Assembly (NCBI RefSeq): GCF_001544555.2
Contig: NZ_FCOK02000050.1
Coordinates: 1 to 64,000, forward strand
DNA from: Caballeronia udeis
Lineage (GTDB): Bacteria; Pseudomonadota; Gammaproteobacteria; Burkholderiales; Burkholderiaceae
Direction of reading: 5' to 3'
DNA: 64,000 nt
Shown: positions 1 through 64,000 of the stretch, piece by piece
Numbering within the stretch: position 1 is the stretch's first letter
How the letters are laid out: each line of letters opens with the position of its first letter
Made by a program: the position numbers and the translations under genes
Notes under the pieces: model-generated
Database searches by the model: none
What the model saw: the letters and a program-made list of their open reading frames with translations, nothing else
Told to the model about the DNA's origin: nothing

Positions 1-40
1 AGGCTCCTCATGCGCTGCCAAGCAACTCCGCAGCTATACA

Positions 41-70
41 AAAACCCCACCCCTCAAAGGTGGGGTTTTT
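41..70. terminator. Bidirectional rho-independent terminator
   Basis: Perfect inverted repeat AAAACCCCACC / GGTGGGGTTTT with a short loop and a T-run on the plus strand (and A-run for the minus strand). It ends a transcript entering from the left edge, before the oxidoreductase gene starting at 199. Confidence 0.85.
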
Positions 71-198
71 GCGTTTCAGGTTCCACAATTGAACCAACTC
101 GCGCTGAACATCCCGCCATCACCGGCTTACGCTTTCTTCAACACGCTAAAATAGCGCTTTAGCCGGATGTCCTTACGGCTTTTGCAAAACAGGTCCCC

Positions 199-1812
199 AT
201 GCTACGTCTAAGCGAAATCAAGCTGCCGCTTGAGCATTCGGAAAGCGAACTCGAGTCGGCAATTCGCTCACGTCTCGCGCTTATTCATGTCCCTGCCGAT
301 GGCCTGATCCGCTATACGGTATTCCGGCGTGCGCACGATGCGCGCAAGCGCTCCGACATCAAGCTCACTTACATTGTCGATGTCGACGTGAAGGACGAAG
401 TCACCGCGCTTCGTTATCTGAACGATCAGCCGCATTGCAGTGTGACGCCGGACATGGCGTACAAGTTCGTCGCGAAGGCGCCGGCACAAATGACATCGCC
501 GAGACCCGTCGTGATCGGCATGGGACCGTGCGGCTTGTTCGCCGGTTTGATCCTGGCACAGATGGGTTTTCGTCCCATCATCCTGGAACGTGGCAAGGCT
601 GTTCGCGAACGGACCAAGGACACCTGGGGTTTGTGGCGGAAAAACGTGCTGAACCCAGAGTCGAATGTGCAGTTTGGTGAGGGCGGTGCCGGGACGTTTT
701 CGGACGGCAAGCTATACAGCCAGATCAAGGACCCGAAACACTATGGCCGAAAGGTGCTCGAAGAGTTCGTGCTTGCCGGTGCTCCCGAGGACATTCTGTA
801 TCTGAGCCGGCCGCATATCGGTACCTTTCGACTGGTGGGGATGGTCGAGAAAATGCGTGCGACGATTCATCAACTCGGCGGCGAAGTACGCTTCGAATCG
901 CGCGTTGAAGATATCGAGATCGAAGGAGGCAAGGTTCGCGGCCTCACGCTTTCCAGCGGCGAAACGCTACCTTGCGAGCACGTCGTGTTGTCGGTGGGGC
1001 ATAGCGCCCGGGATACGTTCGAGATGCTGCGCGATCGCGGCGTCTACATGGAAGCAAAACCCTTTTCGCTCGGGTTTCGGATCGAGCATCCGCAAGGACT
1101 GATTGATCGGAGCCGGTTTGGCAAATTCGCGGGACATAAACTGCTGGGCGCGGCCGATTATAAAGTCGTCCATCACTGCAGTAACGGTCGAGCTGTCTAC
1201 AGCTTTTGCATGTGCCCGGGCGGAACGGTAGTGGCGGCAGCGTCTGAACCAGGACGGGTGGTCACGAACGGCATGAGTCAATATTCGCGCAACGAGCGTA
1301 ATGCGAACGCCGGGATCGTGGTCGGAATTACGCCGGAGGATTTTCCCGGTGGCCCGCTCGCGGGTATCGCGTTTCAAAGACGTTGGGAAGAGCGGGCGTT
1401 CGAGCTGGGCGGGGGTGACTACTCCGCACCAGCGCAGTTGGTCGGTGATTTTATTGCGAGACGGGCATCGACATCGCTAGGGACAGTCGAACCGTCGTAC
1501 AAACCCGGCGTGCGTATGACCGACCTGACCAGCGCATTGCCGGAGTATGTGGTCGAGGCGATTCGCGAGGCGTTGCCGCAGATCGACAAAAAGATCCCCG
1601 GGTTCGCCATGCACGACGCGGTGCTGACGGGCGTCGAGACGCGCACGTCATCGCCAATACGGGTTCGTCGAAAAGACGATTATCAAAGCGTCAATGTCGA
1701 TGGGCTCTATCCTGCGGGCGAAGGTGCTGGATATGCCGGTGGTATTTATTCGGCCGCAATCGATGGGATAGAAGTGGCCGAGGCGCTAGCGTTGAAAATG
1801 ATGGCGGGTTGA
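199..1812 (+). CDS. NAD(P)/FAD-dependent oxidoreductase (COG2509-type)
   Basis: A 537-residue FAD-dependent dehydrogenase. An N-terminal ~90-residue lead is followed by a Rossmann dinucleotide fold with the fingerprint GMGPCGLFAGL near residue 107, then FGEGGAGTFSDGKL, typical of the COG2509 flavoprotein family. A C-terminal FAD-binding segment (YPAGEGAGYAGGIYSAA) closes the fold. Substrate is unknown for this family. The ATG is preceded by CAGG a few bases upstream. It stands alone, facing the uxaA operon convergently, with a terminator in front of it. Family assignment is strong; physiological role cannot be read from the sequence. Confidence 0.85.
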   Translation: MLRLSEIKLPLEHSESELESAIRSRLALIHVPADGLIRYTVFRRAHDARKRSDIKLTYIVDVDVKDEVTALRYLNDQPHCSVTPDMAYKFVAKAPAQMTSPRPVVIGMGPCGLFAGLILAQMGFRPIILERGKAVRERTKDTWGLWRKNVLNPESNVQFGEGGAGTFSDGKLYSQIKDPKHYGRKVLEEFVLAGAPEDILYLSRPHIGTFRLVGMVEKMRATIHQLGGEVRFESRVEDIEIEGGKVRGLTLSSGETLPCEHVVLSVGHSARDTFEMLRDRGVYMEAKPFSLGFRIEHPQGLIDRSRFGKFAGHKLLGAADYKVVHHCSNGRAVYSFCMCPGGTVVAAASEPGRVVTNGMSQYSRNERNANAGIVVGITPEDFPGGPLAGIAFQRRWEERAFELGGGDYSAPAQLVGDFIARRASTSLGTVEPSYKPGVRMTDLTSALPEYVVEAIREALPQIDKKIPGFAMHDAVLTGVETRTSSPIRVRRKDDYQSVNVDGLYPAGEGAGYAGGIYSAAIDGIEVAEALALKMMAG

Positions 1813-1878
1813 GGCGTCGCGTCGACTACGGTTGGTACGTTGATTCACCAGCGATCGTTAGGTCACGCCCAAATAGCC

Positions 1879-1918
1879 GAGGCGCTGCCGCTAAACACGA
1901 CGGCCGCTTAGCGCCTCG
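1879..1918. terminator. Inverted repeat between convergent genes (possible terminator)
   Basis: CGAGGCGCT and AGCGCCTCG form a 9-bp inverted repeat with a ~22-base loop in the 122-bp gap between the oxidoreductase and uxaA, which converge here. There is no T-run, so intrinsic termination is uncertain. Confidence 0.35.
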
Positions 1919-1934
1919 CGCCAATCGAAGACCC

Positions 1935-3476
1935 TCAGGTAATCACACCTACCTGCCACGGTACGAACTCGTTCTGCCCGTAACCGTGCGCCTCGCTCTT
2001 CGATGCCACCCCCGACGCGCAATCCAGCATCATCTGGAAAATAGCTTCTCCCAACTGATCGATGGACGCCGTTCCGTCGACAACCCCGCCGCAGTTGATA
2101 TCGATGTCTTCTTCCTGCCGCTCCCACAGCGCCGTGTTCGTAGCGAGCTTTAGCGACGGCGAGGGCGCACAGCCGTAAGCCGACCCACGTCCGGTCGTGA
2201 AGCAGATCAAATTCGCACCCGAAGCAACCTGGCCCGTTGCCGAGACGGGGTCGTAGCCAGGCGAATCCATGAACACAAAACCCTTCGCATTAATAGGTTG
2301 AGCGTATTCATAGACCTCCACGAGCTTCGTCGTACCGCCTTTCGCCACCGCGCCTAGCGATTTTTCGAGAATTGTCGTCAAGCCGCCGACCTTGTTTCCC
2401 GCCGATGGATTGTTGTCCATCGCCGCGCCGTTTCGCGCGCAATACTCCTCCCACCACTTGATGCGCGTAAGGAGTTTTTCGCCGACTTCCCGGCTTACTG
2501 CACGTCGCGTAAGCAGATGTTCCGCACCGTAGACCTCGGGCGTCTCCGACAGAATCGCTGTGCCGCCATGCTGTACGAGACGGTCGACGGCCGCGCCTAG
2601 CGCCGGATTCGCCGAGATCCCCGAATAACCGTCCGAGCCCCCGCACTGCAATCCGACCACCAGGTGCGACGCCGGCACGGGTTCGCGTTTGACGCGGTTG
2701 GCATCGGCGAGCAGCTCTTTCACCATTGCAACACCGCGTTCGATGGTCTTGCGCGTGCCGCCGCTGTCCTGGATCGTGAAGCTGCGCAGTTTCGCGCCGT
2801 TGTCGTTTAAGCCAGCCGATCCGAGGATGCCCGAGATCTGATTCGTCTCGCAGCCCAGGCCGATGAACAACACCGAATGGAAGTTTGGATGCACGGCGTA
2901 ACCGGCGAGGGTGCGACGCAGGATAGCGATGCCATCACCAAGTGAGTCGATGCCACAACCCAGCCCATGCGTCAACGCGATCACGCCATCCACGTTCGGA
3001 TAATCGGCGAGCGCTTCAGGACGAACATCGCGGCGAAAGTGATCTGCTATAGCCCGCGCCACCGTGGCCGAGCAATTCACACTCGTCAGGATACCGATGT
3101 AATTTCGCGTGGCCACGCGTCCATCCTCGCGACGAATACCCATGAATGTAGCGGGTTTATCGACGAAATGGGTTTCGCGCATGTCGACACCGAATTCATG
3201 CTCGCGCTCGAAATCGGCCATGCCCAGGTTGTGGACATGCACGTGCTGGCCGCGCGAGATGGCATCCAGCGCGACGCCGATAATCTGGTTGTAGCGCTTC
3301 ACGGGCTCGCCTTTGGCGATGTCGCGTGTAGCGATCTTGTGGCCCGGCGGGATCAGTCCGCTCACCACGAGGGGTTCGGCTTCAGACGTAATGCGTGCGC
3401 CCGACACGAGCTGGCGCGTCGCGATCACGACATCGTCGTTGGGATGTAGGCGGATAACAGTGTGATCAGCAGGCAT
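1935..3476 (-). CDS. uxaA: Altronate dehydratase (UxaA family)
   Basis: A 513-residue UxaA-family dehydratase; in the family it converts D-altronate to 2-keto-3-deoxygluconate using iron. An N-terminal SAF domain (about residues 1-85) is followed by the large catalytic domain with the conserved ALTHGLGCGID and GLQCGGSDGYSG segments, and C-terminal GRGSAYGCAPSPS. Length is normal for the fused two-domain form. It is the third gene of a minus-strand operon after the zinc dehydrogenase and the UxaB-like reductase (12-bp gap), consistent with stepwise conversion of tagaturonate via altronate to KDG. Confidence 0.9.
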   Translation of the reverse strand: MPADHTVIRLHPNDDVVIATRQLVSGARITSEAEPLVVSGLIPPGHKIATRDIAKGEPVKRYNQIIGVALDAISRGQHVHVHNLGMADFEREHEFGVDMRETHFVDKPATFMGIRREDGRVATRNYIGILTSVNCSATVARAIADHFRRDVRPEALADYPNVDGVIALTHGLGCGIDSLGDGIAILRRTLAGYAVHPNFHSVLFIGLGCETNQISGILGSAGLNDNGAKLRSFTIQDSGGTRKTIERGVAMVKELLADANRVKREPVPASHLVVGLQCGGSDGYSGISANPALGAAVDRLVQHGGTAILSETPEVYGAEHLLTRRAVSREVGEKLLTRIKWWEEYCARNGAAMDNNPSAGNKVGGLTTILEKSLGAVAKGGTTKLVEVYEYAQPINAKGFVFMDSPGYDPVSATGQVASGANLICFTTGRGSAYGCAPSPSLKLATNTALWERQEEDIDINCGGVVDGTASIDQLGEAIFQMMLDCASGVASKSEAHGYGQNEFVPWQVGVIT

Positions 3477-3488
3477 GGTAGGTATTCC

Positions 3489-4607
3489 TCAAGACAGCGC
3501 AGCTATAAGCCGTCGCTGTTCAATATTCAAACCGAGTTGATGCGCAAGCTCGACAGCCTGTTTGAAGCGGCGTTGTTTTTTCTCTGCGTGATTTCGCGCG
3601 ATGTCGGAGAGCCGGTGATCCAGGAACGGATTCTCGAAGCGGTCGCGGACATCGACGAGATAGGCGCGTGCGACGTCGTGTTCGCCGAGGGCATCGAAGA
3701 CGGGGAGCACTTCGTCGCGCCACGTCGATTCCAATGTCGTGCGCCAGGCTTCGTTGCGCATGGCGTCGCGGACGTTGGTGTCGGCGGGGGCACGATCCTG
3801 GAGCCAGAGTTCGGCGAGCATCGTATGGCCGAGGTTGAGCAGCAGAAGCTTGAGGCGCTCGTAGCGGGCCAGATCGTCGGTGAGGACGATGTCCTCGTGC
3901 TCGCACGGCAGGACCATGCCGGGTTGGCGCTCGATTGCCCACAACGCGTAGGGCTCGGCAATGGCGCCAACAGGATGAATTGGCTCGGAGACAATGCGGT
4001 CGACCAGCGAATTTACCCAAATGCAATCGTTCTGCAGATAGCGGATGAAAGCGTCGTCCGCTTGCCGCTGCTTTGCAATATCGATAACGATATCGCGCAA
4101 TGTATCGCCGTTGCGCGATATCAGTTCGCAAGGGAGCAAGGTCACCGGTTCTGCGCCCGCGATAAACCGGTCGTGCAGCAAGACCGCGAGCTTGACCGGA
4201 AAACCTCGTGGGACGGAGTTCTCCTGAAGGTTTCGCACAATGTCTTCGTCAAAGGAAGCGTAGCCGGTGTCGCCGGTATTCGACACGATCGCCTTGACGT
4301 CGTGCCGCACGCGTTCGCGCAGCGTCGACCAGTCATCCGCGGCGTTCAGGGCTTCAGTGATCGCGTCGCATTGAACGGTGACGTCAATGGTCGCATTGCC
4401 CTGCCGGCCGCGAATTCGCACGGGGTACACGCTCGAAGCCCGCAACGTATCGATCCGCGCCCGGCTTGCCGCATTCGATGTGCTCTGCACGACGGTAATC
4501 CGTCCGAGCGCCTTCGATGGCTCACGTCGCGCAGCTTCCGCAACGAACAAATCGACGTGCGCTTGAAGAAAACGGCTCGTGCCGAACTGGAGAATCGGAT
4601 TACTCAT
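3489..4607 (-). CDS. Mannitol-dehydrogenase-family reductase, probable tagaturonate reductase (UxaB-like)
   Basis: A 372-residue member of the mannitol dehydrogenase / hexuronate reductase family. It begins with the nucleotide-binding QFGTSRFLQAHVD and has the family blocks PCELISRNGD and VDRIVSEP near mid-protein, then a C-terminal helical domain. It is shorter than E. coli UxaB (about 480 residues), so the exact substrate is uncertain; fructuronate, tagaturonate or another aldonate are possible. The adjoining uxaA, which consumes altronate, favours NADH-dependent reduction of tagaturonate to altronate. Second gene of the operon. Confidence 0.75.
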   Translation of the reverse strand: MSNPILQFGTSRFLQAHVDLFVAEAARREPSKALGRITVVQSTSNAASRARIDTLRASSVYPVRIRGRQGNATIDVTVQCDAITEALNAADDWSTLRERVRHDVKAIVSNTGDTGYASFDEDIVRNLQENSVPRGFPVKLAVLLHDRFIAGAEPVTLLPCELISRNGDTLRDIVIDIAKQRQADDAFIRYLQNDCIWVNSLVDRIVSEPIHPVGAIAEPYALWAIERQPGMVLPCEHEDIVLTDDLARYERLKLLLLNLGHTMLAELWLQDRAPADTNVRDAMRNEAWRTTLESTWRDEVLPVFDALGEHDVARAYLVDVRDRFENPFLDHRLSDIARNHAEKKQRRFKQAVELAHQLGLNIEQRRLIAALS

Positions 4608-4626
4608 CGTTGTCTATATCGGCGTG

Positions 4627-5649
4627 TCAGCACTCGACCAGTGCTTTGATCACACCTGCCGACGGATCGAGCAGCTTGGAGAATTCGCTCGGCAAATCGC
4701 TTAACTTGAGCGTATGCGTGTTGAGCGCCGCCGTCGGAATGAGGCCTGCACGCATTGCGGAAAGCACGGTTTCGAAGTCGTCTGGCGTGGCGTTACGGCT
4801 GGCAAGCAGGGTAGTTTCGCGTTTGTGAAACTCGGGATCGGCGAACGAGATCCGGTCGCTAACAATCGATATCAACACGTATTTCCCGCCATGTGCGACG
4901 AATTCCAGGCCGCGTTCCATCGCTTTCACGTTGCCCGTGGCGTCGAAGACAATATCGAAAAACTCGTTGCCGGTGAGATCCGCAAGCTGTTTTGCGTCTG
5001 CGGCGGCGCCGGTCGTATCCAGGCGCACAATATGGTCGGCATTCAGCAGCGTCTCGCAGAATCGCAACCGATCCTCGCGGCCATCCAGTACGGTCACTTC
5101 CGCGCCGCGAAGCTTGGCGAAGATCAACGCCGCCATTCCGATCGGCCCGGCGCCAACCACCAGGGCCCGCTGCTTCGGCTGCACGTCGGCTCGGGCGACC
5201 GCGTGCGCCCCAATGGCCAGGAATTCGATCATCGCGGCCTGATCGAGCGTCACGCCATCGGCTTTGAACACAAATGCCTGCGGTACGGCGAGTTGCTCGA
5301 CCAGGCCACCGTCGGTATGGACGCCCAGGACGCGAATGTTCATACAGCAATTAGGCTTTTTAGCCCGGCACGCGATACATTTCCCGCACGCAAGATAAGG
5401 CATCACGTAGACCTGATCACCCTTCGCGACGCGTGCGCCAGCGGGCGCCGATTCCACGATTCCCGACAACTCATGCCCCATCACCCGCGGATACGATAGA
5501 TACGGCTGATTCCCCGTGTAGATATGCAGGTCCGTACCGCACACGCCGACACGCTTGATGCGGATCAAGACGTCGTCGACACCGGGCTCGGGCGATGGCC
5601 GGTCAATCAGGACGAGCGAGCCGGGTTGTTCGCAGATAACAGTTTTCAT
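4627..5649 (-). CDS. Zinc-dependent alcohol dehydrogenase (possible L-galactonate/aldonate 5-dehydrogenase)
   Basis: A 340-residue MDR-superfamily zinc dehydrogenase. The catalytic zinc set is visible (CGTDLH near residue 38, GHE near 59) and the structural zinc cysteine cluster lies at CGKCIACRAKKPNCC (about 89-103). The NAD-binding GAGPIGMAAL follows at about 167. It resembles LgoD/RspB-type sugar acid dehydrogenases. As first gene of the operon ahead of a tagaturonate-type reductase and altronate dehydratase, a plausible job is oxidising L-galactonate or a related acid to tagaturonate. The substrate is inferred from context only. Confidence 0.75.
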   Translation of the reverse strand: MKTVICEQPGSLVLIDRPSPEPGVDDVLIRIKRVGVCGTDLHIYTGNQPYLSYPRVMGHELSGIVESAPAGARVAKGDQVYVMPYLACGKCIACRAKKPNCCMNIRVLGVHTDGGLVEQLAVPQAFVFKADGVTLDQAAMIEFLAIGAHAVARADVQPKQRALVVGAGPIGMAALIFAKLRGAEVTVLDGREDRLRFCETLLNADHIVRLDTTGAAADAKQLADLTGNEFFDIVFDATGNVKAMERGLEFVAHGGKYVLISIVSDRISFADPEFHKRETTLLASRNATPDDFETVLSAMRAGLIPTAALNTHTLKLSDLPSEFSKLLDPSAGVIKALVEC

Positions 5650-5708
5650 GGGGATAGGATGATTTTTTTGGCCTTACCAGAATGCATGTTAATTTCATAA
5701 AACGGAAC

Positions 5709-5750
5709 TGGTCAAGCCAATTGGCTTCGGGTAGGGGTTTGGCCTGACCA
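5709..5750. promoter_or_regulatory. Two GntR/FadR-type operator candidates
   Basis: TGGTCAAGCCA (5709-5719) and TGGCCTGACCA (5740-5750) match the TGGTnnnACCA layout typical of FadR-subfamily operators. They lie between the divergent catabolic operon (start 5649) and the GntR gene (start 5821). A perfect 14-mer palindrome AAGCCAATTGGCTT (5714-5727) overlaps the first. Binding is inferred. Confidence 0.5.
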
Positions 5751-5820
5751 TCAGCAGCATCCTTGTTTAGAATTCAGCCTCTCCGCCAATGCGGCCAGCC
5801 TGTCCAGGAAAGGAGCTTTT

Positions 5821-6528
5821 GTGGCTGTCAAACCCATTGAGACGCGTCGTCTCTACCTCCAGATCGCCGATAAACTGCGCGCGCTGATCGAGGAGCAAGG
5901 CTTTGCGCCGAATGGCCGCTTGCCGTCCGAGCGCGAACTGGCGTTGATGCTGGGGGTGTCGCGGCCGTCGGTGAGAGAGGCGCTGGTCGCGCTGGAACTG
6001 GAAGGTCGTGTTGAAATCCGGATGGGGTCGGGCGTTTATATCTGTGCGCCGTCCGCCTCTGGTTCGGGCCCAAATCTGCCGCCGGGAACGGAGTTCGGCG
6101 AAAGTCTGCTTGAAATCATGACTGCGCGAATGGTGATCGAGGGCGCTATCGCGGCGAATGTGGCTGCGTTTGGCAAACCGAAGGCGCTCAAGGCGTTGCG
6201 CGAGATTTACGAAAACATGGCGCGGGAAGTGGCAAACGGACAGATTCCGCTGGCCGCGGACCGTGCGTTTCACTTAGCTATAGCGCAGATGTCGGGAAAC
6301 GATGTGCTGGTGCGCACGGTAGCGGGACTTTTCGATGAACGGCATAGTCCGCTGTCGTCGAAATTGCGTGTGCACTTTGAGGGGGAGGAAACCTGGGCGG
6401 CTGCGTTAAGCGAGCACAAGGACATACTGGACGCGCTCGAAGCACGCGATGCCATTCAGGCCCAGGCTTCGATGCAGCGCCATTTGAAGGCGTCGTACGA
6501 GCGGCTGATGACGCGCCGCAAGCATTGA
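5821..6528 (+). CDS. FadR/GntR-family transcriptional regulator
   Basis: A 235-residue regulator with an N-terminal winged helix (about residues 8-75, containing LPSERELALMLGVSRPSVREAL and GSGVYI) and a C-terminal all-helical FCD ligand domain (about 95-225), the FadR subfamily layout. Start is GTG at 5821, chosen because AGGAAAGGAG lies just upstream. It is divergent from the uxaA operon and very probably its repressor, releasing operators in the 171-bp intergenic region when a hexuronate or aldonate binds. Confidence 0.88.
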   Translation: MAVKPIETRRLYLQIADKLRALIEEQGFAPNGRLPSERELALMLGVSRPSVREALVALELEGRVEIRMGSGVYICAPSASGSGPNLPPGTEFGESLLEIMTARMVIEGAIAANVAAFGKPKALKALREIYENMAREVANGQIPLAADRAFHLAIAQMSGNDVLVRTVAGLFDERHSPLSSKLRVHFEGEETWAAALSEHKDILDALEARDAIQAQASMQRHLKASYERLMTRRKH

Positions 6529-6601
6529 CATACATCAGGCCAGTCCGTGATCAATCGGGACTGGCCGCCGAACAACGTACAACCAGTATGCAAGCAGCGG
6601 T

Positions 6602-6922
6602 TCAACCAGGATAAGCCTCGTCCACTTTCAGCCCGGCGAGCTTGAAGATTACGCGCAGCGTCTGCGGCGCGATCTCGCGCCGCGAGGCGAGGGTCGTCAG
6701 CACGAAATCCATCACTTTCGCGTACTTGAGCATGGTCAGGCACGTTTCCATGTCGGTGGTGCCGTCGCGCATGACTTCTGCGAGCCGTAGCATTTCGCCG
6801 GAAATTTCTCGGGCCATTTCGAGTTCAAGCTGCTGCTTTTCGCTCCACTCGGGCATTGACGTGAGCTTTGCAAGCATTTCCTGAAACTGCTGTTCGGCTT
6901 TACTGTCTCGGATTGGGTCCAT
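6602..6922 (-). CDS. Conserved hypothetical protein (106 aa)
   Basis: A 106-residue soluble, helical, charged protein with no recognised domain. The reading frame extends upstream to 7039, but the extension is Arg/Cys-rich and unlike a protein start. The ATG at 6922 has GAGGA upstream and is preferred; ATG 6934 is an alternative. It is flanked by the GntR gene (convergent) and a divergent methyltransferase. Function unknown. Confidence 0.6.
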   Translation of the reverse strand: MDPIRDSKAEQQFQEMLAKLTSMPEWSEKQQLELEMAREISGEMLRLAEVMRDGTTDMETCLTMLKYAKVMDFVLTTLASRREIAPQTLRVIFKLAGLKVDEAYPG

Positions 6923-7369
6923 CGCCGTCCTCATTTTGTGTTCGCGTGTTCCCCGCGGGAACGCGCCGTGTGCGTTAGGTGTTACGTAACAGGCTGTACG
7001 TCGACATTCACCGGTGCGTTTCACCGGCCGTTGCCTCAAGCGTTGCCGAGGTCATCGATTCGTCGCGCCTGCCTTGCTACCAGGGCGTCTTGCTATGAAA
7101 GTCGCGGCCTTGTGCCGCCGTAATATCCGTCCATCCCGTTGGTTGTCCCGTTCTAAATGCACGAAATGTTCCATCTGAAACCGAGGCTCCTCAGTACCGT
7201 GTCGAGGCGACTCGAAACCTTTGTCAGTTCCCGATGCTGCGTCATGCGGGAGCGTCTATGCGCTTTTGGGTAAACTTGCCGATTTACATCGATACAACCA
7301 GCGGTTAGCGCACACTTCGCGCCGAAATTCCGCGTGCCCCGCCTACAGAATCACTACGGTATCCAGACG
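6923..7369. promoter_or_regulatory. Intergenic region with two perfect palindromes
   Basis: A 447-bp gap between divergent genes. It holds GTTCCC-CGC-GGGAAC (6948-6962), just upstream of the 6922 start, and the perfect 12-mer TGTTACGTAACA (6980-6991). Both look like protein-binding operators for the minus-strand gene. Nothing else was recognised in the remaining ~370 bp. Confidence 0.35.
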
Positions 7370-8266
7370 ATGGCCAAGAAGTCCCGGGCGCCGAACGCGC
7401 CAATTGCATCAACGGATTCGTCCGACAAAACGCCGGAAACATCGGCCAAGCACGACATTCGTCCCGGTCAGTCCCTCGAACTTTTGAAGGAGCTGCACAT
7501 CTTGACGCGCGACGGCAAGATGAATCAAGACAGCCGTCGAAAGTTGAAACAGGTCTACCACCTGTTTCAGTTCATCGAACCCCTGCTTGCGGAAATTCAT
7601 GCAAAAGAGGGTTCGGTGACGCTGGTCGATCATGGAGCGGGAAAGTCTTACCTTGGGTTCATTCTCTACGATCTCTACTTCAAGGCTCTGCGCGATCGGT
7701 CACATATCTTTGGCATTGAGACACGTTCGGAGCTGGTTGAAAAGTCGGAGGAATTGGCCGCACGGCTGGGATTCGAGGGTATGTCGTTCCTGAATCTATC
7801 GGTGGCCGAATCGATTACGTCAGACCGTTTGCCCGCGACCGTGGATGTCGTCACTGCACTGCATGCATGCAATACCGCGACCGACGACGCGATTCATTTC
7901 GCTTTGCAGAAGAAAGCGAAAACCATTGTGGTGGTGCCGTGTTGTCAGGCTGAGGTGGCCGCAGTTTTACGTAAGAACAAAGGCCATTCGCTCTCGAAGA
8001 ACGTGCTGACGGAGATGTGGCGGCACCCGTTGCACACGCGCGAGTTCGGCAGCCAGATCACGAACGTGCTGCGCTGCATGCAACTGGAGTCGCATGGGTA
8101 TCAGGTCAGCGTGACGGAACTCGTCGGCTGGGAGCACTCGATGAAAAACGAGTTGATCATCGCGCAGTTCAAGGATCTGCCGCGCGGAAAACCGGCCCAG
8201 CGCTTGTCCGACGTGCTTGAAACGCTCGGTCTGGAAGAGATGCGCGAGCGGTTTTTTACGACCTGA
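7370..8266 (+). CDS. SAM-dependent methyltransferase (Methyltransf_32-like)
   Basis: A 298-residue class I methyltransferase. A Lys/Ser/Thr-rich N-terminus is followed by the SAM motif VTLVDHGAGKSYLGFIL (about residues 88-105), an acidic strand end at FGIETRSELV, and VVTALHACNTATDDAI plus VVVPCCQAEV, the HAC/PCC signature of the METTL25/GSTCD-like Methyltransf_32 family. The ATG at 7370 is preferred; an upstream GTG at 7334 would add 12 residues. The substrate is unknown. It stands alone and converges on the DUF1415 gene. Confidence 0.75.
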   Translation: MAKKSRAPNAPIASTDSSDKTPETSAKHDIRPGQSLELLKELHILTRDGKMNQDSRRKLKQVYHLFQFIEPLLAEIHAKEGSVTLVDHGAGKSYLGFILYDLYFKALRDRSHIFGIETRSELVEKSEELAARLGFEGMSFLNLSVAESITSDRLPATVDVVTALHACNTATDDAIHFALQKKAKTIVVVPCCQAEVAAVLRKNKGHSLSKNVLTEMWRHPLHTREFGSQITNVLRCMQLESHGYQVSVTELVGWEHSMKNELIIAQFKDLPRGKPAQRLSDVLETLGLEEMRERFFTT

Positions 8267-8281
8267 TGTTATGGCTCGATT

Positions 8282-8836
8282 TCAAGAGCTGACGCCGGGG
8301 TCGCGTTTCATATGTTCGAGCCAGCCGGCGTGGCCGAGACGGCGCAGCGTGGCCATGTTGCGCTCGTAGATATCGGCGGCATCGGGGAACGCTTCGACCG
8401 CACGTTCAATGCTGGCCTCACGTAGCAAATGGAAGATCGGATAGGGTGCGCGGTTCGTGAAATTTTCGATGTCGTCGGGTTCGGCGTCATCGAATTGATA
8501 GTTCGGATGAAAGCTCGCGATCTGTAGTTCACCTTCCAGCCGAAGCTGTTTCAGGAGCGTATCGGCGAAATGGAGGGCGTCGTTGTAGTCGCTGAAACGG
8601 CCGAGCGCGTGCGGGACGATCAACAACGTGGTGTCGGTTTGTTCCGGATCCGTGTCCGCCAGTTGCTTCAGTTCGGTTTCAATATCGGCGAGCACATCTT
8701 CTAACGTGTGCGCCTCGCTGACGGCGTAGCGGATCTGGTCCTTCACATACACGGCTTTGGCAAACGGACACAGGTTCAGGCCGATAACGGCGCGTGTGAG
8801 CCAATGCCGCGTTGAATCGATAATTTCTTCGTTCAC
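8282..8836 (-). CDS. DUF1415 family protein
   Basis: A 184-residue cytoplasmic protein that matches DUF1415 along its length, including the opening TRHWLTRAVIGLNLCPFAK and the FHPNYQF and NRAPYPIFHLLRE blocks. No function is established. It overlaps the upstream tetR-type gene by 4 bp (ATGA), so the two are likely co-transcribed and translationally coupled. Confidence 0.88.
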   Translation of the reverse strand: MNEEIIDSTRHWLTRAVIGLNLCPFAKAVYVKDQIRYAVSEAHTLEDVLADIETELKQLADTDPEQTDTTLLIVPHALGRFSDYNDALHFADTLLKQLRLEGELQIASFHPNYQFDDAEPDDIENFTNRAPYPIFHLLREASIERAVEAFPDAADIYERNMATLRRLGHAGWLEHMKRDPGVSS

Positions 8837-9513
8837 GGTTCGATCCTGTCTTCACCGCAGGCCGCCTTCACGAGCAGTGCGGCCGTGGCGGGCGCTGTAC
8901 GCATCGGTCCGCAGCCCGGGCCGAAAGTCTGACTCGCGGTGTACACGCCCTCTACCAGCAACGCGAGGGAATCGGCCAGAAATTGAGGATCGGCCGCACC
9001 CGCCGCGGTCGATAACTCCAGCAACCGGGCAATCAGATACTGCTTGTTGTGCGCCACCGAGACCCGCGCCGGATGCTCCCGGTCTGCGAATTCGCAGGCC
9101 ACGTTCACAAACGGACAACCGCGATAATCCGGATTCGATGCCCGCTCTACAAGGTCAGTAATGCTTTGCACGAGCGCCTTGGCCGGTTGACCCGGATGCT
9201 TCGCGATGCTGCCTTCAATCCGTTCCCGGAAGCGCGTGTCCATGCGCGTGAGGTACGCCACCACCAGGTCGTCTTTTGACGAAAACTGCCGGTACACGCT
9301 CATCTTGTTCACGCCGGCGCGTTCGACCACCGCGTCTACGCTGATCGCCCGGATGCCATCGCGATAAAAAAGATTCTCCGCGGCGTCGAGCAGTTGTTCC
9401 TGCGCGGTAGCGCCGTCCATGTGCCGGCGGACCGGTTTTTTATTGGCGGCGGAGCCTTCATTCGATACGCGTACCACGCTCATATCCTTTACTTTCGAGG
9501 GGATTCTTGACAT
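8833..9513 (-). CDS. TetR/AcrR-family transcriptional regulator
   Basis: A 226-residue repressor. A typical TetR helix-turn-helix lies at about residues 35-80 (AAENLFYRDGIRAISVDAVVERAGVNKMSVYRQFSSKDDLV), followed by a helical ligand domain of the LmrA/YxaF type with YRGCPFVN. The first ~30 residues are poorly conserved, so an internal start is possible. It is divergent from an MFS transporter across about 100 bp, the usual arrangement for an efflux pump and its repressor. Confidence 0.88.
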   Translation of the reverse strand: MSRIPSKVKDMSVVRVSNEGSAANKKPVRRHMDGATAQEQLLDAAENLFYRDGIRAISVDAVVERAGVNKMSVYRQFSSKDDLVVAYLTRMDTRFRERIEGSIAKHPGQPAKALVQSITDLVERASNPDYRGCPFVNVACEFADREHPARVSVAHNKQYLIARLLELSTAAGAADPQFLADSLALLVEGVYTASQTFGPGCGPMRTAPATAALLVKAACGEDRIEP

Positions 9514-9613
9514 GTTACCGGGCAGTCACTAAGCTCGCAACCTAAATGTGACCGGACGGTAACGTCCGTCTGAACGTTGGTCGAAAGATAACCAGAAGAA
9601 ACCGGAGCGAAGG

Positions 9614-10897
9614 ATGAATTGGGCAGCCAGACGGCTTTCGGGCCGCATGCATTACGCGTGGATATCGGTGGGAGTCGTGTTTCTTGTGTTGCTCGCGGCC
9701 GCCGGCACGCGTGCAACACCAAGCGTCATGATGTTGCCGCTTGAACAGCAGTTCGGCTGGAGCCGCGCGACGGTCTCGCTCGCGATCTCCATCAACCTGG
9801 CGCTGTATGGCCTGACCGGGCCATTCGCTGCCGCCGCGATGCAGCGTTTCGGCGTGCGCCCGACGGTGCTGGCGGCGCTGGGGACGCTGGCGACGGGCGT
9901 GGGGTTGTCGACGCTGATGACTGCTCCGTGGCAAATGATCCTGATATGGGGTGTGCTGGTGGGCGGGGCTACCGGCGTGGCTGCCATCACGCTGGCGGCG
10001 ACCATCGTGAATCGTTGGTTCACGTCGCATCGCGGACTGGCGATGGGGATTCTCACCGCCAGTTCGGCCACTGGTCAGCTTGTGTTCCTGCCGATGCTCG
10101 CGGCGATCACCGAGCGCTTCGGCTGGCGTCCCATGGTGCTGGTCGTGGCTGCCGCCGCAGCGGTGGTGTTGCCCCTGGTGGCGTGGCTGCTGCCCGAGCG
10201 TCCCGCCGATCTCGTGCTCCGCCCGTTCGGCGAAGCCCCTGATGCGCCGCCGCCTGTTCTCGCCGCGCAGAAGAATCCGATCACGCTTGCCTTCGGCACG
10301 CTGGGGATGGCGAGCAAGACGCGCGATTTCTGGTTGCTGGCGGGCAGTTTTTTTATCTGCGGGGCGAGTACGAACGGGTATATCGGCACGCATCTGATCG
10401 CGATGTGCGCCGATCACGGCATGACCGAAGTGCAAGGCGCGGGGCTTCTGGCGGCAATGGGCATTTTCGATCTCGTCGGCACCACGCTGTCCGGTTGGCT
10501 GTCCGACCGGTTCAACGCCCGCGTGCTGCTGTTCTGGTATTACGGCTTGCGCGGGTTGTCGCTGATGTTCCTGCCGCACGCGTTTGGTATCGACTTCTAC
10601 GGCTTGCCGGTCTTCGCCGTGTTCTACGGGCTGGATTGGGTGGCCACCGTACCGCCGACTGTCCGGCTCGCTACTGACGTCTACGGCAAGGAGTCGGCGC
10701 CTATCGTATTCGGCTGGGTCGTGGCGGCACATCAGTTCGGCGCGGCGTTCGCGGCGCTTGGCGGAGGCATGCTGCGCGCAAGTCTCGGCACCTACACCGT
10801 CGCGACGATGATTTCAGGCAGCCTGTGTATTGTCGCGGCCGTGATGGTCTTGCGGATCAACAAGGCGCCGCGTTCGATGCAGGTGGTGGCGACCTGA
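9614..10897 (+). CDS. MFS transporter
   Basis: A 427-residue major facilitator with 12 predicted hydrophobic segments and a short N-terminal cytoplasmic stretch. The cytoplasmic loops between TM2-3 and TM8-9 carry the degenerate MFS signature (GWLSDRFNARVLL). The sequence resembles the monocarboxylate/oxalate-formate antiporter group. Divergent from a TetR repressor that probably controls it. Substrate unknown. Confidence 0.85.
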   Translation: MNWAARRLSGRMHYAWISVGVVFLVLLAAAGTRATPSVMMLPLEQQFGWSRATVSLAISINLALYGLTGPFAAAAMQRFGVRPTVLAALGTLATGVGLSTLMTAPWQMILIWGVLVGGATGVAAITLAATIVNRWFTSHRGLAMGILTASSATGQLVFLPMLAAITERFGWRPMVLVVAAAAAVVLPLVAWLLPERPADLVLRPFGEAPDAPPPVLAAQKNPITLAFGTLGMASKTRDFWLLAGSFFICGASTNGYIGTHLIAMCADHGMTEVQGAGLLAAMGIFDLVGTTLSGWLSDRFNARVLLFWYYGLRGLSLMFLPHAFGIDFYGLPVFAVFYGLDWVATVPPTVRLATDVYGKESAPIVFGWVVAAHQFGAAFAALGGGMLRASLGTYTVATMISGSLCIVAAVMVLRINKAPRSMQVVAT

Positions 10898-11039
10898 GAG
10901 CGGCTCTGCGGGCCAGCGTGCCTGTGGAACAGCGAATTTTCAATGCCGCAGCGCGGGTCTGCCAGCTTGGTTATTCTTATGGTCTCGCAGCGTGCGTGTT
11001 AGCGCATGCTGTCCGGACCAACCAACCAGGGACTGCCGC

Positions 11040-11636
11040 ATGACTGAAAAAATCGCACCTACTGAAGTCGCAATCGATGCGCTGCTGGCCGGCCGCTGGA
11101 GCCCGCGGGCAATATCGAACCAGGCGGTGAGCCGCGAGCAATTGCATAGCGTGCTGGAGGCGGCACGTTGGGCGCCGTCTTCGTACAACATGCAGCCGTG
11201 GCGTTTCCTGACCTTCGACCGCAACCACGACGAAGCAGCTTTCCAGAAGGCTTTCGCCACACTGGTGCCGTTCAACCAAGGGTGGAACGCCAATGTGCCC
11301 GTGCTGATTTGCGTGCTGGCGAAGACCTTGACGCCCAAGGGCGATGTGAGCCGCACGGCTCAGTACGATGCGGGCGCAGCGGGTATGTCGCTGGTGCTTC
11401 AGGCACACGCGCTCGGCCTGGTGGCCCACCAAATGGCCGGTTTCGATACCAACGCGTTCCGCGAGGCGTTTTCGCCCCCGGACGACGTGGAAGTGATCGC
11501 GATGATTTCGCTGGGACATCACGGGGACCCCGCCTCGCTCGACGCAGCCCTGCTGGAGCGCGAAAACGCGCCGCGCGAGCGGGCGGCGATTGGTGAAATC
11601 GCATTCGATGGCGCTTGGGGCAAGGCGTTCAAATAA
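11040..11636 (+). CDS. Nitroreductase family protein
   Basis: A 198-residue FMN-dependent nitroreductase-fold protein. RWSPRAI near the N-terminus, EAARWAPSSYNMQPW and the C-terminal MISLGHHGDPASL match the family's FMN phosphate and isoalloxazine contacts. Start ATG 11040 (MTEKIAP) begins at the usual distance from the fold; an upstream extension to 10992 is out of character. Downstream of the MFS gene by about 140 bp. It reduces nitro or quinone compounds by family analogy. Confidence 0.85.
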   Translation: MTEKIAPTEVAIDALLAGRWSPRAISNQAVSREQLHSVLEAARWAPSSYNMQPWRFLTFDRNHDEAAFQKAFATLVPFNQGWNANVPVLICVLAKTLTPKGDVSRTAQYDAGAAGMSLVLQAHALGLVAHQMAGFDTNAFREAFSPPDDVEVIAMISLGHHGDPASLDAALLERENAPRERAAIGEIAFDGAWGKAFK

Positions 11637-11709
11637 GCGGTCTTGAACGGCAGTAAATGCTGGAAAGCGCGGTGGTCGAATAGACGCCGCGCGATCGCAC
11701 GAGAAACGC

Positions 11710-13188
11710 TTAGTCCTCCGCCGACGACAACGGCCGCGCCACGTCCTCCAGCGACTTGCGTTCCGCCGATACCCCCCAGACTCCTGCCACAACCGCCGCC
11801 AGCACCATCAGCGCAGAACCGATCAGATAGCCCGCAAACACGGCGCCGCGCTGATGCGTGTCAATGAGCCTGCCGAACAGCGCCGGCCCCACAATGCCGC
11901 CCAGCGCCGTCCCAAAGGCATAAAAAATCGCGATGGCCAGCGCCCGGATCTCGAGAGGAAACGTTTCGCTGACCGTGAGATACGCCGAACTTGCCGCCGA
12001 CGATGCGAAGAAGAAGATCACCATCCAGGAAATAGTCTGTGTGGTGCTCGTGAGCCAACCCTGCTCGAACAGATACCCGCTGGCAGTCAGCAAAACCCCT
12101 GACATACCGTACGTAAAGGCGATCATCTTGCGCCGGCCGACGATATCGAAGAGTTTGCCGAGCATGATCGGCCCGAGGAAATTACCGGCCGCGAACGGCA
12201 ACACATACCAGCCGATGTGATCCCCCGGCACACCGTAAAAATCCGTCAGCACCAGCGCGTAGGTGAAAAATATCGCGTTATAGAAAAATGCCTGGGCGGT
12301 CATCAGCGTCAATCCGACCAGCGAACGCCGCCGATGCACATGGAAGAGCGAGTGGAACACTTCACTGAGTTTCGTGTGATCGCGGGCGTGCAGACGCAGT
12401 GGTTTGACGGGATCCGTGGGCAATGTCACCCCATGTTCGCGAAACTTCCCCTCAATGCCCTCCACAATTGCCTTCGCCTCGTCCACACGGTCATGCGTGA
12501 TCAGCCAGCGCGGACTTTCCGGGATCCATGTGCGCATGAAAAGGATCAGCAATCCCAGGATCGCGCCGATCAGAAAACACGCGCGCCAGCCGTAATCGGG
12601 GGGCAGCAAGCCCGGATCGAGCAGCACGATCGAACCCGCCGCGCCCAGCGCCGCGCCCACCCAGAACGTGCCGTTGATCGCCAGGTCCGTCCAGCCGCGC
12701 ACGCGGGCGGGGGTGAACTCCTGGATCGTGGAATTGATCGCGGTGTATTCGCCGCCAATCCCCGCGCCGGTGAGAAAGCGAAACAACACAAAACTGGCGA
12801 GATTCCATGAAACGGCTGTCGCTGCCGTCGCCGCCACGTACAGGAACAGCGTGATGAAAAATAGCTTGCGACGCCCGAGCCGGTCCGTAAGCCAACCGAA
12901 ACCCAATGCCCCGATCACCGCGCCCGCAATGTAGGCGCTGCCGGCGAGCCCGACATCGGCGTTCGAGAACTTCAGCACGTGGCTGGTTTTCAACGCGCTG
13001 GCAACTGCGCCGGCGAGTGTGACTTCAAGCCCGTCGAGCAGCCACGTGATCCCGAGCGCCAGCACGATCAGCGTATGAAAGCGGCCCCATGGCAGACGGT
13101 CGAGCCGTCCGGGCAGATCGGTTTCGATAATCCTTGCCGGCGCTTCCTTGTCTTCGCCAACGGCGGGAACAGTCGTGCTGTTGTTCAT
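11710..13188 (-). CDS. MFS sugar/organic-acid transporter
   Basis: A 492-residue major facilitator of the sugar porter / metabolite:H+ symporter type with 12 hydrophobic segments. Signatures GWLTDRLGRRKLFF (TM2-3 loop), GGEYTAINSTIQEFTPARVRG (after TM4) and PESPRWLITHDRVDEA (end of the N half) are clear. The open frame extends to 13383, but that extension would touch the divergent Hsp70 start; ATG 13188 begins a natural N-terminus and leaves about 200 bp for promoters. Substrate unknown. Confidence 0.85.
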   Translation of the reverse strand: MNNSTTVPAVGEDKEAPARIIETDLPGRLDRLPWGRFHTLIVLALGITWLLDGLEVTLAGAVASALKTSHVLKFSNADVGLAGSAYIAGAVIGALGFGWLTDRLGRRKLFFITLFLYVAATAATAVSWNLASFVLFRFLTGAGIGGEYTAINSTIQEFTPARVRGWTDLAINGTFWVGAALGAAGSIVLLDPGLLPPDYGWRACFLIGAILGLLILFMRTWIPESPRWLITHDRVDEAKAIVEGIEGKFREHGVTLPTDPVKPLRLHARDHTKLSEVFHSLFHVHRRRSLVGLTLMTAQAFFYNAIFFTYALVLTDFYGVPGDHIGWYVLPFAAGNFLGPIMLGKLFDIVGRRKMIAFTYGMSGVLLTASGYLFEQGWLTSTTQTISWMVIFFFASSAASSAYLTVSETFPLEIRALAIAIFYAFGTALGGIVGPALFGRLIDTHQRGAVFAGYLIGSALMVLAAVVAGVWGVSAERKSLEDVARPLSSAED

Positions 13189-13386
13189 ACATTTGGCCGG
13201 TAACGTGGGAATGACCGGCTGCACGCGCCTCCGGCAGAGAGCATTAATTACCGGGTTTTCGAGCAAAATCCGTTCCCCCGGCAATGTTTTTGATTGACGG
13301 TTGATGTACTGCGCGTTACGTGCTAAAAACGCGCTCCACTTTTTGTTTGCGACGTCGGCGGCGTTCACGCTGCCGTCGCTCACCTC

Positions 13387-14637
13387 ATGACCTATTGCGC
13401 GATCGATTTCGGCACGTCGAATTCAGCGGTCGCATTGCCCGACGGGGCATCGATCCGGCTTGCGCCGGTCGAAGGCAGCGCCACCACGCTGCCGACCGCT
13501 GTCTTTTTCAACACGGACGAGGACGAGCAAGCCTACGGGCGGGCCGCGCTCGAGTCTTACATCGACGGCTTCGACGGCCGCCTGATGCGCTCCATGAAGA
13601 GCATTCTCGGCTCGCCGCTGGCTGAGACGAGCACAGACCTGGGCGACGGCTCCGCGATCCGCTACGTCGACGTCATCACGCTGTTCCTGCAGCATCTGAA
13701 GCAGAAGGCGCAGGCCGTTTCCAGCACGCCGATCACGCGGGCGGTGCTGGGCCGCCCGGTATTTTTTGTCGACGACGATCCGCGTGCGGATCAGCTCGCC
13801 CAGAACCAGCTTCAGGCCGCGGCGCAAGCCGTTGGCCTGACGGATATCCATTTCCAGTACGAGCCGATTGCCGCTGCTTTCGACTACGAAGCGCGCCTGA
13901 CGAAGGAAGGGCTGGTGTTGGTGGCTGATATTGGGGGCGGTACGTCGGACTTCTCGCTGGTGCGGGTCGGACCGGCGCGCGCAAAGTTGTTGTCGCGAAA
14001 AGACGACGTGCTCGCGCATTACGGCGTCCATGTGGCCGGAACGGACTTCGACCGTCGCGTGGAGCTCGCGACGATCCTGCGTGAGCTGGGTTATCAGTCG
14101 ATGGCGCCTGAAGGTCGCGAAGTGCCGAACCGCGTCTATTTCGACCTCGCCACCTGGCATCTGATCAATACCGTCTACGGGCCGAAACGCGTCAACGAAC
14201 TGCAGTTGATGCGGCACCTCTACAGCGACTCGAAGCACCACGACCGCCTGATGCGTGTGGTCGGGCGCCGTCTCGGGCACGCGTTGGCGTCGCACGCGGA
14301 GGCCGCGAAGATCGAAGTGGCGGCGGGCGGTGAGACCACCATCGGGATGGAGGAGGTGGAAGAGGCGCTGCGTATCGGCTTCACCGAGCAGCAACTCATC
14401 GATGCAGGGCTGGAGGAGACGCGGCGGATCGTGGCGGCTGCGCGGGAAACGGTGCACCGCGCCGGCGTGGCGCCCCAGGACGTGGGCGCGATCTACTTCA
14501 CGGGCGGATCGACCGGACTCGGTTTCCTGTCGCAATCGCTCTCTGACGCGTTCCCCGAGGCTGAGGCGGTCTTCGGCGACCGGCTGGCCAGCGTGGCGAC
14601 CGGGCTCGGCATTTATGCGCGCCGGCTATTTGGCTGA
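13387..14637 (+). CDS. yegD: Hsp70-family chaperone-like ATPase (YegD-like)
   Basis: A 416-residue actin/Hsp70-fold ATPase consisting only of the nucleotide-binding domain, as in YegD. Phosphate 1 motif IDFGTSNSAVA at the N-terminus, phosphate 2 motif ADIGGGTSDFSLV near residue 180, and the adenosine motif YFTGGSTGLGFL near 380 are all present; the substrate-binding domain and J-partner genes are absent. Cytoplasmic. Monocistronic, divergent from the MFS gene. Function in protein quality control is inferred from the family. Confidence 0.85.
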   Translation: MTYCAIDFGTSNSAVALPDGASIRLAPVEGSATTLPTAVFFNTDEDEQAYGRAALESYIDGFDGRLMRSMKSILGSPLAETSTDLGDGSAIRYVDVITLFLQHLKQKAQAVSSTPITRAVLGRPVFFVDDDPRADQLAQNQLQAAAQAVGLTDIHFQYEPIAAAFDYEARLTKEGLVLVADIGGGTSDFSLVRVGPARAKLLSRKDDVLAHYGVHVAGTDFDRRVELATILRELGYQSMAPEGREVPNRVYFDLATWHLINTVYGPKRVNELQLMRHLYSDSKHHDRLMRVVGRRLGHALASHAEAAKIEVAAGGETTIGMEEVEEALRIGFTEQQLIDAGLEETRRIVAAARETVHRAGVAPQDVGAIYFTGGSTGLGFLSQSLSDAFPEAEAVFGDRLASVATGLGIYARRLFG

Positions 14638-14718
14638 TCGGTATTACTTGCTATTACAGTCCGGACAATCATTTAAAGTAATTTCTCATTAATTACTGAT
14701 AAACCCGTGACATAAAAG

Positions 14719-14744
14719 AAAAAACCCCGCGAGTGCGGGGTTTT
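14719..14744. terminator. Bidirectional terminator between yegD-like gene and cspA
   Basis: AAAACCCCGC-GAGT-GCGGGGTTTT: a 10-bp stem with a GAGT loop, and T-runs on both strands, placed between two convergent genes. Confidence 0.9.
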
Positions 14745-14770
14745 GTCTGCTATTCAAGCGGCAATAAAAC

Positions 14771-14974
14771 TTAGGCCGGCTTGATGTTTGCAGCTTGCTT
14801 GCCCTTCGGGCCGGTCTTCACTTCGAAGGTAACCTTCTGGTTTTCCTGAAGCGTCTTGAAGCCTTCCACACGAATTTCAGAGAAATGTGCGAACAGGTCT
14901 TCACCGCCGCCGTCCGGCGTGATGAATCCAAAGCCCTTTGCGTCATTGAACCACTTGACGGTACCGGTTTCCAT
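14771..14974 (-). CDS. cspA: Cold shock protein CspA family
   Basis: A 67-residue single cold-shock domain. RNP1 KGFGFI and RNP2 DLFAHF are intact, preceded by the invariant GTVKWFN. It binds single-stranded RNA and DNA as an RNA chaperone. A terminator follows within about 30 bp. The gene is preceded by a long leader, as usual for cold-shock genes. Confidence 0.95.
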
Positions 14975-15396
14975 GTTACTTGTTCCTAAAGATGTTGAAT
15001 AAGGCCGAAGCCCGAATGTGCATGAAAATCAAGGAAGGGGCAATGGGACCAACCGGAGTACCGTGATGGGCGAACTACGAAAGACCAATTCACTCGCCAC
15101 TTGAAATCCTGCAAGAAGGTTTATACGGCGAATCAAACCCAAGGTCAAATAATATCCGACCGTAAACAGGGGTTTTTGAGCCGGGTTCACGACATCGGAA
15201 CGTCACATTACGAATCTTTCGGTAGATATTTTCCTATGCGCCGGATTCGTTCAAACCTCAGTCGTAACAGATAGAGCGTTAAGCGAGCACACCCGTTAAA
15301 CTACGCGCCACGTTGGTGCGGGGCACGAATTTAGCTGAAGGTTCCGCATTAACCCCGCATAAGGTATTTGAAAGTTTTCTGACTGAAGGAGACGTA
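14975..15396. promoter_or_regulatory. Divergent leader region of cspA and the permease
   Basis: A 422-bp noncoding gap between divergent genes. Cold-shock mRNAs usually carry structured 5' leaders of 100-200 bases, so part of 14975-15180 is probably the cspA leader; no conserved cold box was identified by eye. A strong GAAGGAGACGTA ribosome site (about 15385-15396) decides the GTG start of the permease. Confidence 0.4.
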
Positions 15397-16989
15397 GTGA
15401 AAAGTTCTATTCAACGGAACATCGGGCCGGTTGCGCTGCTGCTGACCGGCCTGGGTTCCATCATCGGCTCGGGCTGGTTATTCGGTGCCTGGAAAGCAGC
15501 CAAGATTGCAGGACCTGCGGCTATCGTCGCATGGGTTATTGGCGCGGTGGTCATTCTTGCCATTGCACTGACTTATGCCGAACTGGGCGCAATGTTCCCG
15601 GAGTCTGGCGGAATGGTCCGGTATGCGCGTTATTCGCATGGGGCACTGGTTGGATTCGTCAGCGCATGGGCAAACTGGATTGCAATCGTTTCAGTGATTC
15701 CCATTGAGGCGGAAGCATCGATTCAATACATGAGTACCTGGCCATATCAATGGGCGCATGCACTTTTTGTCGATGGATCGCTTACACCGACCGGACTAGG
15801 TTTATCGGCATTATTGGTGATCGTATATTTCCTCCTGAATTACTGGGGGGTTAAATTATTCGCCCGCGCCAATTCCGCCATTACCGTATTCAAGTTCATT
15901 ATTCCCGGTGCGACTATTCTCGGTCTTATGCTGACCGGTTTTCACAGCGAGAACTTTGGCACGAGTTCGAGTTTCGCACCTTATGGCTGGTCCGCAGTCC
16001 TGACTGCGGTTGCTACCAGCGGTATCGTATTCAGCTTTAATGGTTTTCAGAGCCCGGTGAATCTGGCTGGCGAAGCGCGTAATCCGTCGAAGAGTATTCC
16101 ATTCGCGGTGATCGGCTCGATCCTGATGGCACTTGTAATCTATGTGTTGCTGCAGGTGGCGTATATCGGTGCGGTCAGTCCCGGCGACGTGCTGAAAGGC
16201 TGGAGCCACTTCAACTTCGCATCGCCATTCGCGGAACTTGCACTGGCGCTTAACCTGAACTGGCTCGCGTTCCTCCTTTACGTCGATGCGTTTGTCAGCC
16301 CGAGTGGTACCGGCACGACCTACATGGCGACGACCTCGCGCATGATCTATGCGATGGAGCGTAACAACACGCTGCCGAAGATCCTGGGCCACGTCCATCC
16401 GCTCTACGGCGTGCCGCGCCCGGCGATGTTCTTCAACCTTGGCGTCGCGTTCGTCTTCATGTTCTTCTTCCGCGGCTGGAGTTCGCTGGCGGCGGTGATT
16501 TCGGTCGCCACCGTGATCTCGTACCTGACTGGCCCCGTGAGCCTGATGGCGTTGCGCCGCGCGGCGACAGACCTGCATCGGCCGTTGATGATCAAAGGCA
16601 TGTCGATCATCGCGCCGTTCGCGTTCGTGTGCGCCTCCGAGGTGTTGTATTGGGCAAAGTGGCCGCTGACCGGCGAAATCATCCTGCTGATGGTGGTCGC
16701 GTTGCCGGTGTATTTCTACTATCAGTCCAAGACCGGTTTTCACGAGTGGAGCGATGATCTGAGGGCGGCGTGGTGGCTGATCGCGTATTTGCCGGCGATG
16801 GCCGTTGTTTCGCTCATCGGCAGCACGGAATTCGGCGGACGCGGATTATTGCCCTACGGCTGGGATATGGCGTTGGTGGCCATCATGTCGCTGGGATTTT
16901 ATTATTGGGGCGTGCAAACCGGGTATCGGTCCCAATATCTCGAAGAACGCGAAAGCCACGACGATATCCTCGCCGAGGTCGGTGCGTGA
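15397..16989 (+). CDS. APC-family amino acid permease
   Basis: A 530-residue transporter with about 12 hydrophobic segments. TM1 carries the unwound GSIIGSGWLFG motif of APC permeases, followed by TYAELGAMFPESGGMVRY. A GTG start at 15397 is chosen for its GAAGGAG site 7 bp upstream; a 28-residue longer frame exists but lacks one. It imports an amino acid or related solute by family analogy; the substrate is unknown. A terminator follows 35 bp after the stop. Confidence 0.85.
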   Translation: MKSSIQRNIGPVALLLTGLGSIIGSGWLFGAWKAAKIAGPAAIVAWVIGAVVILAIALTYAELGAMFPESGGMVRYARYSHGALVGFVSAWANWIAIVSVIPIEAEASIQYMSTWPYQWAHALFVDGSLTPTGLGLSALLVIVYFLLNYWGVKLFARANSAITVFKFIIPGATILGLMLTGFHSENFGTSSSFAPYGWSAVLTAVATSGIVFSFNGFQSPVNLAGEARNPSKSIPFAVIGSILMALVIYVLLQVAYIGAVSPGDVLKGWSHFNFASPFAELALALNLNWLAFLLYVDAFVSPSGTGTTYMATTSRMIYAMERNNTLPKILGHVHPLYGVPRPAMFFNLGVAFVFMFFFRGWSSLAAVISVATVISYLTGPVSLMALRRAATDLHRPLMIKGMSIIAPFAFVCASEVLYWAKWPLTGEIILLMVVALPVYFYYQSKTGFHEWSDDLRAAWWLIAYLPAMAVVSLIGSTEFGGRGLLPYGWDMALVAIMSLGFYYWGVQTGYRSQYLEERESHDDILAEVGA

Positions 16990-17022
16990 TAGCTGGCTCA
17001 TAAAACATCGCTATCTCAATTA

Positions 17023-17056
17023 AAAAAACCCGCTTGAGCAATCAAGCGGGTTTTTT
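17023..17056. terminator. Bidirectional terminator
   Basis: AAAAAACCCGCTTGA and its complement TCAAGCGGGTTTTTT with a 4-base loop, between the convergent permease and dioxygenase genes. Confidence 0.92.
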
Positions 17057-17094
17057 ATTTCGATTCGTGGCAAATCGCCGCATTTTGTGGGGAT

Positions 17095-17880
17095 TTAGGC
17101 GTCGCTGAAAATGTAATTTGTCATGGCCAACGTTTTCTGAAATGTGCCGAGCGACTGAATGCCGAGTTCGAAATCATCGTCGGCTGCCCCTAGTGCACCG
17201 AAAATAGGCAGCAAATGTTCATCGGTCGGATGCATCAGCACCGCGTGGGGCGCCTGTTTCCGGTAGTCGAGCAACGCTTCAATGTCCCGTTTCTCCAGCC
17301 GGTCCTCGAACCAATCGGTGAATTCGGTCACGCGCGGATCGGCGTCTTCCGGCCGCGCGCTGAAATCCGCCGTCCGCAGGTTGTGCGTGATCTGTCCCGA
17401 TCCCACGATCATTACGCCGTCGTCCCTCAGCGCCCGCAGTGCGCGGCCCACTCGGTAGTGGTGAGCCGGATCGAGACGCGGTTGTATGGATAACTGCGCG
17501 ACCGGAATTCCCGCGTCCGGGTACATCAGCAACAGCGGCACCCATGCGCCGTGATCGAGACCGTGCTCAGTAATGGCCGCTGGAATGCCCGCTTGCGTCA
17601 GCAGCGTCGCGGCTTGCTTGCCAAGACCCGGCGCACCCGGCGCGCGATACTGGATCTCGTAAAGGGCAGGCGGAAATCCGTAGAAATCATGGACAGTCTC
17701 CGGCTGCTCGGCAACGCTCGCTACCGGCTGCGACGTGCCCCAATGTGCGGAAAGCATGAGTATCGAATGCGGGCGCTCGAAGTGCGTTGCGAACGAGGCG
17801 AACTCGACGGAAGGCATCGACGGGTCAATCGGCAGCGTCGGCGCACCGTGGGATATGAAAACGGTCGGAAGGCGGGTCAT
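17095..17880 (-). CDS. Class III extradiol dioxygenase, 4,5-DOPA dioxygenase (YgiD/DodA) family
   Basis: A 261-residue LigB-type ring-cleaving dioxygenase. The N-terminal VFISHGAPTLPID and the LSAHWGTS block give the metal-binding histidines; EHGLDHGAWVPLLLMYP and VGSGQITHNLR follow in the right order. In E. coli YgiD cleaves L-DOPA; the natural substrate is unknown here. Single gene. Confidence 0.88.
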   Translation of the reverse strand: MTRLPTVFISHGAPTLPIDPSMPSVEFASFATHFERPHSILMLSAHWGTSQPVASVAEQPETVHDFYGFPPALYEIQYRAPGAPGLGKQAATLLTQAGIPAAITEHGLDHGAWVPLLLMYPDAGIPVAQLSIQPRLDPAHHYRVGRALRALRDDGVMIVGSGQITHNLRTADFSARPEDADPRVTEFTDWFEDRLEKRDIEALLDYRKQAPHAVLMHPTDEHLLPIFGALGAADDDFELGIQSLGTFQKTLAMTNYIFSDA

Positions 17881-17977
17881 GGCAGCAAATCTCGAAAAGA
17901 GGCGTTACCACGACTATAAAGACTCGCGATGCGTTGATAAACAGCCGGCGAGGCAATGAATTGTGTCGCCGGTGTTG

Positions 17978-18592
17978 TTAATTATCCGCGTCTTTCAGTC
18001 CTGGCCAGGCTGCCGCGATCGGGCTTCCGAGCGCGAACATGTCGATCACGCGGTCGACTGTCTGATCGACCATTTCATCGATAGAAGCCGGACGATGGTA
18101 GAACGCCGGCAACGGCGGGAAAATGACGCCGCCCATTTCGGTGACCGAGGTCATATTGCGAAGATGCGCGAGGTTGAACGGCGTTTCGCGCACCATCAAC
18201 ACCAAGCGGCGCCGCTCTTTCAGTACGACATCGGCGGCGCGTGTGATCAGGTTGTCCGATAGACCGAGCGCGATGCTCGCCAGCGTTTTCATCGAACAAG
18301 GCGCGACGATCATGCCGTCGGTAGCGAACGATCCCGATGCGATGCTCGCCCCGACATCGCGGACGTTGTGCACCACGTCCGCGAGCGCGTGGACGGTGGT
18401 TTTATCGAAATCCAGTTCGTGCTGGATGTTCAGCCAGCCGGCAGCGGAAATGAGCAAATGCGTTTCTACGCTGCCGATGCGGCGCAGCTTTTCCAGTAAC
18501 CGGACGCCGTAGACCGAACCCGTTGCACCCGTGATGGCGACAATCAGCCGTCGCGGCACGGGCGCTGCAGGCGAAGAACGTGCGACGGACAA
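17978..18592 (-). CDS. ubiX: Flavin prenyltransferase UbiX
   Basis: A 204-residue UbiX that makes prenylated FMN for the UbiD decarboxylase in ubiquinone synthesis. AITGATGSVYGVRLLE (FMN binding), PCSMKTLASIALGLSDNLITRAADV and VRETPFNLAHLRNM are diagnostic. It follows grxD by 2 bp in the hemA-prfA-prmC-grxD-ubiX run. Confidence 0.95.
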   Translation of the reverse strand: MSVARSSPAAPVPRRLIVAITGATGSVYGVRLLEKLRRIGSVETHLLISAAGWLNIQHELDFDKTTVHALADVVHNVRDVGASIASGSFATDGMIVAPCSMKTLASIALGLSDNLITRAADVVLKERRRLVLMVRETPFNLAHLRNMTSVTEMGGVIFPPLPAFYHRPASIDEMVDQTVDRVIDMFALGSPIAAAWPGLKDADN

Positions 18593-18594
18593 TC

Positions 18595-18906
18595 TCAGGC
18601 GGCTGCGAACAATTGTTGCAGCTCACCGGATTCGTACATTTCCATCATGATGTCCGAGCCGCCGATGAACTCGCCGTTCACGTAAAGCTGCGGAATGGTC
18701 GGCCAGTTGGAGAATTCCTTGATGCCCTGGCGGACGCCGTCGTCTTCGAGGACATTGACTGTCTTGATATCGGTCACGCCGCAAGCCTTCAGGACCTGGA
18801 TGGCGCGGCCGGAGAAACCGCACATGGGGAACTGCGCGGTGCCCTTCATGAACAGCACGACGGGTGCTCCTTCGACGATTTGCTTGATGCGTTCTTGCGT
18901 ATCCAT
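18595..18906 (-). CDS. grxD: Monothiol glutaredoxin Grx4/GrxD
   Basis: A 103-residue CGFS glutaredoxin. KGT (21-23), CGFS active site at 29-32, and the glutathione-binding WPTIPQLYVNGEFIGG are all present. It transfers Fe-S clusters, usually with BolA. Start ATG 18906 gives the usual length; the open frame runs 19 codons further upstream. Confidence 0.95.
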   Translation of the reverse strand: MDTQERIKQIVEGAPVVLFMKGTAQFPMCGFSGRAIQVLKACGVTDIKTVNVLEDDGVRQGIKEFSNWPTIPQLYVNGEFIGGSDIMMEMYESGELQQLFAAA

Positions 18907-19082
18907 GGTCTTTCCTGCGAGGCGTTGTAATGCGGGTTGATTTTGGGTCGAGCGGTGAGGCATGCGCTACTTCAAGCGAAATTTCACGCGCTAACAAGCT
19001 GAAATGATAGCGGATTTCAATCTGGGCGGCTGAAAGCGGTTGGGACGTCTTGTGGCCCGTTTGCAGTCGCTTGACACGTGCA

Positions 19083-19910
19083 TCAGGCCGTAAAAAATCC
19101 TCCGCTGACACGTTCGATACCAGCCAGGTCGCGCTCCGATCGTACGTCGGAAAAACCGCGTGCCGTCAGCTGTGCGCGTACGTCTGCGGCCTGATCGTAG
19201 CCATGTTCGAGCCAGAGCGAGCCGCCAGTCGCCAGGAAAAACGGCGCGGTCTGGATGATTGTGCGGATCGCGGCGAGCCCGTCGGCTTCATCGGTGAGTG
19301 CTGTGCGCGGTTCGAAGCGCAGATCGCCTTCGGACAGATGCGGATCGTTTTGCGCGATGTACGGCGGATTGCTCACGATCACGTCGAAGCGCAGCGCGGG
19401 TTCGAGTGCATCCGTCCAGTTGCTTTCCAGCAGGGTGATCTTGCGCTCAGGGCTGAGCAACCGTGACGCATTGCGGGCGGCTACAGCCAGCGCTTCAGCT
19501 GATCGGTCGACTGCCCAGACCTGGGCATCGTCGCGAGCAAAAGCAATTCCCACCGCGATCGCACCGCTGCCCGTGCCGAGATCGAGTACACGCGGCGCTT
19601 CGATCCCTGCCATCTGCTCAAGCGCAATTTCTACCAGCAGTTCCGTTTCCGGCCGCGGAATCAGCACATCCGGGGTGACCTCGAACTCAAGCCCGAAAAA
19701 TTCCCGCGTTCCCACGAGTTGAGCAATCGGTTCGCCTGCCGCGCGTCGTTGTGCCAACGCTTCGAAGCGCACGACGCTTTCCTCGGCCAGTTCTTCGTCA
19801 TCGCGCGTGATCAATTCGGTCCGCCGCCAGCCGAGCACGTGTTCGAGCAGGATCCGCGTTTCGAGCGCAGGTAGCGCAGACGCACGCAACAACCCGGCAA
19901 CCGTCGTCAT
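19083..19910 (-). CDS. prmC: Peptide chain release factor N5-glutamine methyltransferase PrmC
   Basis: A 275-residue methyltransferase that modifies the GGQ glutamine of release factors. It has the SAM motif [14 protein letters not shown] (about 110-123) and catalytic NPPY at 181-184. It overlaps prfA by 4 bp (ATGA), so enzyme and substrate are translated together. Confidence 0.96.
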
Positions 19911-20989
19911 TCCGAATCGCCCAGCGCCGCCAGCAACTCGGCCTGATGTTCGCTGACGAGCGCGGCGACGAGTTCGTCAATATCGCCATCCATGATCGCG
20001 TCGAGCTTGTAGAGGGTCAGGTTGATCCGGTGATCGGTCATCCGCCCCTGCGGAAAGTTATACGTGCGAATCCGTTCCGAGCGATCACCCGAGCCGATCA
20101 GGCTCTTGCGCGTGGCCGCTTCCTTCGCGTGCTGCTCCTGATTCTGCTTGTCCATGATCCGCGCGGCGAGCACCTTCAGTGCGCGATCCTTGTTCTTGTG
20201 CTGCGAGCGGTCGTCCTGGCATTCCACGACAATTCCCGTCGGCAGATGCGTCACGCGCACAGCCGAATCGGTCTTGTTGATGTGCTGGCCGCCCGCGCCG
20301 GATGCGCGAAAGGTATCGATACGCAAGTCAGCCGGATTGATTACCACTTCGCCAATTTCATCGGCTTCGGGCATCACCGCGACCGTGCAGGCCGACGTGT
20401 GGATGCGCCCTTGCGTTTCGGTCGCCGGCACCCGCTGCACCCGATGCCCGCCCGATTCGAACTTCAGTTTCGAGTACACGTTCAGGCCCGCGATCCGTAC
20501 GATCACTTCTTTGTAACCGCCGAGATCGGAGACGCTTTCCGACATCATCTCGACCGTCCAGCGATTGCGCTCGGCGTATCGAAGATACATGCGCAGCAAG
20601 TCGCCGGCGAACAGTGCAGATTCGTCGCCGCCCGTGCCCGCACGGATTTCGATGAAGATATTGCGGTCATCGTTGGGGTCTTTCGGCAGCAGCATGGCTT
20701 GCAGATCACGCTCGATAGCCGCCATCCGCTCGCGCGCCTCGCCAATTTCCTCTTCGGCGAAATCGCGCATGGACGGGTCGGAGAGCAATTCCATGGCGGT
20801 GGTTTCGTCGTTCGACGCTTGCCGCCACAACGCGTATTGCTCCACGACCGGCCCGATTTCGGCGTTTTCCCGCGTGATCTTCCGATACTGGTCCATATCG
20901 GCGGTCACATCTTCGCGGCTCATCAGGTCATTGAGTTCGGCCAGCCGGGTAGTGAGCTGGTCGAGCTTGTTTTGCATGCTCGTTTTCAT
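19907..20989 (-). CDS. prfA: Peptide chain release factor 1
   Basis: A 360-residue RF1, the usual length, reading UAA and UAG. The codon-recognition PAT sits at 188-190 and GGQ at 233-235, identical to E. coli numbering. Start is ATG 20989; an upstream extension adds a hydrophobic, non-homologous 21 residues and is rejected. Between hemA and prmC in a conserved operon. Confidence 0.97.
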
Positions 20990-21088
20990 GGAAGGCTGGA
21001 GCAAAGCTCCGGAGAAGACTGCGATCAGGAACGCGACCGCAAAGATGTTCACATGCGGCGCAACTGCAGAAGAGACGAAAGAGGGGCG

Positions 21089-22402
21089 CTAAGTTTCCGA
21101 CGGATCGGACGGTTCGTTCGATCCGGACGGATGGCCGTGCTTGTAAAGCCCGCCCATCAGGTCGATGAGCTGGTCGCGATTCTCGTGGCTGGCACGGCTG
21201 AGCGCGTGCGTGGGACCGTGGATCAGCTTGTTGGTCAGCGACTGCGACAGCGCTTCGAGCACCGCCGCCGGGTCGTCGCCACGCGCGAGCATCTTGCGGG
21301 CGCGTTCGACTTCCGCGCGGCGCAGTGCGTCGGCTTGCGTGTGCATGTGGCGGATCACCGGCACGATGCTGCGTGCGTCGAGCCATTGCATGAAATTCTG
21401 CACACGGGTGTCGATAATCGATTCCGCCTGCGCCACCGCCGCTTGCCGGGACGCGCTGCCCTCGCGAACAATCGCGCCGAGGTCGTCGACGGTATAGAGG
21501 AATACGTCTTGCAGCTTGCCCACTTCGGGTTCGATGTCGCGTGGCACGGCGAGATCGACCATGAAAATAGGCCGGTGGCGGCGTGCCTTGACGGCTCGTT
21601 CGACCGCGCCAAGCCCGATGATCGGCAACGTGGATGCCGTGCACGACACGATGATGTCGAACTCGTGCATGCGCGCGGGCAATTCGGAGAGGGGAATGGT
21701 ACGGCCGTTGAAGCGTTCGGCGAGCTTTTCGCCGCGTTCGGCGGTGCGGTTCGCGACCACAAGTTCGCGCGGCTTTTGCGCGGCAAAGTGCGTCGCGCAG
21801 AGCTCGATCATTTCACCTGCGCCAATGAACAGCACGCGCTGGCCCGAAATGTTTTCGAAGATGCGCTGAGCGAGACGCACGGCCGCCGCGGCCATGGAAA
21901 CCGATTGCGCCCCAATTTCAGTGGTCGTGCGCACTTCCTTCGCCACGGCGAAGGTGCGCTGGAACAACTGGTTCAGATACGTGCCGAGCGCGCCGGCTTC
22001 CGACGCCGTGCGCACCGCGTCCTTCATCTGGCCGACAATCTGCGTCTCGCCGAGCACCATGGAGTCAAGCCCCGAGGCGACACGAAACGCATGCCGCACC
22101 GCTTCAGATTGCGGCAGCGCGTAGACGTGCGGCGCGAGTTCGGACACCGGCAGGTTGTGATACTTGGACAGCCAGTGGATGGCGGCGTCGCGCGCGGCTT
22201 TGTCGTCGGTGGCGCAATACAGCTCGGTGCGGTTGCACGTGGACAGGATCGCAGCCTCCGGCGCTGCTTTCCCCAGCGGCCCCAGCCACAGGTCTTTCAG
22301 CGCGCCGAGCGCCGGTTTGATCTGTTCGAGCGGAAACGCCACGCGTTCGCGCAAGGCGACAGGCGCAGTGTGGTGGTTGATTCCGATCGCGAGGAGCTGC
22401 AT
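21089..22402 (-). CDS. hemA: Glutamyl-tRNA reductase
   Basis: A 437-residue HemA, first step of C5-type tetrapyrrole synthesis. The catalytic cysteine lies in [11 protein letters not shown], and the NADPH domain carries [16 protein letters not shown] and [14 protein letters not shown]. The C-terminal dimerisation helix is complete. About 100 bp separates it from prfA; the leader toward 22452 is short. Confidence 0.97.
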
Positions 22403-22452
22403 GTTATGGGCCTGATCCGATGGCCTTGGATACCTTGGAATTTAGCCCGATA

Positions 22453-23202
22453 TTATAGCCTTTCACGAATTTCTTCAGTCCCAGCCTGGAAACCTACGCC
22501 AGACAAGCCGCCTGGAACGCCTTCCGCTTCAATCCGGTCCAGCTGGTAACCGTAGCCGTAGAGCGGCGTCAGCCGGTAACCGTTGTCCGGGCGGAGGTTC
22601 AACTTCGTGCGCAGACGGGACGCGTGGGTATCCAGCGTCCGCGACGCCATGTCGCTCCCGCGCGGCCACACCACTTCCATGATGTGCGCCCGTGACACGG
22701 CGCGCGACTGGTTCGTGAAGAGCAGCCGTGCGAAGCGGAATTCCTTCGGCGTGAGCAGGACGTGCTGATCCGCGAAACTCACGCTTAATTCCGAAACATT
22801 GAACCGATATTCGCCGAAGTGCTCGGCAACGGGCGTGCGAACCGCGCTTCGGCGCGCCAGCACTTCCACGCGAGCGGCCAGTTCGGTGCAGCGGACGGGC
22901 TTGGCGACGCAATCGTTCGCGCCGGCTTTCAGGCAGGCAACCATGTCCGACTCGTTCTGGCTTGCCGCGATCAACACAATGGGAAGCTGTGGCGCCAGCT
23001 GGCGCACGCGTTCGATGATTTCCGCGCCGATCATGTCGCGCGTTTCATTGGCCGCGATCAGCAGGTCGAATGTGTCGTGCCTCATTCGATCCAGCAACAC
23101 GGGTGCCGTGGGGAAGAAGTGGCAAAAATGGCCGTCCAGGACTAGCGTCCGGCGGATGAGTGCGGCGTGCTGGACGTCCGCGTCAATAATGGCGATTCGC
23201 AT
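22453..23202 (-). CDS. Atypical OmpR-family response regulator lacking the phospho-acceptor Asp
   Basis: A 249-residue protein with an N-terminal receiver fold (1-115) and a C-terminal OmpR-type winged helix (about 135-235: [32 protein letters not shown]). At the phosphorylation position the usual D-x-L-L-L-D becomes DLLIAAN, placing Ala at residue 51; the switch Thr is also replaced by Ala (VLIAAS), while the Lys of AKP is kept. No histidine kinase is adjacent. It probably works without phosphorylation. Upstream of hemA on the same strand, about 50 bp away. Confidence 0.85.
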
Positions 23203-23403
23203 GATTTCCGACGTCGCCGCGTGCGCTGAGGGCCGGCCGGACGGCGCGGCACATGCTTGCCATCGCCATTCCAGCCCCCTAAACTCAGTCGCTACGCTGC
23301 AAACGCCATCCAGACCTTCTAGGTTTACAGAACCGAAAATGCTAGTTCACCGATCCGATTCAACCCATAGGTTTAGTCTTAATTCCATTGGAATGCGCTG
23401 CTA

Positions 23404-23667
23404 ATGGGGTGGCCTGGGATCGTATTTCTCGGTTTGGTGGTCGGGCTGGCCGCCGGATGGCTGCATCCGCTGCGGCGGTCGGTCTCAAGACCATTCGGCC
23501 GGATATGGGCGGCCGGACTCGCGGGCGTGGTGGCGGCGATGGTCGCGAAAATGCTCGGCAATATCACCGGCGCATTCCACGACGGCGATTCTCTCGAATG
23601 GCTCGTGTGCGTGCTGTTCGCGCTGGTCACCGTGACCGTTACGGTAGGTCTGGCGGCGCGTAGCTGA
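23404..23667 (+). CDS. Small GlsB/YeaQ/YmgE-like membrane protein
   Basis: An 87-residue very hydrophobic protein with about three transmembrane segments and glycine-rich helices (FLGLVVGLAAGW, AGLAGVVAAMVAKML). It resembles the GlsB/YeaQ/YmgE transglycosylase-associated family, but without a decisive motif. Start ATG 23404. Upstream of pepP by about 75 bp. Confidence 0.55.
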   Translation: MGWPGIVFLGLVVGLAAGWLHPLRRSVSRPFGRIWAAGLAGVVAAMVAKMLGNITGAFHDGDSLEWLVCVLFALVTVTVTVGLAARS

Positions 23668-23694
23668 TCTCCCGTTGACCGCTGGTGATCCTGT

Positions 23695-23725
23695 GGTTCG
23701 ACGTAACAGAAGGTTCGACGTAACA
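23695..23725 (+). repeat. Tandem 14-bp direct repeat
   Basis: GGTTCGACGTAACA occurs at 23695-23708 and again at 23712-23725, a 17-bp period, directly upstream of the pepP start at 23745. It may be a regulator binding site or a recent duplication. Confidence 0.6.
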
Positions 23726-23744
23726 AAATTCTGCAGGTGACTCC

Positions 23745-25565
23745 ATGAACGATCGACTGAATTCCCCCGATGGCCAGACTTTTGCCCGGCGTATCGAATT
23801 GCTGCGCGGCGCGATGGCGCGTGAGGCGCTGGCTGCCGTGCTGGTGCCGTCGTCGGACCCGCACATCTCCGAGTATTTGCCGGAGCACTGGCAGGGGCGG
23901 CAGTGGCTGTCAGGATTCACCGGTTCGGTCGGAACGCTGGTCGTGACGGCAGATTTCGCCGGCGTGTGGGTCGACAGCCGGTATTGGACGCAGGCCGAGG
24001 CGCAACTGGCCGGCACGGGAATCGCGTTGATGAAGATGATGGCCGGGCAGCAATCCGCACCGCACGTGGACTGGCTCGCCGCGAACGTGGCGGCCGGCGA
24101 GACGGTGGCAGTCGATGGCGCCGTGCTCGGCGTAGCAGCGGCGCGGACGCTGAAAGATGCACTGACGGAGCGCGGGATCTTGTTGCGCACGGATCTGGAC
24201 CTGCTCGATGCCGTCTGGCCCGAGCGGCCGGGTTTGCCATCGGAGAGTGTGTACGAACACGTCGCGCCCCAGGCGAGCGTCGCGCGTCCGGAGAAACTGG
24301 CGGAAGTGCGGCGCGTCATGCGCGAGAAGGGCGCGCAGTGGCATTTCATCTCGACGCTCGACGATCTTGCGTGGCTGTTCAACCTGCGCGGCGCTGATGT
24401 CACCTATAACCCCGTGTTCGTCGCGCATGCGTTGATCGGACTGGATGACGCCGCATTGTTTGTCGGCGACGGCAAGATTCCTGCTGACCTGAAGGCTTCT
24501 TTGCTGAGGGAGAACGTGCGGGTTGAGCCGTATTCCGCCGTCGCGAATGCTCTTGCTACGTTGCCTGCCGGTTCGACGCTGCTCATCGATCCGCGCCGGA
24601 TCACGTTCGGCTCGCTTGCGAAAGTGCCGGCTGAAGTGAAGGTCGTGGAAGCGGTGAACCCGTCGACATTCGCCAAGTCACGCAAGACCGCTGCCGACGC
24701 CGCACACATCCGCGCGACCATGGAACAGGACGGCGCGGCGCTGGCGGAATTCTTCGCATGGTTCGAAGATGCGCTCGGGCGCGAGACGATCACGGAACTC
24801 ACCATCGACGAAAAACTGACGGCCGCGCGTGCCCGCCGGCCGGGTTTTGTGACGTTGAGCTTTGCGACCATAGCCGGCTTCAATGCGAACGGTGCAATGC
24901 CGCATTACCGCGCGACCGAAGCCTCGCATTCGGTGATCGAAGGCAATGGCTTGCTGCTGATCGATTCGGGCGGCCAATATCTGAGCGGTACGACCGATAT
25001 CACGCGCGTGGTGCCTATCGGCACGATTACGGCTGAGCACAAACGCGATTTCACGATCGTGCTGAAGGGGACCATCGCGTTGTCGCGGGCGCATTTTCCG
25101 CGCGGCATTCGTTCACCCATGCTCGATGCCATCGCCCGCGCGCCCATCTGGGAAGCAGGTGCGGATTATGGCCATGGCACGGGGCACGGCGTCGGTTATT
25201 TCCTGAATGTGCACGAAGGCCCGCAGGTCATCTCGCACTATGCGCCGGCCGAGCCGTACACGGCGATGGAAGACGGCATGATCACATCGATTGAACCGGG
25301 GCTTTATCGGCCGGGGAAATGGGGTATTCGCATTGAAAACCTCGTGATGAACGAGCCCGCAGGAAAAACCGAATTCGGCGATTTCCTCAAGTTCGAAACG
25401 CTGACGCTGTGTCCTGTCGACACACGCTGCATCGACCTGACCCTGCTGCGCGACGATGAACGCGCGTGGCTCAACGACTATCACGCGACGGTCCTCGAAC
25501 GCGTTTCGCCGCATGTGTCCGGCGCGGCGAAAGCGTGGCTCGAAAAACGTACGCAAGCAATCTGA
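23745..25565 (+). CDS. pepP: Aminopeptidase P family (Xaa-Pro aminopeptidase)
   Basis: A 606-residue M24B metallopeptidase of the large, three-domain cytosolic type: two creatinase-like N-terminal domains and a C-terminal pita-bread domain from about residue 310. Metal ligands appear in DSGGQYLSGTTDITR, GHGTGHGVGYFLNVHEGP and TSIEPGLYRPGKWGIRIEN. It removes an N-terminal residue preceding proline. It is followed 16 bp later by the HAD gene, probably as an operon. Confidence 0.92.
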   Translation: MNDRLNSPDGQTFARRIELLRGAMAREALAAVLVPSSDPHISEYLPEHWQGRQWLSGFTGSVGTLVVTADFAGVWVDSRYWTQAEAQLAGTGIALMKMMAGQQSAPHVDWLAANVAAGETVAVDGAVLGVAAARTLKDALTERGILLRTDLDLLDAVWPERPGLPSESVYEHVAPQASVARPEKLAEVRRVMREKGAQWHFISTLDDLAWLFNLRGADVTYNPVFVAHALIGLDDAALFVGDGKIPADLKASLLRENVRVEPYSAVANALATLPAGSTLLIDPRRITFGSLAKVPAEVKVVEAVNPSTFAKSRKTAADAAHIRATMEQDGAALAEFFAWFEDALGRETITELTIDEKLTAARARRPGFVTLSFATIAGFNANGAMPHYRATEASHSVIEGNGLLLIDSGGQYLSGTTDITRVVPIGTITAEHKRDFTIVLKGTIALSRAHFPRGIRSPMLDAIARAPIWEAGADYGHGTGHGVGYFLNVHEGPQVISHYAPAEPYTAMEDGMITSIEPGLYRPGKWGIRIENLVMNEPAGKTEFGDFLKFETLTLCPVDTRCIDLTLLRDDERAWLNDYHATVLERVSPHVSGAAKAWLEKRTQAI

Positions 25566-25581
25566 ACGGAGCGACAAACGG

Positions 25582-26205
25582 ATGGCAATCAAGGCAGTGG
25601 TGTTCGATTTCGGCGGCGTGCTGATCGACTGGAATCCTGAGTATGTGTACAGCCGTCTGATTCCCGATGCCACCGAACGGCGCTGGTTCATGGACAACGT
25701 GGTTGTGTCGGACTGGGTGCTGCAGCAGGACGCAGGGCAAACCATTGCCGACGGCAATGCTGAACTGGTTGCCAGGTTTCCCGAGCACGAAGCCCTGATC
25801 CGCGCGTTTTACGAGCGCTGGCAGGAAATGGTGGCGGGTGTGCTGGAAGACGGCGTGGCGCTGGTCGACAAGCTCGAAGCCGCGGACGTGCCGCTGTTCG
25901 GCCTGACCAACTGGTCCGCTGAAACCTTTCCCTGGGCGTGGGAGCGATTCCCGGTGCTGCAGCGGTTTCGCGAAGTGGTGGTGTCGGGCCGCGTGCTGGT
26001 CGCCAAACCCGATCCGGCGATTTTCGCGCTGATGTGGACTGAAATTGAAAAACATCTTCCGGGCATTCAGCCGGAGGAAGTCGTTTTTATCGATGACAAC
26101 GCGAAGAATATTCGTGCCGCAACCGCGCTTGGCTGGAATGCGGTGCATCACACGAATGCTGAGCAGACCGAAGCGCGCTTAAGAGCGCTCGGTTTGCCCG
26201 TGTAA
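25582..26205 (+). CDS. HAD-superfamily hydrolase (subfamily IA, YihX-like)
   Basis: A 207-residue HAD phosphatase. Motif I is VFDFGGVLIDW (D-x-G variant as in YihX), motif II FGLTNWSAE, motif III Lys in AKPDPAIF, and motif IV FIDDNAKN. Start ATG 25582 has GGAGCGAC upstream; the frame is open further up inside pepP. YihX dephosphorylates glucose-1-phosphate in E. coli; substrate here is not determined. Its stop abuts that of the convergent DUF748 gene. Confidence 0.88.
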   Translation: MAIKAVVFDFGGVLIDWNPEYVYSRLIPDATERRWFMDNVVVSDWVLQQDAGQTIADGNAELVARFPEHEALIRAFYERWQEMVAGVLEDGVALVDKLEAADVPLFGLTNWSAETFPWAWERFPVLQRFREVVVSGRVLVAKPDPAIFALMWTEIEKHLPGIQPEEVVFIDDNAKNIRAATALGWNAVHHTNAEQTEARLRALGLPV

Positions 26206-27324
26206 TCATTTTCCGAACAGGTTCTTGAGCGTGTCTCCGATGCTCTTGAGCACGCCACCGGTGTTTTTAGCCACCCCTTCGGGGTTTACGCCGACCGCCT
26301 TCGCGAATCCCGCTGCAAGCTTTTTCATCAAGCTCTCGTTGAGCGAGAACTTGGGGTCGCGCAGATCGCCGTCGAGCTCGAAATCCAGCTTGATCTGATC
26401 GTGATTTTTCAGCGCGGCGATCGCGATTTTGGTCGGGATGCTGAGGAAAGTGTCGAGCGGATTGCCGTCATCCGATAGCTGCAGCCGGTTCAGCGTGACC
26501 GAACCCGGCGCGTGGATCTGGTAGTTGTGCACGGTCGCGTCGAGCGTGAGATCGAGCGTGCCGCCCGTGACGGCGGTCTTCGCACCCGCTTTCTTCAGCA
26601 GATACGGATCGAGCGTCGCGATATCGACATTGCGCAACGTCGTGTGCGTCTGCGAATCCCTGCTCGCTATTTTCATCCAGCCGTTGAACGCGACCGTGCC
26701 CGTGTGCGACGGTCCTTTGATCGACCCGCTCATGTCGAGCTTGGTTGGCTCGACGAGCGCGGGAAGATGCAGGTTATCGACATTGGCTCGCGCGTCGGAA
26801 ATCAGGACCTTGTACGGCGGTGTTTGCACGGATTCATCGAAGAACTCCATCGCGCCGCGCTCAAACGTGACGTGATCGATCAGCCGGTCTTCCTGCGCGT
26901 GTGCCGCGGCTTCGCTTGAACCCGCCTGGGCCTCGCGCGTCGACTGGCGGAGATTGGGCAGCAACTCGATGCTGCCATCGGGGAGACGGGCGACGGAGAG
27001 GTAAAAGCCGTCTACCGTCACATGTTGCACATGCACGCGGTGGCTCAGGAGGGCGCGCATATCGACGTTCACCGTCACGCGTTCGGCGCGCAGCGTGTCG
27101 TCCGTGGGCCAGCCCTTCGGGCCCCGCAGGCGCACGTGGCTCAGCGTGATACGCGCATACCCGACATCGATATCCTCCACCGAGCCGAGCGGCCCAAGCG
27201 TTTCGAGCACGCGCGCCTTCATTTCATGCGCGACGAAAAACCCGCCGCCGACGACCGCCAACAGCAACACCGCGATGACTGCGCCCGCCCACAGCGCCAC
27301 GCGTCGCGCCTTCGTACCCGCCAT
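26206..27324 (-). CDS. AsmA-like / DUF748 domain protein
   Basis: A 372-residue inner-membrane-anchored periplasmic protein with one N-terminal transmembrane helix (about 10-32, WAGAVIAVLLLAVVGGGFFV). The rest is beta-rich, with repeated short strands such as ERVTVNVDMRALL and HVTVDGFYLSVARL, as in DUF748/AsmA-type lipid-handling proteins. The C-terminus is amphipathic. Function in envelope lipid homeostasis is a family-level inference. Confidence 0.7.
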   Translation of the reverse strand: MAGTKARRVALWAGAVIAVLLLAVVGGGFFVAHEMKARVLETLGPLGSVEDIDVGYARITLSHVRLRGPKGWPTDDTLRAERVTVNVDMRALLSHRVHVQHVTVDGFYLSVARLPDGSIELLPNLRQSTREAQAGSSEAAAHAQEDRLIDHVTFERGAMEFFDESVQTPPYKVLISDARANVDNLHLPALVEPTKLDMSGSIKGPSHTGTVAFNGWMKIASRDSQTHTTLRNVDIATLDPYLLKKAGAKTAVTGGTLDLTLDATVHNYQIHAPGSVTLNRLQLSDDGNPLDTFLSIPTKIAIAALKNHDQIKLDFELDGDLRDPKFSLNESLMKKLAAGFAKAVGVNPEGVAKNTGGVLKSIGDTLKNLFGK

Positions 27325-27393
27325 CCCGATGTCCCCCCATCCAGGCCGCCCGTGCGGGCGGCGATCCGGTGCGTTGTTGGCCGCTGGCCGTGC

Positions 27394-29061
27394 TTATCGG
27401 ACGATCGGCTTATAGCGCAGGCGTTTCGGCTTGGCCGCTTCCTCGCCCAGACGATTGCGCTTGTCGGCTTCGTACTCTTGATAGTTGCCGTCGAAGAACG
27501 TCACTTGTGAATCACCTTCGAACGCGATGATGTGCGTCGCGATCCGGTCAAGGAACCAGCGATCGTGCGAGATCACCATCACCGATCCCGCGAATTCCAG
27601 CAACGCGTCTTCCAGCGCGCGCAGCGTTTCGACGTCCAGGTCGTTCGACGGCTCATCCAGCAGCAGCACGTTGCCGCCTTCAATCAGCGTCTTCGCCAGA
27701 TGCAGGCGGCCGCGTTCCCCGCCCGAGAGCGCGCCGACAGTCTTTTGCTGATCGCCGCCCTTGAAGTTGAAGCGGCCGATATACGCCCGTGACGGCGTTT
27801 CGTACTTGCCGACCGTCAGCACGTCCGCGCCGCCCGAAATCTCTTCGAACACAGTCTTGTTGCCGTTGAGCGCGTCGCGGCTTTGATCCACGTACGCGAG
27901 CTTGACGGTCGGCCCCGTGACGATTTCCCCCGAATCCGGCTGCTCCTTACCCGTCAGCATGCGGAACAACGTGGATTTCCCCGCGCCATTTGGCCCGATG
28001 ATTCCGACAATCGCGCCGGCCGGGATCTTCATGTTCAGGTTATCGATCAGGAGACGGTCGCCGTAAGCCTTGCTCACGTTCTTGAACTCGATCACTTCAT
28101 TGCCCAGCCGGTCGCCGACAGGGATGAAGATTTCCTGCGTTTCGTTGCGCTTCTGGTATTCCTGGCTGTTGAGTTCCTCGAAGCGCGCGATCCGCGCCTT
28201 CGATTTCGCCTGGCGTCCCTTCGGGTTCTGGCGCACCCATTCCAGTTCCTTCTTCAGCGCTTTCTGACGAGCGGATTCCGTCGATTCTTCCTGCTTCAGC
28301 CTGTCCTGCTTCTGGTCGAGCCAGCTGCTGTAGTTGCCCTTCCACGGAATGCCGTGGCCGCGGTCGAGCTCGAGAATCCATTCGGCGGCGTTATCGAGGA
28401 AATAGCGATCGTGGGTGACCGCCACGACTGTGCCCGGGTAGCGCGTCAGGAATTGTTCGAGCCAATCCACGGATTCGGCGTCCAGGTGGTTGGTCGGTTC
28501 GTCGAGCAGCAGCATGTCGGGTTTTTGCAGCAGCAGCTTGCAGAGCGCCACACGACGCTTTTCGCCGCCCGACAAGTGTTCGATTTTCGCGTCCCATGCG
28601 GGCAGGCGCAGCGCGTCGGCGGCGACTTCGAGTTGTTGCTCGGGCGTGCCGCCGTCGCTGGTCGCGAGGATGGCTTCGTATTTGGCCTGCTCAGCGGCGA
28701 GGGCGTCGAAGTCGGCGTCGGGTTCGGCGTAGGCCGCATAGATGGCGTCGAGTTTTTTCTGCGCGCTGAAGACTTCGCCGAGGCCGTCTTCAACGGCTTC
28801 GCGCACGGTTTGCTGCGGATCGAGTTGCGGTTCCTGCGGCAAGTAGCCGATGTTCAGGTTCGGCATCGGCGTGGCTTCGCCTTCGATTTCCTTGTCGACG
28901 CCCGCCATGATGCGGATCAGGGTCGACTTGCCGGAACCGTTCAGGCCGAGCAGGCCGATCTTGGCGCCGGGGAAAAACGACAGGGAGATGTCTTTCAGGA
29001 TCTGGCGCTTGGGCGGCACGATCTTGCCGACGCGGTTCATGGTGAAGACGTATTGGGCCAT
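27394..29061 (-). CDS. ettA: Energy-dependent translational throttle protein EttA
   Basis: A 555-residue ABC-F protein with two ABC domains (Walker A GLNGSGKST and GPNGAGKST; signatures HLSGGEKRRVALCKLL and ALSGGERGRLHLAKTL). The opening AQYVFTMNRVGKIVPPKRQILKDIS and the full-length arm are EttA-specific. It gates the first elongation step by binding the ribosomal E site according to ATP/ADP ratio. Confidence 0.95.
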   Translation of the reverse strand: MAQYVFTMNRVGKIVPPKRQILKDISLSFFPGAKIGLLGLNGSGKSTLIRIMAGVDKEIEGEATPMPNLNIGYLPQEPQLDPQQTVREAVEDGLGEVFSAQKKLDAIYAAYAEPDADFDALAAEQAKYEAILATSDGGTPEQQLEVAADALRLPAWDAKIEHLSGGEKRRVALCKLLLQKPDMLLLDEPTNHLDAESVDWLEQFLTRYPGTVVAVTHDRYFLDNAAEWILELDRGHGIPWKGNYSSWLDQKQDRLKQEESTESARQKALKKELEWVRQNPKGRQAKSKARIARFEELNSQEYQKRNETQEIFIPVGDRLGNEVIEFKNVSKAYGDRLLIDNLNMKIPAGAIVGIIGPNGAGKSTLFRMLTGKEQPDSGEIVTGPTVKLAYVDQSRDALNGNKTVFEEISGGADVLTVGKYETPSRAYIGRFNFKGGDQQKTVGALSGGERGRLHLAKTLIEGGNVLLLDEPSNDLDVETLRALEDALLEFAGSVMVISHDRWFLDRIATHIIAFEGDSQVTFFDGNYQEYEADKRNRLGEEAAKPKRLRYKPIVR

Positions 29062-29275
29062 TTGCGGATTCGGTTGTCTTGAGGTTTGCGGTTTTCGGTT
29101 TTACGGCGGGCTTGGGCCGGACGGATTTCGGTTCTTGAGTCTCTGCCGGGAAACCCCTGGATTCAGTACGCGAGAATGCGTTTCCCGCAGCGCGCGGGAA
29201 GTGACGACATTGTACTTCGATGAATATGGCTGTCTGGCGGGCGTTTATCTGCTTTGACGCCGACGCCGGGTGTTC

Positions 29276-29566
29276 TCAGCGCCAGGCCGCTACGCCGCCG
29301 TGGCGCGAACACGTGCCGCTGCGATGGCGGCTGAAGCTCCACGTGCCGTCGCGGCATCGGGCGGTGGCGCCGTCCGGGGCCTCGCCCGAGCGCGAATGCG
29401 CCGGGGAGTGAACGGTTTCGCCGTCGTGATTGCGATAGGTCTGGTGGTTATCGAGGTCGGATTCGTTCGGGGCGGAGTAGGCGTAGGCGAACGAGGCGGC
29501 GCAATTGAACGCGAGGGCGGCGGCGAGGAGGACCGAGGCGGTGCGGCGATAGAAACGCGTTGTCAT
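29276..29566 (-). CDS. DUF3761 secreted protein
   Basis: A 96-residue protein with an N-terminal signal peptide (MTTRFYRR then SVLLAAALAFNCAASFAYA) and a C-terminal DUF3761 motif HQTYRNHDGETVHSPAHS...ATARCRDGTWSFSRHRSGTCSRHGGVA. Two Cys (CRDG and TCSRH) may form a disulfide in the periplasm. Start ATG 29566 is chosen because it begins the signal peptide. Function unknown. Confidence 0.8.
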   Translation of the reverse strand: MTTRFYRRTASVLLAAALAFNCAASFAYAYSAPNESDLDNHQTYRNHDGETVHSPAHSRSGEAPDGATARCRDGTWSFSRHRSGTCSRHGGVAAWR

Positions 29567-29654
29567 TGTTTTTGTTTTGGACGCGAGAGCGTGAATCCTT
29601 GCGCTGGTCGTGTTGGATCGCCGCATTATCGGTCCTGCGATCCTCCTGAAGCAA

Positions 29655-30497
29655 TCAGGAATCGAGCGCTTCCGGATTCTTCGCGCGTGTCTTGTCTTCC
29701 GATGCCAGCCGGCGCGCGACCTTTTTCACGTCCTCCGCCGCAGGCAGGGTTTCCGGCCGGATGCCGCGTTCAAGCAGGGTCTTGCGAACCGCGCCATTGT
29801 TGTTGATGTGCTCCCTCGAGATCGCTTCTTCGCTTCCAAGCTTGTTCTCGCGGGAATTGAAGATCGTGATTTCGGCCGCGAAGTCCTTTGCTTTGAGAAC
29901 GATCGTGGGGGCGAAGTCGGCCAACGGCCGCTTGGCGGGGACCTTCCAGTGCGACTTCATTTGCTGGGTCGATTTTTCGAACAAGGCGCGATCGCCTTTG
30001 CTCCGAATCATGCCGAAATCGTCATTTCCACCGGTTTGTTCGAAAATCACTTCGGATAGCTCCTTTTCCGTGCTGGTCAGTTTTATACGGGCGACCAGAC
30101 GTTCCGAGTCGAGCAGACGTTGCTCGATCAGCTCGGCCCGGCGGGTCTGGACGGCGAAATAGGTCTGTGCAAACGCAATCTCGTGCTTCTTGGGATCGCC
30201 GTTTTGCGCGACCAGATAACAGGCGTAGCGAGTGAGCATGATGTCATCGACTTCGCGCTGGCTGCCTGAGCCCAGGTCGACCATTTTCCTGACGTCAGGA
30301 AAATGGTCTGCAGCCGCATGCCCAGACGTTTCGCAGGCAATTTCGGCTTTGTTCACAACCTTGACGAAGTTCTTTCACTTGGCATACCCAAGCAGGTGCT
30401 GAAGGTCGCGGGCAAGCCAGAATTCAACGCCGCTGCTGGTCTGCTGAGCGTGCGCTTCGAAATGCTCCGTCAATGAGTAAATCAGTTCGGTCTTCAT
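29655..30497 (-). pseudogene. dinD: dinD, DNA damage-inducible protein D, with an in-frame premature stop
   Basis: The two pieces together read as a full DinD of about 280 codons. The N-terminal piece starts at ATG 30497 (MKTELIYSLTEHFEAHAQQ) and ends in LLGYAK followed by TGA at 30375-30377. Without a frameshift the frame continues as KNFVKVVNKAEIACETSG to the stop at 29655. DinD homologues have LLGYA-x-W-x-NF here, so TGG (Trp) most likely became TGA. A GTG at 30356 could restart translation of the C-terminal 233 residues. E. coli DinD inhibits RecA filaments and is SOS-induced. Confidence 0.85.
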
Positions 30498-30557
30498 GTA
30501 CCCCGTCCAAGGTGGGTTGCGCGCGGTTGGTGAGCAGGTCGGCCGGCGCAAAGCAAT

Positions 30558-30593
30558 AAAAAGCGGAATCCCTTTATCAGGGACCCCGCTTTT
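30558..30593 (-). terminator. Terminator downstream of ychF
   Basis: AAAAGCGG...CCGCTTTT with an inner CCCTTTATCAGGG hairpin, followed by A/T runs on both sides. On the minus strand it closes the ychF transcript ahead of dinD. Confidence 0.88.
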
Positions 30594-30633
30594 AATGACA
30601 ACCTCAAACAACCTCGGACGACGAATTATTACA

Positions 30634-31728
30634 TCAGACGTTAAACAGGAAATTCATCACGTCGCCGTCGTGCACGACATATTCCTTCCCTTCGGCCCGC
30701 ATCTTCCCGGCTTCCTTCGCGCCTTGCTCGCCCTTGAATGCGACGAAGTCATCGAAGGCGATTGTCTGCGCGCGAATGAACCCGCGCTCGAAGTCCGTGT
30801 GGATAGCGCCGGCGGCCTGAGGCGCGGTGTCGCCGATATGAATGGTCCACGCCCGCACTTCCTTCACGCCCGCCGTGAAATACGTCTGCAGGCCAAGCAG
30901 CTTGTAACCCGCGCGTATCACGCGATCCAGGCCCGGCTCTTCCATGCCGATATCGGCGAGAAACTCTTGCTTGTCGGCGTCGTCGAGATCCGCAATTTCC
31001 GCTTCGATCGCCGCGCATACCGCCACCACCGGCGCGCCTTCGGCCTCTGCGTGCTTGCGCACTGCGTCCAGATGAGGATTGTTCTCGAAACCATCGTCCT
31101 TCACGTTTGCCACATACATGGTCGGCTTGGCCGTGATCAGGCACAACGGCTTGATCAGCGCGAGTTCGTCTTCGCTCAAGTCCAGCGCACGCACGGGCTT
31201 CGCCTGATCGAGTTGCGCCTGGATCTTTTCCAGCAAGGGAACGAGCTTCGCCGCTTCCTTGTCGTTGCCCGAGCGCGCCGACTTGGCGTAACGGTGATGA
31301 GCCTTCTCGACCGTCGCCAGATCCGCCAGCGCCAGTTCCGTATTGATGACTTCGATGTCCGCGAGCGGGTCGATCTTGTTCGCGACGTGAATCACGTTTT
31401 CGTCTTCGAAGCAGCGCACGACGTGCGTGATGGCATCGGTTTCGCGAATGTTCGCGAGGAACTTGTTGCCCAGGCCTTCGCCTTTGCTCGCGCCGGCCAC
31501 GAGGCCCGCGATATCGACGAATTCAACGATGGCCGGCACCACGCGCTCGGGATTGACGATCCCCGATAGCGCCGCCAGCCGCGGGTCCGGCACTTCGACC
31601 ACGCCGACATTCGGCTCGATCGTGCAGAACGGATAGTTTTCGGCCGCGATGCCGGCCTTGGTCAGTGCATTGAACAGTGTGGACTTGCCGACGTTAGGCA
31701 AGCCGACGATGCCGCATTGGAGGCTCAT
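30634..31728 (-). CDS. ychF: Redox-responsive ribosome-associated GTPase/ATPase YchF
   Basis: A 364-residue Obg-related YchF. P-loop GLPNVGKST lies at residues 8-16, then [17 protein letters not shown], and the C-terminal TGS domain ending in [12 protein letters not shown]. YchF hydrolyses ATP preferentially and associates with ribosomes. ATG 31728 gives the usual length; the upstream 24-residue extension is not conserved. Confidence 0.95.
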
Positions 31729-31992
31729 GGAATCCTTCGAACTGGTGAAACGGCGTGCGCCGCGCGGGTCAACGCTGGATGCGCGTGTCGTGGGCTTCAC
31801 AACCCCCCGGACAACCCCCGGGATCCACGCGCATAGCGGGCGGCCACGTCGTGCGGGCCGGAAAAACCGCTATTGTAGCGCCACGGGCGGGTCGGCTGGG
31901 CGGGCGGGAACGGCAGCTACAGGGCGTCGCACCCGCTGAAACACCGCATTGCGCATCGAATCCCGGCCTACCCCGGCGGCTATAATGGCCGT

Positions 31993-33165
31993 ATGACTTT
32001 CCAATCACGAAATTTTCATACGGTCGTGGTCGGCGGCGGGCTCGTCGGCAAGACGGCGGCGCTTGCGCTGACGCAATCCGGCCTGCGCACGGCGCTGCTG
32101 GCAACGCCTGCCGCGCCCGCGCCCGCCGCCGACAGCTTCGATTCCCGTATCTACGCGCTGTCGTCGAGCTCGCAGGCGCTGCTGGAACGGCTGCGCGTGT
32201 GGCAGGCGCTGGAGCGCGAGAAGCTCGGGCCGGTGCTGGACATGCGCGTTTTCGGCGACGCCTTCGCCGAGCTGCATTTCTCCGCATTCCAGGCTGCCGT
32301 GCCGCAATTGGCGTGGATCGTGGAATCGTCGCTGATCGAACGATCGCTCGACGCGGCGCTGCGTTTCCAGCCGAACCTGACGTGGATCGATTCGCGCGCT
32401 CAGGGCCTGACCATCCACGACGACGCTGCCCATCTGACCCTATCAAACGGCGACACGCTCGAAGCGGACCTGGTGGTCGGTGCGGATGGCGCGCATTCCT
32501 GGGTGCGGGCGCAGACCGGCGCGAAAATGCTGCGCCGGGATTATCGGCAAACGGGCGTAGTCGCGAACTTCAAGTGCGAAAAGCCACACGGCGAGACGGC
32601 TTACCAGTGGTTCCGCGATGGCGAGATCATTGCGTTATTGCCGTTACCCGGCGATCACGTCTCGCTCGTGTGGTCCGCTAAAACCGAACACGCCGATAGC
32701 CTCCTCAAACTCGATCCCGCCCAGCTCGCGGCGGAAGTCGAGAAGGCTACGCAGAACATGCTCGGCGCGCTCGAGTGCGTGACGCCGGCGCAGGGCTTTC
32801 CGCTCGCGCTGCAAACCGTGGACCGGCTGATCGGCCCACGCGTGGCGCTGGTGGGCGACGCTGCGCATCTGATTCACCCGTTGGCGGGCCAGGGCATGAA
32901 CCTGGGTCTGCGCGATGTCGCCGCGCTGGCCGAAACCCTCGCCGCCAAGGAAGCATTCCGTTCGGCCGGCGACCCCGTTTTGCTGCGCCGATACGAACGC
33001 ACGCGTCGCGAGGACATCCAGAAATTGACGTTCGCCTGCGACGGCTTGCAGAAACTCTTCGCCATGCCCGGCACGCTCGCTCGCGGGCTGCGCAACACAG
33101 GCATGGCGCTCGTGGGTGCACAACCGCTTATCAAGCGCTGGCTCGTGTCTGCGGCGCTTGGTTAA
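31993..33165 (+). CDS. UbiH/UbiF-family FAD-dependent monooxygenase
   Basis: A 390-residue aromatic hydroxylase of the UbiH/UbiF/VisC family. FAD fingerprint VVVGGGLVGKTAALAL at the N-terminus, VVGADGAHSWVR mid-protein, and the second FAD motif ALVGDAAHLIHPLAGQGMNLGLRDVAALAE near residue 290. It probably hydroxylates the ubiquinone ring; which carbon cannot be told. It is followed after 46 bp by dsbC. Confidence 0.88.
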   Translation: MTFQSRNFHTVVVGGGLVGKTAALALTQSGLRTALLATPAAPAPAADSFDSRIYALSSSSQALLERLRVWQALEREKLGPVLDMRVFGDAFAELHFSAFQAAVPQLAWIVESSLIERSLDAALRFQPNLTWIDSRAQGLTIHDDAAHLTLSNGDTLEADLVVGADGAHSWVRAQTGAKMLRRDYRQTGVVANFKCEKPHGETAYQWFRDGEIIALLPLPGDHVSLVWSAKTEHADSLLKLDPAQLAAEVEKATQNMLGALECVTPAQGFPLALQTVDRLIGPRVALVGDAAHLIHPLAGQGMNLGLRDVAALAETLAAKEAFRSAGDPVLLRRYERTRREDIQKLTFACDGLQKLFAMPGTLARGLRNTGMALVGAQPLIKRWLVSAALG

Positions 33166-33211
33166 GACTGGCCAAGAACATCCCACCTACTTCAGATTGA
33201 CGGAAACTCGA

Positions 33212-33943
33212 ATGAAAATCACTCTTCGCCGCGCCCTGGTCGCCGCTGCCACGCTGGCCGCGGTGTTTGGTATCGGTATTGCGGCACAAGCCGATCAAAC
33301 CACCGACAAGATCAAGGCAACACTGCAATCGCGCATTGGCGACGCCGATATCAAAAGCGTGGAGAAGTCCCCGGTTCCGGGACTCTACGAAGTCAATCTC
33401 GGCGCGCAGATCGTCTACACGGACGCTACCGGCAACTATCTGCTGATGGGCGATCTCGTCGATACCCGCACGCGCACGAATCTCACTGAAGCGCGTCTGG
33501 CGGAAACGAACAAGATCGATTTCGCGAAGCTGCCGTTCGAGAACGCGGTCAAGGTGGTGAAGGGCACGGGAGCGCGCAAGATCGCAGTGTTCTCAGATCC
33601 GAATTGCCCGTACTGCAAGCAGTTGGAAACCACGCTCAAGTCCGTCGATAACGTCACCGTCTACACCTTCCTGTATCCGGTTTTGTCGCCGGATTCGTCG
33701 GTCAAGTCGAAATCGATCTGGTGTTCGAAGGATCGCTCGGGCGCGTGGGAAGGCTGGATGCTCGACCACACGGCGCCCACGGCCGCCGCCAGTTGCGACA
33801 CGACCGCCATCGACAAGAACCTGAAGCTTGGCCAGTCGATGAACGTGACCGGTACGCCGACTGTTTTCCTGGCCGACGGACGCCGTTTGCCCGGCGCGGT
33901 GCCGGCAGATCGATTGGAGAAGGAATTGTCGGCTGTTCACTGA
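33212..33943 (+). CDS. dsbC: Thiol:disulfide isomerase DsbC
   Basis: A 243-residue periplasmic protein. A signal peptide (about 1-27, LVAAATLAAVFGIGIAAQA) is followed by the dimerisation domain (about 28-90) and a thioredoxin domain with the active-site CPYC at 132-135 and cis-Pro TPTVFLADG near 210. It isomerises misfolded disulfides. ATG 33212 follows the UbiH gene by 46 bp; a terminator lies 30 bp after the stop. Confidence 0.93.
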   Translation: MKITLRRALVAAATLAAVFGIGIAAQADQTTDKIKATLQSRIGDADIKSVEKSPVPGLYEVNLGAQIVYTDATGNYLLMGDLVDTRTRTNLTEARLAETNKIDFAKLPFENAVKVVKGTGARKIAVFSDPNCPYCKQLETTLKSVDNVTVYTFLYPVLSPDSSVKSKSIWCSKDRSGAWEGWMLDHTAPTAAASCDTTAIDKNLKLGQSMNVTGTPTVFLADGRRLPGAVPADRLEKELSAVH

Positions 33944-33972
33944 AATTCGCGGTCGATTAGTCGACCAACGAC

Positions 33973-33999
33973 GAAAGAGGCGCGCGACGCGCCTCTTTC
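33973..33999. terminator. Terminator downstream of dsbC
   Basis: GAAAGAGGCG...CGCCTCTTTC: 10-bp stem with a GC-rich loop, 30 bp past the dsbC stop. Confidence 0.75.
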
Positions 34000-34102
34000 G
34001 CTTTCATGAAGTTGCGCGACCCGTTTCGCCACAGACCGCGCAGGCACTAAACGCCGGGCCAGACAATCACGCCCGGCGACAAGAACAAAAGGACCTCGAC
34101 GC

Positions 34103-35902
34103 ATGAACGCCATCCGTTACACCATCGTTCCGAAAAATCCCGCAGCGCATTTGTTCGAAGTGACGTTGACCGTCGCGCAACCCGATCCGTCCGGTCAGCG
34201 CTTCGTGTTACCGGTGTGGATTCCGGGCAGCTACATGATCCGCGAATTCGCCCGCAATATCGTCACGCTGCAGGCGTTCAACGCCGCCGGCCGAAAGCTC
34301 GCCATCGATAAAACCGACAAACACGCGTGGCAAACGGCGCCGCACGATGGCCAGATCACGCTGCGTTACGAGGTCTATGGCTGGGACCTGTCGGTACGCG
34401 CGGCACATCTCGACGACAGCATCGGTTTTTTCAACGGCACGAGCGTGTTTCTCGCGGTGGAAGGGCAGGCGGATGCGCCGTGTATCGTCGATATTCAAAA
34501 GCCTTCGGGTACGCAATACGCGAACTGGCGTGTGGCGACGGCAATGCCCGAGGCGCGCGGTACGAAGCGCCATGGCTTCGGCGCTTATGAAGCACCGAAT
34601 TACGATGCGCTGATCGATCATCCCGTGACGCTGGGCGAGTTCGCGCTCGGTTCCTTCGATGCCCACGGCGCAAAGCACGACATCGTGATTTCAGGCCGCG
34701 TGACCGGGCTCGACATGCACCGCCTGGAAGCCGACCTCAAGCGTGTTTGCGAATCGCAAATTGCGTTGTTCGAGCCGCGTACGAAGAAGGCGCCCGTCGA
34801 TCGTTATGTGTTCATGACGGTCGCCGTTGCCGATGGTTACGGTGGCCTGGAGCATCGTGCATCGACGGCGCTGATCTGCAATCGTGCCGATCTGCCTGTT
34901 ACCGGGCGCCCGGACGTGACGGACGGATATCGAACGTATCTTGGCCTTTGCAGCCACGAATATTTCCATACGTGGAACGTGAAGCGCATCAAGCCGGCTG
35001 CGTTCGCGCCGTACGATCTATCGCAGGAAAATTACACGTCGCTGCTGTGGTTGTTCGAAGGCTTTACGTCTTACTACGATGACCTGATGCTCGTGCGTAG
35101 CGGCCTGATCAGCGCGAGCGAGTATTTTTCGCTTCTGGGCAAGACGCTCGGCGGCGTGTTGCGCGGGTCGGGGCGGCTCAAGCAGACCGTGGCTGAAAGC
35201 TCGTTCGACGCGTGGGTCAAATATTATCGGCAGGACGAAAACGCGGCGAACGCTATCGTCAGCTATTACCAGAAGGGTTCGCTTGTCGCGCTCGCTTTCG
35301 ACCTGTCGATCCGGACGCAAACCGAAGGCAAGAAGTCGCTGGACGATGTCATGCGCCTCCTGTGGCAACGCTACGGGCGGGATTTTTATCACGGCAAGGC
35401 GCGGGGTATCGAAGAAAGCGAAGTGGAAGCCTTGTTTGCCGAAGCCACCGGCGCCGACTTGAAAAAGCTCTTCCGCGAGGGTGTCCACGGCACGCGCGAT
35501 CTGCCGCTCGATACATTGTTCGAGCCCTTCGGCATCAAGTTCGCGCCCGATGTCGCGACCAACGGCACGGCGGCGAAACCGTCGTTCGGTGCGCGGATTC
35601 GCAATGGCGCGGATTGCGTGCTCGCGGCTGTCCATGAGAACAGCGCGGCGCAGAAGGCGGGGTTATCGGCGGGAGACGTGCTGGTCGCAATCGACGGCGT
35701 GCGCGTAACGGGATCGAATCTCGACACGCTGCTTGCGCGCTATTTGCCGGGCGCGAAGGTGGAAGTGCACGCATTCCGGCGCGACGAGCTGCGCGTCGCG
35801 CAGGTCAAGCTCGATCCGCCGGAAGTATCGCGTTATGTGCTTTCCACCGCCGATGGCAGCGGTCCGTCGAAGCAATGGCGCGAACGCTGGCTGAAAGGTT
35901 GA
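34103..35902 (+). CDS. M61-family (glycyl aminopeptidase) metalloprotease with PDZ domain
   Basis: A 599-residue M61 peptidase. The N-terminal beta domain starts FEVTLTV...LPVWIPGSYMIREFARNI; the zinc HEYFH is at residues 285-289 followed by HTWNVKR, and the downstream Glu lies in LWLFEGFTSYYDD. A PDZ-like domain occupies about 490-580 (NSAAQKAGLSAGDVLVAIDGVR). No signal peptide is obvious, so it may be cytoplasmic. Confidence 0.9.
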   Translation: MNAIRYTIVPKNPAAHLFEVTLTVAQPDPSGQRFVLPVWIPGSYMIREFARNIVTLQAFNAAGRKLAIDKTDKHAWQTAPHDGQITLRYEVYGWDLSVRAAHLDDSIGFFNGTSVFLAVEGQADAPCIVDIQKPSGTQYANWRVATAMPEARGTKRHGFGAYEAPNYDALIDHPVTLGEFALGSFDAHGAKHDIVISGRVTGLDMHRLEADLKRVCESQIALFEPRTKKAPVDRYVFMTVAVADGYGGLEHRASTALICNRADLPVTGRPDVTDGYRTYLGLCSHEYFHTWNVKRIKPAAFAPYDLSQENYTSLLWLFEGFTSYYDDLMLVRSGLISASEYFSLLGKTLGGVLRGSGRLKQTVAESSFDAWVKYYRQDENAANAIVSYYQKGSLVALAFDLSIRTQTEGKKSLDDVMRLLWQRYGRDFYHGKARGIEESEVEALFAEATGADLKKLFREGVHGTRDLPLDTLFEPFGIKFAPDVATNGTAAKPSFGARIRNGADCVLAAVHENSAAQKAGLSAGDVLVAIDGVRVTGSNLDTLLARYLPGAKVEVHAFRRDELRVAQVKLDPPEVSRYVLSTADGSGPSKQWRERWLKG

Positions 35903-36055
35903 TGGGCTAAACGCAGCGATGAAGGCGGATTGTTCTATTGCTGCAACAATCCGTCATGAGTGCGCAGCTTGTTCCCGGCGTCGTAAAAAAGAAGAATGCG
36001 TCCTGTCAGAGCGCGATCCGTGCTCGAACTCAACAGACCAGACAGAGGAATCATC

Positions 36056-36652
36056 ATGACGACCATTCTTCAAATCAATTCCGCAGCCCGCTCGCAAGGC
36101 GCCCAATCCACGTTGCTGGCCGACGAAGTGTCGGTGAAGCTGCAGCAAGCGCATCCGGGCGCGAAGCTGGTTGTGCGCAATCTTCTCTCCGACAATCTCC
36201 CGCACCTCAACGACGCCACGCTCGGCGCGTTCTTCACGCCCGCTGACCAGCGCACGGCGGAGCAGAGCGCAATCAATGCCAGGAGCGAAGCGCTTATCGC
36301 CGAACTGCAAGCGGCTGATGTGGTCGTGATCGCAGCGCCGATGTACAACTTCGGCATTTCGTCGCAACTGAAGGCGTACTTCGACTGGATCGCCCGCGCA
36401 GGCATCACGTTCAAGTACGGTGCGAACGGCCCGGAAGGCCTGGTGACCGGCAAGAAGGTGATTGTTGTCTCGGCACGCGGCGGCAAGTACAGCGGTACGC
36501 CGAACGATTCGCAAACGCCGTATCTGAAGGCGTTCCTCGGATTCCTGGGCATGACCGACGTCAGCTTCATCTTCGCCGAAGGCCTGAACATGGGCCCGGA
36601 CGCTGCCGGCGCCGCCTTGGCTACCGCACGCGACTCGATCGCCGCGCTGTAA
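36056..36652 (+). CDS. azoR: FMN-dependent NADH-azoreductase AzoR
   Basis: A 198-residue flavodoxin-like quinone/azo reductase. FMN binding motif [12 protein letters not shown] at the N-terminus, then [28 protein letters not shown] and [14 protein letters not shown] 36056 is the natural start; the 20 upstream codons are unlike the family. A terminator follows 26 bp after the stop. Confidence 0.93.
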
Positions 36653-36677
36653 GCGTTTGGAATAGCAGGACAGTTGT

Positions 36678-36716
36678 AAAAAACCCGCCGTGTCGTGAGA
36701 CATCGGCGGGTTTTTT
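36678..36716. terminator. Bidirectional terminator between azoR and ung
   Basis: AAAAAACCCGCCG and CGGCGGGTTTTTT with a 13-base loop. Its distal T-run runs into the ung stop codon. Confidence 0.9.
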
Positions 36717-37488
36717 ATGCTGGCGCGTCAGGCAAACGCCAGTCGATGGCGGGTCGCCCGTGTTGCTCCAGATACGTATTCGCCGCCACAAAATGCCCGC
36801 AGCCCAGAAAGCCGCGATGCGCTGACAGAGGAGAAGGGTGGGGCGCCTCCAGCACGCAGTGCGCTTTCCCGGATGCCACCGCCGACGCAATCAACCCCCG
36901 TTTCGCCTGCGCATGCGCGCCCCAAAGCATGAACACAAGATGCTCGTGCCGAAGGGCAAGTTCGTGAATCAGTGTGTCGGTGCAATGCTCCCAGCCACGT
37001 TTCGCGTGACTGCCGGCTTTGTCGCGTTCCACCGTCAGTGATGTGTTCAGCAACAGCACGCCTTGCTGTGCCCATGCGTCGAGGCAGCCGTGAGCGGGCG
37101 CTGTGAAGCCGAGGCTCGCGTTGATTTCCTTGAAGATATTTTTCAGCGATGGCGGTGGCCGAACCGGAGCCGGCACTGAAAACGCCAGGCCGTGAGCTTG
37201 CGGCGCACCGCGATCTTCGCCGTGATACGGATCTTGTCCGAGGATCACGACCTTCACATCGCCGGGACGAGTCAGGCGCAAGGCGCGGAAGACATCGGCG
37301 GGATACACGGTCTTGCCGGCGGCGCGCTCCGCGTCGACGAACGCGCACAACGCGGTGTAATGCGGACTCTCGGTGAAAGTCTTCAGATGTTTGCGCCAGT
37401 CCGCCGGCAACGCGTCGAACTGACTTTCCAGTGAGGTGAACGGTTGGGCTTTCGATGCCTCAGCTTCAAACAGCGACGCCTGACTCAT
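36715..37488 (-). CDS. ung: Uracil-DNA glycosylase
   Basis: A 257-residue family 1 UDG, excising uracil from DNA. The catalytic GQDPYHG lies at residues 84-90; LLLNTSLTV, the uracil-binding Asn region, and HPSPLSAHRGF (catalytic His loop) follow. ATG 37488 overlaps the stop of the upstream CYTH gene (ATGA), pointing to coupled translation; the frame is open further upstream but that would bury it inside the CYTH gene. Confidence 0.95.
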   Translation of the reverse strand: MSQASLFEAEASKAQPFTSLESQFDALPADWRKHLKTFTESPHYTALCAFVDAERAAGKTVYPADVFRALRLTRPGDVKVVILGQDPYHGEDRGAPQAHGLAFSVPAPVRPPPSLKNIFKEINASLGFTAPAHGCLDAWAQQGVLLLNTSLTVERDKAGSHAKRGWEHCTDTLIHELALRHEHLVFMLWGAHAQAKRGLIASAVASGKAHCVLEAPHPSPLSAHRGFLGCGHFVAANTYLEQHGRPAIDWRLPDAPA

Positions 37489-38141
37489 TTCACGCCGCCG
37501 TTGGACCCAGCCGCTTTGGGCTCGCACAGGTCGTAACCCCGGCGTGCTTTGCTGGCGTCCTCGGGTTGAAGATAAAGGAACGCGCCGCGCATTTGCGCCG
37601 CAAGGGTGTCCAACGCATTCTCGTTGCCGGACTTCAGCTCGAGTTCGAGCTCGCTGATTGGCGTAGTGCGGCGCTCGCCGTCCACGTCAGCCGTCACTTC
37701 GCCGAGATCCAGCGCCGCTTCAATCTTCGCACCGTCAATCTCGACGTCCCAGATCACGCGCGAAAAATCCGTGCGGAACAGGGCGATCAATTCGGGCGCG
37801 GCGTCGCTGAGCGCGTTGGCGGCGTTTTCCTCGTCGCAGATTTCAAGCAGGGCGGGAATTTCCAGCGACTCCCCGGCAACCGGCAGTTCCCACTCGTGCC
37901 GGTTGTGCAAACCCTCCTGGGATTCACCAGCGGTCTTGTACGTTTGCAGCCACTGATCCGGGGTACCACGCAGGCGCACCGCACTCTTAGCCTTGGCGAG
38001 CGCGTGATCCGGGGTGTCGAAGTAGACGTTGGTGAGCTGGATCCTGCGACCTTCCTGACCGGTGCGTTGCGTCAGGTCCTGCGCTATTTCGCCGTGTTCG
38101 GACGTAGGCAGCGCCAGTTTGATCTCGCGTTCAATACTCAA
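37485..38141 (-). CDS. CYTH domain protein (inorganic triphosphatase-like)
   Basis: A 218-residue CYTH domain with the N-terminal EREIKLALP (EIE-like motif) and alternating basic/acidic strands (VRLRGTPDQWLQTYKTAG, HEWELPV, DFSRVIWDVEIDGAKIEAALDLGEV). The CHAD domain of YgiF is missing, so it is the CYTH-only form. It probably hydrolyses tripolyphosphate using metal. It starts 22 bp after trpC and overlaps ung, so it may ride the trp transcript. Confidence 0.88.
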   Translation of the reverse strand: MSIEREIKLALPTSEHGEIAQDLTQRTGQEGRRIQLTNVYFDTPDHALAKAKSAVRLRGTPDQWLQTYKTAGESQEGLHNRHEWELPVAGESLEIPALLEICDEENAANALSDAAPELIALFRTDFSRVIWDVEIDGAKIEAALDLGEVTADVDGERRTTPISELELELKSGNENALDTLAAQMRGAFLYLQPEDASKARRGYDLCEPKAAGSNGGVK

Positions 38142-38162
38142 AATAAACTCCGTGCAACAGCG

Positions 38163-38948
38163 TCAGAAGAACATTCGCGCCAGTTCGGTACCGGGGTCGT
38201 CGGCACGCATGAACGCTTCGCCGACCAGGAACGTCTGCACGTCCATGGCGCGTAGCCGGTCGACATCGACGCGGCTCAGAATGCCCGATTCGGTCACCAC
38301 TATACGGTCCTCGGGAACCATGTCCAGCATCCCGATCGTTGTTTCAATCGACGTCTCGAACGTGCGCAGGTTGCGGTTATTGACCCCGATCAGCGGGGTC
38401 TTCAGGGTGAGCGACTGCTCGAGTTCGTCGCGGTCGTGAACTTCCACGAGCACCGCCAGGCCGAGCGAGTGCGCATACGCTTCCAGATCACGCATGTGCG
38501 AGGGCTGGAGTGCGGCGGCGATCAACAGAATGCAGTCGGCGCCCATCGCGCGGGCTTCCAGAATCTGATACGCATCGACGATAAAGTCCTTGCGCAGAAC
38601 CGGCAGGCTGCACGCGGCGCGCGCTTCTTCGAGATACGCCACACTGCCCTTGAAGAACTGCACATCGGTCAGCACCGACAAACACGCGGCGCCGCCTTGT
38701 TCATACGATTTCGCGATATCGGCAGGGACGAAGTTCTCGCGCAATATGCCCTTCGACGGGCTCGCTTTCTTCACTTCCGCGATGATTGCCGGCTTCCCCT
38801 CGGCGTGCTTCGCGCGCAATGCGCCGACGAAGTCGCGCGAGTCGCGTGTACTCGCCTGCAAACGCAGTTCCTCCAGCGACACGCTTTCCTGTGCGACGCG
38901 AATTTCGCTACGTTTGACTTCGATGATGCGCTCGAGAATGTCACTCAT
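38163..38948 (-). CDS. trpC: Indole-3-glycerol phosphate synthase
   Basis: A 261-residue monofunctional TrpC TIM barrel. [13 protein letters not shown] (catalytic Lys), [23 protein letters not shown], and [11 protein letters not shown] are all present. It closes the CdRP to indole-glycerol phosphate. 12-bp gap from trpD. No PRAI (trpF) is fused. Confidence 0.97.
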
Positions 38949-38960
38949 GTCCTGGCCTCG

Positions 38961-39992
38961 TTATTTGGCGAATTGCTGCGTGAAGCGCACAAGTTCGTCG
39001 ACTTTTTCACGCGCCTGGCCGCTCGCGATCACCTCTTTCGCCAGCGCCATGCCGGCTTCGATAGATTCCGCCACGTTGGCTGCATACAGCGCCGTGCCCG
39101 CATTCAGCGTCACGATTTCGCGCGCGACGCACGGCTTGTTGTTCAGCGCGCCGAGCAGCATGGTCTTCGATTCCTGCGCGTCCGCCACCTTCAGCGTCCG
39201 GTTCGACACCATCTGCAGGCCGAAGTCTTCCGGGTGAATCTCATACTCGAGCACTTCACCGTTGCGCAGCTCGCCCACCACCGTTGCCGCGCCCAGGGAT
39301 ACCTCGTCCATGCCGTCCTTGCCGTACACCACCAGCACGTGCTTGGCTCCGAGGCGCTGCATCACGCGCACCTGGATGCCGACGAGATCTTCATGGAACA
39401 CGCCCATCAACTGATTCGGTGCGCCGGCCGGGTTGGTCAGCGGGCCAAGGATGTTGAAAATGGTCCGCACGCCGAGCTCACGGCGCACCGGCGCGATGTT
39501 TTTCATCGCCGGATGATGGTTCGGTGCGAACATGAAACCCATGCCCGTTTCGGCAATGGACAGCGCCACTTGTTCCGGCTGAAGATCGATATTCACGCCC
39601 AGCGCCTCGAGCACGTCTGCGCTGCCCGATTTACTCGATACCCCGCGACCACCGTGCTTCGCAACCTTCGCGCCAGCGGCCGCCGTGACGAACATGGTGG
39701 CCGTCGAGATGTTGAAGGTATGCGAGCCATCGCCCCCGGTGCCGACGATATCGACAAGATTCTCGCTATCCGGCACGCTCACGTGATTCGCGAACTCGCG
39801 CATCACGGTGGCTGCCGCCGCGATCTCCCCAATGGTTTCCTTCTTCACGCGCAAACCTGTGATGATCGCGGCGGACATCACCGGCGACATCTCGCCGCGC
39901 ATGATCATGCGCATCAGGTGCAGCATTTCGTCGTGGAAAATCTCGCGATGCTCAATGGTCCGTTGCAACGCTTCCTGGGCCGTAATAGTCAT
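38961..39992 (-). CDS. trpD: Anthranilate phosphoribosyltransferase
   Basis: A 343-residue TrpD. PRPP-binding [24 protein letters not shown] and [21 protein letters not shown] are diagnostic. ATG 39992 with GAGAT upstream is preferred to a GTG at 40010 that would overlap trpG. It follows trpG by 14 bp. Confidence 0.96.
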
Positions 39993-40006
39993 GATCGGAT
40001 CTCGGT

Positions 40007-40591
40007 TCACGCGCGAATGCCTTGCGCCGGGCTCTTGACGAAGTTTTCGAGCAGCGCGTGGCCGTGCTCGGACAGAATCGATTCCGGGTGAAATTGCACG
40101 CCCTCGACCGCGAGTTCCTTGTGACGCACGCCCATGATTTCACCATCGGGCGTCCACGCCGATATTTCCAGGCAATCCGGCAGCGACTCGCGTTCGATCG
40201 CGAGAGAGTGATAACGCGTCACGCTGAAATGTTTCGGCAGATCGGAAAACACCCCGCGGCAGTCGGTTTCAATCGTGCTTACCTTGCCGTGCATGATGGT
40301 TTGTGCGCGCACGACGCGTCCGCCAAACGCCTCGCCAATCGCCTGATGGCCGAGGCAGACGCCCAAAATGGGGATCTTTCCGGAAAATTCGCGCAGCACG
40401 TCGAGCGTGATGCCCGCATGTTGCGGATTGCTGGGTCCCGGCGAGAGGCAGATCCGCTCGGGATTGAGCTTCGCGATTTCATCGAGGGTAATTTCGTCGT
40501 TGCGGTAAGTCCGCACATCCTCGCCCAGTTCGCCGAAATACTGGACCAGGTTATAGGTGAACGAATCGTAGTTGTCGATCATCAGCAGCAT
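40007..40591 (-). CDS. trpG: Anthranilate synthase component II (glutamine amidotransferase)
   Basis: A 194-residue class I glutamine amidotransferase. The nucleophilic Cys is in [15 protein letters not shown] and the His-Glu pair in [23 protein letters not shown] starts the protein. It feeds ammonia to TrpE. 15-bp gap from trpE. Confidence 0.96.
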
Positions 40592-40606
40592 GGTCTGTCT
40601 CCGGGA

Positions 40607-42103
40607 TCAGAAGTCACTATCGAGGCCGTCTTGCACCTGCTCGGCGGCGCGCAGCACTGCGCGCGCCTTGTTCTCCGTCTCCTGCCATTCCGACTCGGGC
40701 ACCGAATCCGCGACCACGCCCGCTGCCGCCTGCACATACAAGTTGCCCTTGTGGATCAGCCCGGTGCGGATCGCGATGGCGAGATCCATTTCGCCCGTGA
40801 ACGACAGATAACCGCAGGCGCCGCCGTACAGGCCGCGTTTCACCGGCTCCAGCTCGTCGATGATTTCCATCGCCCGCACTTTCGGCGCGCCCGACAGCGT
40901 GCCGGCGGGGAAGGTGGCGCGCAGCACGTCGAAATTCGTCGTGCCGGGTTTCAGCTTGCCCTCGACCGAACTCACGATGTGCTGGACGTGCGAGTACTTT
41001 TCGATCGCCAGCTTGTCCGTCACCACCACCGATCCCGTCTGCGCAATCCGGCCGACGTCATTACGCGCCAGATCGATCAGCATCACGTGTTCAGCCACTT
41101 CCTTCGGGTCGTTCAATAGTTCGGTCGCGAGTTCGGCATCGCGCTCGGGCGTGTTGCCGCGCGGCCGCGTTCCGGCGAGCGGGCGAATCGTGACAATGCG
41201 TTCCTCGCCGCGCTTTTCCTGGCGCACCAGAATTTCCGGCGAGGCTCCCACCACGTGGAATTCGCCGCCGAAGTTGTAGTAATACATATACGGCGATGGA
41301 TTCAGCGAGCGCAACGCGCGATACAGCGACAGCGGGTTATCGCGGAACGGCTTCACCAGCCGCTGGCCGACCTGAACCTGCATCAATTCGCCTGCCGCGA
41401 TGTACTCCTTCGCTCGGCGCACCGTGTTCAGGTAATCGTCCTTCGCAAACTCGCGATACGTCTCCGTACGCACGCTCGCCGACGTCACCGGCGGCTGCAC
41501 GGTCGTGCGCAAACGGGCACGCAATTCGCGCAGGCGCTGCTTGGCTTTTGTATAGGCTTCGGGCGTGGTCGGGTCGGCGTAGACAATCAGGTAGAGCTTG
41601 CCGGCGAGGTTGTCGATAACCGCCATTTCCTCGGTCAGCAGCAACTGGATATCGGGCAGGCCGAGATCGTCGCGCGGGGCCGAATGAGCCAGCTTCTTTT
41701 CGATATAACGCACGGCGTCATAACCGAAATACCCGGCGAGGCCGCCACAAAAACGCGGTAGCCCCGGGCGCTGCGCAATCTTGAAGCGCTTCTGGAATGC
41801 TTCAATAAACGTCAGCGGATCAGCTTCACTTGTTTCAATGACGTTGCCGTCCTTCACCACTTCCGACACACCGTTTTGCACGCGAATCATGGTGCGGGCC
41901 GGCAAGCCGATGAACGAGTAACGCCCGAAGCGCTCGCCACCCACCACTGATTCCAGCAGGAACGAGTTGGCGCCATTACGCTCGGTCTGAGCCAGCTTGA
42001 GATAAAGCGAAAGCGGCGTTTCCAGGTCGGCCAGCGCCTCGGCGATCAGCGGAATGCGGTTGAAACCTTCATTCGCCAGCGATTGGAATTCGAGTTCGGT
42101 CAT
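40607..42103 (-). CDS. trpE: Anthranilate synthase component I
   Basis: A 498-residue TrpE: chorismate to anthranilate. The N-terminal LLES (feedback region) occurs as SFLLESV, and the catalytic domain holds RPLAGTRPRG, EHVMLIDLARNDVGR and TLSGAPKVRAMEII. Start ATG 42103 has AAAGGATC upstream. A long leader of about 400 bp with an attenuator precedes it. Confidence 0.97.
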   Translation of the reverse strand: MTELEFQSLANEGFNRIPLIAEALADLETPLSLYLKLAQTERNGANSFLLESVVGGERFGRYSFIGLPARTMIRVQNGVSEVVKDGNVIETSEADPLTFIEAFQKRFKIAQRPGLPRFCGGLAGYFGYDAVRYIEKKLAHSAPRDDLGLPDIQLLLTEEMAVIDNLAGKLYLIVYADPTTPEAYTKAKQRLRELRARLRTTVQPPVTSASVRTETYREFAKDDYLNTVRRAKEYIAAGELMQVQVGQRLVKPFRDNPLSLYRALRSLNPSPYMYYYNFGGEFHVVGASPEILVRQEKRGEERIVTIRPLAGTRPRGNTPERDAELATELLNDPKEVAEHVMLIDLARNDVGRIAQTGSVVVTDKLAIEKYSHVQHIVSSVEGKLKPGTTNFDVLRATFPAGTLSGAPKVRAMEIIDELEPVKRGLYGGACGYLSFTGEMDLAIAIRTGLIHKGNLYVQAAAGVVADSVPESEWQETENKARAVLRAAEQVQDGLDSDF

Positions 42104-42376
42104 GTTCTGATCCTTTACGTGTCGCTTGTTGGATTTGGCGACATCGAGCACACACGGGGCGTTGCGGACAATTTACCGCACGGCCCGACCCACTATCGGC
42201 TTCGTTTGTGCATCGCCTGATGCTTCAATCGCTGTCCCGATCGTTCGGACTGTAGCCGCGTTGCTAACACGGTACGGCCACAAAGCGAAGTTTGGGCGCA
42301 GCGGATGATGCGGATCAGGCCAGGCATCAAGGTAAAACAAGTCGGTGGGATCGGCGCGCGGAATGCGCAGCGAAAC

Positions 42377-42410
42377 AAAAAACGGTTGCCAAAGACGAGC
42401 TTCAGCGACC
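42377..42410 (-). terminator. trp attenuator hairpin
   Basis: On the minus strand an 11-base stem GGTCGCTGAAG/CTTTGGCAACC (one C-A mismatch and two G-U pairs) with the loop CTCGT is followed by GTTTTTTG. It lies just after the leader peptide stop and is placed as an intrinsic terminator would be. A smaller CCTCG-CC-CGAGG hairpin just upstream could compete with it. Confidence 0.7.
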
Positions 42411-42421
42411 CTCGGGCGAGG

Positions 42422-42496
42422 TTAGCGCGACCAGCGACGCCAGGGCCAGGCTCCCCGGTCGATGCTGCTCAGACTCCGTTTTTTGTTCAGAAACAT
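42422..42496 (-). CDS. trpL: trp operon leader peptide (24 aa)
   Basis: A short ORF starts ATG 42496 and ends TAA 42422-42424. Its C-terminal part is GAWPWRRWSR, with three Trp codons at positions 17, 19 and 22 of 24. It sits between gph and trpE and is followed immediately by a terminator hairpin and U-run, the standard attenuator layout. Stalling at these codons when Trp-tRNA is short would let the transcript continue to trpE about 270 bases on. No protein homologue is claimed; the call rests on layout. Confidence 0.75.
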   Translation of the reverse strand: MFLNKKRSLSSIDRGAWPWRRWSR

Positions 42497-42508
42497 GAGG
42501 ATTGAGAA

Positions 42509-43258
42509 CTAGTCAGTCGATGTTGTCGCGCCGGGTGCAGCGGGCGCGGCCATGGTTGCTGCTATTGCCTGTGCGGCAGTTAGCAGGGAAGAAACTATAC
42601 CATCGGATTTCACGAGGTGCACGGGTTTGCCGTGGTTGTAACCGTAAGGCACCGTAAGCGTCGCCATGCCCGCTGCACGGCCAGCCAGCGCGTCATTCTC
42701 CGAATCCCCGATAGCGACGGCTTCGCGCGGCAGCACGTCAAGCCGCTCGCAGGCAATCAGCATGGGCGCCGGATCTGGCTTTTTTTGCGGGACGGAATCG
42801 CCGCCGAGTACCACCTTGAAGTATTCGGCCAAGCCGAATTTCACCAGCAGTTCGACAGCGAACCTGTGCGGCTTGTTCGTCACGCACGCCAGCGGCAAAC
42901 CGAGATCCCGTAACGCTTTCAGGCCTTCCGTGACTTCGGGATAGAGGGTGGAGCGCTGTCCGTTGATACGTGCGTATTCCGTCTGATAGATCGCGAGGGC
43001 GTCTTCGAACTTCGTGCTTGCTTCCAGCGCTGAAAACCGGACGGCCAGCACGCTGCGGATCAGGTTCTCCGAACCCTTTCCTATATAGCCAATGACTTCG
43101 TCCCGGTCCGCAGCTTTTGTGCCGATACGCGCCAGCATGCCGTTGAGCGCCGCGACGAAATCGTCGGCGGTGTCGATCATTGTCCCATCCAGGTCGATGA
43201 TCGCCGCGCGCAGCGTCTTGTTCGTGAACGCCGGAAGCTCCGCCGTGAGTTCGCTCAT
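42509..43258 (-). CDS. gph: Phosphoglycolate phosphatase
   Basis: A 249-residue HAD phosphatase. Motif [18 protein letters not shown] near residue 18, motif II VTNKPH, motif [12 protein letters not shown], and motif [19 protein letters not shown] are clear. It removes 2-phosphoglycolate. Its start overlaps rpe (ATGA), and the trp leader follows directly. Confidence 0.92.
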
Positions 43259-43950
43259 CGCGCTTCTCCGGTATTCACTTTGGCCAGTTCGGCGCGCATT
43301 TGCGCGATAACGTCGTGGTAATTGTGGTGGCCGAAAATGGCCGATCCGGCCACGAACGTATCCGCGCCGGCTTCGGCGATTTCCCGGATGTTGTCGATTT
43401 TGACGCCGCCGTCCACTTCAAGATGAATCTCGCGTCCGGTCCGCTCGCGGTATTCGTCGATACGCCGGCGCGCTTCACGCAGTTTTACGAGTGCTTCGGG
43501 AATGAACGACTGGCCGCCGAAGCCCGGGTTCACGGACATGATCAGCACCAGATCGACCTTGTCCATCACGTAGTCGAGATGACTCAGCGACGTGGCCGGA
43601 TTAAAAACCAGACCGGCCTTGCAGCCGTGATCGCGAATCAGCGACAGCGTGCGATCGATATGATCCGAACCTTGCGGATGAAAGCTGATCACATTGGCGC
43701 CGGCTTTTGCGAAATCCGGCACGATACGATCGACCGGGCGCACCATCAGATGCACGTCGATAGGCACATCCGTATGCGGGCGCAGCGCTTCGCAGACCAT
43801 GGGGCCAATTGTCAGGTTCGGGACGTAATGGTTGTCCATCACGTCGAAGTGGATCCAGTCCGCGCCGGCTGCGACCACGTTGCGGACCTCTTCGCCGAGA
43901 ATGGCAAAGTCGGCGGACAAAATACTGGGGGACAGGCGAAATTGCGTCAT
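43255..43950 (-). CDS. rpe: Ribulose-phosphate 3-epimerase
   Basis: A 231-residue TIM barrel. [47 protein letters not shown] and [11 protein letters not shown] supply metal ligands and substrate contacts. ATG 43950 is chosen over a TTG 18 bp upstream. Overlaps gph by 4 bp. Confidence 0.95.
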
Positions 43951-44236
43951 GACGTCGGCCGGTTGCAAGCGGAAAATGCATTTTACAGTGTGACGACCTT
44001 TTTAACCGCTGACCGAATGGCCTGCGTCCCGTCCTGCGGCCTCCCGCGGGTGTTTCGCGCGCTTGACAAAGCCCTTGCAGGCAGCGGCGTTCTGTTGCGG
44101 GCACCGGCTGCATCAAGCAGAATGCGTCACCTGACATTCACGCAAATTCGCGCAACCCGCGCCGGACCTCTGTCTTTGAGAGGGCCAGGGGTTAGGGGTT
44201 AGAACCCGCGCAGCACATTTTTGAATTGGAAAAGCG

Positions 44237-44611
44237 ATGAGCCAGTATGAATTCAGCGTATCCGTCCAGACGCAATATCTCCCTGAACAATCGGATCCGG
44301 ACGCCCACCAGTTTGCGTTCGCTTACACTCTGACCATCCGGAACACGGGCCAGGTCGCGGCACAACTGATCTCGCGCCACTGGATCATCACTGACAGCGA
44401 CGACGTGGTTCAGGAAGTAAAGGGACTTGGCGTGGTCGGCAACCAGCCGTTGCTGCCGCCGGGGGAGAAATTCGAGTACACGAGCTGGGCGGTCATTGCG
44501 ACGCCCGTCGGTACCATGCGCGGCTCGTATTTTTGCGTGGCCGAAGACGGCGAGCGTTTCGAGGTGCCGGTTGCTGAATTTGCACTGCACATGCCGCGTA
44601 CGCTGCATTGA
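44237..44611 (+). CDS. apaG: Co2+/Mg2+ efflux protein ApaG
   Basis: A 124-residue ApaG beta-sandwich. FAYTLTIRNTGQVAAQLISRHWIITD and VVGNQPLLPPGEKFEYTSW are family hallmarks; GTMRGSYFCV follows. In Burkholderiaceae apaG is usually next to mltA; here the island separates them. The 286-bp gap upstream holds nothing I recognise. Confidence 0.95.
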   Translation: MSQYEFSVSVQTQYLPEQSDPDAHQFAFAYTLTIRNTGQVAAQLISRHWIITDSDDVVQEVKGLGVVGNQPLLPPGEKFEYTSWAVIATPVGTMRGSYFCVAEDGERFEVPVAEFALHMPRTLH

Positions 44612-44656
44612 ACCAGCGCCAAAACACGTGCGGTTATGCCGCTTGCGTTTCTTCTT

Positions 44657-44779
44657 CTAGCGCCTGTTTTTCTTCTTGCCCGAAGCCGTCCATACGACGA
44701 TAAAGATCAGCAGAAGCAGCGCCACGAGAGACTCGAGCGCAAAAATAAGCATTGGGTATTCGTCGAATAGATCAGACAT
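44657..44779 (-). CDS. Small single-span membrane protein (40 aa)
   Basis: Reads MSDLFDEYPM then a hydrophobic helix LESLVALLLLIFIVVW and a basic tail GKKKNRR. The start ATG 44779 has GAGAACCGCC ahead of it. It converges with apaG. Too short for confident family calls, but the amphipathic layout looks like a genuine small inner-membrane protein. It lies just outside the left junction of the island. Confidence 0.5.
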   Translation of the reverse strand: MSDLFDEYPMLIFALESLVALLLLIFIVVWTASGKKKNRR

Positions 44780-44787
44780 GGCGGTTC

Positions 44788-44798
44788 TCATCAAGAAC
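44788..44798 (+). repeat. Candidate attL core (TCATCAAGAAC)
   Basis: TCATCAAGAAC recurs at 62892-62902 in the same orientation. The preceding bases are GGTTC here and GGTT there, so similarity extends a little outside the core. It lies 9 bp upstream of the 40-residue membrane protein start on the host side. Confidence 0.6.
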
Positions 44799-44866
44799 TA
44801 TCATAACAGGCTTGAAATCCTTATGTAGTAAGGCTTTGTGGCTTATCTGAATTGGGCTTTTACCTC

Positions 44867-44878
44867 AATTTTACCCCA
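44867..44878 (+). repeat. Left copy of AATTTTACCCCA terminal repeat
   Basis: The 12-mer AATTTTACCCCA occurs here and at 62772-62783, both on the plus strand and both inside the element ends. At the right end it sits among related GGGGTGAAAC and GGGGTAAAAC motifs. Probably integrase arm sites rather than the crossover core. Confidence 0.5.
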
Positions 44879-44907
44879 AAAAGCGGGGTCAGATAGGCCG
44901 TAATCCC

Positions 44908-44925
44908 TGCGCAATCAGTTGCGCG
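44908..44925. repeat. 18-bp palindrome copy 1 (imperfect)
   Basis: TGCGCAATCAGTTGCGCG, two mismatches to the consensus TGCGCAATYRATTGCGCA. It lies 2 bp beyond the stop codon of the minus-strand gene at 44927. Confidence 0.65.
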
Positions 44926-44926
44926 C

Positions 44927-45745
44927 TCATGCCGCAGGCTGTTCCGGCTTTGCCTTGACCGTTTTCTTACCGGGCTTGACCGTAACCTTGGCTTCCGAGC
45001 TAAGCAGCGTATCCACCGCCCCGAAAAACTCTTTCGGGAACAGCTTGTGCACCAACGCCACCGCCGCGCCAGCCCCCAGCCCTTTGAGATAGGCCACCGC
45101 TGCCCCTTCGCCATCCACCGGGTTCGTGGCGGGCGCGGCCTTGTTCGGTATATCTTTGGCATCCACGTCTTGTACGTCATCAACAGGCGCGGGGTCTTTC
45201 GGTACGTAGCCGTGATCTACAGTAGTACCAGCGGCCTTTTCCGCCTTGTTCGCCCGCCTGACCGCTGCCGACCTTCTGGCCGCTTCTACCTTGGCCGCGT
45301 CTTTCGGCACTAGCCCCGCGACGAGACTTTTAACCTCCAGCACCGACTTCCCGGAAAGCTGTTGCACGAGTTCCGGCGCGTTGTCGTGCGTAAGCATTTT
45401 GGCGACATGCTGAAGAACGGAGAACGGCAAAGTCTCGACCACGCTGTATTCAATTTTCTCATTTTCCAGCCGTTCAAAGACCCGAATGAACCCGTTAGCC
45501 TGTGCAACGTCTACCCTCAGTTCTTTCTTCACGTAGTCGGTGAACGAGTCATACCAGAATGCCTTGTCATGCTCGACGTTGATCTTGTGCTTGACGCGCG
45601 ACAGCAGCGCACCAAGTTCGTAACTCGACCGACTGACGTTTTCTGCCGCCTTTTGGGTTTCGCGCATCAGTACACGCGCACTCATGCTGCCGACTTTCAC
45701 AACGAAACTGGAAGGGTTTGCTTCTACTACACTGGTTTGTGCCAT
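44927..45745 (-). CDS. Hypothetical protein, possible DNA-binding/partition-like (272 aa)
   Basis: An N-terminal helical region (about 20-120) with LSRVKHKINVEHDKAFWYDSFTDYVKKELRVDVAQANGFIRVFERL, reminiscent of DUF3102-type phage/plasmid proteins, then a Lys/Ala-rich region (about 150-175), an acidic linker and a C-terminal helix VAYLKGLGAGAAVALVHKLFPKEFF. Start ATG 45745 has GGAG 6 bases ahead; ATG 45757 is 4 codons upstream. A palindrome 29-46 bp upstream suggests autoregulation. First gene at the left end, transcribed outward. Confidence 0.55.
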   Translation of the reverse strand: MAQTSVVEANPSSFVVKVGSMSARVLMRETQKAAENVSRSSYELGALLSRVKHKINVEHDKAFWYDSFTDYVKKELRVDVAQANGFIRVFERLENEKIEYSVVETLPFSVLQHVAKMLTHDNAPELVQQLSGKSVLEVKSLVAGLVPKDAAKVEAARRSAAVRRANKAEKAAGTTVDHGYVPKDPAPVDDVQDVDAKDIPNKAAPATNPVDGEGAAVAYLKGLGAGAAVALVHKLFPKEFFGAVDTLLSSEAKVTVKPGKKTVKAKPEQPAA

Positions 45746-45773
45746 GACTGACTCCATTCAGTTGGGGGTGATC

Positions 45774-45791
45774 CTGCTAAACGATTAGCAG
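45774..45791. promoter_or_regulatory. Palindromic operator candidate, family 2 copy 1
   Basis: CTGCTAAACGATTAGCAG has 7-bp arms. It lies 28 bp upstream of the 45745 start, where an operator for the outward-facing gene would be expected. Its reverse complement differs from the copy at 48415 by one inserted A. Confidence 0.6.
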
Positions 45792-45986
45792 CGACCGCAC
45801 CTCGATAGTAGGAGACAACATCGCGGTTTACAACCGATATGCGATTGTCAAACCAGATAGAAAAGTGGTTTACCACACGCAAAAGAACAAAAAAACGCAT
45901 AAGCTAGAGCGCGCGCTGGTTTGGCAACCGGTGTATCGACCCGCCAGCAGTCAATTGCACTGACACACATACTTTCGAGGGCAACA

Positions 45987-46487
45987 ATGAAAATCATTTG
46001 TGCGGTCTTGCTGGTGGCGCTTGCTGGTGTAGGCTGGTGGCTCAGGACCGAAGTTGACGCCACTCGACGGCAGGCCGCTGAGATTCAGCGTTTGACGGCC
46101 AAACTAGCGGACAAGAGCCGTGAAGAGGAGTTCAAGCTACAGCAGAAGTGCGCAACGGAAGCCCAACAGAAGTTTCACCGGCTGGGGTATTCGGAAACGG
46201 GCGTACAACCTCAAGATGTGCTTGGTGCTGATTACCAAAGTCATTACAACACAGCGCAAAACCGGTGCTTTATGACCCTAGAAGTAACGATGACCGGCGG
46301 ACTTCAGTCCATGGGGCTGTTCGACGCCCTTGAGAACCGTACCTACGCTCAATACGACTGGCTACCGGAAAAAGACGACGTTTCAAAGGGATTCCGCGAC
46401 TGTCATCTAACCCCAACATCGACTGATGACCGGAGGTGTATATCGGAGCAAGAGTATCGGGCATTCGTCGCTCACTACATGGAGTGA
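45987..46487 (+). CDS. Hypothetical exported or membrane-anchored protein (166 aa)
   Basis: An N-terminal transmembrane/signal helix (about 3-20, IICAVLLVALAGVGWWL) is followed by a short coiled coil (ATRRQAAEIQRLTAKLADKS) and a soluble domain with four Cys (QQKCATEAQ, NRCFMTL, FRDCHLT, RRCISEQ). ATG 45987 begins the hydrophobic segment. A short AAAAC-GGTC-GTTTT hairpin follows the stop. No homologue recognised; position at the left edge suggests an accessory moron-type gene. Confidence 0.6.
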   Translation: MKIICAVLLVALAGVGWWLRTEVDATRRQAAEIQRLTAKLADKSREEEFKLQQKCATEAQQKFHRLGYSETGVQPQDVLGADYQSHYNTAQNRCFMTLEVTMTGGLQSMGLFDALENRTYAQYDWLPEKDDVSKGFRDCHLTPTSTDDRRCISEQEYRAFVAHYME

Positions 46488-46538
46488 CGCACTTTGCACC
46501 GCTACACGTTTGACAAACAATTGCGCGCACTACGGGCG

Positions 46539-46553
46539 GTAACAAACTGTTAC
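46539..46553. promoter_or_regulatory. Palindrome GTAACA-AAC-TGTTAC (family 3 copy 1)
   Basis: Perfect 6-bp arms separated by 3 bases, downstream of the 45987 gene. A second copy with a 2-base spacer lies at 48532. Confidence 0.5.
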
Positions 46554-46576
46554 AAACTCGTATTCCTCAGAGCTTT

Positions 46577-46592
46577 TCGAAAACGGTCGTTT
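46577..46592 (+). terminator. Short terminator-like hairpin after the exported-protein gene
   Basis: AAAAC-GGTC-GTTTTTT: 5-bp stem, 4-base loop, T-run. Weak stem, so only moderate confidence. Confidence 0.45.
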
Positions 46593-46957
46593 TTTGCCCT
46601 TTTTTGTCCATCTGCGTTTTTCGCCGAAAACACGATTCTTAGAATGTCCTAGCATTGAATCACCCGATGGCACGGCAACCAGACGGAGCGGAAGATAACG
46701 GCATGTGGGTGGTATCGAACCTCAGTTAGAACGTTTTTGCAGGGTGTCAGTGGTGTTGTTCCGTCCCACATCCGGGACTTCACCATGGTCCGCCAGACCC
46801 TCCCTGACAAAAGCGTTTTATCTGGGGTTTTTTGCATTCTGGCGATGGCAGTTGCAGGACCGAGCCGCGAACGCGGACGGCATATACAGCAGTACACACA
46901 AGCACAGTAGGTAGTCTGTCGTTCATCTAGAGCACAGACACGGCAAAGCTGAAGCGG

Positions 46958-46996
46958 CAAAAAAAATCCCGGTTTCCTTCGCAGGAGCCGGGATTG
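46958..46996 (-). terminator. Minus-strand rho-independent terminator in the rep leader
   Basis: On the minus strand AATCCCGG...CCGGGATT with an inner CCT/AGG stem is followed by eight T. It would end a transcript made antisense to the replication-gene leader. No coding gene lies on that strand upstream, so the transcript would be a small RNA. Confidence 0.6.
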
Positions 46997-47054
46997 AATT
47001 GTCCTGTGTTAGCGCACAGGCCGAGAGATAAGCCTTAAGTTTACTCGCTCTCGG
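46965..47054. ncRNA. Three consecutive hairpins in the replication-gene leader (candidate antisense or attenuator control)
   Basis: Stem 1 ATCCCGG/CCGGGAT (46966-46994), stem 2 CCTGTG-TTAGCG-CACAGG (47003-47020), stem 3 CCGAGAG/CTCTCGG (47021-47027 with 47048-47054). They end 33 bp before the ATG at 47088. Plasmid replication genes are often controlled by an antisense RNA in such a leader; this is inference. Confidence 0.4.
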
Positions 47055-47087
47055 ACGCCCCCGCAAACCGTGTTCTGGGAGATAACC

Positions 47088-48338
47088 ATGAGCAACAACG
47101 CCCCCGCCGAAGTCGTGGCCGTCCACGATGCTGAGCAATTCAATTGCGCATTAGACAAACCGGATAGCTGTGCTATAGCGCCAGCCAAGCAGCACCGCAC
47201 CGCCGTAGGTCTTCCGTCCGATTCCGACCGTCATTACACCCTTGCCGAGCTAAAGGCGTGTGGGTTCGATGCGCTGGCCGCGACCATCGTTCATCACGTC
47301 GCGTACAACACAAAGCGTCACAAGTGCGCCAAGGCGTACACGTCATCGTACTGGATGGAGTTCTTTGGCGGGTGTTCAAAACAACAGGCGAGAACGGCAG
47401 TCAAGAATGCACTTGCCGCCAAAATCGACGGCGTACCGTTGCTGCAAATCAGTCATGGGTACTTCGCCAAGGTATGGAGTCCGCACTACCTTTACGTGGG
47501 TCCGGGTGTTGATTTCAACACCCCATGGCATGCCGATATCAACACCCCAAGTACAGAAGGTAACCAGCAGAAGGTAACCAAAGTCAAAAAAGACTTAGAA
47601 GATAGCACTGCCCAAAAAACAGGCAGTGCCGAACCCTCGAAGGTTCAACAGGCGGAGACAGGGAAAGGCAAGTCAAAGGCCAAACCAACCCCTGACGCCG
47701 TTGTGAAGCCCTTGAAATTTTCCCCTAAAGCGGGTGAATTCCTGCACATGGCATTCAGGACGCTGCAACAGCAGTACGACATGCCGTTCCCTGAGCTTGG
47801 TTCCCTGCTGCACGTGCGTGACTGCGCATCAGCCGAGGCCATAGGGTGGGCGCTGCAACAACTGGATTGGAATGAACAGCGGTTTGCCAAGTGGATCACC
47901 ACAGAGGGCAACTGGCATGAGTTTGATGCGCTTGTGCAACCCCTGTCTGAGCCTAATCCGGTCGTGCGGTATCTGAAAATCGGCTACCTGCGCGCGCATC
48001 TGGCCGAAGCGTTTGCGCTGTATCAGCAACACCTCGACGTTCAGAAAGCGAAGTACACCAGCAGCCAGCAGATCAAATTGAACGCCATAGCCCCACAGGC
48101 GATGAAACTGCCGATTCCGCTGTATGAGGAAAATCCCAGCTTGGTGGCCGCGATGTTCGGACATGCGGACTACTGGCACGAACAGCAGACAGACGGCCTA
48201 CTGGGTGGCAAGACGCTGGCGCAATACCTCGCTAGTTGGCAGTGGATCACGCCCGCCATGTTGGAGTGGCTCGACAACGAAGCGGTGAGAGAGCGTGTGG
48301 AGGAACTGCTGGCCGTCCACGATACCGCAGCGGCTTGA
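47088..48338 (+). CDS. Putative replication protein with winged-helix N-terminus
   Basis: A 416-residue protein. The N-terminal segment (about 45-145, HYTLAELKACGFDALAATIVHHV...SSYWMEFFGGCSKQQARTAVKNALAAK) has the layout of a winged helix seen in phage O-type and plasmid Rep proteins. A Lys/Ser/Thr linker (about 165-205) is followed by a helical C-terminal domain. ATG 47088 has GGGAGATAACC upstream; a GTG at 47070 is less likely. Its structured leader, and its position, suggest a replication initiator, but no catalytic motif confirms it. Confidence 0.45.
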   Translation: MSNNAPAEVVAVHDAEQFNCALDKPDSCAIAPAKQHRTAVGLPSDSDRHYTLAELKACGFDALAATIVHHVAYNTKRHKCAKAYTSSYWMEFFGGCSKQQARTAVKNALAAKIDGVPLLQISHGYFAKVWSPHYLYVGPGVDFNTPWHADINTPSTEGNQQKVTKVKKDLEDSTAQKTGSAEPSKVQQAETGKGKSKAKPTPDAVVKPLKFSPKAGEFLHMAFRTLQQQYDMPFPELGSLLHVRDCASAEAIGWALQQLDWNEQRFAKWITTEGNWHEFDALVQPLSEPNPVVRYLKIGYLRAHLAEAFALYQQHLDVQKAKYTSSQQIKLNAIAPQAMKLPIPLYEENPSLVAAMFGHADYWHEQQTDGLLGGKTLAQYLASWQWITPAMLEWLDNEAVRERVEELLAVHDTAAA

Positions 48339-48414
48339 ACCTGGCTTTTTGTCGGGCCTGTTGGGCGGTGGTTGGTCTTGGGATGAGGGTGGAGCGTGGC
48401 AGGCCGTCACAAGC

Positions 48415-48433
48415 CTGCTAAATCGTTTAGCAG
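48415..48433. promoter_or_regulatory. Palindromic operator candidate, family 2 copy 2
   Basis: CTGCTAAATCGTTTAGCAG has perfect 8-bp arms around TCG. It lies in the 227-bp gap between the replication-like gene and the HTH gene at 48566. Confidence 0.6.
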
Positions 48434-48531
48434 AATCCGCGCACTCAATTGCGTAGAACTAACGAATGTGGGCGACCACGCACTCAACGCGCATAAGGTG
48501 CCCACGCGATTTGTGGTCAATATACTTGGAA

Positions 48532-48545
48532 GTAACAGGTGTTAC
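48532..48545. promoter_or_regulatory. Palindrome GTAACA-GG-TGTTAC (family 3 copy 2)
   Basis: Perfect 6-bp arms with a 2-base spacer, 20 bp upstream of the ATG at 48566. A likely operator for that gene. Confidence 0.55.
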
Positions 48546-48565
48546 ATCACAAGGAACTGCCGGTC

Positions 48566-48784
48566 ATGAACGAGTCGCGCGCACCACACAGAGAAACGCC
48601 TGATTCAGTTCTCAAAGGGATTCTGGCAGCGGTGGCAAGTGGCTTGGCGCTGGATACCGCATGTACCAACGCCGGTATCAATCGCAAGACCTTTTACATG
48701 TACTTGCGTGACGACAGGCAGCTAGTGGCCGACTACGCCGAAGCCACAAAATTGCAGGTACACAGCAGATTTTCGAAGGAGTAA
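48566..48784 (+). CDS. Small HTH protein, terminase-small-subunit-like DNA binding
   Basis: 72 residues. VLKGILAAVASGLALDTACTNAGINRKTFYMYLRDDRQLVADYAEATKLQ has the helix-turn-helix and the G-x-S/A-L-x-x-A-C-x-x-A-G-I-x-x-x-T-F pattern of phage terminase small subunit/Sf6-type N-terminal domains, but no oligomerisation region follows. It may instead be a small regulator. An operator-like palindrome lies upstream; the next gene starts 5 bp later. Confidence 0.55.
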   Translation: MNESRAPHRETPDSVLKGILAAVASGLALDTACTNAGINRKTFYMYLRDDRQLVADYAEATKLQVHSRFSKE

Positions 48785-48788
48785 CGAA

Positions 48789-49292
48789 ATGGCAGTTCGT
48801 AAACGTCCCGCTTGGGATTTGAGCCTTAGTGAAATTGAGGCCCGCGCCAAAAGTGCGCGAGTGGATGCGCTTTTGCGACCGCAGCAAGCCCGCGCGGACG
48901 CCGTAAGTGCCGCCGACCGGGAAATACTTCGCGCCGTGGCTCAGAACCTGACTGCCGATCAAGTTATTGCGATCAGTGCGGCGATGCAGCGCGGCGAAGT
49001 CCCGGACCTTACGAGCTATCTCAGTAACGTACGCGCCGACAGCACGATAACGGGTGACGGTTTGAGAATGGTCGTTCATCACGACGACAGCGGGAGACCT
49101 GTTCGTGAGTTTGAGAACACCGGCAAGCGCAAGGTGTGGATGGACACGTTTCGTGATCCACCCACTTTGATGATTCGAATCAACAAAAAAGCAGGACAGC
49201 CGGACAGCGAAGACAACAATGCCTATCAAGTGCGATGGGAAGAAGACCAGCGAAAGCTGGCATCTGGTACGTACACTTTGCCGGAGCTTTGA
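48789..49292 (+). CDS. Hypothetical protein (167 aa)
   Basis: A mostly helical N-terminal half with WDLSLSEIEARAKSARVDALLRP and AADREILRAVAQNLTADQVIAIS, then a beta-rich segment with STITGDGLRMVVHHDD and KVWMDTFRDPPTLMIRIN. No family recognised. The C-terminal phrase FRDPPTLM resembles YSKPPQLM in the next gene's C-terminus, suggesting the two share an origin. Confidence 0.6.
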   Translation: MAVRKRPAWDLSLSEIEARAKSARVDALLRPQQARADAVSAADREILRAVAQNLTADQVIAISAAMQRGEVPDLTSYLSNVRADSTITGDGLRMVVHHDDSGRPVREFENTGKRKVWMDTFRDPPTLMIRINKKAGQPDSEDNNAYQVRWEEDQRKLASGTYTLPEL

Positions 49293-49295
49293 ACC

Positions 49296-49739
49296 ATGCG
49301 CCAAGACCTCGCCACTGTCGTTCAATACGATCAAATCGCCGCCGAATATGCGCCAGTGGTGCAAGTCGCTGGACTGCGAACCGCAATCATCGACATTTGC
49401 CGGAACGATGCCGCGACGCCCGATCAACTCCGTAAAATGTTGATCCATCAATTGCAAGCTACTTTGCCTAAGTCGGTTCCGGCCAGCATTCGGGGCAACC
49501 TGTCGCCACAGGCACCCGCCGATATGGTCGCCACGACTGAGGCAAAGGTACGTTCCGCTGTGTTCGAGACCGCGCATCAATCGCCGGAATTGCGGGCTGT
49601 TGTTTCGAAAGATCGGGTAGGCCGTGAGCAGACCGAATTTTTCGGGCAAAAACGGTCATGGATGACCGCATATTCCAAGCCGCCCCAGTTGATGAAATCA
49701 ATCAACGGCCAGCCCGTTCGCCTGCCGGTAATCGTGTAG
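49296..49739 (+). CDS. Hypothetical protein (147 aa)
   Basis: Unrecognised. Helical N-terminus (YDQIAAEYAPVVQVAGLRTAIIDICRND...LRKMLIHQLQ) and a C-terminal region ending KRSWMTAYSKPPQLMKSINGQPV, which parallels KVWMDTFRDPPTLMIRIN in the gene just upstream. It follows that gene by 3 bp; the pair may be diverged duplicates. Co-transcribed with flanking genes. Confidence 0.6.
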   Translation: MRQDLATVVQYDQIAAEYAPVVQVAGLRTAIIDICRNDAATPDQLRKMLIHQLQATLPKSVPASIRGNLSPQAPADMVATTEAKVRSAVFETAHQSPELRAVVSKDRVGREQTEFFGQKRSWMTAYSKPPQLMKSINGQPVRLPVIV

Positions 49740-49758
49740 TGAGTTGATGGTGACTGCC

Positions 49759-49968
49759 ATGATCAAGCCGCTTACCAAGAGATGCGCAACGTGCTTGCTG
49801 GACAAGCCGTTGATTGCATTTGGTCATTGTCGTGCCCGTGTTGATGGCTTTCAACCGCAGTGCCGAGCATGTCGGAAAGAACTAGCAGCGGATTACTACA
49901 GGCGGCACCGGGAACAAATTCTGGCTAAAGCCCGCGCACGTCAGAAGCAGCAAGGGAGCACGTCATGA
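49759..49968 (+). CDS. Small zinc-finger protein
   Basis: 69 residues. Two Cys pairs, CATC and CRAC, about 27 residues apart, with YYRRHREQILAKARARQKQQ, match the zinc-binding module seen in recombination endonuclease VII-type and HNH phage proteins. The nuclease catalytic residues are not present, so it is probably only the binding module. ATG 49759 has GGTGA upstream; overlaps the next gene (ATGA). Confidence 0.65.
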   Translation: MIKPLTKRCATCLLDKPLIAFGHCRARVDGFQPQCRACRKELAADYYRRHREQILAKARARQKQQGSTS

Positions 49969-50138
49969 CCGCACGTACCGCGCGCTGGCCGCAACCCATA
50001 CCGCGACGCCCGGTTAAGCAGCGCCGTTTTGAACCACCAGCGGGTGGGATCACCCTAGCGCAGATTGCCGCTCCCGGTCGCGCAGGCATGACGGTAGATC
50101 AGTACTGGAAAATGAAGGGCAAGCGAGGTGTGAAATGA
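49965..50138 (+). CDS. Hypothetical small basic protein (57 aa)
   Basis: A 57-residue, Arg/Pro-rich protein starting MTARTARWPQPIPRRPVKQ and ending in QYWKMKGKRGVK. It overlaps the zinc-finger gene upstream and the next gene downstream by 4 bp each (ATGA), so it is embedded in a coupled translation chain. Function unknown. Confidence 0.55.
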   Translation: MTARTARWPQPIPRRPVKQRRFEPPAGGITLAQIAAPGRAGMTVDQYWKMKGKRGVK

Positions 50139-50452
50139 TTGATATCCCAAAACTCGAAGCACTGCTGTCTTGCGCTACTGATATCTGGACCGTGCGAATT
50201 CCACAATTCCGCATGACCCACGGTGTGGGCGAGGAAGTTGAACGGAACGTGGCGAACATGTTGATGGTGGTAGCCAATTGTTTGGATCAATCTGTGCAGA
50301 TTCTTAAAGAAGGGCAGTACGAGGACTCGGTTGCACATATCAGTGGACTTGTCAGGCGCGCGCTGGCCCAAATTGAAGATTGCCACGAAGAAGCGGCGGG
50401 GTGGGCAGTAGCCAATGCCGTGGTGGAAGCCGCGAAATCGACCAAGCATTGA
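50135..50452 (+). CDS. Hypothetical helical protein (105 aa)
   Basis: An all-helical 105-residue protein (GEEVERNVANMLMVVANCLDQSVQILKEG, SGLVRRALAQIEDCHEEAAGW). No family recognised. It starts inside the stop of the preceding gene and is followed by the tape-measure gene after 72 bp that contain an 18-bp palindrome. Confidence 0.55.
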   Translation: MIDIPKLEALLSCATDIWTVRIPQFRMTHGVGEEVERNVANMLMVVANCLDQSVQILKEGQYEDSVAHISGLVRRALAQIEDCHEEAAGWAVANAVVEAAKSTKH

Positions 50453-50483
50453 TCTATAGCACCGACGTGCGGATTGTCAGTAG

Positions 50484-50501
50484 TCCGCAATTGATTGCGC
50501 A
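50484..50501. repeat. 18-bp palindrome copy 2
   Basis: TCCGCAATTGATTGCGCA, one mismatch to consensus, in the gap before the tape-measure start at 50525. Confidence 0.65.
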
Positions 50502-50524
50502 GCATCACACATGAGGGGCTGGCC

Positions 50525-52741
50525 GTGGCAGACAAAAAAATCCTTGAGATTCCTGTTGAAACTGAGCAATGGGATTCTTTTGTGGAATCTTTCCACAATT
50601 GGCAGTCCGAGCTAGAGAAGACTAACGGCGCGTGGGCTGGCACAAATCGCGGCGTGCGGGAATTGGGCACGGCTTTCGATCATGTGGAAACCACATTCAA
50701 TGATCTAGTTGAGAAGGCGACCGCCAGCAAGTTTTCTAGCCCCACGAATGGGGTGTTCACGCGCGTCGATAAGACCTCGAAGGAAACTGCAAAGTCATGG
50801 CAGAACATAGCCAAGGAAATCGAAAAAGCAGGGCGTGGCCTGACTGGTATCGCACGTAATGGCGGCATGGGGGTATTTGGGCTGTTCGGTGCTGCCGGTG
50901 TACTGGCTGGTGGACTCTACGGCGCGACGGCGGGCGCTGCCAACAGCGTGGCTGGTGACTTTAAAAGTGGTCGCCAACTCGGGCTTGAGCTTGGCAAGGA
51001 AAAGGAATTCGGCATTGCCGGTGAGCCTTATGGCCTTGGCCGTGACGCACTCGAAGAAGCCGCCAATGCAAAGGCAGACCCGACGAAACAACTGCCGTTC
51101 ATGAATGCCGGTGTTAGCGCTCAGGACTTTGCTACCAAAGATGCCGCAGAGCTTGCATGGCAGAAGGCCCGTGGTGAGGCCCAGTTATACAGCCAGTGGG
51201 AAAAGACCAGCCCCCAGTTCGCAGTAGCGCAGGCGCAATCATACTTTCCCGGAGAGAACCCGGACCAACTTCGCTTGCTGGCGGACGCACTGGATAAAGG
51301 AGACCTTGACAAGGCCCAGCAGCAGTACGAACAGAACTGGCAAAAAGTCGGTTACACCCAGCAGCAAGGTGAGGACGCCACGAAATTCAAGCAGGATCAG
51401 GCGCAAAAATGGGCTGATATCGAAACAGCATGGAATAAAGATATTTTGCTGCTGGCCCCGCACTTGGACAAGTGGAGTACCGCAGCCGAAAAGCTGGTGG
51501 TGGGCTTTCTCGACAACAGCGCGAAGACCGTCAACGACCTTGCAAACGCTGGTGACAACCCGACACCACCCGGTACTGAGCCGCCGCCAGCAGCATCAAA
51601 TGACATTCCGGCACGTATCACGCGCGGCACCGCCATGGTGGGCCAGTGGCTACAAGAGCATGGCCTGACCAACCCATTCGACGGTGCAGGCGCTGGCGCT
51701 GGCACCCCAGCAGGGCAACCGGGTTTCACCGCAGACCCTGACAAAGCCGCGCACATGGCAGCGCTCGAAAACATTTGGAGCATGCCCAAGGGACTTTTGC
51801 AGGCTGATGAAAATATCGAAAGCAGCGGTGGCACGAACAACATCAACCCGAATAACCCGAATGTGCTCGGTGCATTCCAGTTCGATCAACCGACCGCCGA
51901 TAAATACGGGGTAATTCGCACCGACGAGTATTCGAGCGAGGCAGGCGCGGCACGCTATCTGGCTGACCTGAAAAAGCGATATGGGTCATGGGATAAGGCC
52001 GTGGCAGCGTTTGACGGTTTTGCTGGCCTTGACCGCGACATTGCTAAATACGGCGATGCGTGGAAGGACCACATCAGCGAATTCCAGAAAAGTGGCGAGA
52101 CCTCGAAGTATCTGCGAAAACTAGCCGACCAAGGTATCGACCTTAGCGGGGGGAAAACGCCGTTCGATGACCCGAAGAACATCGCGCTTGCGAAGGCCAG
52201 CGACCCCAACAGTGGGAAGCACGACCGCAGCAGCCAGCAAAAGCCTTTCGATGACCCGCAGATCATCATGCCTTCGAAGACCGCCGACCCAAGCGGCGCG
52301 CCGACACCCTTCGAAGACAGTAAAGCCTTGAAGGCCGCGAAGGACGTGGAATTTAACAACGGGCAAAACGATCTTGGCGGCACGCGCAGCCCGTTCGATG
52401 ACCCGAAGAACATTGAGACCGCGAAGGCCATCGATCAGCTAAACGATCCACGAATCGTACCGATGGATGCTGTCGATCAACAGGCGCTGGATGCCCAGTC
52501 GAAAACGCAGGCACAGAGCGATCAGGAGTACGTATCAGAGACGTTGATCGACCGGTTAAAACGTGGATTCAGCACGATGGGTGACTATCTCAGTACGGGC
52601 GGTGGAGCGCAGTTCGCTACCCCCAGTGCGCCCGCACGCACCACAACTCAGACGACGCCGCAGCAGTTCAACATTCAAATGCAGGTTACAGCGCCAGCCG
52701 GTAGCGACGTGCAAGTAACGGGCGCGCAATTGGCGCAATGA
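50525..52741 (+). CDS. Tape-measure protein with embedded lytic transglycosylase domain
   Basis: A 738-residue phage tail protein. Helical N-terminal region with a Gly/Ala-rich hydrophobic stretch (about 113-140), an SLT transglycosylase domain (about 413-505; catalytic Glu 432 in IESSGG, then LGAFQFDQPTADKYG), and a low-complexity C-terminal part with four PF(D/E)D repeats at 546, 574, 595 and 623. GTG 50525 has GAGGGG upstream. In phages it sets tail length and cuts peptidoglycan. It is short for a tape measure; the stop overlaps the hub gene start. Confidence 0.75.
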   Translation: MADKKILEIPVETEQWDSFVESFHNWQSELEKTNGAWAGTNRGVRELGTAFDHVETTFNDLVEKATASKFSSPTNGVFTRVDKTSKETAKSWQNIAKEIEKAGRGLTGIARNGGMGVFGLFGAAGVLAGGLYGATAGAANSVAGDFKSGRQLGLELGKEKEFGIAGEPYGLGRDALEEAANAKADPTKQLPFMNAGVSAQDFATKDAAELAWQKARGEAQLYSQWEKTSPQFAVAQAQSYFPGENPDQLRLLADALDKGDLDKAQQQYEQNWQKVGYTQQQGEDATKFKQDQAQKWADIETAWNKDILLLAPHLDKWSTAAEKLVVGFLDNSAKTVNDLANAGDNPTPPGTEPPPAASNDIPARITRGTAMVGQWLQEHGLTNPFDGAGAGAGTPAGQPGFTADPDKAAHMAALENIWSMPKGLLQADENIESSGGTNNINPNNPNVLGAFQFDQPTADKYGVIRTDEYSSEAGAARYLADLKKRYGSWDKAVAAFDGFAGLDRDIAKYGDAWKDHISEFQKSGETSKYLRKLADQGIDLSGGKTPFDDPKNIALAKASDPNSGKHDRSSQQKPFDDPQIIMPSKTADPSGAPTPFEDSKALKAAKDVEFNNGQNDLGGTRSPFDDPKNIETAKAIDQLNDPRIVPMDAVDQQALDAQSKTQAQSDQEYVSETLIDRLKRGFSTMGDYLSTGGGAQFATPSAPARTTTQTTPQQFNIQMQVTAPAGSDVQVTGAQLAQ

Positions 52742-54000
52742 CCATGAGGTACTACTCGATTGCCCTTGTTAATCCGACCACTAGCCAAGTGTTAGTGCCG
52801 AACCCCAATGCTAACGGCACGGCCTTTGTGTTGTCGAATGACAAAAATGCCGTGACATTTACCAGTCTGAATGCCGGGGCTAGTCCGCAAACCCAAGGCG
52901 GAAGCAATCCCGCTGCACTCCGTTGCGAACTGGATATCACTAGCACGCCCCTGCATTCGCCAGATGCCCACGCTAAGCCGTTCGTGAGAATCAGCGGTGT
53001 GCCGTTGTCGATGGTGGCACAGGCCGCCGATTTGAACGGCATGTTCATCAGCATTAGCGGTGGCATGGCGAAGGGCTTGCCGCTGGCGAATCCACAGCAG
53101 GCTGGTTTGTTGGCAGCGGGCCAGGTATTGCAGGGGGTAGGCGAGTGGGTAGACACCGACATGAGCCTGACGCTCTACCTTGCACCGGGTGGTGCTAGTG
53201 CGGACTACAGTAATGTCAGTGGCAGTGCCAGCGCCATGCAACCGGTCACCGGTAGCACGCCTGCCAACTTGGTGTTTCAGTGGAACGCAGGCCAGAGCAT
53301 GAGCACCGCCATTGCGAATTGCTTGGTGACAGCCTTTCCTCAATTGTCGATAAAGATGCAGATTAGTAACGCACTGGTGTGGGGTTCCGGCGTACCCAAA
53401 GTAGCGTTTTTTGAAAACTTGCAGCAGTTCGCGCAGTTCATCAACGAGGCAAGTAAAAGCGTGCTCGCAGGGCCGAATCCTGCAAACACCATCTATGCGC
53501 AGTCCGCCAATCCTGCTTATCAGGGCGTCACCATTCTGTTGACGGGCGGCACGCTGGTTGTGCAGGACTTCACGACCCAGACCAACCCGATAGCAGTCGA
53601 TTTTGAAGACCTAGTTGGTCAACCCAATCAGAGTGCGCCGGGTAAGGTGCAACTCATGACGGTCATGCGAGGCGATATCGCCATGAGCGATTTTGTGCAG
53701 CTACCGCCGAGCCTTGGCACTACCAGCGCGTTCGGTACGTCCAATGGCGGGGTTAGCGCGTTTGTTTTCGGTAACGCCAGTAACAGCCCATACAAGGCAA
53801 ACAGCGCGTTTCAGGGCGTGGCACTGGTGACCAAGGTTAGGCATGTGGGCGATAGCCGCAACGCCGCTGGCAAGGCATGGGTGAGCACGTACGAACTGGC
53901 GTTCGCGCAACCAACTACCAGCCCGTTACTGTCGTCTATACCCTATATTTATAAGTCCCCCAGTGGGAACAGCTACGGGTTCACCGGGAGTACGCCATGA
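52738..54000 (+). CDS. Probable baseplate/tail hub protein (420 aa)
   Basis: A beta-rich, Ser/Thr/Gly/Asn-rich protein with no signal peptide, starting MTMRYYSIALVNPTTSQVLVPN. Position between tape measure and spike, and its size, match the baseplate hub of contractile-tailed phages, but no conserved hub motif was recognised. Stop and start overlap on both sides (ATGA), giving a translationally coupled tape measure-hub-spike trio. Confidence 0.5.
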   Translation: MTMRYYSIALVNPTTSQVLVPNPNANGTAFVLSNDKNAVTFTSLNAGASPQTQGGSNPAALRCELDITSTPLHSPDAHAKPFVRISGVPLSMVAQAADLNGMFISISGGMAKGLPLANPQQAGLLAAGQVLQGVGEWVDTDMSLTLYLAPGGASADYSNVSGSASAMQPVTGSTPANLVFQWNAGQSMSTAIANCLVTAFPQLSIKMQISNALVWGSGVPKVAFFENLQQFAQFINEASKSVLAGPNPANTIYAQSANPAYQGVTILLTGGTLVVQDFTTQTNPIAVDFEDLVGQPNQSAPGKVQLMTVMRGDIAMSDFVQLPPSLGTTSAFGTSNGGVSAFVFGNASNSPYKANSAFQGVALVTKVRHVGDSRNAAGKAWVSTYELAFAQPTTSPLLSSIPYIYKSPSGNSYGFTGSTP

Positions 54001-54725
54001 CTATCGCGTTCTTGCGCACGCCCTTGGTATCGACATTGCCGGTAGGCGTGCGTACACAGATTGGCGACGCCATGCAGTTACTGGGGAAGGCACTGCCATG
54101 TCATGTGACTAGCGTAGCAGGCCCGCTTATCACTGTCGCATTCGACCTCGCACCTAGCGTGTGGACGTTGCCGCAGATCACCGTCCCGCTGTTCGGACCT
54201 GAATACGTGCGCTACCCGATTCAACCGAAGGACAAGGGTTATGTCATTCCGGTGGCGTGCCCGGTGGGATTCAGCAGTGGACAGGCCAGCAGTTACCCGG
54301 ACATGAGCCAGCCGGGTAATCTCGAAGCACTATATTTTCAGCCGATTGGTAACGCCAAGTGGCAGGCAGTAGATGGACAATCGGTAGTCATCTACGGACC
54401 CAACGGGGTGACCATCAGGGACACCAATAGCGGGGCCGTGATCGTGCTGCACCCGAACGAAATAACGGTCACCATAGGCGCGTGTGTGACGACTATCACC
54501 GGCAGCACCATCACGATGAATGCCCCGACCTCGATTACCTTGCAGGCACCGAATATCGTACTAGATGGCAATCTTACGCAGGGCACGAGTGGTGCTGGCT
54601 ACCCGGCAACCTTGCAAGGGCCGGTCACTGTTGTTAATGACGTGACAGCAGCGGGAACATCGGTACATACGCACAAGCATAGCGGTGTAACTACAGGTGG
54701 CGGTGATACCGGAGCACCAGTTTAG
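53997..54725 (+). CDS. Baseplate spike protein, gpV/gp45-like
   Basis: A 242-residue protein. An OB-fold-like N-terminal half (residues 25-110, CHVTSVAGPLITVAFDL...PIQPKDKGYVIPVACPV) is followed by a beta-helix-like C-terminus (GVTIRDTNSGAVIVLHPNEITVTIGACVTTITGSTITM) typical of membrane-piercing spikes. The end reads SVHTHKHSGVTTGGGDTGAPV: the HxH motif that binds an iron in gpV/gp45 spike tips is visible as HTHKH. Hence a spike assignment. Confidence 0.72.
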   Translation: MTIAFLRTPLVSTLPVGVRTQIGDAMQLLGKALPCHVTSVAGPLITVAFDLAPSVWTLPQITVPLFGPEYVRYPIQPKDKGYVIPVACPVGFSSGQASSYPDMSQPGNLEALYFQPIGNAKWQAVDGQSVVIYGPNGVTIRDTNSGAVIVLHPNEITVTIGACVTTITGSTITMNAPTSITLQAPNIVLDGNLTQGTSGAGYPATLQGPVTVVNDVTAAGTSVHTHKHSGVTTGGGDTGAPV

Positions 54726-54767
54726 ATTTTCGTAATCGCAAGTTTTAGCATAACTAAGGGAGTCATC

Positions 54768-55022
54768 ATGAGCGGAATCGTTACAACCAATGCGCCGTAC
54801 CCGCCAGCCACCACGCAGATAGGTGACTCGCAGAACGGAACCCTCACGGGCATTAGCTGCGATGGGCCGTGCGTGTGCACGATCTACAGCGCGGCAGGCG
54901 TGGCGCTGCACAGCATCAGCAGCCAGCTAGACGTAAATGAGGCACTGAGCATTGCCTTTACCGGTGGCCCGCCGACCATCACGCAGAACACACCCAGCGC
55001 TATCAACGTCAGTTTTTCTTAA
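54768..55022 (+). CDS. Hypothetical protein (84 aa)
   Basis: A short beta-type protein with DGPCVCTIYSAAGVALHSISSQLDVNEALSIAFTGGP; no family recognised. It lies directly after the spike and may be a minor tail component. It has a good AGGGAG ribosome site ahead of ATG 54768. Confidence 0.55.
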   Translation: MSGIVTTNAPYPPATTQIGDSQNGTLTGISCDGPCVCTIYSAAGVALHSISSQLDVNEALSIAFTGGPPTITQNTPSAINVSFS

Positions 55023-55032
55023 GGAGTAAGTC

Positions 55033-55221
55033 ATGGACAAGTCATCAGGACGCGACAGCAGCAACAGCGGCAGCGACAGTGCGAAACATCACAAGGGCAC
55101 TGCGCACGCGCAGTACAAGAGCACCGCCAACGTAGTCCCGGCAGTGCCGACCACCGCGCCGAGCGCGCAGACCGTGCGCGACTTGAAGCCCTTCCCGGTT
55201 CCGGGTTCGGCAGCGCGTTAA
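55033..55221 (+). CDS. Hypothetical Ser/Ala-rich protein (62 aa)
   Basis: 62 residues, low complexity, with an Asp/Ser/Gly-rich start and a proline-rich tail (VVPAVPTTAPSAQTV). Ribosome site AAGGAGTAAGTC precedes ATG 55033. No homologue recognised; likely disordered. Confidence 0.45.
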   Translation: MDKSSGRDSSNSGSDSAKHHKGTAHAQYKSTANVVPAVPTTAPSAQTVRDLKPFPVPGSAAR

Positions 55222-55231
55222 GGAGCGAATC

Positions 55232-55492
55232 ATGACAGCAGATCAGATCAATAGCGCGGTTGCGGCCTTCCGCGAACAGGAAATGACGAAGGTACACGCC
55301 AAGGTCAACAGCACCCCGTTCTGGCGGCAGAACGAACGTCTTGCAGCGGAGTTGCAGGCATTGGACGCGCGGACAGAACGTTACCGGGCATCGCTTGGTG
55401 TGCCTGACGATCAGCCCGAAGTCACGCAATCAATTGCGCAGGATCAAGCTGATGAACCGCCCGTGCCCACTGTAAAACCGGGCGCGAAGTAA
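55232..55492 (+). CDS. Hypothetical protein (86 aa)
   Basis: Helical N-terminal half (SAVAAFREQEMTKVHAKVN...RLAAELQALDARTERYRASLG) and a disordered Pro/Asp tail. The third palindrome copy lies inside the reading frame, encoding part of EVTQSIAQDQ. No family recognised. Confidence 0.55.
   Translation: MTADQINSAVAAFREQEMTKVHAKVNSTPFWRQNERLAAELQALDARTERYRASLGVPDDQPEVTQSIAQDQADEPPVPTVKPGAK
55423..55440. repeat. 18-bp palindrome copy 3
   Basis: CACGCAATCAATTGCGCA, two mismatches at the outer left edge, inside the 86-residue gene. Confidence 0.6.
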
Positions 55493-55501
55493 GGAACAGC
55501 C

Positions 55502-55846
55502 ATGGAACAGACCAAAGAGGAAGTTGCGGCACAAGAGCAGCAAATATGGGAAAGCCCCGAAATGGAAGCGTGGGCAGATCATGGGGAAATTGTGGCAAAA
55601 CGTTTGGGGTTGGTGCACTTTGCTGCGTGCATGCTTGTGCTCCCTGAAGTGCGTCAGATTAGCATTGGTTTGGAGAAAACACGCATGCTGGTGCATGAAC
55701 TAAACATCGTTATAGATCAGATGGAATTGCTGTTAAAGGGAATGGAGCCTACCTACAGACTGACAGCAAAAGTGCCTGAGATGCCTTTTGGCATCTTTCT
55801 GGCCGAACCCATCGTTGATGTATCAGATGGTGGTAACGCCGATTAA
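55502..55846 (+). CDS. Hypothetical protein (114 aa)
   Basis: 114 residues, mainly helical, with EEVAAQEQQIWESPEMEAWADH and a hydrophobic middle helix EKTRMLVHELNIVIDQMELLLKGM. No family recognised. Ribosome site AAGGAACAGCC precedes the ATG; the next gene starts 9 bp after its stop. Confidence 0.55.
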   Translation: MEQTKEEVAAQEQQIWESPEMEAWADHGEIVAKRLGLVHFAACMLVLPEVRQISIGLEKTRMLVHELNIVIDQMELLLKGMEPTYRLTAKVPEMPFGIFLAEPIVDVSDGGNAD

Positions 55847-55855
55847 GGAGCAGCC

Positions 55856-56110
55856 ATGTACCTGGACGAAGCCGGGTTTTCGATGTTGGCAGAAGGAGTG
55901 CCGAAGGTGCGAAGGGAATCAGTGTTGTCTATCGCGCAAGCCGCCCGCCGTACCGGCAGCGTGGTGGTTGTCGTGGGGCCGGAGAATTTGCAGATTCTGT
56001 GCGAAGTGCGCCCGCAAAACCCGGTGGGATTGCGCTGGTACGTGGATGGTGCAGAAGTACCCGCTAGTCGTATTTCGCACCTGCTGGACGTAGCACAACA
56101 GGGAGAGTGA
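55856..56110 (+). CDS. Hypothetical protein (84 aa)
   Basis: 84 residues with a central hydrophobic beta segment (GSVVVVVGPENLQILCEV) and YVDGAEVPASRISHLLDVAQQ. Unrecognised. It precedes the DUF2280 gene by 1 bp, so the two are probably coupled. Confidence 0.55.
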   Translation: MYLDEAGFSMLAEGVPKVRRESVLSIAQAARRTGSVVVVVGPENLQILCEVRPQNPVGLRWYVDGAEVPASRISHLLDVAQQGE

Positions 56111-56111
56111 C

Positions 56112-56570
56112 ATGGCCGTATCGTTCGCTAAAAAGACGAAGCCCGGACCGGCAAAGGGCACGGCGCTTCAACTCCTGCCGGTGGACGTGAAGCGGTTCAT
56201 CGTGCAGAAATGCGCGCAGTACGAGCGTGCCGCTGACGTTGTGCGCATGGTGAAAGATGAATTCGGTCTGGAAGTCGCAACTTCTGGAGTCAATCGATAC
56301 AACTTAGATCACCCGTCAGGTGCGAAGCTAAGTCCTGAACTCGTTAAGTTGTTCTACACCACGCGCCGTGAATTCGAAGAAGAGCTAACGAAGATTCCGG
56401 GCATGGTCCGGGCTAAGCGGATTGAACGACTCGATGGCATTTATCACAAGGCAGTGGCGAAAGGCGACCTGAAAACCGCCGTCGCGGCGATGGTGGCACT
56501 TCGCCGTGAAATGGAAAACTTTGAAGTTGTTGACGACGAACAGCAGGGGGACGAATGGCCCGCCGCATAG
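56112..56570 (+). CDS. DUF2280 protein, putative terminase small subunit
   Basis: 152 residues. LPVDVKRFIVQKCAQYERAADVVRMVKDEFGLEV followed by GAKLSPELVKLFYTTRREFEEELTKI and RAKRIERLDGIYHKA matches DUF2280 (COG5556), a phage family commonly found just before terminase large subunits and usually interpreted as a TerS. Here no large subunit follows, and none is seen elsewhere in the element. It overlaps the next gene by 16 bp. Confidence 0.75.
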   Translation: MAVSFAKKTKPGPAKGTALQLLPVDVKRFIVQKCAQYERAADVVRMVKDEFGLEVATSGVNRYNLDHPSGAKLSPELVKLFYTTRREFEEELTKIPGMVRAKRIERLDGIYHKAVAKGDLKTAVAAMVALRREMENFEVVDDEQQGDEWPAA

Positions 56571-56857
56571 TTCCTAAAAAGCGTGGCCGCACGTCCGACA
56601 GCAACGCACCGTTGCAGATAACCATCATCGGTGGCTTACCCGGATATGAGCAACTTGATACCCGGCTGACGACCATCACCGATACCGGGCAGACGAGACG
56701 AATCCGCGTGCTGGGTGGCCTGCCAGACGTGCTGCAAGGACTGTTGATGACCGCCGAGGAACGAGCGGCACACGACGACCGCGTGTATGCATCAATTTTT
56801 GGTGGATCACCAAACGACCAACTACTGGCAGGAATGCCAACCAAGGAACAGCCATGA
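56555..56857 (+). CDS. Hypothetical protein (100 aa)
   Basis: 100 residues with two similar phrases, ITIIGGLPGYEQLDT and IRVLGGLPDVLQGLLM, hinting at an internal duplication. Basic N-terminus MARRIVPKKRGR. It occupies the position a terminase large subunit would have after TerS but is far too short and has no ATPase motif. Confidence 0.55.
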   Translation: MARRIVPKKRGRTSDSNAPLQITIIGGLPGYEQLDTRLTTITDTGQTRRIRVLGGLPDVLQGLLMTAEERAAHDDRVYASIFGGSPNDQLLAGMPTKEQP

Positions 56858-57021
56858 GCACCAACAGCAATACCGCGCCAATGCCAACCGGAAATGGCCG
56901 CCCAGATGATTATCAAAAGGCAGACCGGACCAAGGCCGATGCCGCCAAGCCCGACCGCGATAGCCGTTCGTTGCTGAAAAACCTGCCGGTTGGTGCGTTA
57001 AAACCCGCCAACGCCAAGTAA
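56854..57021 (+). CDS. Hypothetical small protein (55 aa)
   Basis: 55 residues, Lys/Asp/Ala-rich and probably disordered (KADRTKADAAKPDRDSRSL). Overlaps the previous gene by 4 bp (ATGA). Ribosome site AAGGAACAGCC. Function unknown. Confidence 0.5.
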   Translation: MSTNSNTAPMPTGNGRPDDYQKADRTKADAAKPDRDSRSLLKNLPVGALKPANAK

Positions 57022-57032
57022 AGGGGCTGGCC

Positions 57033-57269
57033 GTGAAGACCGTACAGCAGTGGCTAACCGAGTTGGAGAACGGGGCACGCGAGCCAGCGCCAGCGCACGG
57101 CCATGAGCTACTGATAAGCGGGGCGACGACCGTGCAGTGCTCGCAGGATCGTGGAGTAGTCACGTGGACGGTGAATAACCGACAGGTAGACCGTGACACC
57201 GCTGGCCGAGCACTGGCGTTTGCACGAGCGCATCCGTCTGGACGTTTCACCGATTTTCATAAGGGGTGA
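57033..57269 (+). CDS. Hypothetical protein (78 aa)
   Basis: A 78-residue alpha-beta protein beginning with GTG: KTVQQWLTELENGAREPAPAHGHELLISGATTVQCSQDRGVVTWTVNN. AAAGGGGCTGGCC upstream supports the GTG start. Its stop overlaps the next gene. Unrecognised. Confidence 0.55.
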   Translation: MKTVQQWLTELENGAREPAPAHGHELLISGATTVQCSQDRGVVTWTVNNRQVDRDTAGRALAFARAHPSGRFTDFHKG

Positions 57270-58024
57270 CCGTGGACGAACCACGCTTGTACGTCGTGCA
57301 GTCAATGCAGCGGGCACGGCTTACGCCGTTTGAAGGACACCCAGTAGCGCCGTGGACGACAGGAAAGAGCCAGTCATTACCGCCACTGCCCGACAAGCCG
57401 CAGAAGCCGAAGAAAGCCAAGGCCGCTGCACCAGCGCCAGCACCCGTAAGTCCTTACCCACGCCTGCCGAGAGACGCGGCGATTAAGCGCATGCTGGAAG
57501 AAGGTAGAACTTCTGCGTACATAGCGAGCGCACTGGGGGTAGATGCAAATTACGTGTACGGCTTGAAATCCAAGCTTAAGCGCGCGGGGACATTGGTGGT
57601 GGCCGCAGTAACTGACGTTGATAGTGAGCAGGCAGAGGCAGTACCAGCAGCAGTAACACCGGATGCAAGCCCGGTACAGCCCGCGTGCCTACCGGCGTCA
57701 CCAGAGCGCGTACGCACGCATATTCTCGATTGGGGCGCACGCATGGGGAGTTATGAGTACAGCAGCCCACCTGCTGGGTGTGTGCCGAGGAAAGCCCGCA
57801 AGCGCGTCAACGGCATGACACGCGGGCAGATGCGGGATGAACTACGCGGGTACGCCCGTGCATGTCCGTGCGCAATCAATTGCGCAGCAGCAGAGCATGG
57901 CCCACGACCGCAGCAGCCAGAAAGCATCAAAAAACCCTTCGAAACAGGCCAAAAGGGGAAATTTTTTGCGGGCGGCGTAAGCCGGGATTTAGATGTTGCC
58001 TGGAGAACAGTATGCATAGCGTAG
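57266..58024 (+). CDS. Hypothetical HTH protein (252 aa)
   Basis: 252 residues with a Pro/Lys-rich N-terminal linker and a central helix-turn-helix, DAAIKRMLEEGRTSAYIASALGVDANYVYGLKSKLKRAG (about 72-110), of homeodomain-like type, then an Ala/Val/Pro linker and a basic Cys-containing C-terminal region (ARACPCAINCAAAEHG). Likely DNA binding, perhaps the ligand of one of the palindrome families. The last of the plus-strand genes; palindrome copy 4 falls within it. Confidence 0.55.
   Translation: MTVDEPRLYVVQSMQRARLTPFEGHPVAPWTTGKSQSLPPLPDKPQKPKKAKAAAPAPAPVSPYPRLPRDAAIKRMLEEGRTSAYIASALGVDANYVYGLKSKLKRAGTLVVAAVTDVDSEQAEAVPAAVTPDASPVQPACLPASPERVRTHILDWGARMGSYEYSSPPAGCVPRKARKRVNGMTRGQMRDELRGYARACPCAINCAAAEHGPRPQQPESIKKPFETGQKGKFFAGGVSRDLDVAWRTVCIA
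57869..57886. repeat. 18-bp palindrome copy 4 (perfect consensus)
   Basis: TGCGCAATCAATTGCGCA, an exact match to the consensus, inside the HTH gene. Confidence 0.7.
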
Positions 58025-58687
58025 GAAGATCAGGCAGGCGGCATGCAGATGGAACCGGGCGAAGTTAGCGCGCGAGCGACAAGGCCAGTAGTAGACCGCA
58101 GAAGTGCATCACGGTGACCACGGGCGCGCGAACGCGCCAGCCTTGTACCACTTGTACGGTTGTGCCACCTGTACCCCACGCGCAGACCGTTGAACGTTGA
58201 ACCGGCAATCCCTCCCTCGCACGACCGACAGATTTTCTGTACGCCAGCACGACCCACGGCATACGCACGTGCGGGTCTTGAAATCACCGGTCAACAGCAT
58301 GTCAGACCTACGGGCCGAGCCAGTACGCTGTTAGTCGTTTAGCGCCAACGAGACAGGTTACCGGTCAACCCGCTCGTGGTTGTAAATTTGGGGTATTCTG
58401 CTATGAGTGACCCACGACGCACAGCAGCAAAAGTGGGGTAAAAATTGATAACGCTTATTATGTCAATATTTCGTGCAGCGCAATAACTGTTATAAATCAA
58501 ATACTTGCGCTGCTTCGTACGATTATCGTAAGTTATCGACAAATGCTGCATCGCACTAGCTTACGAGTTGAGGCGAAATGTGGCAAAAGCCGTAAGCCGG
58601 TGGTCATACGAAAGGCAGTAGGGCGTTGTAGTCCTTACCTGCCTGCACGGTAGTTCGCGCAATTGATTGCGCAGAAGCGCGGCGCAG
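58025..58687. other. 663-bp noncoding region between convergent genes; possible origin or packaging region
   Basis: No supportable ORF. It carries a degenerate family 2 palindrome (58328-58344), an AT-rich core (about 58440-58560) with a 9-bp inverted repeat GCAGCGCAA/TTGCGCTGC (58475-58483 and 58505-58513) around a 21-base AT-rich loop, GTTATC/GATAAC repeats at 58446, 58522 and 58532, and palindrome copy 5 near the fibre stop. A long gene-free AT-rich stretch between two 3' ends is unusual. Confidence 0.4.
58656..58673. repeat. 18-bp palindrome copy 5
   Basis: CGCGCAATTGATTGCGCA, one mismatch, 15 bp beyond the fibre-gene stop. Confidence 0.7.
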
Positions 58688-60892
58688 CTACAGCCCCAGC
58701 AGCGACACCGGCACGACTCTAGGCCGCTCCTGCACTGGCAGCGATGCTGGTTGTTGTTGATCGGCGTACACCGGGAAAACCTCAAAAGGCATCACTGCCT
58801 GCCCGCACGTGGCACGAACCGCACTACCGACATTGCCGTGCGCGTACATCGCACCGGGGTTATCTGCCCACGTGCTGGCACGCGCGGTACTGCCTGAGCC
58901 TGCACGTGCTGCCATCGTTATTGACAGCCGTAGATCAGCCTGCGCGGTACTGCCTGCACTGCCAGCACCGTCAAATAGCTGCCTGCCCACCAGATTGGCC
59001 GCACCTGTACTGCCCACGGCGCTGCTGGCCTGCACGGTAATGCCCGTACTAGCACTGGCGCTGGCGCTGCTGCCCGTACCCGCACTGGCCTTGACCGTGA
59101 CCGCCGTATGCAACTGCGCGTGTCCGCTGCTGGCCTGCGTAGCGCCTGCCTGCACGGGTATGGCCGTGCCCAGCGCCGCGCTGGCCGTGCTGACCGCCTG
59201 TGCGCGCGCGCTCACAGCAATATCAGTAACCAGCCCCGCAGACGCCTGTGTATCCCCAGCGCCTTGCGCTTGCGCTTGTGCAGATGTACTGAGCGCCGCG
59301 CTGGCTGTGCTACCCGCAGTAGCGGAGACGTTGAAGCGCTGTTGACCCACCAGATTAGCGCCAGCGGTACTGCCTGCACCAGCGGCCCCCTGTAGGTCTT
59401 GATTGGGCGTATTCAGCGAGGCGCTGGCACTGCTGGCCTGCACAGCCTGCGCACCGGCATTGACCGCCGTGCTGAGAGCAGCACCAGCAACAGCCTGCGC
59501 GCCAGCAGCGCCGCTTAGCACCTGATTGGGGGTATTCAGTGCCGCACTTGCACTGCTGCTGCCCGTGCCGGTGGCCTGCGCGCTAATGGCCGTGGTGAGC
59601 GCCACGCTGGCTGTACCTGCTGTTACACCCGCTGCACGCGCCCGCACTGACGTACTCAACGCCACACGCGCCGTGCTTTGGTCCGTGGTCGCGCTGGCAA
59701 CGGCAATCGACGTACCTAACGATGCGCTGGCGCTACTACCTGCACTGGCCGTGCTACCCGAAAGCGGGTTAGGCATATACGCGCTGGCGCTGCTGGCCTG
59801 CCCGTTGCTCGCTTGCAGGTTGATGGACGTACTGAGAGCCGTGCTGGCCGTGCTGGCCGTCGCTGCATGCGCGTGCATGTCATTGGCGAGTGCAGCAACA
59901 GCGGCACTGCCCACGCTGGCCGGACTAACAGACAGCGGGTTGAACAGGCTGGCTTTGGCAGTGCCCGTTACTGCCGTGCTGGCGGATAACAGAATCGAAG
60001 TTGAGAGCGAAGCACTCGCGCTGCTGCCACTTCCGGTTGATGCACGAACAGCAATCGACGTGCTAAGCGCTGTACTGGCCGTGCTGGAATCGCTGGCGCT
60101 GGCGAATATTATGCCGGGGGTGTACGCGATAAGAATTACGCCTTGCGTGCCTGTACCTCCACCACCGCCCCCGCCAGCACCGTAGTTACCGGCGACACCA
60201 CCAGCGCCATAGCCAGCACCGCCACCACTGCCGGTTACGCCGTCTGCGAAGTCGTTGCCAGCACTACCAGCACCGCCGCCACCACCGCCCGAACCTCCAC
60301 CACCGCCCCCGCCACCACTTGCACCACCACCGCCCCCGCCACCGGGAAGGCCACCAGCACCGTCACCCGAACCGCTAAAGTTGTTTCCGCCGTTACCGCC
60401 GTTGCTAGTGCCACCAGCAGACCCAGCGGAGCCGCCGCCATTACCCCCGCCACCTCCACCACCACCCGCGCCGGTTCCACCAGCACCGCCAGCACCATGA
60501 GGACCGCCAGCACCACCACCGCCGCCTAAAGTAGTACCGCCCGCACCGCCGTTGAAATGAACGCTGCCACCTGTACCGCCCGTGCCGCCAGCACCGCCCG
60601 TGCTGCCTGAATTCTTGCTGCCACCGTTGGCGACAATCAACCCTGAATTGAACGAGGTGTTACCGCCGTTGGCGTTCGTACCACCAGCACCGATGACAAT
60701 CGGGATAGACGCGCCGGGTGTATAGCCAGTAAGGGCTAGGGCTTTGCGATACTCACCACCGCCATTACCGCCGCTGCCGGAAGTCGCGCCAGCGCCACCA
60801 CCTAATACCTCGACCGAATCGAGTATGCCGCTGCAATCAGCGGGAACCACCCAGCTAGTACCGCTGGTGAGAACCACGAATTTTTGGGCCAT
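58688..60892 (-). CDS. Gly-rich, Ala/Ser-repeat tail-fibre-like protein (734 aa)
   Basis: A 734-residue fibre-like protein. N-terminal ~35 residues (FVVLTSGTSWVVPADCSGILDSVEVLGGG) match the Gly-rich tail-fibre start; residues about 35-260 are extremely glycine-rich; residues about 265-700 are about 20 degenerate repeats near 21 residues long of the form GS(S/T)A(S/T)A(A/S)LST(S/A)I. A short unique C-terminal tail ends in RPRVVPVSLLGL. It is likely an extended adhesin, on the opposite strand from the spike, the first gene of the int/alpA run's tail. Confidence 0.7.
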   Translation of the reverse strand: MAQKFVVLTSGTSWVVPADCSGILDSVEVLGGGAGATSGSGGNGGGEYRKALALTGYTPGASIPIVIGAGGTNANGGNTSFNSGLIVANGGSKNSGSTGGAGGTGGTGGSVHFNGGAGGTTLGGGGGAGGPHGAGGAGGTGAGGGGGGGGNGGGSAGSAGGTSNGGNGGNNFSGSGDGAGGLPGGGGGGGASGGGGGGGGSGGGGGGAGSAGNDFADGVTGSGGGAGYGAGGVAGNYGAGGGGGGGTGTQGVILIAYTPGIIFASASDSSTASTALSTSIAVRASTGSGSSASASLSTSILLSASTAVTGTAKASLFNPLSVSPASVGSAAVAALANDMHAHAATASTASTALSTSINLQASNGQASSASAYMPNPLSGSTASAGSSASASLGTSIAVASATTDQSTARVALSTSVRARAAGVTAGTASVALTTAISAQATGTGSSSASAALNTPNQVLSGAAGAQAVAGAALSTAVNAGAQAVQASSASASLNTPNQDLQGAAGAGSTAGANLVGQQRFNVSATAGSTASAALSTSAQAQAQGAGDTQASAGLVTDIAVSARAQAVSTASAALGTAIPVQAGATQASSGHAQLHTAVTVKASAGTGSSASASASTGITVQASSAVGSTGAANLVGRQLFDGAGSAGSTAQADLRLSITMAARAGSGSTARASTWADNPGAMYAHGNVGSAVRATCGQAVMPFEVFPVYADQQQPASLPVQERPRVVPVSLLGL

Positions 60893-61008
60893 TATCTGCC
60901 CCGTGCACGATCACGCTTACCGGGCCGTGGTTCGAATATCACCCAGACCAGCGCGTATATGAGCGGGAACAGCAGAACATCTAGGCCGAGTAACTGTAGG
61001 ACGGTCAT
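60892..61008 (-). CDS. Small membrane protein (38 aa)
   Basis: 38 residues: MTVLQLLGLDVLLFPLIYALVW then a basic tail GKRDRARGR, a single-span membrane protein. Its stop overlaps the fibre start (TAATG) and its start overlaps the upstream AlpA-like gene (ATGA). This coupling links regulator, membrane peptide and fibre. Possible inhibitor or holin-like role is not supported by any further motif. Confidence 0.5.
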   Translation of the reverse strand: MTVLQLLGLDVLLFPLIYALVWVIFEPRPGKRDRARGR

Positions 61009-61271
61009 GATTGACCCCCCGACAGGTACGCGATGATCGTGCTGGCGTTCCAAAAGGGCCGTCCGTCATGACCATCAGCAGCGGGCAGCAACCCCGCCTT
61101 TTTACGGCTGTAAAACTCAGGTGAGGAAATGCCGAATACGGTCAACAGGTGACCGACGCGCAGCCGCCCGCACTGGTGTAGTTCGAACGGCAGGGGTAGC
61201 GGACGGGCGTTACCGTTACTTCTCTTCGATGCACTTGGTGCAACGGTCTTTGGCGCGAATGAAATGCCCAT
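61005..61271 (-). CDS. AlpA/excisionase-like HTH protein
   Basis: 88 residues. After a basic N-terminal tail, LRVGHLLTVFGISSPEFYSRKKAGLLPAADGHDGRPFWNASTIIAYLSGG has the winged-helix pattern of AlpA regulators and Xis proteins (I-S-x-x-x-F-Y-x-x-x-x-A-G-L-x-P and W-x-x-S-T-I-x-x-Y-L). In P4-like elements and Gram-negative PICIs AlpA controls integration and excision. AAAGGAGGGGGTC upstream gives a very strong ribosome site. Adjacent to int. Confidence 0.72.
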   Translation of the reverse strand: MGISFAPKTVAPSASKRSNGNARPLPLPFELHQCGRLRVGHLLTVFGISSPEFYSRKKAGLLPAADGHDGRPFWNASTIIAYLSGGQS

Positions 61272-61382
61272 GACCCCCTCCTTTTAGGGGTTGGACGGCA
61301 CTCCATTGCCTCATTGATTAACAGTGGTAGACGCGCCGCTGGTGGTGGACGCGTCCGATAACATGATGATTATGAACCCGCG

Positions 61383-61396
61383 TGCACAGGCGTGCA
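61383..61396 (+). repeat. 14-bp repeat TGCACAGGCGTGCA, copy flanking int downstream
   Basis: TGCACAGGCGTGCA occurs here and at 62795-62808, so the integrase gene lies between two identical copies. Confidence 0.7.
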
Positions 61397-61417
61397 ACGA
61401 CATTCACAGCCCTTGAA

Positions 61418-62713
61418 CTAGCTTCCGGGCGTGCCCTTCAGACCGTGCAGATACGCCCCCCACGCGTCCATGATCTGCACCCGCTCAGGCCAGAATTTCG
61501 CCTGCAAATACGCGCGCTTGGTGGCGTCTTTCTCTAGGTGGGCGAGTTGCTGTTCGATTGCCTCGCCACGGTAACCCGCACCGTACGCCCACGTGCTGAA
61601 CGATCCCCGGCAACCGTGCGCGCGGAACCAGTTTCCGGTATCACCACCGAAGCCCATGTACGACAGCGCGGCGTTAACAGTGGTGGACGCCATGTAGTCT
61701 GCTGGACGCCTGCTATTCGGGAACAACCAGCCTTTGCCACCGGTCAACACCTTCAGTTTTTCCAGCACCGCCAGTGCCTGAGCCGAAAGCGGAACAGCGT
61801 GTTCGATTCGCTTTTTCATACGCGAGGCCGGTACATTCCAGACCTTGTTCGTGAAGTCTATTTCCTGCCAATCGGCGGCGCGTACCTCGACCGTGCGCAA
61901 GGCCGTCAACATCAGTAGTTCAATCGCCAGCTTGGTCAACATCTGCCCGCCGTACGCACCAACCGCCGCGTGCAGCGCCACCAGACCCGCGCTATCGAGA
62001 GCCTTGTTACTTTTCGGGGCTGGCTTTTCTACCACGTCAGACGCCCGCAGATCGGCCACAGGATTGAACTTGATTAAGCCCTTCATTTTTGCCAGCCGGA
62101 ACACGCCATCCAACGCACGGCGCAGGATGATCGCGCTATGCGGAGCCACGGCCTTACGTTCTCCTGCATCCTTGTTAACGGACGAGCGGACGGCCACGCC
62201 CGTAACCAGCGCGTACAGATCACCGGTTTCAACCACGCCGATAGGCCGCGCACCTATCGGGTTGTCGCGAACGTATCTTTCCAACATCGCTCGCACCTTG
62301 GCCGCGTGGCCCGCGCCCCAGTTAGGTGTTTTCTTTGCCAACCATTCATCAGCCACCGCCCACAAGCTACCCGGCACTGGCGCATCTACTGGCGTGCTGG
62401 CGGGCGCACCGTTGTTCGTGGCTGGTGCGGGCTTGGCTTGCTTGACCTTGACAGGCGTAGGGGGCTTGCCTTGGTCTACTTCCTTGGCAGCAGCAGAGCG
62501 CAAATCGCGGGCGTGATCCAGACTCACTGCCGGGTACTCGCCAAGCGGGAACGTGCAATCCCGGTCACCGTTGCGATAAGCCCAGTACCAGCGTTTGCTA
62601 CCGGACGTGCCGACGAGCAAATACAATCGCTTCATATCGCTCAGTTTGTAGGGCTTGGCCTTGGGCTTGGCGTTCTTAACCTGTACGTCTGTGAGTACCT
62701 TGGTCTTTGGCAT
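61418..62713 (-). CDS. int: P4-type tyrosine integrase
   Basis: A 431-residue tyrosine recombinase. An N-terminal arm-binding domain (about 1-90, DUF4102-type, PLGEYPAVSLDHARD), a core-binding domain (about 120-215) and a catalytic domain. Catalytic residues visible: Arg in LTALRTVEVRAADW, His/Arg pair in HGCRGSF, His in QLAHLEKD, and Tyr in KRAYLQAKF. ATG 62713 has AAAGGAGTGGGTC upstream. It sits at the right end, transcribed inward from the mltA junction; it catalyses integration and excision. Confidence 0.92.
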   Translation of the reverse strand: MPKTKVLTDVQVKNAKPKAKPYKLSDMKRLYLLVGTSGSKRWYWAYRNGDRDCTFPLGEYPAVSLDHARDLRSAAAKEVDQGKPPTPVKVKQAKPAPATNNGAPASTPVDAPVPGSLWAVADEWLAKKTPNWGAGHAAKVRAMLERYVRDNPIGARPIGVVETGDLYALVTGVAVRSSVNKDAGERKAVAPHSAIILRRALDGVFRLAKMKGLIKFNPVADLRASDVVEKPAPKSNKALDSAGLVALHAAVGAYGGQMLTKLAIELLMLTALRTVEVRAADWQEIDFTNKVWNVPASRMKKRIEHAVPLSAQALAVLEKLKVLTGGKGWLFPNSRRPADYMASTTVNAALSYMGFGGDTGNWFRAHGCRGSFSTWAYGAGYRGEAIEQQLAHLEKDATKRAYLQAKFWPERVQIMDAWGAYLHGLKGTPGS

Positions 62714-62726
62714 GACCCACTCCTTT

Positions 62727-62881
62727 GGGGTGAAACGAACTACGGGGTAAAACCGGGACTTTTCACCCCCAAATTTTACCCCATAACCCGAAAATGCACA
62801 GGCGTGCATGAGCGTGCAATTTATGACAAAACCCAGTATTTATAAGGCTTTAACGATGAATGAGCGTGCAGGTGCGTGCAA
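62727..62881. repeat. Cluster of integrase arm-site candidates at the right end
   Basis: Motifs between int and attR: GGGGTGAAAC (62727), GGGGTAAAAC (62744), TTTCACCCCC (62761), AATTTTACCCCA (62772), TGCACAGGCGTGCA (62795), and further GCGTGCA copies at about 62812, 62863 and 62874. Two repeat types in an alternating pattern, inside the element and next to the core, fit integrase and Xis arm sites. Confidence 0.55.
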
Positions 62882-62891
62882 ATGCTAGGTT

Positions 62892-62902
62892 TCATCAAGA
62901 AC
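62892..62902 (+). repeat. Candidate attR core (TCATCAAGAAC)
   Basis: Direct repeat of the 44788-44798 sequence. It ends 9 bp before the mltA start codon. Confidence 0.6.
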
Positions 62903-62911
62903 GAACATTGT

Positions 62912-64000
62912 ATGCGTTTCACTCGCTCGCTTGCCGGATTGGCAGGATGGGCGGCGTCGCTCACAGCAGCCGTCCTGCTCGCTTCGTGCGGCGGGGGGGG
63001 CACCAAGTCCGGATATCTTGCGCCGCCGACCGGTGCGCCGATCATCACCGGACAACGCGCTGCCAACCGCCTGACTGCGGTGAGCTGGCAGCAAGTGCCC
63101 GGCTGGCAGGACGATTCACTGCTTGGCGCGACGGCCGCAATGCGCCAGAACTGCAGCCGTCTCGCGCAACAGCCCGCGTGGCGCCGGGCGTGCGCGGCGG
63201 CGCAACGGCTCGACGACCTCGACATGAACGCCGCCCGCGAATTCTTCGAGGCGTACTTCACGCCATTCCAGCTGGCCAACACCGATGGCACGCTCGACGG
63301 TCTCGTGACCGGTTACTACGAACCGTTGTTGCGCGGTGCGCGTACTCGGCATGGGCCTTATCAGTACCCGTTGTATCGATGGCCGTATCGGTTCAAACCC
63401 GGCACCGCGTTACCAACGCGCGCGCAGCTTGAAAGTTCCGGCGTGTTGAACGGCAACGAACTGGTGTGGGTCGACGATCCTATTGAAGCGTTCTTCCTGC
63501 AGATCCAGGGCTCGGGACAAGTCGTGATGGAAGACGGGACCGCGATGCGCGTCGGGTTTGGCGGGACGAACAACCAGCCATATAAATCGATCGGACGTGA
63601 GCTGCTGGATCGGCGTGAACTCACGCCTGCACAGGCCACGATGCAAGGTATCAAGGCGTGGGCGAAAGCGAACCCGTCGCGTGTCGATGCGTTGCTCGAC
63701 GTCAATCCGCGCTTTGTGTTCTTCCGCGAGATGCCTGGAACGGAAACGCTGGCGGCCGGCGTGGGCACCGGACCGGTGGGCGCGCTGGGTGTTCCGCTTA
63801 CGCCCGAGCGCTCGATTGCGGTTGATCCTTCCTCTATCCCGCTTGGTACGCCGGTTTTCTTGCAGACCACTCGCCCATTGAGCAATGCGCCGATGAACCG
63901 GCTGGTGTTCGCTCAGGACACCGGCAGCGCGATCAAGGGCGGCGTGCGCGCGGATTATTTCTGGGGTCTGGGCGACGACGCCGGGGATCTCGCCGGCCGG
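62912..64000 (+). CDS. mltA: Membrane-bound lytic murein transglycosylase A (partial at window edge)
   Basis: 363 codons visible. Lipoprotein signal peptide with lipobox LLASC at about residue 26; a polyGly stretch follows. The MltA domain shows VTGYYEPLLRG, FFLQIQGSGQVVMEDG, and the catalytic 3D region VFAQDTGSAIKGGVRADYFWG, which is cut off by the window edge. It cleaves peptidoglycan at the outer membrane. The island core lies 9 bp ahead of the start, so its original promoter region is now about 18 kb away or replaced by element sequence. Confidence 0.93.
   Translation, partial: MRFTRSLAGLAGWAASLTAAVLLASCGGGGTKSGYLAPPTGAPIITGQRAANRLTAVSWQQVPGWQDDSLLGATAAMRQNCSRLAQQPAWRRACAAAQRLDDLDMNAAREFFEAYFTPFQLANTDGTLDGLVTGYYEPLLRGARTRHGPYQYPLYRWPYRFKPGTALPTRAQLESSGVLNGNELVWVDDPIEAFFLQIQGSGQVVMEDGTAMRVGFGGTNNQPYKSIGRELLDRRELTPAQATMQGIKAWAKANPSRVDALLDVNPRFVFFREMPGTETLAAGVGTGPVGALGVPLTPERSIAVDPSSIPLGTPVFLQTTRPLSNAPMNRLVFAQDTGSAIKGGVRADYFWGLGDDAGDLAGR

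Follow-up and report, generated by a model that had tools for sequence, protein, structure and literature searches.

Is a bacterial island that carries tail-tip genes, and no genes for a capsid, a phage satellite or the remains of a prophage? The question is raised by a locus of Caballeronia udeis lying in a stretch of 64,000 nucleotides that was analysed whole (the window). A preliminary description had read the locus as a satellite that supplies its own tail-tip parts and lacks a capsid, and our analysis supported this as the best reading. The island is probably an intact, integrase-driven phage satellite that builds chimeric virions, in which its tape measure-like protein (TMP) and baseplate hub seed the tails of a helper.

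The island is an exact insertion with its own integrase

A repeat search and an empty-site comparison defined an exact insertion of 18,104 bp (44788–62891) with an 11-bp direct repeat. This repeat is the attachment core TCATCAAGAAC, whose left copy lies at 44788..44798 and whose right copy lies at 62892..62902 (no strand is assigned to either); the two copies are the very limits, 44788–62902, that had been proposed for the island. A genome of the same genus (G250) has an intact empty site with a single copy of TCATCAAGAAC. A 12-bp direct repeat, AATTTTACCCCA, occurs at 44867..44878, 79 bp from the core, and at 62772..62783, 120 bp from the core, and its copies (again without strand) are candidate integrase arm sites. 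The earlier identification of an integrase was borne out by three Pfam integrase domains (PF00589, PF13356, PF22022) in a tyrosine integrase encoded on the minus strand (61418..62809). Together, the repeats, the empty site and the integrase domains identify the locus as a mobile integrated element with its own integrase and att sites.

Nine elements share the gene set and lack virion genes

Recurrence of the gene set at varied loci, without capsid genes, had been proposed as a check on the satellite reading. It was found in seven more integrated Burkholderiaceae elements and one metagenomic contig (L016), so that the family comprises nine elements, of which eight are integrated in two genera. 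By profiles, the integrase family, the TMP and the hub were each present in 9/9 elements. The portal, the capsid, baseplate J and four more head or tail genes were found in none of the nine satellites and in all seven related phages or prophages; within the stretches read, the satellite integrase family was absent from all seven. Six of the integrated elements have good direct repeats of 11 to 46 bp, with five core sequences (one is common to G295 and G731) and spans of 16.9–18.4 kb. The att repeats of G757 (14 bp) and G768 (13 bp) are weak, and the lengths of these two elements are uncertain.

In these counts, L018 and L077–L078, which repeat the L016–L018 contigs, were counted once; two phage stretches found later (L079, L080) are outside the seven; a 4-kb contig (G749) is in neither class; and G707 was counted as another element type. 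The seven references are partly interrupted, with the TMP in pieces in G706a, the hub in pieces in G706b and a stop in the hub match of G304. A scan of genome contigs yielded two loci only, which are the contigs of G136 and G295, and pattern scans of viral contigs yielded few loci.

Pfam and PHROG searches of the scanned window proteins found no capsid, portal, large terminase (TerL), tube or sheath protein, and neither tblastn (148 ORFs, five phage stretches) nor profiles found any of them in the window. The absence of these genes, already noted, was thus upheld, and the island is without genes needed for a full virion, as expected of a phage satellite. The accompanying claim that there is no packaging motor holds for the window and fails for the family, in which six of nine elements carry TerL.

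The tail-core genes are intact and under purifying selection

The genes previously described in the island were present at their positions as open frames in the ORF list. The TMP (50525..52741, plus strand; also in 7/7 phages or prophages) contains a transglycosylase-like stretch and on its own gives a weak transglycosylase match (2.7e-4); its identity follows from gene position and family, since its label in related phages is either “tape measure protein” or else “lytic transglycosylase”. The hub (52738..54000, plus strand) matches phrog_196, baseplate hub, at 1.3e-16. Its structure model, though modest (pLDDT 59.7, pTM 0.56), matched the solved hubs of the myophages phiTE, Bas63, E217, Pa193 and Mu (gp44) by Foldseek, with a best E of 4.5e-11. 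The spike (53997..54725, plus strand; 3/9 satellites) carries the GpV apex motif (PF18946) and matches the P2 gpV model TIGR01644 at 9.6e-7, which is under the model's cut-off.

A hub and a spike are common to tailocin-like or domesticated injection devices, several of which were in the Foldseek list. That the island encodes such a device is nevertheless contradicted and extremely improbable: the tube, sheath and baseplate J of the phages are unmatched in 9/9 elements, the island is mobile and has att repeats, and terminase genes (TerS/TerL) would be of no use there.

Between the window and L016, dN/dS was 0.15 for the TMP, 0.18 for the hub and 0.15 for the spike. Codon-by-codon comparison of ten island genes with L016 revealed zero internal stops, in keeping with the earlier description of the genes as intact. 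Satellite TMPs (610–738 residues) show no clear shortening relative to the phage TMPs (530–659 residues), and tail length is therefore no obvious purpose of the gene. For the gene that precedes the TMP in related phages, a possible tail assembly chaperone, no homologue was found in five satellites, where a divergent one may escape the search.

The TMP-hub set might mainly sabotage helper tail assembly as a defence, rather than being built into satellite virions. Tail assembly is, in the accounts cited, a known target of satellite- and prophage-borne defences (PMC11364771, PMC10884400; Rta, PMC12987554). Yet the TMP, hub and spike are full-length and under purifying selection, and the TMP and hub of the Vibrio cholerae element PLE11 are described as virion components (PMC12987554), so we regard sabotage as unlikely.

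Stand-alone putative scaffold domains precede the tail genes

Two adjacent plus-strand genes that the preliminary description had overlooked, 48789..49292 and 49296..49739, are similar to the C-terminal end of a phage head protein. In an HMM search among 933 ORFs they scored 3.6e-7 and 2.6e-9, respectively, while the first paralogues of L014 and L016 fell short of significance (E 3.8 and 0.45). This scaffold-C domain stands alone in 9/9 satellites (15 copies) and ends a long protein in 7/7 phages or prophages. From its position and make-up, we infer that the long phage protein is a protease/scaffold. The stand-alone copies suggest, by analogy, capsid redirection such as that by SaPI1 CpmB; the sequence match to the phage head protein that such redirection would imply is present, and that protein is a putative scaffold. 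We know of no capsid redirection in the related phage group, for which the stand-alone domains offer a concrete hypothesis.

The remaining genes include terminase-like and fibre-like proteins

Two further genes may bear on packaging. A short Sf6 TerS-like HTH protein (48539..48784, plus strand) matches Sf6_terminase at 1.3e-5, under its cut-off, and phrog_1482, terminase small subunit, at 5.7e-7. The DUF2280 protein named before (56112..56570, plus strand) was confirmed by PF10045 (1.3e-19) and is a possible TerS; among 12 listed phage relatives, of 111 records, two are annotated “terminase small subunit”.

Three further proteins had been named earlier. The AlpA/Xis-like HTH protein (61005..61271, minus strand) belongs to a family found by profiles in eight of nine satellites; it has no Pfam or PHROG match and owes its name to its likeness to other family members. 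The replication-like protein (47088..48338, plus strand) is an open frame with 75% identity to L016 over residues 309–418; it has no PHROG match and a Pfam match at chance level, and its name is putative. The glycine-rich, putatively fibre-like protein (58688..60892, minus strand) is likewise an open frame, with a profile match in three of nine satellites and no match in Pfam or in the phage collection to support the name.

The other genes encode a conserved phage-type protein with a function-less label (44927..45757, minus strand; phrog_17202 at 4.7e-6, phrog_1733 at 2e-5), with profile matches in 3/9 satellites (the window, G295 and G731); a small Lar-like or endonuclease VII-like protein (49744..49968, plus strand; phrog_5558 at 4e-9, phrog_2340 at 9.9e-9); and a conserved satellite protein (57266..58024, plus strand; profile match in 4/9). 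PADLOC, searched with ten island proteins, gave no match; NCBIfam, also searched with ten, matched only the spike and, in one weak match, the TMP.

The tail core could alternatively be host-range cargo, whereby hub, spike and fibre change entry and play a minor role in assembly. The spike and the fibre-like protein, each in 3/9, do vary among elements. The constant pair, however, is TMP and hub and not the adhesive parts, which makes a cargo role quite unlikely.

An apparently excised form argues against a remnant prophage

On the contig of L016, the integrase and the replication end are joined, together with arm-like repeats that lie 197 or 208 bp from each other. The predicted distance between arms after excision is 199 bp for the window and 209 bp for G250. 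L016 thus looks like an excised form, although it may instead come from a tandem array or have its genes in a different order.

In trees, the hub of phage contig L017 is placed amid the satellite hubs, and the TerLs of the satellites are split over more than one group; parts have therefore been exchanged between phages and satellites; the spike tree was set aside for its long branches that meet. The mixed hub clade would also suit a remnant prophage that lost its head and tail-body genes, as would the occurrence of the TMP, hub, spike and TerL families in phages. Such a remnant is strongly contradicted, and we consider it very improbable. The same subset recurs in nine elements of near-uniform length at several sites, with an integrase family absent from the seven phages or prophages, stand-alone scaffold domains, purifying selection, ten genes free of internal stops, and the apparently excised L016. 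Homologues confined to full prophages with terminase and capsid genes, or clear decay, were looked for as signs of a remnant, and neither was seen. Moreover, the related-phage capsid protein was absent from 8/8 satellite-bearing genomes and found in 6/6 controls, one control being almost identical to a row of the alignment; the islands are therefore no fragments of a related-type prophage residing in the same genome.

On the satellite reading, a helper would mobilise the island. No helper phage was identified in the satellite host genomes. The hub of L017 outscores the other phage hubs for 9/9 satellites, and L016 and L017 bear the same metagenome number; for six of the 15 scaffold-domain copies a phage other than L017 scores best. 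The link to an L017-type helper, drawn from sequence and the common metagenome number, is tentative. A search of the L017/L018 contigs for the TerL of L016 found no match. These contigs, which may be fragments, contained no tyrosine integrase, and a virulent helper is therefore possible.

A chimeric particle is proposed

The process would begin when an L017-type contractile-tailed phage infects the cell, whereupon the satellite would excise and replicate. Satellite scaffold-domain proteins would compete with the helper scaffold on the helper capsid protein, giving smaller heads that fit an 18-kb genome. Packaging would be steered by satellite terminase parts: its own TerS, its own TerL where present, and in the window presumably the TerL of the helper. 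The satellite TMP and hub (with the spike, if present) would seed the tail, and helper tube, sheath and outer baseplate would build on this core. The resulting particle would carry satellite DNA and divert helper parts.

A wider reading is plausible, if somewhat short of probable: that the satellites are a separate family remodelling head size (scaffold C-domains), packaging (TerS or TerS-TerL) and tail (TMP-hub core) of a possibly virulent contractile phage, all at once, with TMP and hub as a minimal tail-hijack module gained at least twice. The repeated gain is proposed because G707, a different AlpA/primase/SSB element, carries the TMP and hub pair alone. The universal pair and a close phage relative allow a comparative approach to the reason for tail-core replacement.

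Comparison with known satellites and phages

Satellite-supplied tail parts had been presented as a distinct strategy. They have a precedent in the PLEs of V. cholerae, with their own TMP and hub in chimeric tails (PMC12987554). The PLEs, which a 2026 description presents as the first known satellite builders of chimeric tails, have in that account an unknown benefit and selection mechanism (PMC12987554). A satellite-encoded TMP is reported for PLE11, PLE1 and PLE4, and a hub for PLE11 (PMC12987554); the Burkholderiaceae satellites encode both. Chimeric contractile tails from own and helper parts are proven for PLE11 (PMC12987554) and predicted for the Burkholderiaceae satellites. As described there, PLEs encode a tail assembly chaperone, and some of them lack a hub, whereas in our family the hub is universal and the search recognised no chaperone. 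Stand-alone scaffold-C proteins in every element and TerL in most of them further set the family apart from PLEs, which were compared by description only. The window hub matched 14 phage records, none of them ICP1. The tail-core strategy is thus already published for PLEs, and the Burkholderiaceae satellites add a variant.

The arm-binding-domain integrase and the AlpA-like protein are features in common with P4-like satellites. The window differs from these in its tail-core and scaffold-domain genes, and its scanned proteins, which exclude some short ORFs, gave no match to Psu, Delta or Sid. SaPI1 has, to our knowledge, no tail genes. Its CpmB is reported as a small protein with a C-terminal capsid-binding motif like that of the helper scaffold, and redirects the capsid (PMC5644958); SaPI1 belongs with another phage group, its motif is another one, and for the window the capsid effect is predicted. 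The cf-PICIs are described as using only some helper parts, as proposed here, and some have putative tmp genes (PMC12987554). They encode their own capsid, portal and connectors (PMC10690885), while the window scans found no own capsid or portal, and related-phage profiles found neither in the nine satellites. The Pseudomonas AH14a/AH14b pair was considered as a precedent and rejected; AH14b is reported to be without structural genes (PMC4936722).

Among phages, homologues of the TMP, the hub, the spike and the scaffold-like C-terminus occur in Pantoea PdC23 (Certevirus), Rac-SA53 and L017, and a homologue of TerL occurs in PdC23. Unlike the satellites, all three carry a full set of head and tail genes.

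Loci related to the island form two classes

Relatives of the island were sought with its hub protein, which matched in 6 of 299 genomes of the family, 5 of 58 genomes of the genus and 10 of 144 genomes of a second genus; among 399 genomes of the order, the single match was the window's own. Two named loci belong to Paraburkholderia gardini LMG 32171 and Paraburkholderia sp. BCC1884, and a search of IMG/VR yielded three contigs (L016, L017 and L018). For each locus 16–50 kb were read (4 kb for genome G749), and loci were classified by profiles grown from proteins of the Pantoea phage PdC23 and of the window. The annotation of PdC23 names the large terminase (TerL), portal, major capsid protein (MCP) and baseplate J. 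For four further genes we assigned putative labels from their position: head morphogenesis, sheath, tube and tail I. The putative sheath had a single family match, to DUF3383, below the cut-off, and the L017 capsid protein matched a capsid family below the cut-off only.

The profile search sorted the loci sharply into nine satellites (the window, G250, G136, G295, L016, G312, G731, G757 and G768) and seven reference phages or prophages (L017, G236, G256, G304, G746 and two in G706). The tape measure-like protein (TMP), the hub and the satellite integrase were each found in 9/9 satellites, an AlpA-like protein in eight, TerL in six, and the spike and the fibre-like protein in three each. None of the nine matched the profiles for portal, head morphogenesis, MCP, sheath, tube, baseplate J or tail I. 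All seven references carried these seven genes together with TMP, hub and spike, and six had a TerL match; neither the satellite integrase nor AlpA was found within the reference stretches read. When 148 ORFs of five phage stretches were compared with five satellites by tblastn, the 18 that matched were all TMP, hub, spike, TerL or the C-terminus of a head protein. Thus, the gene set without capsid genes recurs in other Burkholderiaceae, which is the check that the preliminary description had proposed. The two related prophages of genome G706 (G706:C4, about 575000–606000 and 638000–670000) have identical TerL, and one tail gene is interrupted in each.

Boundaries and integrity of the satellites

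The window was examined for ORFs, repeats and gene families. An 11-bp repeat, TCATCAAGAAC, flanks the island at 44788 and 62892. In the same-genus genome G250, the island flanks are joined directly with one copy of TCATCAAGAAC; the island is therefore a clean insertion of 18,104 bp, and the limits first proposed for it (44788..62902) hold. Read by eye, the site is a gap between genes that we take to be apaG and mltA. No tRNA was found in the whole window. The G+C content of the island is 53–60% over most of its length and 63–66% at 59–61 kb, compared with 59–62% in the flank at 36–44 kb.

Good direct repeats surround six integrated satellites: the window (11 bp; span 18,104 bp), G250 (17 bp; 18,032 bp), G136 (17 bp; 16,896 bp), G295 (22 bp; 17,910 bp), G731 (15 bp; 18,102 bp) and G312 (46 bp at G312:C35 39608 and 58011; 18,403 bp). 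The 46-bp repeat looks like a tRNA gene end. For G757 and G768, the candidate repeats are merely 14 and 13 bp. Four satellite sites were read by eye: presumably the apaG-mltA gap, the 5' end of trpG, a protease-like gene at its 3' end and a thioesterase gene at its 5' end. Integration at varied loci, for which the same check had called, was thus found. The attachment core AATGAATTTCCATAC is common to two different genomes of the second genus, at 2609/20519 of L015 (the G295 locus) and at 2869355/2887457 of G731:C2.

Between the window and L016, dN/dS (Nei-Gojobori) was 0.15 for TMP, 0.18 for the hub and 0.15 for the spike, and no internal stops occurred in the ten gene pairs compared. We considered that the satellites might be remnant prophages; the flanking repeats, similar spans, low dN/dS and absence of internal stops led us to reject this reading.

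Tail-core genes

The identities first given to the tail-core genes were sustained. The window hub matched phrog_196 (1.3e-16), and its AlphaFold model, though modest (pLDDT 59.7, pTM 0.56), matched solved baseplate hubs in Foldseek with E-values from 4.5e-11. The spike matched the GpV apex; its match to the P2 V model fell below the cut-off. The TMP on its own had just one weak enzymatic match; in related phages, however, members of its family precede the hub and carry the annotation "tape measure" or "lytic transglycosylase", and it is this kinship that identifies it. A glycine-rich protein of 734 aa (58688–60892) matched in 0 of 50,697 phage records; profile matches to it occur in two other satellites.

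Packaging and head-related genes

Among the matches listed for the DUF2280 protein, 2 of 12 phage records name the relative "terminase small subunit", and Sf6-type small terminases (TerS) exceeded the Pfam cut-off in loci L007, L015 and L016. The satellite TerL is so labelled from its kinship with PdC23 TerL by tblastn (39–41% identity for L015 and L016); the L016 TerL had no match in Pfam. The claim that a large terminase is lacking is correct for the window, which has TerS-like proteins only, and does not extend to the family, where six of nine satellites have TerL. The P. gardini satellite carries a DUF3987 gene (L014, 15000–16310), perhaps a replication option differing from the window's.

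Two island proteins (48789–49292 and 49296–49739) gave family matches at chance level only. Both are similar to the C-terminal end of a long protein that the phages encode between portal and MCP, a putative protease/scaffold with NUDIX and DUF2213 domains followed by a charged stretch. An HMM built from the last ~130 residues of this protein in five phages had eight matches at or below 3.6e-5 among 933 six-frame ORFs of five satellites, with no others below 0.1. Applied to ORFs of 18 locus groups, it found 15 stand-alone copies (E 4e-24 to 3e-4), with at least one in each of the nine satellites; in 7/7 references its match was the end of the long protein. In SaPI1, CpmB is described as having a capsid-binding C-terminal motif in common with the 80-alpha scaffold, with which it competes (PMC5644958). 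The stand-alone proteins are a putative parallel to CpmB. The near-uniform satellite lengths (16.9–18.4 kb) would fit a putative fixed smaller head.

A candidate free form and a candidate helper

The integrase start is close to the core in all six integrated satellites that good repeats flank. In L016, what lies beyond the integrase start is the replication end of the element (3579–3712 matches window 46713–46844), not the core. Its arm-like repeats are 197 or 208 bp apart; summing the two arm-core distances predicts, after excision, 199 bp for the window, 209 bp for G250 and 255 bp for G295 and G731. Because of this junction and the near-predicted spacing, L016 appears to be a free form that bears attP; alternatively, this linear 16.2-kb contig, which lacks end repeats, could belong to a tandem array or have a different gene order.

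An alignment of phage MCPs matched in 0/8 satellite-bearing genomes and in 6/6 controls, one of which, the L018 record, is nearly an alignment row. L017 was the top-scoring phage hub for 9/9 satellites (1.7–2.4 times the next), and its scaffold C-domain scored top for 9 of the 15 satellite copies, some margins being small. The TMP-hub order of the satellites also occurs in L017; two genes separate TMP and hub in all seven annotated phages looked at (the spacing was taken from eight records, two being close Yersinia phages). The hub tree placed the satellites and L017 in one group (93/87), without settling the position of L017 inside it. Neither the L017 nor the L018 contig yielded a tyrosine integrase, and L016 and L017 bear the same metagenome number. 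Together, these observations point to an L017-like, possibly virulent phage as the candidate helper.

Precedents and a possible second uptake of TMP and hub

Satellite-encoded tail parts are already known: the TMP and hub of the V. cholerae satellite PLE11 replace those of ICP1 in PLE11 virions, deletion of tmp lowers transduction by ~99.9%, and the authors noted tmp genes in other putative satellites, cf-PICIs among them (PMC12987554). Among the matches listed from open-licence PMC, none dealt with elements of this kind in Burkholderiaceae. Within these sources, therefore, the Burkholderiaceae elements appear new and the strategy known.

Genome G707 has a satellite-like element of another type (L065, G707:C1:1280000-1299999, about 4776–17021). 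Beside hub and TMP it encodes a PriCT-2/DUF927 primase, an SSB and an ORF6N protein, and it has an AlpA match. Profiles for the seven head/tail genes found none in 32 kb. Its TMP has a tail lysozyme domain (phrog_9570, 2.1e-25), its hub matched phrog_196 (1.1e-26), and their order is inverse. Since the G707 hub groups among phage hubs in the tree, apart from the nine satellites, the TMP-hub pair seems to have been acquired twice.
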